This document shows positions 1 through 28,046 of a stretch of 28,046 nt of DNA, in pieces. Where the stretch lies: positions 1 through 28,046 of the IMG/VR virus record IMGVR_UViG_3300003322_000296. One strand, 5' to 3'. Numbering within the stretch: the stretch's first letter is position 1; each line of letters opens with the position of its first letter. This stretch comes from a virus. The translations under genes and the position numbers were made by a program. The notes below the pieces were generated by a model that worked only from the letters and a program-made list of their open reading frames with translations, ran no database searches and was not told where the DNA came from.

Positions 1-19
1 AATCCCCCTCTCTCCGCCA
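1..19 (+). tRNA. 3' end of a tRNA-Ser gene (partial), probable attL core
   Basis: The first 19 bases read as the end of a tRNA: the last T-loop bases (aat), a CCCCC T-stem strand, a 7-nt acceptor strand TCTCTCC, discriminator G and an encoded CCA. The acceptor strand and G discriminator match bacterial tRNA-Ser genes whose 5' end is GGAGAGA (family knowledge). The rest of the tRNA lies outside the window. A tyrosine integrase gene 1.2 kb away and phage genes beyond it make this the likely attL: phages with such integrases often insert in the 3' end of tRNA genes and restore it. The isoacceptor cannot be told because the anticodon is missing. Confidence 0.75.
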
Positions 20-49
20 GGATTCGCGTAAGTGTTTGATTAGCTTACA

Positions 50-80
50 AAAAAAGCCAGCCTCAGCCGCTGGCTTTTTT
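50..80 (+). terminator. Intrinsic terminator after the tRNA-Ser fragment
   Basis: GCCAGC (56-61) pairs with GCTGGC (69-74) around a 7-nt loop, flanked by an A run and a run of six T at 75-80, so the stem extends with A-U pairs. It is correctly placed to end the tRNA transcript and to shield the prophage cargo genes from it. Confidence 0.8.
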
Positions 81-102
81 GCTTTTTACCCCCATCATTT
101 CT

Positions 103-154
103 TGCGCAGGGATACTTTGGGGATAATCCCACATTTCCCCTGCGTTCCCCTGCA
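103..154. other. Candidate integrase arm-type sites
   Basis: Two directly adjacent 10-bp repeats, TTCCCCTGCG (135-144) and TTCCCCTGCA (145-154), lie about 130 bp from the tRNA end. A related inverted copy, TGCGCAGGGA, is at 103-112. Clusters of short repeats at this distance from a core site are typical of the arm sites bound by the N-terminal domain of tyrosine integrases. The repeats are seen directly; the role is inference, and no matching set from attR can be compared here. Confidence 0.35.
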
Positions 155-192
155 CGTTAAAGCGATACGGGCACGGTGAAAAAGTACCATTG

Positions 193-221
193 TTGACTGT
201 ACGGATTTACAGTGTTAGCAT
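193..221 (+). promoter_or_regulatory. Promoter of the Panacea cargo unit with a dyad operator
   Basis: TTGACT (193-198) and TAGCAT (216-221) are separated by 17 bp, a good sigma-70 layout, about 80 bp upstream of the start codon at 302. The spacer contains a perfect inverted repeat ACTGTA-N6-TACAGT (196-213) that overlaps the -35 end and nearly reaches the -10. A dyad in that position would let a DNA-binding protein block polymerase, as in self-repressed toxin-antitoxin operons. Whether a Panacea protein binds it is unknown. Confidence 0.5.
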
Positions 222-301
222 TTGGTAACTCGGTGCCCTCTTGGAAAACAAGGCGGTGCCTAATTGCATTTCAAAGAGAGCAGTAAAAATGGAGATGGCA
301 A

Positions 302-805
302 ATGCTTTATAGCCCAAAGTCGATTGCTAATTACTTCCTTGACTTAGCTAAAGCGAGCAACCAGCCGATCAGCCCAATGAAGCTGCAAAAGTTGGTCTAC
401 TATGCCCACGGTTGGTATGCCGGCTACACGAACAATCCGCTCATTGATGAGGCCGTAGAGGCATGGCAGTACGGGCCAGTAATTCCCTCGCTGTATCAGG
501 AATTCAAACGGTTCGGCGCTGGTGCGATTGAGGCCAAAGCGACGGAATACAAGGATGGCCAGTTCCGTGAGGTTCCTGTGCCAAGCGATACTTCGCTGCG
601 GACGTTTTTAAATAACATCTGGCAAAGCTATGGTCAGTTCACTGGCGTCAAGTTATCTGAGATGACGCACGCTTCCGGTAGTCCGTGGGATCAAACGTGG
701 ACTGCGGCCGGCGGTCTCAAGGGTGTAGACATTCCGCTTCCCATGATCATTCAGCACTTCAAGGCGACGATTGAGGCTTCGAAGCAGAAAGGCGCGGCAG
801 CATGA
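302..805 (+). CDS. Panacea (DUF4065, SocA/GepA-like) domain protein
   Basis: 167-residue protein recognised by the block KLQKLVYYAHGW (residues 27-38), the motif AWQYGPVIPSLY (about 54-65) and a C-terminal LSEMTHASGSPWD segment, all typical of the phage-associated GepA/SocA family now called Panacea. SocA of Caulobacter is a proteolytic adaptor antitoxin, and Panacea domains are paired with many unrelated toxins as neutralising antitoxins (established for the family). The start is supported by GGAGAT at 291-296, five bases before ATG. The gene sits between attL and the integrase, a usual cargo position, and its last four bases (ATGA) overlap the start of the next gene, so the two are probably translationally coupled. 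It is therefore a candidate antitoxin for the membrane protein downstream. An alternative is an orphan phage gene with no toxin partner. Confidence 0.85.
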   Translation: MLYSPKSIANYFLDLAKASNQPISPMKLQKLVYYAHGWYAGYTNNPLIDEAVEAWQYGPVIPSLYQEFKRFGAGAIEAKATEYKDGQFREVPVPSDTSLRTFLNNIWQSYGQFTGVKLSEMTHASGSPWDQTWTAAGGLKGVDIPLPMIIQHFKATIEASKQKGAAA

Positions 806-1185
806 CCGAAGGGACCGACGGCATTGGCAACGCGACGACCATCGGCTCCTTGCCAATCGACCCTGCTGCAGAGCCATCTAAGAACCAACAGTCGCCCGTT
901 TCTAGTCAGCAGGAGGTTGAGTTTTTTCGACAGTCTCAGGCTGAATTTGAATTGGAGAATAATCGCCAAAACCTCGGATGGCTTGGTGGAATTTTTGGAG
1001 GGAAGGAAAGTGCGCCGACCAACATCGTTGGCTTGGCGGTGGGTGTAGCCCTGTTTGGCATGTTGATCAGTGCATTTTGTGCGCCGACGCAGTCGATGGC
1101 GGATCTTCAAAAGTACCTCGGTGGCATCATTACCACTGGCATCGGCTTCTTGGCTGGCACTGCCACATCTTCCAAAAAACAATAG
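802..1185 (+). CDS. Small two-helix membrane protein, candidate toxin of the Panacea unit
   Basis: 127 residues, not a family I recognise. Residues 1-60 are hydrophilic, rich in Q, N, E and S, with no enzyme motif. A first membrane helix spans about 74-93 (starting NIVGLAVGVALF) and a second about 105-122 (YLGGIITTGIGFLAG), with a short lysine-rich tail. The start overlaps the stop of the Panacea gene by four bases, so the pair forms one unit. Small membrane proteins that damage the membrane are among the toxins known to be paired with Panacea antitoxins, which suggests a toxin or an abortive-infection effector acting in the inner membrane. That function is inference from context; a harmless membrane accessory protein is equally possible on sequence alone. 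Confidence 0.7.
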   Translation: MTEGTDGIGNATTIGSLPIDPAAEPSKNQQSPVSSQQEVEFFRQSQAEFELENNRQNLGWLGGIFGGKESAPTNIVGLAVGVALFGMLISAFCAPTQSMADLQKYLGGIITTGIGFLAGTATSSKKQ

Positions 1186-1203
1186 CCGGCATTGCCGGCT
1201 ATT
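1181..1203 (-). terminator. Terminator between the convergent cargo unit and integrase
   Basis: AATAGCCGGC (1181-1190) pairs perfectly with GCCGGCTATT (1194-1203) around a 3-nt loop. Read on the minus strand it is followed by GTTTTTTGG, so it best serves the leftward operon that ends with the integrase. On the plus strand only TTTCTCT follows, giving weaker termination for the cargo unit. The stop codon of the membrane protein gene lies inside the stem. Confidence 0.7.
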
Positions 1204-1247
1204 TCTCTATGCGAGCTGCGCGAACAGTCGCGCTGCGCGTTCCTGGA

Positions 1248-2426
1248 TCATAGTTCACGTGCTTCCACTGTGGTTGGCCAGGCAGTCCTGATGGCGGATT
1301 GAATCTTCGCCATCTCTCGGTCGTCGTTCTGGCCGTCGATCCATTTAGCATACACTCGGAAGAACATCTCCAAGCTGTGGCCCAGCTGGCGTGCCATGAA
1401 CGCCGGGTTGGCGCCGGCCATAAGGCCGATAGTGGCGTACGTGTGGCGCGAGCTGTACGCGCGGCGATGGCGGATGCCGAGGCGCTTGAGCGTCGTTGTC
1501 CACCAGGTAGCGCCCGTGATTCGGTGATACAGCCACGGCTCGTTGTAATACGGGTCATGGAAGACTTTGCCATTGGTGGTAAATGACCGCTGTGCGATCA
1601 GGGCGGCCAGCGCTTCGTGCGTCAGCTTGACGATGCGGCGCGTGGAGGTCTTGGTCGAGTCCTGCTCTTCGTCATAAACGACGACGGCTTCGACCAGGAT
1701 CTCGCCTTTGTTCAGGTCCACGTTTGACCACTCCAGCGCGATGGCTTCCGACGTGCGCAGGCCGGAGAAGAACTGGAACTGCACATAGTTCTGAATCTGA
1801 GGGCTGTAATTTTCGGCGATGCTGCCCAGGATCTTTTGCACTTCGCGCAGCGAGAACGGATCCGGGTCGGCGGTCTGCACCAGTGCGTACTCCAGGCCCT
1901 CGCAGGGGTTCTCTTTGATCTGCTTGTCGCGCACGGCAAGGTCAAACACGCTGCGGATGATCGAGAGCTGGTTATTGCGGCTCTTGTTGCTCTTCCAGGT
2001 GCCCTGCTTGAGAGCGTGCTTGATGTCGGAGTGGACGATCAGTTTGATCGGCTTGTTTGGAATATGCTTCTTCCAGAAATTGTCCTTCTGCTGGCGGTAC
2101 ATCTTCTTCGTGGAAGGCTTGTGCTCCAGCAGGTCGCACCAGCGGTCAATCAGGTCAAAGAACGGCTCGTCTCCCGTCTTTGCCTTCGGCGCTGGCGCGG
2201 TGGTAGAGTCGGGGAAGGTGGCGCGGTAATCGAAGGTGCCCAGGCGGATCTGGTCGCGTACTTCCGCGACCAGGCGCGAGGCGTACTTCACATTCGCCGG
2301 CGTTGGCTCCAGCATGGAGCCGTCCATGCGAACGGTCTCCTTGCACTGCTTGCCGTCAAATGTGAAGAAGACGCGGATGCTGTTGTCGCGGACTTCAACG
2401 CCGCTCAGTTTTGCTGCTCGACCCAC
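1248..2426 (-). CDS. int: Phage tyrosine integrase
   Basis: 392-residue site-specific recombinase that would join attP to attB in the tRNA-Ser gene. The N-terminal part (about 12-72, including RVFFTFDGKQCKETVRM) looks like the arm-binding domain DUF3596/Arm-DNA-bind, followed by a SAM-like core-binding domain (about 85-170) and the catalytic domain. Active-site residues can be placed: Arg224 in GLRTSEAIALEW, Arg327 in YSSRHTYA, His350 in QLGHSLE and the nucleophile Tyr359 in FFRVYAKW. The first box II position, usually His, is Tyr324 here, a substitution known in phage integrases. It is the last gene of the leftward operon; its start overlaps the excisionase-like gene by 22 bp. Length and residues are complete, so it is probably active. 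Confidence 0.95.
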   Translation of the reverse strand: MGRAAKLSGVEVRDNSIRVFFTFDGKQCKETVRMDGSMLEPTPANVKYASRLVAEVRDQIRLGTFDYRATFPDSTTAPAPKAKTGDEPFFDLIDRWCDLLEHKPSTKKMYRQQKDNFWKKHIPNKPIKLIVHSDIKHALKQGTWKSNKSRNNQLSIIRSVFDLAVRDKQIKENPCEGLEYALVQTADPDPFSLREVQKILGSIAENYSPQIQNYVQFQFFSGLRTSEAIALEWSNVDLNKGEILVEAVVVYDEEQDSTKTSTRRIVKLTHEALAALIAQRSFTTNGKVFHDPYYNEPWLYHRITGATWWTTTLKRLGIRHRRAYSSRHTYATIGLMAGANPAFMARQLGHSLEMFFRVYAKWIDGQNDDREMAKIQSAIRTAWPTTVEAREL

Positions 2427-2617
2427 TTGTAATACTCCTGGAGGTTCATGGTGATGCGGCCATCAGGGGCCTTGCGGTAGTGCTTGCCGTTGATCCATAC
2501 GCCGTCTTCCACCTTGCGGCGTACTGCCTTCTCGGTATAGCCAGTGAGGGCGGAAAACATCGGGATCAGCATCCATTGCAGGCTGATTGAGTCGAGGCTG
2601 TTCGTCATCGCGGTCAT
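2405..2617 (-). CDS. Excisionase-like small DNA-binding protein
   Basis: 70 residues with a helix-turn-wing pattern: IPMFSALTGYTEKAVRRKV (first helices), DGVWINGKHYRKAPDGRI (wing), then NLQEYYKWVEQ. This resembles the MerR-like excisionases found immediately upstream of phage integrases. It would bend DNA at att and steer the integrase towards excision. It overlaps the integrase start by 22 bp and its own start overlaps the stop of the upstream gene by four bases, so the three genes are one translation-coupled group. Other possible in-frame starts are few; the ATG at 2617 is favoured by that overlap. Confidence 0.75.
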   Translation of the reverse strand: MTAMTNSLDSISLQWMLIPMFSALTGYTEKAVRRKVEDGVWINGKHYRKAPDGRITMNLQEYYKWVEQQN

Positions 2618-3123
2618 GCGTTCTGTTCCTTCGCAATAGTTTTCGTGGGTGCTGGATTTACTCCGAAATTCTGATATAGGCCCGGCTTATGGGCTGGACC
2701 GATGCGCTCAACCTGCAGGGTTCGGAATGAGCGCATTTCGGCTATTTCCGCCTCTAGGCGCTCGATGTAGTCAGCGGCCTCTAAGTCGAGTGCGGGCGGC
2801 TTGATAATGGTTTGGCCCGCCACAGTGCGCAACCGCCTGACGATGTCCTGGCTTTTCGATGACGGGGCTGGACGGTCGGCGAGATAGGCTGCTGCCATCG
2901 CGAGTACCGATCCGCGTTCACTGTGGCGAAGAAGGCTCTGATCGACAGTGCCACGGGCCTGCAGGTCCAGCTTTGCGTGCAGCAGTTGGTGTGCCGGCAT
3001 GAAGCGTTTCAGCGTGCCCATCACATCGGCGCTGGCGTACAGCTCGGCCATAAGGGTTTGGATAACGAGCGCAGCCGAAAGCGTGCCCTTCGGTACGTTG
3101 GTGTGATTTTTAAAGGCGTTCAT
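2614..3123 (-). CDS. Hypothetical protein with a C-terminal helical segment
   Basis: 169 residues, family not recognised. The protein is mostly helical by composition. A stretch at about 128-144, LEAADYIERLEAEIAEM, has heptad-like spacing and may form a short coiled coil. No cysteine clusters, signal peptide or membrane segment is seen. It lies between the 28-residue membrane protein and the excisionase-like gene, with an ATGA overlap into the latter, so it is expressed with them. A role in the lysogenic/integration operon is the only inference possible. Confidence 0.65.
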   Translation of the reverse strand: MNAFKNHTNVPKGTLSAALVIQTLMAELYASADVMGTLKRFMPAHQLLHAKLDLQARGTVDQSLLRHSERGSVLAMAAAYLADRPAPSSKSQDIVRRLRTVAGQTIIKPPALDLEAADYIERLEAEIAEMRSFRTLQVERIGPAHKPGLYQNFGVNPAPTKTIAKEQNA

Positions 3124-3147
3124 ACTTTGCGTTTTCTATTACGGTGA

Positions 3148-3234
3148 CTATGCGGTGGCCAGCAGTACCAAGAAGGCGCTGCCGGCGGCGAGAACGGCGA
3201 ACATCGCCAGGTCGAGGAAAAATCCTTCTTTCAT
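3148..3234 (-). CDS. 28-residue single-span membrane microprotein
   Basis: A short reading frame, ATG to TAG, fills the gap between two well-supported genes. It encodes 28 residues: a short head MKEGFFLDL and then one long hydrophobic helix, AMFAVLAAGSAFLVLLATA, ending at the stop. The ATG comes two bases after the TGA of the ParB-like gene, so translation is probably coupled by reinitiation; no strong Shine-Dalgarno sequence is seen. The high hydrophobicity over almost the whole length is unlike a random frame in GC-rich DNA. It could be a holin-like, superinfection-exclusion or regulatory microprotein. No family is recognised and expression is unproven. Confidence 0.5.
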   Translation of the reverse strand: MKEGFFLDLAMFAVLAAGSAFLVLLATA

Positions 3235-3236
3235 GA

Positions 3237-5081
3237 TCACGACCGGCCAGGGGTTGGGAAAGGCCATGCCGCTGCTGGCACCAGGCGCGTTTTCTTGACC
3301 GTAATGGCGGGTCCGTCGGTTGCTTGCTGGGGGGCGGAAGGCGTTGGTTTGCGGGCCACGGTGAGGGTCCTCCTGTGGGCGCCTTGCTCGGTCGGATCGT
3401 CCGGTATAGCGGCGTCCATCGCTTCGAGTGTGCTATCAGCCAAGTCGCCGTGATGGGCGTATAGGCCCGCGCTTAGCTGCTCGGAGATGACGATGTCCAT
3501 CAGAAGCAGCTGGACCTCGCTCAGCGGCGCTTGGTCGATGTAGTTGCACACGTTCTGATCGCTAAAGTGATTGTCAAAATCTTTGGGGTCGAAGAGATGC
3601 CCGATCAGGTCGTCCGGGAAGGTGCAGTTGTTGTCTTGGTCCCTAACCAGCAGCTTGACGACCTCCCGCAGAAGCTGGGTCGTCATGCCCTTGGCCTGAG
3701 CGCGTGCGCGAATCTTCAGGTACAGGTCGGTTCGGCGCTGGGTTGCCTCTGCGGCTGATTCCTTTGGCGTTGCTGCTTCAGCGGCAGTTTCGCCTTCCTC
3801 CGCTGGCGTGGCGCCAGCCTCGTTCTTGGCTGGCGCCGACGCGGTGTTATTCGTCGCCGACGCCGTACCGTGCGCTTCAGGAAGGCAGGCACCCGCTACC
3901 TCCAACGCTGCTTGGACTTGGTGGCGCGCGTAGAGGGCCGTCAGGCCGGAGGACTCCTTCAGGTAGCCGATTGCTGGTGGCATGTCATCGGCACGCAGAT
4001 AGGTTGCCACGTTGCCTTCCATCTTGGTCTTCGGGTTCACGCGCTGGAACGTGTACAGCGGAGTACCTACGGCGACCTCAGCGAAGCCTGCTTGGAATAT
4101 GCGGTTGTAGAAGGCGCGACGGTCATCGCCCTCGTACACGGGAATACCGGCCTGGCGTGCTTGAACTTCGATTGATGCTTGACGTTTGACTTCGTTGGCC
4201 TGGTGGGCCTGGGTTTTCTCGGCAAAGCATTCTGGATCGGTGCAGACGTCTGCACCAATGCCTTCGAAGACCTCTGGCTGATTGCCGGCACGTTTTGGGC
4301 AGTCGGTACAGCTGCCGGCGCCGCGCAGGAGCTTGGCATCTTTGATCGGGAATGCGGCTTTTTTCAGGTTCAGCATGTAGCGATCCTGAATCCATGCTTT
4401 CGCTTCACGGAACGACATGGGGCCAGCTTTCGGACGGTCGGCCAAGATCTCGTCCAGCGCCTTGTTTTGCAGGTCGGGAACTGGAATGCGGGCGATCAGC
4501 AACGCGGTCGAGGGCGGCAAGGCATCCTTGTCGTTCATGAAGATCTCACGGGCTTTGAGCGACAGCGCGCACAGCTTGAGGCTCGCGTAAATGTAGGCGC
4601 GGCTCTTCTTCGTGATATCCATCAGTTGCTTGACGTCGTAGCCGAATGCCTGCATCAGCTGCTGGTAGCCATCCGCTTCCTCAAGTGGGTGAGGGTCTTC
4701 GCGTTGAATGTTTTCGAGCAGTCGAATCTCAGCGGCCTGAGCGTCGGTTAGATTCCGAACCATCAGCGGGACGGTCGAGATCTCGGCAATGATCGCAGCG
4801 CGGAAGCGGCGCTCGCCTGCGACGATCTCAAAGCGCTGCGGAGAATCTGCTGACATTGGGACCGGACGTGCAACAAGCGGGGCTAGAATGCCCACGGACT
4901 TCATGCTTGCCGCCAGGCCATGCAGGGCTTCGACGTCGAACCACTTGCGGTTGTCGGGTGAAACGCGCAATTCGTAAATTGGTTGATGCTGATAGCCTTC
5001 GGTCACCAGTTCGTCAGCCACGATTACGCGGTCTACCGGCATCGGTACATGGGGCGGCGGGAGTAGTACGAGTTTAGACAT
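3237..5081 (-). CDS. Large ParB/Spo0J-family DNA-binding protein
   Basis: 614 residues. The N-terminal ParB/Srx fold is shown by IVAGERRFRAA (about 86-96, the GERR box) and LLENIQREDPHPLEEA (about 121-136, the ENIQR box). An HTH-like segment follows (about 145-170, ending SRAYIYASLKL). Four cysteines, C258-x2-C261 and C280-x4-C285, could form a zinc knuckle. A low-complexity Ala/Glu/Thr linker (about 400-450) leads to a helical C-terminal region. ParB proteins bind palindromic parS sites and load as CTP-dependent clamps (family knowledge). No ParA is encoded in the window, so partition is unlikely to be the simple role; plasmid/phage ParB-like proteins of this long type also act as regulators. 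One copy of the 16-bp palindrome lies inside this gene and encodes residues around C280. The gene is in the leftward operon; a weak GAGAG precedes the ATG. Confidence 0.85.
   Translation of the reverse strand: MSKLVLLPPPHVPMPVDRVIVADELVTEGYQHQPIYELRVSPDNRKWFDVEALHGLAASMKSVGILAPLVARPVPMSADSPQRFEIVAGERRFRAAIIAEISTVPLMVRNLTDAQAAEIRLLENIQREDPHPLEEADGYQQLMQAFGYDVKQLMDITKKSRAYIYASLKLCALSLKAREIFMNDKDALPPSTALLIARIPVPDLQNKALDEILADRPKAGPMSFREAKAWIQDRYMLNLKKAAFPIKDAKLLRGAGSCTDCPKRAGNQPEVFEGIGADVCTDPECFAEKTQAHQANEVKRQASIEVQARQAGIPVYEGDDRRAFYNRIFQAGFAEVAVGTPLYTFQRVNPKTKMEGNVATYLRADDMPPAIGYLKESSGLTALYARHQVQAALEVAGACLPEAHGTASATNNTASAPAKNEAGATPAEEGETAAEAATPKESAAEATQRRTDLYLKIRARAQAKGMTTQLLREVVKLLVRDQDNNCTFPDDLIGHLFDPKDFDNHFSDQNVCNYIDQAPLSEVQLLLMDIVISEQLSAGLYAHHGDLADSTLEAMDAAIPDDPTEQGAHRRTLTVARKPTPSAPQQATDGPAITVKKTRLVPAAAWPFPTPGRS
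4240..4255. repeat. 16-bp palindrome GTGCAGACGTCTGCAC, copy 1
   Basis: Perfect copy inside the ParB-like gene. On the coding strand it is read as the frame giving A-D-V-C-T, and it supplies Cys280 of the CxxC...CxxxxC motif. Confidence 0.9.
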
Positions 5082-5095
5082 AGCGGGGCTCTCGA

Positions 5096-5611
5096 TTAGT
5101 CGCGGTCATTGGCCGCGAGGGATTTGAAGTCAGTGCTGGCAAGGCGGCGAACTGGATGCTTGCGGGCGTAGGAGCGCAATGCCCGACCGAGGCTGGGGTC
5201 GCCTAGGGCTGCGTCGAGGGGCATTGCGATGCGCAGCGCGCGGTGTGCGGCTGCCAGGGTTGGGCGGTCAGGTTCGGCCGGCATGACGGTGATCCCGCAG
5301 GGAGAGTCGCCGATGCGCTGCACTGCGGCATCGGCGGCGCTGGCCGCGTCAGATGCGTGCGTCTGGAACATCGTTGTTCCGGCGCTGGTGCGAACTTTGA
5401 CGTTGAACTCGTGCACCAGCTGGTCGTGGGCTGCCAGGGCGGCGCGCAGGTCGTCGGCGGTGTCTCCCCGCATACCTGCAAAACCTGCTTGTACCAGCAG
5501 CTCCGTGGCGTTTGCCGCGGCGAGTTGGAGCGTTTTCATGCTCGCGACCAAGGCGGCGGCGTGCTCGGTGAAATGGCCGCTATCGGGGATAGATGGGAGG
5601 GGCGCGCTCAC
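5096..5611 (-). CDS. Hypothetical protein of the leftward operon
   Basis: 171 residues from the preferred GTG start at 5611. A longer reading starts at a GTG at 5617, but a strong AGGAGGT (5618-5624, minus strand) abuts that codon with no space, while it lies six bases from the GTG at 5611. The GTG at 5611 also overlaps the upstream stop as GTGA, the usual coupled arrangement. The protein is alanine-rich and largely helical, with no membrane segment and no recognised domain; the C-terminal third is basic (RALRSYARKHPVRRLAS) and could contact nucleic acid. It precedes the ParB-like gene by 14 bp. Confidence 0.7.
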   Translation of the reverse strand: MSAPLPSIPDSGHFTEHAAALVASMKTLQLAAANATELLVQAGFAGMRGDTADDLRAALAAHDQLVHEFNVKVRTSAGTTMFQTHASDAASAADAAVQRIGDSPCGITVMPAEPDRPTLAAAHRALRIAMPLDAALGDPSLGRALRSYARKHPVRRLASTDFKSLAANDRD

Positions 5612-5817
5612 TTGCACACCTCCTGCACGCTCGATGGGGAGTTGTGTGCAGACGTCTGCACACGCTGTACCGATGGGGCAAGGTTGCGCGCCTTGATGTA
5701 GTCGTGGCCCTTGAGCCCAGCAAAGGGATCTGGCCGGCTCGCGCGAATCCGAACTACTGGATTTTCGGCGAGTGCTTGCTCGTTGAAACCGCGTGGATGG
5801 GATTCGGGTGAGGCCAT
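5608..5817 (-). CDS. Small hypothetical protein, first gene of the leftward operon
   Basis: 69 residues from the ATG at 5817, chosen because TAGGAG lies five bases upstream; an ATG 15 bases earlier (5832) overlaps that ribosome site and is less likely. The sequence is hydrophilic with no recognised domain. Near the C-terminus the 16-bp palindrome is translated as VQTSA. The gene is directly downstream of the leftward promoter and is coupled by GTGA to the next gene. Its first-gene position suggests an early regulatory or anti-host role, which is inference only. Confidence 0.6.
   Translation of the reverse strand: MASPESHPRGFNEQALAENPVVRIRASRPDPFAGLKGHDYIKARNLAPSVQRVQTSAHNSPSSVQEVCK
5644..5663. 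repeat. 16-bp palindrome, copy 2, extended to 20 bp
   Basis: The 16-bp core at 5646-5661 is perfect and here the symmetry extends two bases on each side (GTGT at the left end, ACAC at the right end), giving a 20-bp palindrome. It lies in the small gene 5608-5817, read as VQTSA. Confidence 0.9.
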
Positions 5818-5849
5818 GTTTGCTCCTATCAAAGAATTGATACGAGCGG

Positions 5850-5878
5850 AGTATAGATAATCTATTCCACGAAGTAAA
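5850..5878 (-). promoter_or_regulatory. Leftward operon promoter with two repressor-type operators
   Basis: On the minus strand TTTACT (5873-5878) and TATACT (5850-5855) are 17 bp apart, a near-consensus sigma-70 promoter about 33 bp upstream of the ATG at 5817. One copy of the shared operator motif (AGAAAAACTATAC, plus strand, 5878-5890) touches the -35. A weaker reversed copy (5851-5863) overlaps the -10 and coincides with a perfect dyad ATAGAT-A-ATCTAT (5853-5865). This is the expected site of lysogenic repression of the int/xis/ParB operon. Confidence 0.7.
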
Positions 5879-5902
5879 GAAAAACTATACTTTCACGTAA
5901 AG

Positions 5903-6178
5903 TTACTCTAAATTCTCTCCAATTGTCACAACACTTGCTAGCTTCGCGACCTCCGACGCAAGCGATGCGGCCAGCCATTTGGCGTCGGACTTAATGGTTC
6001 CGTCCCATCCTTCAAAGTCCCCGGAGGTCAGAAGGTGATTCAGTGCGGCAAGCTGGGCTGCGCGGGACTCCAGATAGTCGCCCAGGCTCTCCTTTGCGAC
6101 TACAACATCAACACCTGGCATAACGGATATCGTAAGGAAAGCTGCGGGTCGATTCTGGACTGTATTGTCATTTTGCAT
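5903..6178 (-). CDS. Hypothetical small protein upstream of the leftward operon
   Basis: 91 residues from the ATG at 6178. A longer frame starts at GTG 6232, but a good -10 sequence TATAAT (minus strand, 6212-6217) lies inside that extension, so the message probably begins after it and the ATG at 6178 is preferred. The protein is acidic, with a long helical middle (SLGDYLESRAAQLAALNHLL) and another helix (WLAASLASEVAKLASVV) near the end; it resembles small helical phage proteins of the DUF3077 type, a weak match made by eye. It is transcribed away from the Arc-like gene and would read towards the leftward promoter. Confidence 0.6.
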   Translation of the reverse strand: MQNDNTVQNRPAAFLTISVMPGVDVVVAKESLGDYLESRAAQLAALNHLLTSGDFEGWDGTIKSDAKWLAASLASEVAKLASVVTIGENLE

Positions 6179-6211
6179 TGAGAGTTTCCAAAAAGAATTG
6201 CGGAGTTCGCC

Positions 6212-6240
6212 ATTATAGTAGGATGGCTTCACCGTGTAGC
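6212..6240 (-). promoter_or_regulatory. Probable promoter of the 91-residue gene
   Basis: Minus-strand TATAAT at 6212-6217 with GCTACA 17 bp upstream (6235-6240), a good -10 and a poor -35. It sits between divergent genes and may be controlled by the Arc-like protein encoded next to it. Confidence 0.4.
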
Positions 6241-6259
6241 TATCACTGGTTGTGGCTAT

Positions 6260-6288
6260 TCTCTACACTGCGCCTCTATGAGTAGAGA
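6260..6288 (+). promoter_or_regulatory. Inverted repeat over the start of the Arc-like gene
   Basis: TCTCTAC (6260-6266) and GTAGAGA (6282-6288) are exact inverted copies 15 bp apart and straddle the ATG at 6278. Ribbon-helix-helix repressors often bind such paired sites over their own start. Seven-base arms can occur by chance, so the call is weak. Confidence 0.3.
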
Positions 6289-6526
6289 CATTTCCCCTTT
6301 TGGCCTTCGAATGCCAGCCGACTTGAAGGCTCTTCTCGAAAGATTTGCCCGCAGGAATGCCCGCTCCCTCAATTCGGAGATCGTGGGGCGTTTAAACGAT
6401 AGTGTGGATGCTGCGCAGCGGCCGCTGCGCAGCTATTCGGATGGCGAGTTGATTAGAGAGCTGCTGGACCGCTATGAGCGGGGGATGGTGTCTATCCGCA
6501 TTGGGCGCCCCGAGGAAGGGCCGTAA
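6278..6526 (+). CDS. Arc/Mnt-type ribbon-helix-helix DNA-binding protein
   Basis: 82 residues. The start FGLRMPADLKALLERFARRNARSLNSEIVGRL is the Arc-family pattern: a short beta strand (FGLRMP), helix A, then the NARSLNSEIV helix B of the MetJ/Arc fold. Dimers insert the beta ribbon into the major groove. The C-terminal 40 residues are extra and charged. It is convergent with the CI-like repressor, with only two bases between stop codons, and divergent from the 91-residue gene. It may repress that gene or itself, as Arc and Mnt do in the P22 immunity region. Confidence 0.85.
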   Translation: MSRDISPFGLRMPADLKALLERFARRNARSLNSEIVGRLNDSVDAAQRPLRSYSDGELIRELLDRYERGMVSIRIGRPEEGP

Positions 6527-6528
6527 GC

Positions 6529-6933
6529 TTACCGGGCTTTGGGTGGGCAGGTGTCGAGCAGCGCCATAATGGCGCTTTGGATATGTGGCGGAACTTCGCG
6601 CTCGGCCAGCGCTGTATTGATGTGATTCAAGAAAAATTCATAGCCGGGTGCGGATGCCAGCCGTACCTTATCGCCAGCGCTCGCTGTGCGAGTGGCGTCA
6701 ACGTTCTGCTCCACTGAGGCAGGAAGCGAATAGCCGGTTATTTTGCTGATCGCCAGCATTTGGGCCAGGCTAGGCTGATGCTTGCCCAGCTCCCAGTGCG
6801 AGATATTCCCCTTCGTGTTTCCTCGGGTCGTCCGGAGTTCGAGTGCGAGCTTGGCGCCAAGCGCTTCGCCGGAAAGGCCGGCGTGTTTGCGCGCGCTGCG
6901 AACCCAGCTTGCGATTTCATTTTTAATTTCCAT
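6529..6933 (-). CDS. CI-like HTH lysogeny repressor (no protease domain)
   Basis: 134 residues from the ATG at 6933. An in-frame start at 7035 exists, but the extra 34 residues would be coded across the operator/promoter region, so the ATG followed by EIKNEIASWVRSARK is preferred. Residues about 5-70 form an HTH_3 (XRE) domain: ASWVRSARKHAGLSGEALG (helices 1-2), NISHWELGKHQPSL (recognition helix region). The C-terminal 60 residues are short and show no S24/LexA Ser-Lys protease motif, so RecA-driven self-cleavage is not expected; induction would need another route. It lies divergent to the Cro-like gene with three operator copies between them, which is the layout of an immunity switch. Confidence 0.8.
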   Translation of the reverse strand: MEIKNEIASWVRSARKHAGLSGEALGAKLALELRTTRGNTKGNISHWELGKHQPSLAQMLAISKITGYSLPASVEQNVDATRTASAGDKVRLASAPGYEFFLNHINTALAEREVPPHIQSAIMALLDTCPPKAR

Positions 6934-6942
6934 TCCGTCATC

Positions 6943-7007
6943 GTATAGGTTTTCTAAACCATTATGGGATAGAAAAACTTGACTTGCTGGTATAGAAAAA
7001 CTAGACT
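6943..7007 (+). promoter_or_regulatory. Immunity switch: rightward promoter and three operators
   Basis: Rightward promoter: TTGACT (6979-6984), 17 bp, TAGACT (7002-7007), about 30 bp before the Cro-like start. Operator copies AGAAAAACTTGAC (6971-6983) and AGAAAAACTAGAC (6994-7006) cover the -35 and -10. A third, on the minus strand, AGAAAACCTATAC (6943-6955), lies just upstream of the repressor start. The same motif occurs at the leftward operon promoter. A repressor maintenance promoter is not clear by eye. Confidence 0.75.
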
Positions 7008-7036
7008 TCGGGCTTGGCATACTTTCTCTCAACACA

Positions 7037-7279
7037 ATGAACTCCTCTCCAATAGACGAAGTCGTCGCAGTTTTGGGCTCGCTCCAAGCGCTGGCGACGC
7101 ACTTAGGCGTAACGAAGGGTGCGGCCGGGCAGTGGAAATTGCCCGGCCGTCGTGTCCCAGCAGAGTATTGCCCGACGATCGAGAAGCTGGTTCAGGGCAG
7201 GGTCAGGTGTGAAGCACTTCGACCGGACGTGGACTGGGCATATCTGCGCGGCACCGGGCAGGTGCAATCCCCTCATTGA
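7037..7279 (+). CDS. Cro/YdaS-like antirepressor DNA-binding protein
   Basis: 80 residues. The segment LGSLQALATHLGVTKGAAGQWKLPGRRVPAEYCPTIEKL matches the YdaS/Cro HTH family: a helix-turn-helix with the G-V-x-x-x-x-x-x-x-W pattern and the RxVPxEYCPxIE signature. Cro-like proteins of this family bind the same operators as the repressor and favour the lytic path. No Shine-Dalgarno sequence is visible before the ATG; the predicted 5' leader is only about 24 nt. It is the first gene of the rightward early operon. Confidence 0.85.
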   Translation: MNSSPIDEVVAVLGSLQALATHLGVTKGAAGQWKLPGRRVPAEYCPTIEKLVQGRVRCEALRPDVDWAYLRGTGQVQSPH

Positions 7280-7337
7280 CGGTTCGAAGTGTAGAGCCGA
7301 AAGAGCAGTAGCAAAACCATAATATTTAGGAGTTTGT

Positions 7338-7820
7338 ATGGATGTTCGCAGCGCTATCTTGAATCTGATCAACGCGATCCCTGGCAAATGGGTCGTGGCC
7401 GCAGCTCACCTGGGGATGACGGAGAACTCACTCCGTAATCGCGCATACGAGACCAAGGGGCAATCCCTCTCGACGGACCACGCCCTGGCCCTGCAGCAGC
7501 TTGCCGGCACCACGGACTTTGCGGAGGCGATTGCGGTGGCAAGTGGAGGTACTTTCGTAAAGCTGCCCGAAGCCGGGGAAATTGAAAACGAGTCCATCCA
7601 GCTCCTATTTAACGAGAACTATGCTGAGCTGGGCAAGCTCTTCAGCACGTTCATCAGCGCCATTGAGGACGACCAGATCGACTCAATCGAGCGTCAGCAG
7701 TTGGAGGCGCTGGGCGCACAGTTGCACCGAAAGACTGAAACCTTGCTCGCTGTCATATTCAGCGTGTACTGCCCGCGCGCGAAGGCAGTCCGCGCCGAGC
7801 CGCTGCGCGAGGTGGCGTAA
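7338..7820 (+). CDS. CII/YmfL-like phage regulatory protein
   Basis: 160 residues. The N-terminus IPGKWVVAAAHLGMTENSLRNRAYETKGQSLSTDHALALQQL is the pattern of the YmfL / CP76-type CII regulators (an HTH-like region about 12-55), followed by a helical C-terminal half rich in acidic residues. AGGAG precedes the ATG. It lies directly after the cro-like gene, the position of cII in lambdoid phages, and its stop overlaps the next start (TAATG). A role in the lysis/lysogeny decision is inferred; binding sites were not identified. Confidence 0.75.
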   Translation: MDVRSAILNLINAIPGKWVVAAAHLGMTENSLRNRAYETKGQSLSTDHALALQQLAGTTDFAEAIAVASGGTFVKLPEAGEIENESIQLLFNENYAELGKLFSTFISAIEDDQIDSIERQQLEALGAQLHRKTETLLAVIFSVYCPRAKAVRAEPLREVA

Positions 7821-8239
7821 TGGCTCACTTCAATATGCCGCGTCGCGGCACAGCGGCGTACAACGCAGTGGTGACGCTCTATGCAGCCCGCGCGCCACTG
7901 TCGGCGGCCACCCTGGCCGCACGGTCGGGTTGGAAGCGTGGTGCGGTCCAGTTCGAGGATGAAGTGATCGGCTCCCTGTGCGCGGCTGGCCTGGCCAGCA
8001 TCACTCCAAAGGGCATCGAGATTACTAGGGCAGGCAGCAAGTTCGTCGGCCCCAAGGATGCGGGACCAGAGTACGAGGGTATCCCTGCAGCACCGCGCGT
8101 CGGTTCGGGTTTCCGCCCACTGCGCAGTCGCAGCCCAATGGTGATCCGCGCAGGCGCCCTGGACTACCGCAGCATCCCTTCGGTGATGGGCGGTGTGCAG
8201 GTTCCATACAAGTCCTCGGTGCGCCCGGAAAGCGAGTAA
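7820..8239 (+). CDS. Hypothetical protein of the early operon, possible winged-helix N-terminus
   Basis: 139 residues, not recognised as a named family. Residues about 10-70 (ending LASITPKGIEITRAG) have the spacing of a winged-helix domain: AAYNAVVTLYAARAPLSAATLAARSGW could be helices 1-3, followed by a strand pair. The C-terminal half is basic and proline/arginine-rich (RPLRSRSPMVIR). It overlaps the CII-like gene by one base (TAATG) and abuts the primase-helicase start (TAAATG), so it may help replication or its control. Confidence 0.65.
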   Translation: MAHFNMPRRGTAAYNAVVTLYAARAPLSAATLAARSGWKRGAVQFEDEVIGSLCAAGLASITPKGIEITRAGSKFVGPKDAGPEYEGIPAAPRVGSGFRPLRSRSPMVIRAGALDYRSIPSVMGGVQVPYKSSVRPESE

Positions 8240-10978
8240 ATGGCGACAGTCAACGACGTACTGGCACAGATGGCCGCGCACCTTCCCGCGCTGCCACCGA
8301 CGCCACTGGATCTCAATGCCAAGTTCAAGAAATTCGGGAAGGGTAAGAAGTCCTGGTACAAACTCTCTGAGATCAAGCTGGACGACGGCCGGTTTGTTAT
8401 CGCGGGGGCGTTCGGTCGCTTCCAGGGGCGCGATCCCGGCACCGTCAAGGTCGAGATTGGGCGAGCCAGCCTGAGCGATGCTGACCTGGCTGCGATTAAG
8501 CGCCGACAGGAAGAAAAACAGAAGCAGGAGGATCAGCGTCGCCAGCACGTCGCTGGCCTCGCCGCAGGCCGTGCGCGCCGTCAATGGCGTCAGGCTAAGG
8601 ATGCCACGCTTGTCAGTGACCACGCCTATCTGGTGCGCAAGCAAATCGTCGGGGAGTATGCGCGCGTACATGAAGACGGTAGCCTTCTGATCCCTGCGCG
8701 GCACTACACGCGATCCAGCGCGGAGCTGGCCTGCGTCCAGAAGATTGCCGCCGATGGCGAGAAGCGATTCAACACCGGCGCCGATATGATTGGTGCAAGC
8801 TGCCTGCTCGGTGCTGTGTCGCCAGGCGTTCGCCAGATCGGCGTGGCGGAAGGCTACGCGAGTGGCCAGTCCGTGCGTATGGGATGCGCGGGTGCCTTGC
8901 CCGTGATGATCACGTTCAGCGCCGGGAACCTGCTTCCGGTCGCCCGTAAGCTCCGTGCCGACTTCCCCGACGCCGAGCTGATCTTCTTCGCTGACGACGA
9001 CTGGCAGCTGGTGCAGCGCTACACCCGCGACGTCCTGGAGGAGTTCGACGTTGTGGCACCGGCCATCGACGGCGTGGACCATGTCCTGCAGAGCCCAGTC
9101 GGCCACGACGTGACCGTGCGCGCAACCTGGCGCAAGGATGCGACTGGCACGGACTACATCGAGGCCGATGTCCGCTCGGGTCGCCGCTTCCATATCTGGA
9201 AGTTTGAGAATGCCGGTATCGCCAGCGCTCGCGCGGCGGCCAGCGAAGTCGGTAATGCCCGTGTCGTGTGGCCTGAGTTCGCGGCTCGCGGCGAGAACAA
9301 GTGGACGGACTTCAACGACCTGCACGTTCAGGAATCGCTCGACGTGGCGCGCACCCAAGTAATGGCGGCCATTGAGAATCGGCCTGCGGCTGGCCTGCCG
9401 TCTCCCGCCCCCTCTCATTTGGAATGCGCGCCTCTGGCGCCAGCCATTGCTGAGGACGATGCTCCCCCGGCCCCCTCCGTAGAGAATGCCGAGCCCGAGG
9501 CAATCGGCCTCGTTCCGCTGGAGTGGGCGTTGTCGCACTGCGCGCTGATCCAGGGTTCGACTGATGTGTGGGACTCCGTGAACAAGCTGCGCATGAAGAG
9601 CAAGGCATTTGTCACGATGGTCGGCAAGGAAAGCGCCAAGCAATGGGAAAATAGCCCCCAGCGCCGCTCGATCAGCCCTCGCAATCTCCCGGCCACGGTG
9701 CGCGGCGTTGCAGCAACCGGCGGGGGGGCGGGGGATGACTCCCTGCTGATGATGCTGGAGCGGTACACGCTGTTGTACGGGACCAAGACTGTGTGGGACC
9801 ACGACCGCCGCAAGATTATCGGCTATGACGCTATGGCGCTGTCGCGTGGTTCGAACCTGGCGGAGCGCTGGCTGGAGCATCCGATGCGGCGCGAGATCGA
9901 CCTGGAGAACCTGGTGTTCGATCCGACGCAGACGGTGGATCTGAAAACCCACATCAATATGTTCGAGGGCTTTCCACTAAAGCCGAAGAAGGATGAGGAG
10001 AAGGCCCAGTTAGCTCTGGAGCTGCTGTACAGCCTGTGCGCCTCGGAGCCTGGGCGCGATGAGCTGTTCCAGTGGGTGCTGCGCTGGCTGGCCTATCCGC
10101 TGCAACATCCTGGCGCCAAGATGCAGACTGCGCTGCTGTTCTTTGGCGAGAAGCAAGGTACTGGCAAGAGCCTGTTCTTCGAAGGAATCGTCAAGCCGAT
10201 CTATGGCGAGTATGGCGCGACCGGCGGACAGAATCAGCTGGACTCCACCTACACGGTGTGGCGCTCGCAGAAGCTGTTCGTGCTGTTTGAGGAAATCCTT
10301 TCGCGGCAGGACAAGTACAGCTCCATTGGCCTGATCAAGCACATGATCACCGGCCGCACGCAGCCGATCAGCCAGAAGTTCAAGGACGACCGCGACGAGG
10401 CCAACCATATGAATACGGTCATGCTGTCGAATGAGTTCCAGGCCGTGCCGCTGGAGCCGCACGACCGTCGCTTCTGCGTGGCCGATGTACGCACGGAGCT
10501 GGACCCGGAACTGCTGAAGAAGATCAAGGCCGTGCTGGATGATGGCCTGATTGAGGCCTTTTACGCCTTCTTGCTGGAGTATCCGCTGGGCGACTTCAAC
10601 CCGCACACCTGGCCGCCGATGACTGCGGCAAAAGAGCGCGTGATCAGCTTTGGCCGGCCGGATTGGGAGGCGTTCTACTTGGCCTGGGCCGCCGGCGAGC
10701 TTGATGCGCCGTATTGCTCTTGTCTGTCGAACGACTTGTACCTGGTTTATGACCGCTATTGCTCCCGTTTCGGGTTGCGTGGCCAATCCCTGACCAAGTT
10801 TGCCGAGCTGATGGGCAATCGCCTCAAGAAAGACCGCCAGTGGGTCACGATTGGCACGAAGAAGAAATTGCTGACCGTGCTGCACGTGCCGGATCAGGAA
10901 GGCGACGACGCTAAAGAGAGCTTGAGCAAGCGGTGCGAGCGCTTCCGCGACCTGGCAGACATCAAGGCTCCGATATGA
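8240..10978 (+). CDS. Phage replicative primase-helicase (TOPRIM plus P4-type ATPase)
   Basis: 912 residues. The N-terminal part carries a TOPRIM primase domain (about 198-375) with the glutamate of GVAEGYASG (E204) and the acidic cluster IFFADDDW (252-254); an apparent 60-70 residue insert separates these from TDFNDLHV. An Ala/Pro linker (about 382-420) leads to a superfamily-3-like helicase domain with Walker A GEKQGTGKS (636-644), Walker B FVLFEE (680-685) and a sensor region TVMLSNE (726-732), typical of the DUF5906/P4 alpha type. It would open the origin, unwind DNA and prime synthesis. An iteron-rich region lies directly downstream, as expected if the protein acts on a nearby origin. 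Codon use and length look intact. Confidence 0.9.
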   Translation: MATVNDVLAQMAAHLPALPPTPLDLNAKFKKFGKGKKSWYKLSEIKLDDGRFVIAGAFGRFQGRDPGTVKVEIGRASLSDADLAAIKRRQEEKQKQEDQRRQHVAGLAAGRARRQWRQAKDATLVSDHAYLVRKQIVGEYARVHEDGSLLIPARHYTRSSAELACVQKIAADGEKRFNTGADMIGASCLLGAVSPGVRQIGVAEGYASGQSVRMGCAGALPVMITFSAGNLLPVARKLRADFPDAELIFFADDDWQLVQRYTRDVLEEFDVVAPAIDGVDHVLQSPVGHDVTVRATWRKDATGTDYIEADVRSGRRFHIWKFENAGIASARAAASEVGNARVVWPEFAARGENKWTDFNDLHVQESLDVARTQVMAAIENRPAAGLPSPAPSHLECAPLAPAIAEDDAPPAPSVENAEPEAIGLVPLEWALSHCALIQGSTDVWDSVNKLRMKSKAFVTMVGKESAKQWENSPQRRSISPRNLPATVRGVAATGGGAGDDSLLMMLERYTLLYGTKTVWDHDRRKIIGYDAMALSRGSNLAERWLEHPMRREIDLENLVFDPTQTVDLKTHINMFEGFPLKPKKDEEKAQLALELLYSLCASEPGRDELFQWVLRWLAYPLQHPGAKMQTALLFFGEKQGTGKSLFFEGIVKPIYGEYGATGGQNQLDSTYTVWRSQKLFVLFEEILSRQDKYSSIGLIKHMITGRTQPISQKFKDDRDEANHMNTVMLSNEFQAVPLEPHDRRFCVADVRTELDPELLKKIKAVLDDGLIEAFYAFLLEYPLGDFNPHTWPPMTAAKERVISFGRPDWEAFYLAWAAGELDAPYCSCLSNDLYLVYDRYCSRFGLRGQSLTKFAELMGNRLKKDRQWVTIGTKKKLLTVLHVPDQEGDDAKESLSKRCERFRDLADIKAPI

Positions 10979-11031
10979 ATGTGGGCAATTTCACGGTTAT
11001 GCACAGGGCATGCAAATACCCTGCTACGCGC

Positions 11032-11213
11032 AAAGCAAGTATCCATGCGGGCTTAACAGGGTTAACAGGGTTTGCAGGGTCGTTCCCGCGTGCGCGTGTG
11101 AGTTTATTGGATTAAAAGCAGTCGAAAAAATCTATATGTGTGTGTAGTCATACCCTGTTAACCCTGTTAACCCTGTTAAAGCAAGTATTCATGCGGGGTT
11201 CAGCGTAACAGGG
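11032..11213. repeat. Candidate replication origin with opposed 9-bp iteron arrays
   Basis: TTAACAGGG occurs twice in tandem (11053-11061, 11062-11070) with a degenerate third copy TTTGCAGGG (11071-11079). The reverse complement CCCTGTTAA occurs three times in tandem (11153-11161, 11162-11170, 11171-11179). A near copy GTAACAGGG is at 11205-11213. The two arrays face each other across about 73 bp whose right half is AT-rich (11101-11150). A 20-bp direct repeat (11032-11051 and 11178-11197, one mismatch), beginning AAAGCAAGTAT, flanks the structure. No protein gene of confidence is present between 10979 and 11318. The position after the primase-helicase supports an origin. Confidence 0.65.
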
Positions 11214-11318
11214 TCAGCGAAAAGGGTGTAAGAGGTCTGATCGAAGGATTACAGGGTTGGTTCAGGGTCGAAACCGGGCAGGGTTTCAGGGCAATTGGAA
11301 AATGATAGGGATATGCAG

Positions 11319-11774
11319 ATGACAGCGGTGGCGAAAATCGAAGTGGACGGTGTGGTCTTTGTGGAGGAGCGACGTGTGGTTGCGGTGGCGACGGCGCCAG
11401 CCATGCGGGTGATCCCGGTGGCCGAGAAGCAGGAGGTTGGGCCGCTGGATTACTGCCTGGGCCTGTGGACGGATTGGCAGCGCCGTGATGATCTTCGCCT
11501 TGGCTTCCGTGGCCGTTGCGCGATCATCGAAAGCGAGAACGAGGCGGATTCGGACGCGCTCTATGGAAATATGGATGACCGCGTTGCGGAGGCGGTTGAG
11601 GCGATGGTAGTTAGCTTGCCGCGTCATCTCGATTGGGCCATCCGGCAGCGCTGCCGACTGGCGACCGTTTGGCGCTTCCCCTCCCTGGTGTTTGCTGACG
11701 TGCTGCCCGAAGCCGAAGAGGCCCTTACGGCCCTGTTGCGAAAGAATCTTGCAACGCGCGTTTTCTTTGCGTAG
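11319..11774 (+). CDS. Q-like late gene regulator (antiterminator candidate)
   Basis: 151 residues from the ATG at 11319, favoured because AGGGA lies seven bases upstream; an ATG at 11313 and a TTG at 11295 are in-frame alternatives. The C-terminal half, with ALYGNMDDRVAEAVEAMVVS, LPRHLDWAIRQRC and a run of helices to LLRKNLATRVFF, has the pattern of phage late regulators of the Q/RinA/ArpU kind with a sigma-region-4-like fold; this is recognition by pattern, not by a strong family match. Context supports it: the gene's last codons contain the -35 and its stop is the start of the -10 of a strong promoter, followed by terminators and then all head genes, exactly the lambda Q-pR'-tR' arrangement. 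It would modify RNA polymerase at that promoter. Confidence 0.55.
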   Translation: MTAVAKIEVDGVVFVEERRVVAVATAPAMRVIPVAEKQEVGPLDYCLGLWTDWQRRDDLRLGFRGRCAIIESENEADSDALYGNMDDRVAEAVEAMVVSLPRHLDWAIRQRCRLATVWRFPSLVFADVLPEAEEALTALLRKNLATRVFFA

Positions 11775-11777
11775 AAT
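11749..11777 (+). promoter_or_regulatory. Late promoter, pR'-like
   Basis: TTGCAA (11749-11754), a 17-bp spacer and TAGAAT (11772-11777) form a strong sigma-70 promoter overlapping the 3' end of the Q-like gene. The predicted transcript starts near 11784 and meets a terminator about 30 bases later, so without antitermination only a short leader RNA would be made. Confidence 0.65.
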
Positions 11778-11813
11778 CCCGCTCAGGACGGCGTTCGTCC
11801 ATACCATTCAGAA

Positions 11814-11838
11814 GCCTCGCAACTTGCGGGGCTTTTTT
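11814..11838 (+). terminator. Leader terminator 1, tR'-like
   Basis: GCCTCGC (11814-11820), loop AACTT, GCGGGGC (11826-11832), then six T. One G-U pair in the stem. It ends the short leader from the late promoter. Confidence 0.8.
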
Positions 11839-11842
11839 ATTT

Positions 11843-11875
11843 GCCCCGCTCGGTGTTTCCGCAGTGGGGCTTTTT
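11843..11875 (+). terminator. Leader terminator 2
   Basis: GCCCCGCT (11843-11850) pairs with AGTGGGGC (11863-11870) around a 12-nt loop, followed by TTTTT. It backs up the first terminator five bases upstream. Confidence 0.7.
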
Positions 11876-11970
11876 CGTTTCGGCCACTGCATGGCGTGGC
11901 GGCGTTGGGCGATAACGTAAAGCGCAACCTCATTCAATCACTGGCGCACAGCGCCACCTGGAGGGCATTC

Positions 11971-12132
11971 ATGTTTGGTCTGCTGAATTCCGTTGTCGGC
12001 CTGGGTGCCGACGTGGTGCGCGTCGCAGTTGCGCCTGTTGCCGTTACCGTGAACGTTGCGCACGCTGTCGTGAAGCCAGTTGCTGCGGCGGCTACCGAAG
12101 TGGTTAAGGAAGTGAAGAACATCACGGGTTAA
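11971..12132 (+). CDS. Small helical protein, first late gene
   Basis: 53 residues with a good ribosome site (GGAGG, 6-7 bases before ATG). The whole sequence is rich in Val and Ala with periodic polar residues (for example VVGLGADVVRVAVAPVAVTV, then HAVVKPVAAAATEVVKEV), so it is either an amphipathic helix pair or weakly membrane-associated. No family is recognised. It is the first reading frame after the leader terminators and so the first late product. A lysis-related or small virion role is possible; nothing in the sequence decides. Confidence 0.55.
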   Translation: MFGLLNSVVGLGADVVRVAVAPVAVTVNVAHAVVKPVAAAATEVVKEVKNITG

Positions 12133-12220
12133 TCCCGGCTCGAATTCTCAACGGCGAAAGGTGGGTGATCTTGTCTCGATCCGCTCCAAAGCGGGGGATA
12201 TAGGTTGGTGTTTCGTTTTG

Positions 12221-12245
12221 GCCCGGCGCGTCCGGGCTCTTTCTA
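12221..12245 (+). terminator. Hairpin, weak intrinsic terminator
   Basis: GCCCGG (12221-12226), loop CGCGT, CCGGGC (12232-12237), followed by TCTTTCTATT. The U-tract is interrupted, so termination would be partial. It lies between the small late gene and the next gene; the stretch 12133-12277 shows no other gene. Confidence 0.45.
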
Positions 12246-12249
12246 TTCG

Positions 12250-12265
12250 GTGCAGACGTCTGCAC
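12250..12265. repeat. 16-bp palindrome, copy 3 (intergenic)
   Basis: Perfect GTGCAGACGTCTGCAC, the only copy clearly outside a gene. It ends 12 bases before the ATG at 12278 and could form a hairpin in the leader of that gene or bind a protein there. Confidence 0.9.
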
Positions 12266-12277
12266 GCAAAGGCGACC

Positions 12278-12964
12278 ATGTTTGACATCTCGATACGTTC
12301 GAACATTTCGGCTTTGCAGCGTTCTCTTGGTCGATTCGCAAATGAGCAGCTGCCCTTCGCCACGGCCAAGGCGCTGACCGGGATCGCCAAACGTGTGCAG
12401 GATGCGGAGAAGAATGCGATGCGCACCATCTTCGACCGCCCAACACCATTCACGGTCAATGCGGTGGCGATGCGCGGTGCCCGCAAATCGATGCTGGCCG
12501 CAACGGTGTACGTGAAGGACATCGCCGCCTCGTACCTCCAGCCGTATGAGGATGGAGGCAACCACAAGATGATCGGCTCTGGCCGCACGTGGTTGAATCC
12601 AAAGAATGGTATGCAGCTCAACCAATACGGCAACCTGTCTCGGGCCAAGCTCGCGCAGTTGCGCGCCAGGCCCGACGTCTTCATCGGCAAGGTGAAGACC
12701 AAGCGCGATGAAGTCATCGATGGTGTATGGCAGCGCCCATATATCCGTGACAATCAAAAGCTGCGAGGCATGTCTCGGCGGCACGGCCTGGTCAATGACC
12801 AGACCAATACACGCGGCAGGCTAAAGCTGCTGATCCGGTTCGGCGATCCGATGCCGGTCACAAAGCGCCTCAACTTCATCGAGCGAGCGAGGCAGGTAAT
12901 CGCTGCCAGCATCGAGCGGGAGTTCAGCAAGGCAGTCGAAGAGGCGATCCGCACAAGCCGATAG
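12278..12964 (+). CDS. Minor tail protein Z-like virion protein (tentative)
   Basis: 228 residues from the ATG at 12278; a longer frame would be coded through a hairpin and the palindrome and lacks a ribosome site. The N-terminal pattern QLPFATAKALTGIAKRVQDA, then FDRPTPFTVNAV and a short strand with VYVKD, resembles phage proteins annotated as prophage minor tail Z or tail-completion proteins, which often sit next to terminase genes. The C-terminal half is basic and ends in a helix. It is not an enzyme by any motif seen. Its place before the terminase small subunit fits late expression. Confidence 0.5.
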   Translation: MFDISIRSNISALQRSLGRFANEQLPFATAKALTGIAKRVQDAEKNAMRTIFDRPTPFTVNAVAMRGARKSMLAATVYVKDIAASYLQPYEDGGNHKMIGSGRTWLNPKNGMQLNQYGNLSRAKLAQLRARPDVFIGKVKTKRDEVIDGVWQRPYIRDNQKLRGMSRRHGLVNDQTNTRGRLKLLIRFGDPMPVTKRLNFIERARQVIAASIEREFSKAVEEAIRTSR

Positions 12965-13074
12965 GCAGAATTCCTGTCTCGGATATCGAACGGGTCCTTC
13001 CTGTGGGTCTTGGTCCCACGGGCACTGCGCGCCCCGATCTTCCGCTACGTCGCAAACTTTTCTAAGGGGGTTGT
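12965..13074. other. Intergenic region before terminase; candidate cos region
   Basis: No gene fits here. It holds a short hairpin, GTGGG (13003-13007) with CCCAC (13015-13019), and a GC-rich patch near 13020-13037. In lambda-type phages the cos site and Nu1 binding sites lie immediately upstream of the terminase small subunit gene, so this is the best cos candidate in the window, but no lambda-like cosN sequence is recognisable. AGGGGG at 13065-13070 is the ribosome site of the next gene. Confidence 0.3.
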
Positions 13075-13593
13075 ATGGTAGACCTTCAATCACCCATGAA
13101 ACAGGGTGACTTCGGCCAGCTGGTCGGAATCAGCCAGCAAGCCGTCAGCGATCTGGTGCGCCGCGACGTGCTTTTCCCCGGTGCTGCCGGAGGGATGTGG
13201 TTGCAGCAATACTGTGCGCACCTGCGCGAGCAGGCCGCCGGCCGAGCCGCTGCCGGCGAACTTGACTTGGCCGCCGAACGCGCGCGCCTGGCCCGCGCCC
13301 AGTCGGAGCGGATCGAAATGCAGAACGCTGAGACGCGCCGCGAGAGCGCGCCGGTTGTGCTGCTGGAGATCGCGGTCGCGACGATGGGCCGCAAGGTGGC
13401 GGCGGTACTGGAGGCAATCCCGGTCAAGATCAAGCGCCGCAGCAAAAACCTATCCGCAGAGGACATCGAGATCATCACCGCCGAAATCACCAAGGCGCGA
13501 AACATCGCTGCCTCGGCGCAGTTCGACCTGGAGGACCCCGATGGATCTAAGCGAGATTCAGAAAGCGATACGGAGCGGCCTGAAGGCGCTTGA
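13075..13593 (+). CDS. Terminase small subunit, Nu1-like
   Basis: 172 residues. The N-terminus KQGDFGQLVGISQQAVSDLVRRDVLFP is the winged-helix DNA-binding region of the phage Nu1 family, followed by an adaptor with a long charged helix (DLAAERARLARAQSERIEMQ) and a C-terminal region that contacts the large subunit. It recognises the cos region and loads the packaging motor. AGGGGG precedes the ATG. The 3' end overlaps the large subunit gene by 53 bp. Confidence 0.85.
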   Translation: MVDLQSPMKQGDFGQLVGISQQAVSDLVRRDVLFPGAAGGMWLQQYCAHLREQAAGRAAAGELDLAAERARLARAQSERIEMQNAETRRESAPVVLLEIAVATMGRKVAAVLEAIPVKIKRRSKNLSAEDIEIITAEITKARNIAASAQFDLEDPDGSKRDSESDTERPEGA

Positions 13594-15610
13594 GGCACCT
13601 GAACCAATGCGGCTGTCGCAGTGGGCGGCCAAGCACTTCTACTTGAGCGCCGAATCGTCATACGTCGAGGGGGCATGGGAGGCCTATCCCTTCCAGCCGG
13701 CGATCATGGACGCCTTCAGCAACGACGACATCCCGGTGGTTGTCGTGAAGAAGTCGGCGCGGGTTGGATACACCAAGATGCTGGTCGCGCTAATTGCCTA
13801 CGTCGCGCACCACAAGCGGCGCAATCAGGCGATCTGGCAGCCGACCGATGACGACTCCGACGAATTCGTCAAGACCGAGCTGGACACCATGCTGCGCGAC
13901 GTGAAGGTCATGCGTGAGGTATTCCGGGGTGGCCGTGGCCATGACAAGGGCGACACGCTAAACGGCAAGACGTTCCTCGGCTCTCGGCTTTATACCAAGG
14001 GCGGCAAAGCGGCGCGCAGTTACCGCCGGATCTCGGTCGACTACGCCATCCTGGATGAGCTGGACGGCTTCGACATCGACATCGAGAAAGAAGGTAGCCC
14101 TGACAAACTGGCGGGCAAGCGGGTAGAGGGGGCAGTCTTCCCAAAGGAAATCATGGGTTCCACGCCGAAGCTGAAAGGCTTCAGCCGGACCGAGGCGCGG
14201 GAGGAGCAGTGCGAGCTGCAGATGCGCTTCAATGTTCCTTGTCCGTCTTGCGGCGAATATCACGCCTTGGAGTGGGGCGGCAAGGACAAGCCCTACGGCT
14301 TCAAATGGGTAGACCGCAACCCGGCCACGGTCGGGCACTCCTGCCCGCACTGCGGCACGCTCTACACCCAGGCTGACTATCTCGCTGTTTGGCAACGCGG
14401 GCGCTGGATCGCGCAAGACGGTACGTGGATCGATGAAGAATCCCGGTTCCGAAACGAGGCTGGCGTCATCGTGGCGCCGCCGCGCTCCATCGCGTTCTAT
14501 ATCTGGACCGGCTACAGCCCACAGGCGACCTGGGAGCAGATCGTGCGCGATTACCTGGCCGCCGTCGATAAGGCGCGTGCGGGTGACAGCAGCGAGCTGA
14601 AGACCTTCCACAACACCACGTTGGGGTGGAGCTGGCAAGAGGAGGTCGAACAGACCGAAACCGAGGTGCTGAAACAGCGCGCCGAGAAGTACGCGCCGCG
14701 CACCGTGCCGCGCGGCGGCCTGGTGCTCACCTGCGGCGTCGACGTACAGAGCAACCGCTTCGAGTGCACGACCTGGGCGCACGGGCGGGGCGAGGAGATG
14801 TGGTTGGTGGACCACCACGTCATCGACGCCAACCCGGCGGACGAGCGGGAGTGGGAAGAAAAACTCGATCCGTACCTGCAGCTGGTGTTCCGGCACGAAG
14901 GCGGCCAGTACCTGCCCATCGAGGCAACGGCTATCGACACCGGTGGCCACTTCACGCACCAGGCGTACAACTTCTGCCGCACGCGCTCGCGCCGCAAGAT
15001 CTACGCGGTCAAGGGTGACAGCCGGCAGGGGCAGCCTGTGAAGGGGCGCAGCAGCTTGCAGGACGTGAACCATCGCGGCCAGGTAATCAAGCGCGGCGTG
15101 AAGCTGTGGATGGTCGGCACTGACACTGCCAAGGACTTGATCCACGGCCGCCTGCAGGTCGAGCAGCAAGGCCCCGGCTATGTGCACTTTGGCGCGGGCC
15201 TGTCGGACGAGTTTTTCGAGCAGCTTACCGCCGAGGTACGGGTGCTGCAGAAAACCGCCACGGGCGAGCAATACCGCTGGATCAAGCGCCGACAGCGCAA
15301 CGAGGTGCTGGACTGCACCGTGTACGCGGTGTTCGCGGCTCATAGCCTGGATCTGCATCGCTACACGGACAAGATGTGGGACAAGCTCGAAAGCGCAGTC
15401 AACCCGCCGATTGCCGATCTGTTCGACCTGCCTGCGCCCGCACCGGCAAATGTCGCTGAACCGCTGACGGTGGGCGAGGTAGCCGTGCGTATGAAGGAAG
15501 TGCTGGAGCAGGCCAGGGAGGCCGCGCAGCATGCGCCGGCCGTGCAGGTGACTGGCGCCGGTCCCGGACCGAAGCGCAGCAGGCTTGCTGGACTACTCAA
15601 CAAGGGGTAA
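13541..15610 (+). CDS. Terminase large subunit, GpA family
   Basis: 689 residues from the ATG at 13541, which has GGAGG six bases upstream and is followed by DLSEIQKAIRSGL; the open frame continues further upstream only as a shadow of the Nu1 gene. The ATPase part has the variant Walker A KSARVGYTKM (about 71-80) typical of lambda gpA and the Walker B LDELDGF (about 171-177). Two CxxC pairs (CPSCGEYH and CPHCG) suggest a zinc site, and the nuclease region has CGVDVQ and AIDTGGHFTHQ. It cuts concatemers and drives DNA into the capsid. The family uses cos ends in lambda, but GpA-type terminases also occur in other packaging styles. Confidence 0.93.
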   Translation: MDLSEIQKAIRSGLKALEAPEPMRLSQWAAKHFYLSAESSYVEGAWEAYPFQPAIMDAFSNDDIPVVVVKKSARVGYTKMLVALIAYVAHHKRRNQAIWQPTDDDSDEFVKTELDTMLRDVKVMREVFRGGRGHDKGDTLNGKTFLGSRLYTKGGKAARSYRRISVDYAILDELDGFDIDIEKEGSPDKLAGKRVEGAVFPKEIMGSTPKLKGFSRTEAREEQCELQMRFNVPCPSCGEYHALEWGGKDKPYGFKWVDRNPATVGHSCPHCGTLYTQADYLAVWQRGRWIAQDGTWIDEESRFRNEAGVIVAPPRSIAFYIWTGYSPQATWEQIVRDYLAAVDKARAGDSSELKTFHNTTLGWSWQEEVEQTETEVLKQRAEKYAPRTVPRGGLVLTCGVDVQSNRFECTTWAHGRGEEMWLVDHHVIDANPADEREWEEKLDPYLQLVFRHEGGQYLPIEATAIDTGGHFTHQAYNFCRTRSRRKIYAVKGDSRQGQPVKGRSSLQDVNHRGQVIKRGVKLWMVGTDTAKDLIHGRLQVEQQGPGYVHFGAGLSDEFFEQLTAEVRVLQKTATGEQYRWIKRRQRNEVLDCTVYAVFAAHSLDLHRYTDKMWDKLESAVNPPIADLFDLPAPAPANVAEPLTVGEVAVRMKEVLEQAREAAQHAPAVQVTGAGPGPKRSRLAGLLNKG

Positions 15611-15613
15611 ATC

Positions 15614-15877
15614 ATGATGTTCAATCCAAATCGCGGCCTGCTGGCCGGCGTGCAGACGTCTGCACTGCAAACGGCGTTGAAGGCTGCGCAGCAGGCTTAC
15701 ATGGACCTCTCCACGGGTGCCAAGGGTGAGTCGTACTCCTACACGCAGGGCGATGGTTCCAAGTCGGTCACGTACACGAAGGCGGATCTGCCGGCCCTGT
15801 CGGCGTACATTCAGTCGCTGCAGGCGCAGCTGGGCATCGTTCGCCGTCCGCGTCGTGCCATCGTGCCGAGGTTCTGA
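15614..15877 (+). CDS. gpW-like head-tail joining protein
   Basis: 87 residues. The core ALQTALKAAQQAYMDLSTG, a two-strand hairpin (YSYTQGDGSKSVTY) and a final helix (DLPALSAYIQSLQAQLG) match the alpha-beta-beta-alpha gpW fold that seals the portal end of filled heads. It lies between the terminase and portal genes, as W does in lambda. The 16-bp palindrome codes VQTSA just before the first helix, in an N-terminal extension. The stop overlaps the portal start by one base (TGATG). Confidence 0.8.
   Translation: MMFNPNRGLLAGVQTSALQTALKAAQQAYMDLSTGAKGESYSYTQGDGSKSVTYTKADLPALSAYIQSLQAQLGIVRRPRRAIVPRF
15650..15665. repeat. 16-bp palindrome, copy 4
   Basis: Perfect GTGCAGACGTCTGCAC within the gpW-like gene, read as VQTSA. 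Confidence 0.9.
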
Positions 15878-17502
15878 TGGAGACGGTCGCAATTCTTGAC
15901 GCATCGGGCAAGCCGATGGTCGCGCGCCGCCCATCAATGCTGCACGGATCGAGCAACGTGCCATATGACGCGGCTGACCGTTCAAGCCAGCACATGGCGG
16001 CGTGGACGCCGTTCCTGGGTTCGCCTGACGGTGACCTCAACATGTACCGCGACACCATCGCGGCGCGCATCCGTGACCTGGTGCGCAATGATGGATGGGC
16101 CTCCGGCGCCGTGACCCGGCTGCTGGACAACGTGATCGGTGCCGACTTCCGGCCGATCTTCAAGCCGGACTACCAGGCGCTGGCAGCTCACACCGGCATC
16201 AAGGCCTTTGATCACGTGTGGGCAGACGAGTTCAGCGAGCAGCTGGGCGCGAACTACCGCTCCTGGTCAATGGATGTGGGGCGCTACTGCGACACACAGC
16301 GCAACCAGACGATGCCGCAGATGTTCCGGCTGGCATTCCGCCATAAGGTCGTTGAGGGCGATGCCCTAGGCATGCTGAACTGGTTGCCGGATCGCGTTGC
16401 GCCGGGCCGCGCGCGCTATGCGACGGCGTTGCAGTTGATCGACCCGGACCGGCTCTCTAACCCGCAGCTCAAGTTCGATACGCAGTACCTGCGTGGTGGC
16501 GTCGAAATTGATGACTACGGCGCTGCCGTCGCGTACCACGTGCGGCGTGCGCACCAGGGCGACATCTTCTCGGCGGCCAAGTCGATGACCTGGGACCGTG
16601 TGATGCGCGAGACCGAGTGGGGGCGCCCGATCATCGTCCATGACTTCGATCCCGACCGCGCAGGCCAGCATCGCGGCGGTGCCGGTGTCTTCGCGCCGGT
16701 AATTCAGCGACTCAAGATGCTGGCCAAGTATGACGGGGCGGAGCTGGACTCTGCGCTGCTCAACGCGATCTTTGCCGCCTACATCGAGTCACCCTTTGAC
16801 CACTCCATGGTGGAGGGTGCGCTGGCTGGAGACGACGGCTTGGGACCGTACCAGGCTGACCGGGTTGCGTATCACGATGATGCGCGCCTGCAGCTGAACG
16901 GCGCGCGCCTGCCGATCCTGTATCCAGGCGAGAAGATCAATGCGGTGACGGCGACGCGCCCGAACCCGAACTTCGGCCAGTTCGAGGCGGCAGTGCTGCG
17001 CAATGCGGCGTCCGCGCTGGGCCTGTCCGCCCAGCAGCTGAGCAACAACTGGTCGGACGTGAACTACTCTTCGGCGCGCGGCGCGCTGCTGGAGGCGTGG
17101 AAAACCCTGTCTCGGCGCCGCTATGACTTCGGTATCGGCTTCGGCCAGGCCATCGGCGCTGCGTTCGCGGAGGAGTCGATGGAAGTGGATGATTTGCCAC
17201 TGCCGAAAGGTGCACCGGAGTTCCACGAATTTCGCACAGCTTATTCCCGTGCGAAATGGATGGGGCCTGGCCGTGGCGTCATCGACCCTGTCAAGGAACG
17301 GCAGGGAGCGGTCCTTGGCATGGACGCAGGCCTGTCCACGTTGGAGGACGAGGCGGCCGAACTAGGCGGCAACGACTGGCGCGAGACGATTGCCCAGCGC
17401 GCCATCGAGATCGCGCGATTTAAAGAACACGGCATTGCATTGCCGCAGTGGGCGCTCGGCCCGACTGCGGCGGATGCCACCTCAACCCCGGAGGCCCAAT
17501 AA
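15877..17502 (+). CDS. Phage portal protein, lambda family
   Basis: 541 residues. Features of the lambda-type portal family are the N-terminal YDAADRSSQHMAAW, the MYRDTIAARIRDLVRNDGWA helix, and the ending region ALLEAWKTLSRRRYDFGIGF. Twelve copies form the ring at one capsid vertex through which DNA enters and where the tail attaches. Length fits the family. Start and stop overlap neighbouring genes (TGATG upstream, TAATG downstream), consistent with a tightly packed head operon. Confidence 0.93.
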   Translation: METVAILDASGKPMVARRPSMLHGSSNVPYDAADRSSQHMAAWTPFLGSPDGDLNMYRDTIAARIRDLVRNDGWASGAVTRLLDNVIGADFRPIFKPDYQALAAHTGIKAFDHVWADEFSEQLGANYRSWSMDVGRYCDTQRNQTMPQMFRLAFRHKVVEGDALGMLNWLPDRVAPGRARYATALQLIDPDRLSNPQLKFDTQYLRGGVEIDDYGAAVAYHVRRAHQGDIFSAAKSMTWDRVMRETEWGRPIIVHDFDPDRAGQHRGGAGVFAPVIQRLKMLAKYDGAELDSALLNAIFAAYIESPFDHSMVEGALAGDDGLGPYQADRVAYHDDARLQLNGARLPILYPGEKINAVTATRPNPNFGQFEAAVLRNAASALGLSAQQLSNNWSDVNYSSARGALLEAWKTLSRRRYDFGIGFGQAIGAAFAEESMEVDDLPLPKGAPEFHEFRTAYSRAKWMGPGRGVIDPVKERQGAVLGMDAGLSTLEDEAAELGGNDWRETIAQRAIEIARFKEHGIALPQWALGPTAADATSTPEAQ

Positions 17503-18359
17503 TGAAATTTCCGTTCCTGGCTCAGCGACTGTTCAACACGCCGCTGGCGATCACGCAAGGCAAGGCCGAAGTGATCATGGCGGCGCTGGCCGAGCGCATG
17601 GGCATCGCCCAGATCCAGCGTGGCGCGAGCATGATGGAGGACGAAGACTACGACTACAACGCGCCGGGCGACAACCCACGCATGGGGTATGACGTGGTGG
17701 CCGAGGTTGCGATCATTCGGGTTGCCGGCACGCTGGTGCAGAAGCTGGGCACGCTGCGCCCTTACTCGGGCATGACCGGGTACGACGGCATCCGACAGAA
17801 CTTCCTGACCGCCCTGGCCGATCCGAAGGTGAAAGCCATCCTGCTCGATATCGACAGCCCTGGCGGCGAGGTTGCCGGCTGCTTTGACCTGGTTGACACG
17901 ATCTACAAGGCGCGCGGCAGCAAGCCGATCTGGTCGGTCCTGACCGAGTCAGCCTACAGCGCCGGGTACGCAGTCGCCAGTGCCGCTGATCGCATCTATG
18001 TGCCACGCACGGGTGGTGTTGGCAGCGTCGGTGTGATCTGGATGCACATGGACTGGTCCAAGGCGCTCGATGCTGCCGGCTTCAAGGTGACGTTCATCAC
18101 CTACGGCGACCACAAGGCTGACGGACATCCCGAGATCCCGTTGTCGGCCGAAGCGTTTGCACGCTTCAAAGCGCAGATCAACGAAATGGGCGAGCTGTTC
18201 GTCGAGACAGTCGCTCGCAACCGGAACCTCCCGGCCGACAAGGTCCGGGCCACGCAGGCGGTCACCTACATGGGCGAAGCCGGCGTATCGCAGGGGCTGG
18301 CCGATGGCGTGATGGCGCCGGACGCGGCATTTCGGGCATTGCTCGCAGAAATTAACTAA
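17502..18359 (+). CDS. S49-family capsid maturation protease, lambda gpC-like
   Basis: 285 residues from the ATG at 17502, which has GGAGG seven bases upstream. The protease fold is shown by DIDSPGGEVAG (about 117-126), the nucleophile Ser153 in AYSAGYAVAS and Lys205 in YGDHKADGHP, giving a Ser-Lys dyad 52 residues apart as in the S49 phage proteases. It trims the scaffold and portal during head assembly. Unlike lambda gpC, which carries the scaffold as its own C-terminal part, this protein stops after the protease domain and the scaffold-like protein is a separate gene 17 bp downstream. Confidence 0.9.
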   Translation: MKFPFLAQRLFNTPLAITQGKAEVIMAALAERMGIAQIQRGASMMEDEDYDYNAPGDNPRMGYDVVAEVAIIRVAGTLVQKLGTLRPYSGMTGYDGIRQNFLTALADPKVKAILLDIDSPGGEVAGCFDLVDTIYKARGSKPIWSVLTESAYSAGYAVASAADRIYVPRTGGVGSVGVIWMHMDWSKALDAAGFKVTFITYGDHKADGHPEIPLSAEAFARFKAQINEMGELFVETVARNRNLPADKVRATQAVTYMGEAGVSQGLADGVMAPDAAFRALLAEIN

Positions 18360-18376
18360 CCAACGAAAGATGAAGC

Positions 18377-18931
18377 ATGACTAAACAAGTAAAGAAGCCA
18401 GCGGCCTTCTCGTTCGCTCACCTGATCGGCCTGGGCGCCCGTGCCGAGGACGGCAAGGACGATAACGACGACAACCAGGATGATCCGCGCAAGCAGCGTG
18501 ATGGCGAGTCCGACGAGGACTACGCGAAGCGCATGGAAGATCTCGACAAGAAGGAAGCCGACGACGACGAGCCAGAGCCCGATGCTGAGGACGACAGCAA
18601 CGAAAGCGACAAGGAAAAGGCGGCCCGCGCCAAAGAGCGCGCCCGCTGCGCCGCAATCTTCGGCTCCAAGGCTGCGGGCGGCCGCCCTGACGTCGCCGCT
18701 CACCTGGCGTTCGCTACCGACATGAGCGCCAGCCAGGCCATCGGCCTGCTGAACAGCTTTGCTGCCGGTGCTGCAGCGCCGGCTCCCAAGCGCCAGTCGC
18801 TGGGCAGCCGCATGGCTGGCGTCGCGGTACCGAATGTCGGCGCCTCCGCACCAGCCGCGCCGGGCGGTGCTGCCAGCTCCGCTGCAAACATGATCCTGGC
18901 CGCTGGCCGCGCACGTCGCGGCGAAGCCTGA
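18377..18931 (+). CDS. Capsid scaffold-like protein (Nu3 equivalent)
   Basis: 184 residues. Residues about 28-75 are extremely acidic (runs of D, E and N such as DGKDDNDDNQDDP), then a basic helix (EKAARAKERARCAAIFG) and a segment AHLAFATDMSASQAIGLL typical of the C-terminal scaffold part of lambda-like S49 proteases. The tail is Ala/Gly/Pro-rich. Acidic helical proteins at this position act as internal scaffolds removed by the protease. The only cysteine lies in the helix. No strong ribosome site is seen, suggesting coupling to the protease gene. Confidence 0.7.
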   Translation: MTKQVKKPAAFSFAHLIGLGARAEDGKDDNDDNQDDPRKQRDGESDEDYAKRMEDLDKKEADDDEPEPDAEDDSNESDKEKAARAKERARCAAIFGSKAAGGRPDVAAHLAFATDMSASQAIGLLNSFAAGAAAPAPKRQSLGSRMAGVAVPNVGASAPAAPGGAASSAANMILAAGRARRGEA

Positions 18932-18958
18932 TTTCCACCACCACCCTGAAAGGTAAGT

Positions 18959-19372
18959 ATGTCTCTCGCTACGACTTCCATTGGCGACAATCAGCAGTAT
19001 CCGGGTATCGCCGCCGAGGTATATCTGCCGGACCAGCTGGTCGCCGGTAATCAAAAGATCGTCACCGACACGGTGACTCTGGGCGCTGGCACGCTGCCGC
19101 GCGGCTCGGTGCTGGGCCAGATCACCGCCACCGGCAACTACATCCTGTCGGTGAAGACCGCAAACGACGGTAGCCAGAACGCGGCGGCGGTGCTGGCAGA
19201 TGCCTCCGACGCCAGCGGCGGCCCCGTCCAGTGCGGCGTGTACCTGACCGGCGAGCTGAACGGCAACGCGCTGACCTTCGATGCGTCGTGGACGCTGGCG
19301 GCGCTGAAGACCGCGCTGCGCCCGCTGGGCATCTTCGTCAAAAACGCTGTCTCGGCGGCCGATCCGTCGTAA
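18959..19372 (+). CDS. Head decoration protein, lambda gpD-like
   Basis: 137 residues. The pattern PGIAAEVYLPDQLVAG near the start, TLGAGTLPRGSVLGQIT and YILSVKTANDGSQNAAAVLA match the HDPD family. Trimers bind outside the expanded capsid and stabilise it against DNA pressure. AAAGGT precedes the ATG. The gene is followed by an intrinsic terminator, so its message level may differ from that of the major capsid gene. Confidence 0.88.
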   Translation: MSLATTSIGDNQQYPGIAAEVYLPDQLVAGNQKIVTDTVTLGAGTLPRGSVLGQITATGNYILSVKTANDGSQNAAAVLADASDASGGPVQCGVYLTGELNGNALTFDASWTLAALKTALRPLGIFVKNAVSAADPS

Positions 19373-19396
19373 CCCCCAATCCCTGCAGCAGCCACG

Positions 19397-19420
19397 TCCC
19401 GCCAAGTGCGGGATTTTTTT
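19397..19420 (+). terminator. Intrinsic terminator between decoration and capsid genes
   Basis: TCCCGC (19397-19402), loop CAAGT, GCGGGA (19408-19413), followed by a run of T to 19421. It lies inside the late operon, 23 bases before the capsid gene. Confidence 0.85.
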
Positions 19421-19443
19421 TGCTCAAATTCTGGAGAATATGA

Positions 19444-20493
19444 ATGCAAGGTAACACCTTCGTGTATGACACCAATGCGCTGATTCAGGTTGTACCCAAC
19501 CTGAAAGTGGCGCAGCAATTCCTGCTGGACCGCTTCTTCGGCACCGAGGTGATCAGCGACACCGAGTTCGTGTCCATCGACGTCGATGTCGGCAAGCGCC
19601 GTATGTCGCCGTTCGTCTCGCCCCTGGTGGAAGGCAAGCTGGTCGAGCAGCGCCGCTACCAGACCAACCAGTTCAAGCCCGCCTACATCAAGGACAAGCG
19701 CGCGCCGGATCTGCGCAAGCCTGTCCGCCGTATGATCGGCGAGCGCATCGGTGGCCAACTGACCGGCGCCCAGCGCGAAGCGGCGAATCTGGAAATGGAG
19801 CTGACCGACCAGCTGGATATGCTGAACCGCCGCCTCGAATGGATGGCTGCGTCGGCGCTCGTTAGCGGCACTGTGACCATCACCGGCGACGGCTTCCCGA
19901 CTGTGGTGGTTGACTTCGGCCGCGATCCATCGCTGAGCATCGCAAAAACCGGCACCGGCAAGTGGACCCAAGCGAACATCCAGGCCGGTACGGCGTCGCC
20001 ATCCAATGACGTCGAAAACTGGGCCCAGCAGATGCTGAAGAAGTCCGGTGCAGTGGCAACCGACGTGGTATTCAGCACCAGCGCCTGGCAAGGCTTCAAG
20101 CTGGACCCGGCTCTGCAGGGCGCCATCATCTATCCGAAGATGTCCGACAACGGCAACAACATCAATCCCGGTGCGCAAATCAAGCTGGGCGCCCAGTACA
20201 AAGGCCGCTGGGGCAGCCTGGACCTGTGGGTCTACAACGACTGGTACGTGGACGACAACAACGTGGAGCAGCCGATGATCCCGGATGGCTCCGTGACCCT
20301 GGTCAGCGACCAGCTGCAGGGCGTACGCGCCTTTGGCATGATCGAAGACCCGGAATTCAACTACGAGGCGCTGGCGTATGCGCCCAAGACCTGGGTCGAA
20401 AAAGACCCTGCCCAACGCATTCTGCTGATGCAGGCTGCTCCCATCATCATCCCGTCGCGTACCAACGCCTCGGCTTCCGCACAGGTGCTCTAA
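19444..20493 (+). CDS. Major capsid protein, lambda gpE family
   Basis: 349 residues of the Phage_cap_E family: the N-terminal LLDRFFGTEVISDTEFVSID, FVSPLVEG, the long helix region DQLDMLNRRLEWMAASALV and the C-terminal segment DPEFNYEALAYAPKTWVEKD. It forms the icosahedral shell with an HK97-type fold. GGAG precedes the ATG by seven bases. The stop abuts the next start (TAAATG). Confidence 0.93.
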   Translation: MQGNTFVYDTNALIQVVPNLKVAQQFLLDRFFGTEVISDTEFVSIDVDVGKRRMSPFVSPLVEGKLVEQRRYQTNQFKPAYIKDKRAPDLRKPVRRMIGERIGGQLTGAQREAANLEMELTDQLDMLNRRLEWMAASALVSGTVTITGDGFPTVVVDFGRDPSLSIAKTGTGKWTQANIQAGTASPSNDVENWAQQMLKKSGAVATDVVFSTSAWQGFKLDPALQGAIIYPKMSDNGNNINPGAQIKLGAQYKGRWGSLDLWVYNDWYVDDNNVEQPMIPDGSVTLVSDQLQGVRAFGMIEDPEFNYEALAYAPKTWVEKDPAQRILLMQAAPIIIPSRTNASASAQVL

Positions 20494-20706
20494 ATGGCAA
20501 AAGCTGAAAAAATCGTCCAGGCCAAAGTGGCCAAGCGCAAATCCGTTGACATCGAGGGCAAGCTGTACGGCCCCGGCAGCCTGATCGAGCTGCCGATCAG
20601 CGAGGCCGAGGATCTGCTCGACAAGGGCTTCGTGGTCGATCCCTCGGACTTCCCCGCGCCCGCCGAAGAGACCTCTGGTCCCTCGGTCGAGGAGCGGGAA
20701 GAGTGA
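20494..20706 (+). CDS. Small head/tail-region protein, DUF7210-like
   Basis: 70 residues: a short basic start, then SVDIEGKLYGPGSLIELPI and SEAEDLLDKGFVVD, followed by an acidic tail. The G-x-x-x-x-x-G-x-x-x-x-L followed by a helix resembles the small DUF7210-type proteins found after capsid genes in Mu-like phages; lambda FI is another possible analogue by position. The match is by eye. It starts directly at the capsid stop and its end overlaps the next start (GTGA). Confidence 0.55.
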   Translation: MAKAEKIVQAKVAKRKSVDIEGKLYGPGSLIELPISEAEDLLDKGFVVDPSDFPAPAEETSGPSVEEREE

Positions 20707-21035
20707 TCGACTGGGACGCGCTGGTGACTTTGCCGGCGGTGGCGGTATTCGGCGAGCCGGTGATTTACACACCGGAAGGCGGTACGCCGTATCCAGATCC
20801 GATCATGCTGGTCTATGACGAGGGTAACAAGGACCTCGACCTGGCCGGGGGCATGGGCGTGAATACCTCCAATCCGATCGTCAGCGGCTCGCTGTCCTTG
20901 TTCCCGGCGTTGCCGCGACAAGGTGACGAACTGCAGATCGTCCGCACGGGCGAAACCTTTACGGTCAAGGACGTCGAAGAGGACGGCAAGGGGGCGGTGA
21001 AGCTGCCGCTCAACTATGCCGGGCCGGGCCTATGA
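20703..21035 (+). CDS. Head-tail joining protein, lambda FII-like
   Basis: 110 residues starting with GTG that overlaps the previous stop by four bases. The middle, GSLSLFPALPRQGDELQIVRTGETFTVKDV, is a beta-rich pattern typical of the lambda gpFII attachment family, which forms the ring where the tail docks. The end overlaps the next start (ATGA). Confidence 0.7.
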   Translation: MIDWDALVTLPAVAVFGEPVIYTPEGGTPYPDPIMLVYDEGNKDLDLAGGMGVNTSNPIVSGSLSLFPALPRQGDELQIVRTGETFTVKDVEEDGKGAVKLPLNYAGPGL

Positions 21036-21667
21036 GCGGCGAACCGATGCTGGCGCGACGCCAGCTTCGCCTGGCCGCCCAGGGCGCGCTCACTGCTGCG
21101 AAGCTGGGGGCTGTCATCGACGCACCAGGCGACTGGGTGACTCAGCCGGAGAAGATGCCGGCGGTGCTGATGCGTGCAACGCGCAGCAGCAAGGTTCCCA
21201 TGACGGCTGGCCCTGCCCAGTTTACGTCCACGGTGACGGTCGAGCTGGAATCGCGCGTGGTTGCGTCCACTGCCCCGGCGGCGCAGGACGCCATTGACGC
21301 ACTCGATCAACTGGTCGAAGTGGCACTGTTCACGAACCCTCAGTTCGTGGGGATCACCCAGCGTATCTATGTCGAAACCGAAACCGAGGTAACGGCCGAG
21401 GGGCGTAACCACTTCGGCGCAACGAAGTGGGCTATCCGCTGCGAGTGCGTGGAAGCGTTCGATCCGATCTGGGACGCTCCGGAAGCGCTGCAGCCGGTCG
21501 GCACGCCGCTGGAAGGCATGGATCTGCATGCCGACCTGGTGAACGTCTATGACGGCACTGGCACTTACCTGGACCCGGAATTCCCTGGTGCAGCCGGCCC
21601 GGCGCCGCGCACCGCTGGACCTGATGGCCGTGATGAAGGTGGCCTCTCTATCAATCTACAACAGTAG
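21032..21667 (+). CDS. Tail terminator or completion protein (tentative)
   Basis: 211 residues. The first 150 residues contain alternating helices and strands ending in AIRCECVEAFDP, similar in style to minor tail proteins that follow FII-type genes. The C-terminal 60 residues look disordered and glycine/proline-rich. Position between head-joining and sheath genes suggests it caps the head-proximal end of the tail tube. No decisive motif is seen. Confidence 0.5.
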   Translation: MSGEPMLARRQLRLAAQGALTAAKLGAVIDAPGDWVTQPEKMPAVLMRATRSSKVPMTAGPAQFTSTVTVELESRVVASTAPAAQDAIDALDQLVEVALFTNPQFVGITQRIYVETETEVTAEGRNHFGATKWAIRCECVEAFDPIWDAPEALQPVGTPLEGMDLHADLVNVYDGTGTYLDPEFPGAAGPAPRTAGPDGRDEGGLSINLQQ

Positions 21668-21675
21668 GAGATTCT

Positions 21676-21873
21676 ATGTACGTGAAACCCGCGCCGGGTC
21701 TCAGCATCCGCGACCCGGACCTGTTGGACCTGCTGCCGGAGTCCGGCCGCCTGGTGCCCGACTCCGATTACTGGTTGCGCCGCGTGCGCGACAAAGACGT
21801 TGTGCTGACCGACCCGCCTTCGGAAGAGGCGGAAAGCGCAACGCCGACTGCCAACGCAGAGGAGCATGAATAA
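21676..21873 (+). CDS. DUF2635 protein, Mu gp38-like
   Basis: 65 residues beginning MYVKPAPGLSIRDPDLLDLLP and containing RLVPDSDYWLRRVRDKDVV, the whole core of the DUF2635 family. In Mu and related phages this small gene always lies just before the tail sheath gene, as here; its role in tail assembly is not known. AGGAG precedes the ATG and the stop overlaps the sheath start (TAATG). Confidence 0.85.
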   Translation: MYVKPAPGLSIRDPDLLDLLPESGRLVPDSDYWLRRVRDKDVVLTDPPSEEAESATPTANAEEHE

Positions 21874-23354
21874 TGAGCATCGGCTTTAAACAGATCCCTT
21901 CCAACATCCGCGTGCCGCTGTTCTACGCTGAAACGGACAATTCGCAGGCAAACAGCGCGCAGGCGCCGCAGCGTGCGCTGATCATCGGCCAGATTACCGC
22001 CGCAGGCAACGGTGCGCCCAACGTGCCGTTGATGTCGCAGGGTGTATCCGATGCTGCGTCGGTCGGTGGCCCCGGCTCGATGCTGCACCTGATGACGCAG
22101 ATCTACCGCCTGAACGACACCTTCGGCGAGGTGTGGTACTTGCCGCTCGCGGACGACCCCGCTGCGGTTGCTGCCACTGGCACCGTCGCCTTCACCGCCG
22201 CCCCGACTGCCAACGGCACGCTGAGCCTGTACATCGGTGGCGTCAAGGTCGCGATGCCGGTGCTGAGCACGCAGACGACCGCCGCGCTGGCGACTGCACT
22301 GGCCGCAGCAATCAACGCGACACCGAACCTCCCGGTCTCGGCGACGACGGCGACCAACACGGTGACGTTGACGGCGCTGAACAAAGGCCCATGCGGCAAT
22401 GACATCGACCTGCGCCTGAACTACTTGGGAACGCGCGGTGGCGAAGTACTTCCTGCCGGCCTGACTGCGACAATCACGCAGATGACCGGCGGCGCAACTG
22501 CACCGAACCTGACCAACGCGCTGGCAAACCTGGCTAACCTGGCATTCGACTTCATCGCGTGCCCGTATACCGACGCGACGAGCCTGAATGCTGTGCAGGC
22601 GCTGCTGAACGATGCCAATGGCCGCTGGAGCTGGTCGACGCAGCTCTATGGTGGTGCCTTCGCTGCCCTGCGTGGCACGGTCGGCAACCTGACCACGGCA
22701 GGTGTGCTGCGCAACGATGCGCACACCTCGATCATGGGCTTCTATGACAGCCCCACGCCGAACTGGTTGTGGGCGGCTGCGCTGGCCGGTGCGGTGGCGC
22801 CAAGCGTGCGCGCCGATCCGGCGACGCCGCTGCAGACGCTGGTGATCCAGGGTGTGCTGGCACCGCCAGTGCAGTCGCGTTTCCAGCTGACCGACCGCAA
22901 CACGCTGCTATTCGACGGTATCTCCACGTTCACGGTGGCCGACGACGGCACCGTGGCCATCGAGAACCTGATCACGACCTACCAGAAGAATGCGGCCGGC
23001 AACGCCGACAACAGCTACCTGGAAGTCGAGACGCTGTACACGCTGGCCTACGTGCTACGCTCGATGAAGGGCGTGATCACCAGCAAGTATGCCCGCTGCA
23101 AGCTGGCCGCTGACGGCACGCGCTTTGGCCCCGGCGCCAATGTCGTGACGCCTAATCTGATCCGTGCGGATCTGATTGCCCAATATCGCCAGCTGGAGCA
23201 GGACGGCCTGGTGCAAAACGGCGATGCGTTCAAGGCGGGCCTGATCGTGCAGAAGAACACGCAGAACCCGAACCGCGTGGACGTTCTGTGGCCCGGATCT
23301 CTGATCAACCAGTTCCGCATCTTTGCGCTGCTGGCTCAGTTCCGCCTGCAGTAA
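21873..23354 (+). CDS. Contractile tail sheath protein, Mu gpL-like
   Basis: 493 residues. The N-terminus GFKQIPSNIRVPLFYAE is the Mu-type sheath signature; an Ala/Thr-rich variable region (about 105-210) forms the outer domains; the C-terminal LVIQGVLAPPVQSRFQLTDRN, YLEVETLYTLAYVLRSMK and GSLINQFRIFALLAQFRLQ complete the conserved core. The sheath contracts to push the tube through the cell envelope, so the virion is a myovirus. A terminator with a UUCG loop follows. Confidence 0.93.
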   Translation: MSIGFKQIPSNIRVPLFYAETDNSQANSAQAPQRALIIGQITAAGNGAPNVPLMSQGVSDAASVGGPGSMLHLMTQIYRLNDTFGEVWYLPLADDPAAVAATGTVAFTAAPTANGTLSLYIGGVKVAMPVLSTQTTAALATALAAAINATPNLPVSATTATNTVTLTALNKGPCGNDIDLRLNYLGTRGGEVLPAGLTATITQMTGGATAPNLTNALANLANLAFDFIACPYTDATSLNAVQALLNDANGRWSWSTQLYGGAFAALRGTVGNLTTAGVLRNDAHTSIMGFYDSPTPNWLWAAALAGAVAPSVRADPATPLQTLVIQGVLAPPVQSRFQLTDRNTLLFDGISTFTVADDGTVAIENLITTYQKNAAGNADNSYLEVETLYTLAYVLRSMKGVITSKYARCKLAADGTRFGPGANVVTPNLIRADLIAQYRQLEQDGLVQNGDAFKAGLIVQKNTQNPNRVDVLWPGSLINQFRIFALLAQFRLQ

Positions 23355-23376
23355 TTCTCGCACCCCACCCAACACG

Positions 23377-23398
23377 GCCGCCTTCGGGCGGCTTTTTT
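23377..23398 (+). terminator. Intrinsic terminator between sheath and tube genes
   Basis: GCCGCC (23377-23382), tetraloop TTCG, GGCGGC (23387-23392), then six T. Strong by appearance, yet inside the late operon. Confidence 0.88.
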
Positions 23399-23411
23399 AA
23401 AGGAAAGTGAT

Positions 23412-23780
23412 ATGGCAGATACGACCAACCGGCTCGCCGGTACTGCGTTTATCGCAGTGGATGGCACGACCTACATGCTGGCTGGCGACCTGAGCTACAG
23501 CCCGTCGGGTGTGACCCGCGAAACGCTGAACGGTCAGGACCGCGTGCATGGTTATTCCGAGAAGCCCAAGCAGGGCATGATCAGCGGCACGCTGCGCGAC
23601 GCTGCTGGCCTGTCGGTCGCGGCGTTTAACGCCATGACCAATGTGACGGTCACGCTGGAGCTGGCCAACGGCAAGACGGTCCTGGGGCGGAATATGTGGA
23701 CCGTGGAAGCCCAGGAGGTGAAGACCGCCGAGGGCACGTTTGAAGTGAAGTTTGAAGGTTTTAGCGTCGAGGAGATTTAA
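23412..23780 (+). CDS. Tail tube protein, Mu gpM-like
   Basis: 122 residues: a beta-rich protein with TAFIAVDGTTYMLAGDLSY, the signature HGYSEKPKQGMISGTL and EAQEVKTAEGTFEVKFEG at the end, the Tail_tube (PF10618) pattern. Stacked hexamers form the inner tail tube. AAAGGA lies 8 bases before the ATG, only 14 bases after the terminator T-run. Confidence 0.9.
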   Translation: MADTTNRLAGTAFIAVDGTTYMLAGDLSYSPSGVTRETLNGQDRVHGYSEKPKQGMISGTLRDAAGLSVAAFNAMTNVTVTLELANGKTVLGRNMWTVEAQEVKTAEGTFEVKFEGFSVEEI

Positions 23781-23782
23781 GC

Positions 23783-24133
23783 ATGAATGAATTGGAAAAC
23801 AACGATCTGGACGCCGTGGGCGTTGACCCGATGATCCTGGATGAAAAGACGATCACGCTGCGCAAGCCGGTGACGCTGGGCAAGACCGGCAAGAGCGATG
23901 GCGTCGTGTACAGCGCGCTGGACCTGCGCGAGCCGACTGGCGGCGAGCTGGAAAAGGCGTCGAAGTCGGCGACGCAATTGGGCGTCGTCCTGAACCTGAT
24001 TTCGCTGGTGGCGAAGGTACCGCGTGCTGTGGCCGAAGGCCTGTGCCAGCGTGATCTGCAGGAGGCCTCGGATTTTTTGGGCAGCTTCAGCAAGGACGAC
24101 CTGAAAACTGGCGAGACGTCGTCGCAGAGCTGA
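23783..24133 (+). CDS. Tail assembly chaperone, short form (Mu gp41-like)
   Basis: 116 residues. ITLRKPVTLGKTGKSDGVVY and LDLREPTGGELEKAS are the signature of Mu-type tail assembly proteins (PF10109), which coat the tape measure and recruit tube subunits. The zero-frame product ends KTGETSSQS after a slippery site. GGAG lies before the ATG. A longer form is made by frameshifting. Confidence 0.88.
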   Translation: MNELENNDLDAVGVDPMILDEKTITLRKPVTLGKTGKSDGVVYSALDLREPTGGELEKASKSATQLGVVLNLISLVAKVPRAVAEGLCQRDLQEASDFLGSFSKDDLKTGETSSQS

Positions 24134-24246
24134 CCAAGTATTACGGGTGGGGACCCCGTGAGGCGTGGTCCCTCACCTGGTCGGAACTGAAATGGTGGAA
24201 CCAGCAGGCTTTGCGGATGATTGAGGCGGCGAAAGATGGCAAATAA
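23783..24246 (+). CDS. Tail assembly chaperone, -1 frameshift long form (gp41-gp42 type)
   Basis: At T-TTT-TTG (24073-24079) the frames are such that a -1 slip continues without a stop to TAA at 24244-24246. The added segment contains NWRDVVAELTKYYGW and SLTWSELKWWNQQALRMIE, typical of the second tail chaperone (the Mu gp42/P2 E' kind), which has no start codon or ribosome site of its own. The long product has about 154 residues. Its last 11 bases overlap the tape measure gene. Two chaperones in a fixed ratio by frameshift is the rule in contractile and siphovirus tails. Confidence 0.85.
24073..24079 (+). promoter_or_regulatory. Slippery heptamer for -1 programmed frameshift
   Basis: TTTTTTG in the frame GAT TTT TTG, i.e. 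the X-XXY-YYZ form used by the P2 E/E' tail genes. After the slip both tRNAs re-pair (TTT TTT), and the -1 frame is open for the following 165 bases before its stop. Confidence 0.85.
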
Positions 24247-26653
24247 TTTTCAAATCACTATCACGGCGATTGACCGCGCGACGGCAGTTGTGCGCCGGAT
24301 CAACGCCGGGATGGCGCGCATCACGCAGCCGATCACCAATCTCCGCAGGGCTGCTGGTGCGTTGACCAAGGAGCTGGGCTTCGACAAGGTCGGCTCCGCG
24401 ATTGGCGCCGTGGTGAAGAACACCCGCCAGCTGGGCGGGCAGCTGATGTCGCTGCTGGGGCCGCTGGCGATCATCGCCGGCGGGGGTACGCTGGCAGGCA
24501 TTGCTGCGCTGGCGACGGAATGGGGGCGCATGGGGTCGGAGATCTCGCGCACCGCAACGATGCTGGACATGGGCGCCGACCGGCTGCAAGCGCTGCGTGG
24601 AGCTGGCGCGATGGCTGGTGTGGGCGCGCAGGAACTGACGAGCGGGCTCAAGAGCCTGGGCGATACGATGGAGGATGCGCTGTATGGGCGCAACCAACAG
24701 GCGCTGGTGGTGCTGAATCGCCTCGGCATTGGCATCCATAAGACGAAAGACGGATCGATCGATGCGGCGCGCGGATTCCGCGACCTGGCTGGCGCGATTT
24801 CCGCTACGAAGAATGTCCAGGTGCAGGGCCTGATCGCCCGCACCTTTGGCCTGGAGGCGGCGTTGCCGCTGCTGCGCAAGGGGCCGCAGGCCATTGAAGA
24901 CTATGAGCGCAAGGTGGCGTCGCTCGGCGGCATCATGAGCGGCGTCGCGCTGGACGGCGCTGTCAAGTTCAAGGAGTCGCTGGGGTATCTGGAGATCGCG
25001 ACGCAGGGCGTGCGCAACGCCATTGGCGAGAAGCTGGTGCCGATCATTGGCCCGCTGATTGATCAGCTGACCGCCTGGGTGGCGGCCAACCGTGAGCTGA
25101 TCTCGACCAAGGTGGCCGAGTTCGTCCAAGGCCTGGCGCAATGGATTTCTCAGCTCGACTTCAAGCAGATTGGCGAAGACATCCGCCAGTTTGCCATGGG
25201 CATAGAATCCCTGGTCGACAAGCTGGGCGGTTGGCAAAACGCAGCTGCAGGCGTGGTGCTGATGATGAACGCGGGCTTGCTTGCTGGCGTTATCAATCTG
25301 GGCCTGGCCATCGGGCAGCTGGCGGTCGTCTCGGTCCCGGCGGTGATTCGGGTCTTTGGTCTCTTTGCGGCTGCGACTGACGCCACTCTGGTGCCCGCGC
25401 TTGTGAAGGGACTGCGCAACGCTGCGCTGTACACTGCCACGCTCGCGGACCTGGCTGCGGGCATCCCGGTCGTAGGGTCATTGCTGGGAGCGTTGTCCGT
25501 GGGCTTTGCAAGCGTCAGCGCTGCCATTGCCGCTACGCCGGTCGGCTGGCTCATTGCCGGCGCGGCAGCCGTCGCGGCATCCGTGTATGCGATCTACAAG
25601 AACTGGGACAACATCACGGCGTACTTCAGTGCGAAGTTTGCTGGCATCAAAGCTGCGTTTGACAAGAATTGGCTGGGCGGCATCGTCAAGGCGCTGTGGG
25701 AATTCAGCCCCGTCAAGATCGTTGGCGACGCGCTGAATGGGCTGTCGAAATGGCTGTTTGACTTCGATCTGTACGATGCGGGCAAGAGCCTGGTGGGCCG
25801 CCTGATTTCGGGTGTGAAATCGGTTGCTTCCGTCCTTCCCAAGTCGGTGCTGAAATTCCTCGGCATCGAGGGCTGGGCGAATACGCCAGTTCAGGTACAG
25901 GCGGCTGTGAAAGCACCCGCAGTAGAAATGCCTACGGTCGCCGCACCGGTTACGCAGGCGCCAGTAGTGCCCTCGGCGGCTGTGCAGACGTCAGCACAGG
26001 CTGGTAGTACGACCGCTGTAAAAATGCCTACGGTGTCCGCGCCGGTGGTACAGGCGCCAGTAGTGCCCTCGTCGGCTGTGCAGACGTCTGCACAGACTGT
26101 GGCTTCGCCGCTGGGTGTGAGGAACAACAATCCGGGGAATCTGCGTCAGTGGGGCGACATGCCACGCGACGCAAAAGGGTACGCAATGTTCCCGACCCCG
26201 GAAGCGGGCTTGGCGGCGGCGGTCAAGAATCTGCGAGCGCAGCAGCAGGTTCATGGGCTCAACACAATCGAAAGCATTGTCAGCAAGTGGGCTCCACCAT
26301 CGGAGAACAACACGGCCGCCTATATTTCAGATTTGGTGAAGCGGACCGGATTTGGCGCCAAACAGCAGTTGAACCTCGACGACCCAACTACGGTGGCACC
26401 GCTCTTGTCAGGAATTATCCGACACGAGGGTAATAGCGCCGCGTACAGCGATGAGATGATCAACAAGGCCGTCGCCGCTCAGTTGGGCACGGCTCGCGGT
26501 AGCACGCAGCCGCAGGCGGCGCCACAGCAGGTTGAGGTAGCACTTACGCTCCACGGCCTGCCAGCCGGAACGTCCGCGACAGCCCAAACCAAGGGTGGGC
26601 AACCGATGCCTGTTCGGGTTGCGTATTCGATGCCAACGGGAGTAACACCATGA
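24236..26653 (+). CDS. Tail tape measure protein with C-terminal murein-hydrolase-like domain
   Basis: 805 residues from the ATG at 24236 (a frame start five codons earlier is less likely). Residues 1-230 are the helical tape measure start (FQITITAIDRATAVVRRINA; then TKELGFDKVGSAIG). Two hydrophobic regions at about 70-90 and 335-460 are typical membrane-active segments. A repeated Val/Pro/Ala linker occupies about 560-625. It is followed by GVRNNNPGNLRQWG (about 627-640), YAMFPTPEAGLAAAVKNL and a segment to about 745, which is the pattern of virion-associated structural lysins. So the ruler carries its own cell-wall-cutting domain, expected to be released into the periplasm at infection. Its stop overlaps the next gene (ATGA). 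Confidence 0.88.
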   Translation: MANNFQITITAIDRATAVVRRINAGMARITQPITNLRRAAGALTKELGFDKVGSAIGAVVKNTRQLGGQLMSLLGPLAIIAGGGTLAGIAALATEWGRMGSEISRTATMLDMGADRLQALRGAGAMAGVGAQELTSGLKSLGDTMEDALYGRNQQALVVLNRLGIGIHKTKDGSIDAARGFRDLAGAISATKNVQVQGLIARTFGLEAALPLLRKGPQAIEDYERKVASLGGIMSGVALDGAVKFKESLGYLEIATQGVRNAIGEKLVPIIGPLIDQLTAWVAANRELISTKVAEFVQGLAQWISQLDFKQIGEDIRQFAMGIESLVDKLGGWQNAAAGVVLMMNAGLLAGVINLGLAIGQLAVVSVPAVIRVFGLFAAATDATLVPALVKGLRNAALYTATLADLAAGIPVVGSLLGALSVGFASVSAAIAATPVGWLIAGAAAVAASVYAIYKNWDNITAYFSAKFAGIKAAFDKNWLGGIVKALWEFSPVKIVGDALNGLSKWLFDFDLYDAGKSLVGRLISGVKSVASVLPKSVLKFLGIEGWANTPVQVQAAVKAPAVEMPTVAAPVTQAPVVPSAAVQTSAQAGSTTAVKMPTVSAPVVQAPVVPSSAVQTSAQTVASPLGVRNNNPGNLRQWGDMPRDAKGYAMFPTPEAGLAAAVKNLRAQQQVHGLNTIESIVSKWAPPSENNTAAYISDLVKRTGFGAKQQLNLDDPTTVAPLLSGIIRHEGNSAAYSDEMINKAVAAQLGTARGSTQPQAAPQQVEVALTLHGLPAGTSATAQTKGGQPMPVRVAYSMPTGVTP
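25982..25997. repeat. 16-bp palindrome, copy 5 (one mismatch)
   Basis: GTGCAGACGTCAGCAC; the twelfth base is A instead of T, which breaks the symmetry. It keeps the VQTSA reading. Part of tandem unit 1. Confidence 0.85.
26078..26093. repeat. 16-bp palindrome, copy 6
   Basis: Perfect copy in tandem unit 2, read as VQTSA; symmetry extends one further base on each side (T left, A right). Confidence 0.9.
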
Positions 26654-28046
26654 GCCTAGACCAACTGACCGGCGGCGCACAGTCGCTGGCCAACGCGGTA
26701 TCGAGCGGTCAAAACGTCACCAACCGCCTTGCATCCGACTTCGGGGCAGGCGGCAAGGCTGGCGCAGGGGCCTGGCAGGCCAAGCTGCGGCCGGCGTCGT
26801 TTCGTGGCGTGCAGTTCACGGTTCTTGAAGGCCAGTTGAAATTTGGCCGCCGCAGCATCATCCACGAATATCCCTACCGAGATACGGTCTGGGTGGAAGA
26901 CCTGGGCCGCATGGCGCGGCGCATCGCCTTCACGGCATACATCGTCGGCGACGACGTGGTAGCGCAGCGCGACCGTCTCCTAAAGGTTTGCGAAGAGGCG
27001 GCGGCAGTCGAGGGCGGCGAACTGGTTCACCCGACGCTTGGCCGGATCACAGTCAGCTTGGCGGACGGCGTCACGTGCGCGGAGCGCTGGGAACGGGGAC
27101 GCTATTTCGAGTTGGCGTTTTCTTTCGTTGAGCAAGGGAAGCGCATCTTCCCCAATTCTTCGGTGGATACGCAGTCGGCTGTGGCCAGCGCCGCCGATAA
27201 AGCGAAAGCGGCGGCAAAGGCGTCCCTGATCAGTGCGGTGGCCGGTGCTTTGAAAACAGGGATGGGCGTCGTGTCCCAGGCGACATCAGCGGTAGCGGCG
27301 TGGGCGGGGGCAGCTCAGCGCCTGGTCAACGATGCGACCAACCTTTACCATTTCGTGCAGACCCTGCCGGGCGAGTTTGGTCGGATGTTCGGGAGCAATT
27401 CGACTCGGAAAGCCGGGAGCAGCGCGACGGTCGACAGCCTGGTGGCGCAGGGGGCCGCATCCCGTGCAAAGGTGGCGGTGACCGCGACCAGCGTGGCGAA
27501 CGCTGCTGTGGCCCTGAGCACGGTAGCCAGGAGCGGAATCGGGACCTTGCAGGCGTCCGCCGGCAGTGGCGTGGTGGCGCCAGCGACTTCTAGCGCGCTG
27601 TCCTCGTACGTCGATGCCGTCTACGCACTGACGGCTGCGGTTGCCACCGCGGCGCCGTCGCCGCCTGACGCTCTGCGGCTGCTGACGAGCCTGGTCAGCG
27701 CGGCGCCGCCCCTGCCGGCTGGACTTGAGGCACCGGTCTATCCGCTAAATCCTGTGACGCCGGTCTCTAACGCCCAGGCGGTTGCCCTGATGGCAGGTGC
27801 CTCGGCTGACCTTTTCCGTCGGGCGGGAGTGATTGCGCTGGCCCAGGCGAGCGCGACCTACGTGCCGACATCTACGGACGATGCTGTGGCAGTGCGCCAG
27901 CAGGTAACGCAACTGCTGGATGCAGAAATGCAGATCGCGGCAGACCAAGGGCAAGACGAAACCTATCAAGCACTGCATGAGGCGCGCACGGCCGTGGTCC
28001 AAGACCTGACTGCCCGCGCTTCTGATCTTTCCACCATGGTGCAAGT
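26650..28046 (+). CDS. DNA circularisation / tail-baseplate protein, Mu gp43-like (cut by window end)
   Basis: The frame starts at ATG 26650, overlapping the tape measure stop as ATGA, and is open to the window edge (465 codons seen). Residues about 43-150 contain WQAKLRPASFRGVQFTV, HEYPYRDTVWVEDLGRMARR and FTAYIVGDDVV, the DNA_circ_N family (PF07157). Despite the name from Mu studies, the protein belongs to the tail tip/baseplate hub assembly in Mu-like tails. After about residue 170 the sequence becomes Ala/Ser/Val-rich and helical. The C-terminus is not in the window. Confidence 0.88.
   Translation, partial: MSLDQLTGGAQSLANAVSSGQNVTNRLASDFGAGGKAGAGAWQAKLRPASFRGVQFTVLEGQLKFGRRSIIHEYPYRDTVWVEDLGRMARRIAFTAYIVGDDVVAQRDRLLKVCEEAAAVEGGELVHPTLGRITVSLADGVTCAERWERGRYFELAFSFVEQGKRIFPNSSVDTQSAVASAADKAKAAAKASLISAVAGALKTGMGVVSQATSAVAAWAGAAQRLVNDATNLYHFVQTLPGEFGRMFGSNSTRKAGSSATVDSLVAQGAASRAKVAVTATSVANAAVALSTVARSGIGTLQASAGSGVVAPATSSALSSYVDAVYALTAAVATAAPSPPDALRLLTSLVSAAPPLPAGLEAPVYPLNPVTPVSNAQAVALMAGASADLFRRAGVIALAQASATYVPTSTDDAVAVRQQVTQLLDAEMQIAADQGQDETYQALHEARTAVVQDLTARASDLSTMVQ

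What the first reader, a model, noticed from the sequence alone, without database searches (positions are those of the whole stretch)
4240..26093. A perfect 16-bp palindrome scattered through unrelated phage genes
GTGCAGACGTCTGCAC occurs exactly at 4240, 5646, 12250, 15650 and 26078 and with one mismatch at 25982. A given 16-mer is expected far less than once in 28 kb by chance. Four genic copies are read as VQTSA, one as ADVCT, and one copy is intergenic, so protein sequence alone does not explain it. Two explanations are open: a host-wide iterated palindrome (like HIP1 of cyanobacteria) that has spread into the prophage, or a dispersed binding site, for example a parS-like site for the ParB-like protein encoded here (classical parS is also a 16-bp palindrome with a central CG). 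The copy at 5644 extends to 20 bp.
Basis: partly seen in the sequence, partly recalled or inferred. Interest (0 to 1): 0.78.

Follow-up and report, generated by a model that had tools for sequence, protein, structure and literature searches.

The report
ParB loading sites dispersed through phages
A 16-letter DNA palindrome repeated about five times along this bacterial virus is found almost only in viruses that carry one particular ParB-type DNA-clamp gene, and one copy lies inside that gene, so it is very probably the clamp's landing site, spread so that the clamp could cover the whole viral genome.

Summary
In detail: five exact copies and one one-mismatch copy, with 0.27 expected at up to 3 mismatches. 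It is not a host-wide repeat. In 300 Burkholderiales genomes the 16-mer occurs in only 8, and it tracks the phage-type ParB gene (5 of 8 genomes with that gene against 3 of 292 without). In 22 ParB-encoding phages and prophages I found 116 sites of the form GTGCANACGTNTGCAC, against 0.41 for shuffled palindromes. Of all protein families, only ParB is shared by every ParB-bearing record. One site lies inside parB itself, over the Cys-rich peptide SADVCTD. There 25 of 36 independently collected genes spell it exactly (0.12 expected from codon usage), while the wobble base just outside the 16-mer varies freely. At aligned positions in relatives the sites are 88-100% conserved in flanks of 68-76%. 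No ParA is encoded. Best reading: a ParA-less, KorB/Noc-like CTP-clamp ParB loads at about one site per 8 kb along temperate phages. ParB binding is strongly inferred but untested. What the clamps do is open. I found no prior report of these sites.

The parts
3237..5081 (-). Orphan ParB-like protein, 614 aa: ParB_N/CTPase fold, HTH_ParB, Cys-rich module, helical C-terminal part. Proposed reader of the sites.
   Evidence: Pfam ParB_N 2.4e-21 and HTH_ParB 1.2e-8; AlphaFold2 model (pLDDT 83) matches CTP-bound ParB, Noc and KorB; only family found in all 21 ParB-bearing records compared.
4704..4952 (-). ParB_N (CTPase fold) with GERR and ENIQR motifs
   Evidence: Pfam; motif positions; near-invariant columns in A1.
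4437..4700 (-). HTH_ParB domain, predicted reader of the palindrome
   Evidence: Pfam; Foldseek match to ParB and Noc DNA-binding domains bound to their sites.
4227..4310 (-). Cys-rich (zinc-like) module CxxCPKRxGNQPE..ADVCTDxxC, whose codons contain a site
   Evidence: Cys columns nearly invariant in 30 relatives.
4240..4255 (.). Site 1, inside parB, read as (G)ADVCT
   Evidence: Exact 16-mer; 25 of 36 SADVCT genes spell it exactly against 0.12 expected; 83 homologous places, site identity 90% against flank 68%.
5646..5661 (.). Site 2, 565 bp upstream of the parB start, in the small ORF 5608-5832 (-); extends to a 20-bp palindrome 5644-5663
   Evidence: 17 of 20 homologous places exact, site 99% against flank 74%.
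12250..12265 (.). Site 3, intergenic, 14 bp before an ATG at 12280 (minor tail gene)
   Evidence: site identity 98% against flank 75% in 23 homologous places.
15650..15665 (.). Site 4, near the 5' end of the head-tail adaptor gene (VQTSA)
   Evidence: site identity 88% against flank 76%, with ATGCAGACGTCTGCAC in several relatives.
25982..25997 (.). Site 5b, one-mismatch copy in the duplicated segment of the tape-measure gene
26078..26093 (.). Site 5, tape-measure gene (VQTSA)
   Evidence: exact in 2 of 2 homologous places.

Best explanation
The palindrome, consensus GTGCANACGTNTGCAC, is a parS-type loading site for the ParB-like protein that the same phage encodes. A ParB dimer recognises the two half-sites through its HTH, loads as a CTP-closed clamp and slides away. 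With about five sites per 40 kb, and one inside parB itself, the clamps could reach most of the phage genome. No ParA is encoded, so this is not classical partition. It resembles KorB of plasmid RK2 or Noc: a dispersed-site clamp that most likely acts on phage transcription or DNA organisation. Supported by data here: sites, their conservation, co-occurrence with ParB, absence of ParA, ParB fold and motifs. Inferred: binding, CTP loading, sliding, and the biological effect.
For: Sites are restricted to mobile elements. Co-occurrence with phage-type ParB: 5/8 against 3/292 Burkholderiales genomes, p=1.6e-7; 18 of 21 virus records with 2 or more exact sites encode it, and one of the three exceptions is cut at the contig end just before parB. 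ParB is the only family in all 21 ParB-bearing records; the next best is in 17 including antisense frames, and CII and primase reach 15. In 80 loci collected by protein patterns the 16-mer is the top 16-bp palindrome, 75 copies against 4 for the next, and GTGCANACGTNTGCAC is in 74 of 80. 116 sites in 22 records against 0.41 for permuted palindromes. In-gene site: 25/36 exact against 0.12 expected; the next wobble base, outside the 16-mer, is free; the nearby TGNQPE peptide has 24 spellings in 29 genes. Conservation at aligned positions. The isolated phages VarioGold and Aval and a circular Comamonas phage-plasmid carry 5-6 sites each. Known Burkholderiales parS sites are 16-bp palindromes with central CG, tolerant at 1-16 and in some cases 6-11 (PMC5450999), the same tolerant positions as here.
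Against: No binding data. A 183-kb tailed-phage contig (G073 C445) has 17-18 evenly spaced sites but no detectable ParB_N on that contig, and an acidobacterial prophage (G071) has 5 sites without a detectable ParB on its contig. Of the 8 phage-ParB genomes in the Burkholderiales sample, 3 lack an exact 16-mer, although variant sites were not searched there. CTP binding is inferred from motifs; in PMC12704722, 17 of 28 tested ParB-fold proteins bound no NTP. The loci are related by descent, so counts are not independent events. Spacing is only weakly more even than random in 40-kb phages (combined p=0.02).
Confidence: 0.85

Rival explanations
1. Host-wide highly iterated palindrome (HIP1-like) that has leaked into the prophage.
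For: The palindrome is frequent within the window and recurs in many phages.
Against: 38 genomes hold 1-12 copies, usually clustered in one prophage-sized stretch; 292 of 300 Burkholderiales genomes hold none; the reversed-pattern control is 0.
Confidence: 0.01
2. Dispersed operators of the phage repressor (stoperator-like), or of another phage regulator, rather than of ParB.
For: Mycobacteriophage L5-type stoperators are dispersed repressor sites (own knowledge). Some sites here lie between genes or near gene starts.
Against: The window's repressor-like ORF has relatives in only 4 of the 23 records compared, ParB in all 21 that have it. Sites are palindromic and mostly inside genes. One is embedded in parB. 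CII and primase reach only 15 of 23.
Confidence: 0.07
3. The copy in parB is only a by-product of the conserved ADVCT peptide, and the other copies are coincidental or spread by local recombination.
For: The peptide (S/G)ADVCTD is conserved in the ParB family; the 25982 and 26078 pair is a local duplication.
Against: Synonymous spelling is fixed inside the 16-mer (25/36 exact against 0.12 expected) and free just outside; outside-parB sites fall in 19 flank-similarity groups, 11 of them singletons; sites are better conserved than flanks.
Confidence: 0.03
4. A modification or restriction site, or a site used in packaging or recombination.
For: Dispersed exact palindromes could be enzyme targets; none of the tests here excludes a second use.
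Against: Terminase relatives (6 loci, about 81 kb) have no sites, and the three of them tested lack ParB; no other universally shared gene was found; an enzyme target would not explain linkage to parB.
Confidence: 0.04

Closest known systems
KorB / O_B operators of plasmid RK2 (IncP)
   Same: ParB-fold, CTP-dependent sliding clamp that loads at short palindromic sites and silences distant promoters (PMC11790492); the AlphaFold model here matches KorB (8qa9, 8qa8) with Foldseek E down to 8e-9. RK2 carries about a dozen dispersed O_B sites (own knowledge).
   Different: Different site sequence; no ParA (IncC) partner found; phage, not plasmid; extra Cys-rich module; parB contains its own site; effect on transcription unknown.
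Noc / NBS (nucleoid occlusion, Firmicutes)
   Same: Orphan ParB paralogue without the ParA-binding motif; sites dispersed along the replicon (NBS distribution from own knowledge); best well-fitting structural matches include Noc 7nfu.
   Different: Membrane targeting and division block not shown; different site; phage genome; below NCBIfam's Noc cut-off (111.5 against 315 bits).
ParABS with Burkholderiales 16-bp parS palindromes (Bsr family)
   Same: 16-bp perfect palindrome, central CG, tolerance at positions 1-16 and in some cases 6-11 (PMC5450999; here).
   Different: No ParA gene, no ParA-binding motif, sites spread over the whole element instead of one centromere.
Orphan prophage ParB-CTPase proteins surveyed in PMC12704722
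   Same: Same broad class: divergent, horizontally spread ParB-fold proteins on prophages without the ParA-binding motif.
   Different: I found no DNA sites for prophage orphans described in the passages I read; this report assigns a site to one such family.
PRTRC system ParB (TIGR03734)
   Same: Sequence similarity over residues 41-293 (E 3e-32).
   Different: Far below the family cut-off (111.9 against 278.6 bits).

Membership tests
ParB/CTPase clamp protein family (ParB_N + HTH_ParB) | ParB_N fold with CTPase boxes and HTH_ParB | tested here: met
   Pfam, TIGR00180 over its cut-off, GERR and ENIQR motifs, Foldseek matches to CTP- and CDP-bound ParB.
ParB/CTPase clamp protein family (ParB_N + HTH_ParB) | CTP binding, clamp closure and sliding | not testable with these tools
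   Needs biochemistry.
parS-type site | Short palindrome genetically linked to its parB and conserved against its flanks | tested here: met
parS-type site | Bound by the cognate ParB | not testable with these tools
   Needs EMSA, SPR or ChIP.
Canonical ParABS partition system | parA gene next to parB | tested here: not met
   PF13614 absent in 27 phage records, control genomes positive; none annotated in VarioGold or Aval.
Canonical ParABS partition system | ParA-binding motif (L/F/I)G(K/R)G(L/F/I) in ParB | tested here: not met
   No match in the window ParB.
HIP1-like iterated palindrome | High copy number throughout the host genome | tested here: not met
   1-12 copies, usually clustered; 0 in 292 of 300 genomes.
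Noc | Membership of the Noc model (TIGR04285) | tested here: not met
   111.5 bits against a cut-off of 315; membrane targeting not tested.
KorB | KorA/IncC partners and repression of target promoters | tested here: inconclusive
   No ParA/IncC-type ATPase found; KorA-like partner and promoter effects not tested.

The most novel reading that the evidence does not exclude
Many temperate phages, and perhaps larger phages with about 18 evenly spaced sites over 183 kb, coat or mark their whole genome with self-loaded CTP clamps of a ParA-less ParB.
Probability: 0.35. Interest if true: 0.87.

Novelty: new variant of a known kind. Interest (0 to 1): 0.74.

Why it matters
Orphan ParB proteins are common on prophages but their DNA targets and roles are unknown. 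Here the target can be read from sequence alone, and it points to a multi-site, ParA-less clamp system spread over phages in several bacterial groups. Tractable isolated phages (Variovorax phage VarioGold, Acidovorax phage Aval) carry it, so binding, CTP dependence, spreading and effect on lysogeny can be tested directly. The site also marks such prophages in metagenomes.

Tried and rejected
Host-wide repeat: rejected by genome counts. Protein-sequence by-product: rejected by codon analysis. Chance: rejected. Close known relative of the window: none by megablast in phages. Single-protein ParB scan of viral contigs found nothing and was replaced by an alignment scan. The exact 16-mer is in no held paper; of its 12-14 bp cores one occurs in a single unrelated DNA-geometry paper. 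VarioGold paper: no mention of palindromes. Even spacing: clear for the 183-kb contig, only weak for 40-kb phages, so not used as a main argument. The Myxococcus plasmid pYRE, with a related ParB plus a separate ParA-ParB pair, lacks the site. One PHROGs call failed for a wrong frame and was repeated.

Full report
Observation. Shuffled sequence gives 0.27 such matches on average. The copy at 5644-5663 extends to a 20-bp palindrome. Five of the six copies are inside ORFs. The two in the tape-measure gene belong to an imperfect duplication with a 96-bp period.

The window. It is a 28-kb fragment of a temperate tailed phage held as a virus record. It has an integrase, the ParB-like protein, a repressor-like ORF, a CII-like regulator and a primase with DUF5906/VapE-like domains, and a lambda-type terminase, head and tail genes. 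No close DNA relative exists among 50,697 phage records.

Not host-wide. The exact 16-mer was counted in 38 whole genomes found to contain it. They hold 1 to 12 copies each, and where there are several they usually lie together in one stretch of prophage size; the reversed pattern occurs nowhere. In 300 Burkholderiales genomes drawn from the order, 292 have none. A HIP1-like iterated palindrome is therefore excluded.

It follows ParB. A profile of the window's ParB family separates phage-type ParB (over 390 bits) from chromosomal ParB (about 200 bits). In the same 300 genomes the phage type is in 8, and 5 of these have the 16-mer, against 3 of 292 without (Fisher p=1.6e-7). Caveat: one genome was the centre of the draw, and a few others had already been met through the 16-mer scan. 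Among virus records with at least two exact copies, 18 of 21 encode it. Of the three exceptions, G002 is a 17.7-kb fragment and G017 ends inside the gene that precedes parB. The third, G019, has a NACHT-domain gene in the stretch where parB would be expected, and several of its sites are degraded. In an all-against-all protein comparison of 23 site-bearing records, ParB is the only family in all 21 that carry it; CII-like and primase proteins reach 15. Six terminase relatives (47-53% identical) carry no site at all; the three of them tested have no ParB.

Unbiased set. Eighty viral loci were collected by degenerate protein patterns, which do not depend on codon choice. They hold 75 exact copies in 1.17 Mb, while the next most frequent 16-bp palindrome has 4. 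The relaxed motif GTGCANACGTNTGCAC is in 74 of 80. In 22 ParB phages and prophages the motif with at most one mismatch occurs 116 times, against a mean of 0.41 and a maximum of 7 for 300 permuted palindromes. That is about five per 40 kb. Two isolated phages and a circular Comamonas record with phage genes are included: Variovorax phage VarioGold 5, Acidovorax phage Aval 5, Comamonas 6. Some carry almost only variant copies, so an exact search would miss them.

A site inside parB. In the window and in many relatives one copy lies inside parB, over the Cys-rich peptide SADVCTD. Of 36 genes encoding SADVCT, 25 spell it AGT GCA GAC GTC TGC AC, against 0.12 expected from codon usage. Nearly all the others differ only at the Val wobble base, which is position 11 of the site. 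The wobble base of the following Thr codon, just outside the 16-mer, is free (T 11, A 7, C 4, G 3 among the 25 exact genes). The nearby peptide TGNQPE has 24 spellings in 29 genes. This is DNA-level selection inside a coding region, and the sharp boundary is an internal control.

Conservation at aligned positions. Around each window site, homologous places in relatives show 88-100% identity within the 16 bp and 68-76% in the flanks, except for the duplicated copy at 25982, for which no homologous place was found. Outside parB, the 78 sites of the 80 loci fall into 19 flank-similarity groups, 11 of them singletons. The site is exactly 16 bp, with tolerant positions 6, 11, 1 and 16.

The ParB has the ParB_N and HTH_ParB domains, CTPase motifs, a nearly invariant CxxC...C....C module, and an AlphaFold2 model (pLDDT 83) matching CTP- or CDP-bound ParB, Noc and KorB. 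It lacks the ParA-binding motif, and no ParA-type ATPase is encoded in 27 such records. Published Burkholderiales parS sites are 16-bp palindromes with a central CG, tolerant at 1-16 and in some systems at 6-11 (PMC5450999). The present site fits that format with a different sequence.

Mechanism. Most likely ParB dimers bind the palindrome, close around DNA with CTP and slide, as shown for KorB on RK2 (PMC11790492). Without ParA, segregation of the classical kind is unlikely. In three annotated records most sites are inside genes, so a purely promoter-bound repressor is also unlikely. Regular dispersion and, in one 183-kb tailed-phage contig, 17-18 sites spaced more evenly than chance (phage nature) suggest a role that needs the whole genome covered: long-range regulation, anti-silencing, or organising and marking phage DNA. 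This step is inference.

Open points. The 183-kb contig and an acidobacterial prophage carry sites without a detectable ParB_N on the contig. No binding or functional data exist, and no held paper mentions the sequence in this context.

Verdict. Real, strongly non-random, and explained with good confidence as the loading site of an orphan phage ParB. It is a new variant of ParB/parS biology rather than a new kind.

Noticed in passing
G073 contig 445 (L369-L377, L409), 183 kb, from a Phycisphaerae MAG: Tailed-phage contig (tape measure, tail protein, helicases, intein-bearing DnaB-like protein) with 17-18 near-exact sites spaced more evenly than random (CV 0.43 against 0.92) but no ParB_N detected on the contig.
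   Followed up: partly
L386:11589-14621 (G019, IMG/VR 2687453813_000001): A NACHT/STAND NTPase gene lies where relatives carry parB; this phage lacks parB and several of its palindromes are degraded.
   Followed up: partly
L378-L381 (G071 contig 75): Acidobacterial prophage (prohead protease, D5_N/DUF5906 primase) with five exact sites within about 10 kb and no ParB_N on the contig.
   Followed up: partly
window 11055-11200: Repeats of the CCCTGTTAA type in non-coding DNA downstream of the primase gene; possible replication-origin iterons.
   Followed up: no
window 302-805: SocA/Panacea antitoxin-like gene next to the integrase end of the phage (Pfam 1.2e-21).
   Followed up: no
L429 (NZ_CP083453, Comamonas odontotermitis): A 36.9-kb circular 'plasmid' carries integrase, capsid, terminase and this ParB, so it is probably an excised phage or phage-plasmid; it has six variant sites.
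   Followed up: partly
L367 (Acidovorax phage Aval): Uses a shifted palindrome GTGCACACGTGTGCAC in several copies, suggesting that ParB and site specificity drift together.
   Followed up: partly
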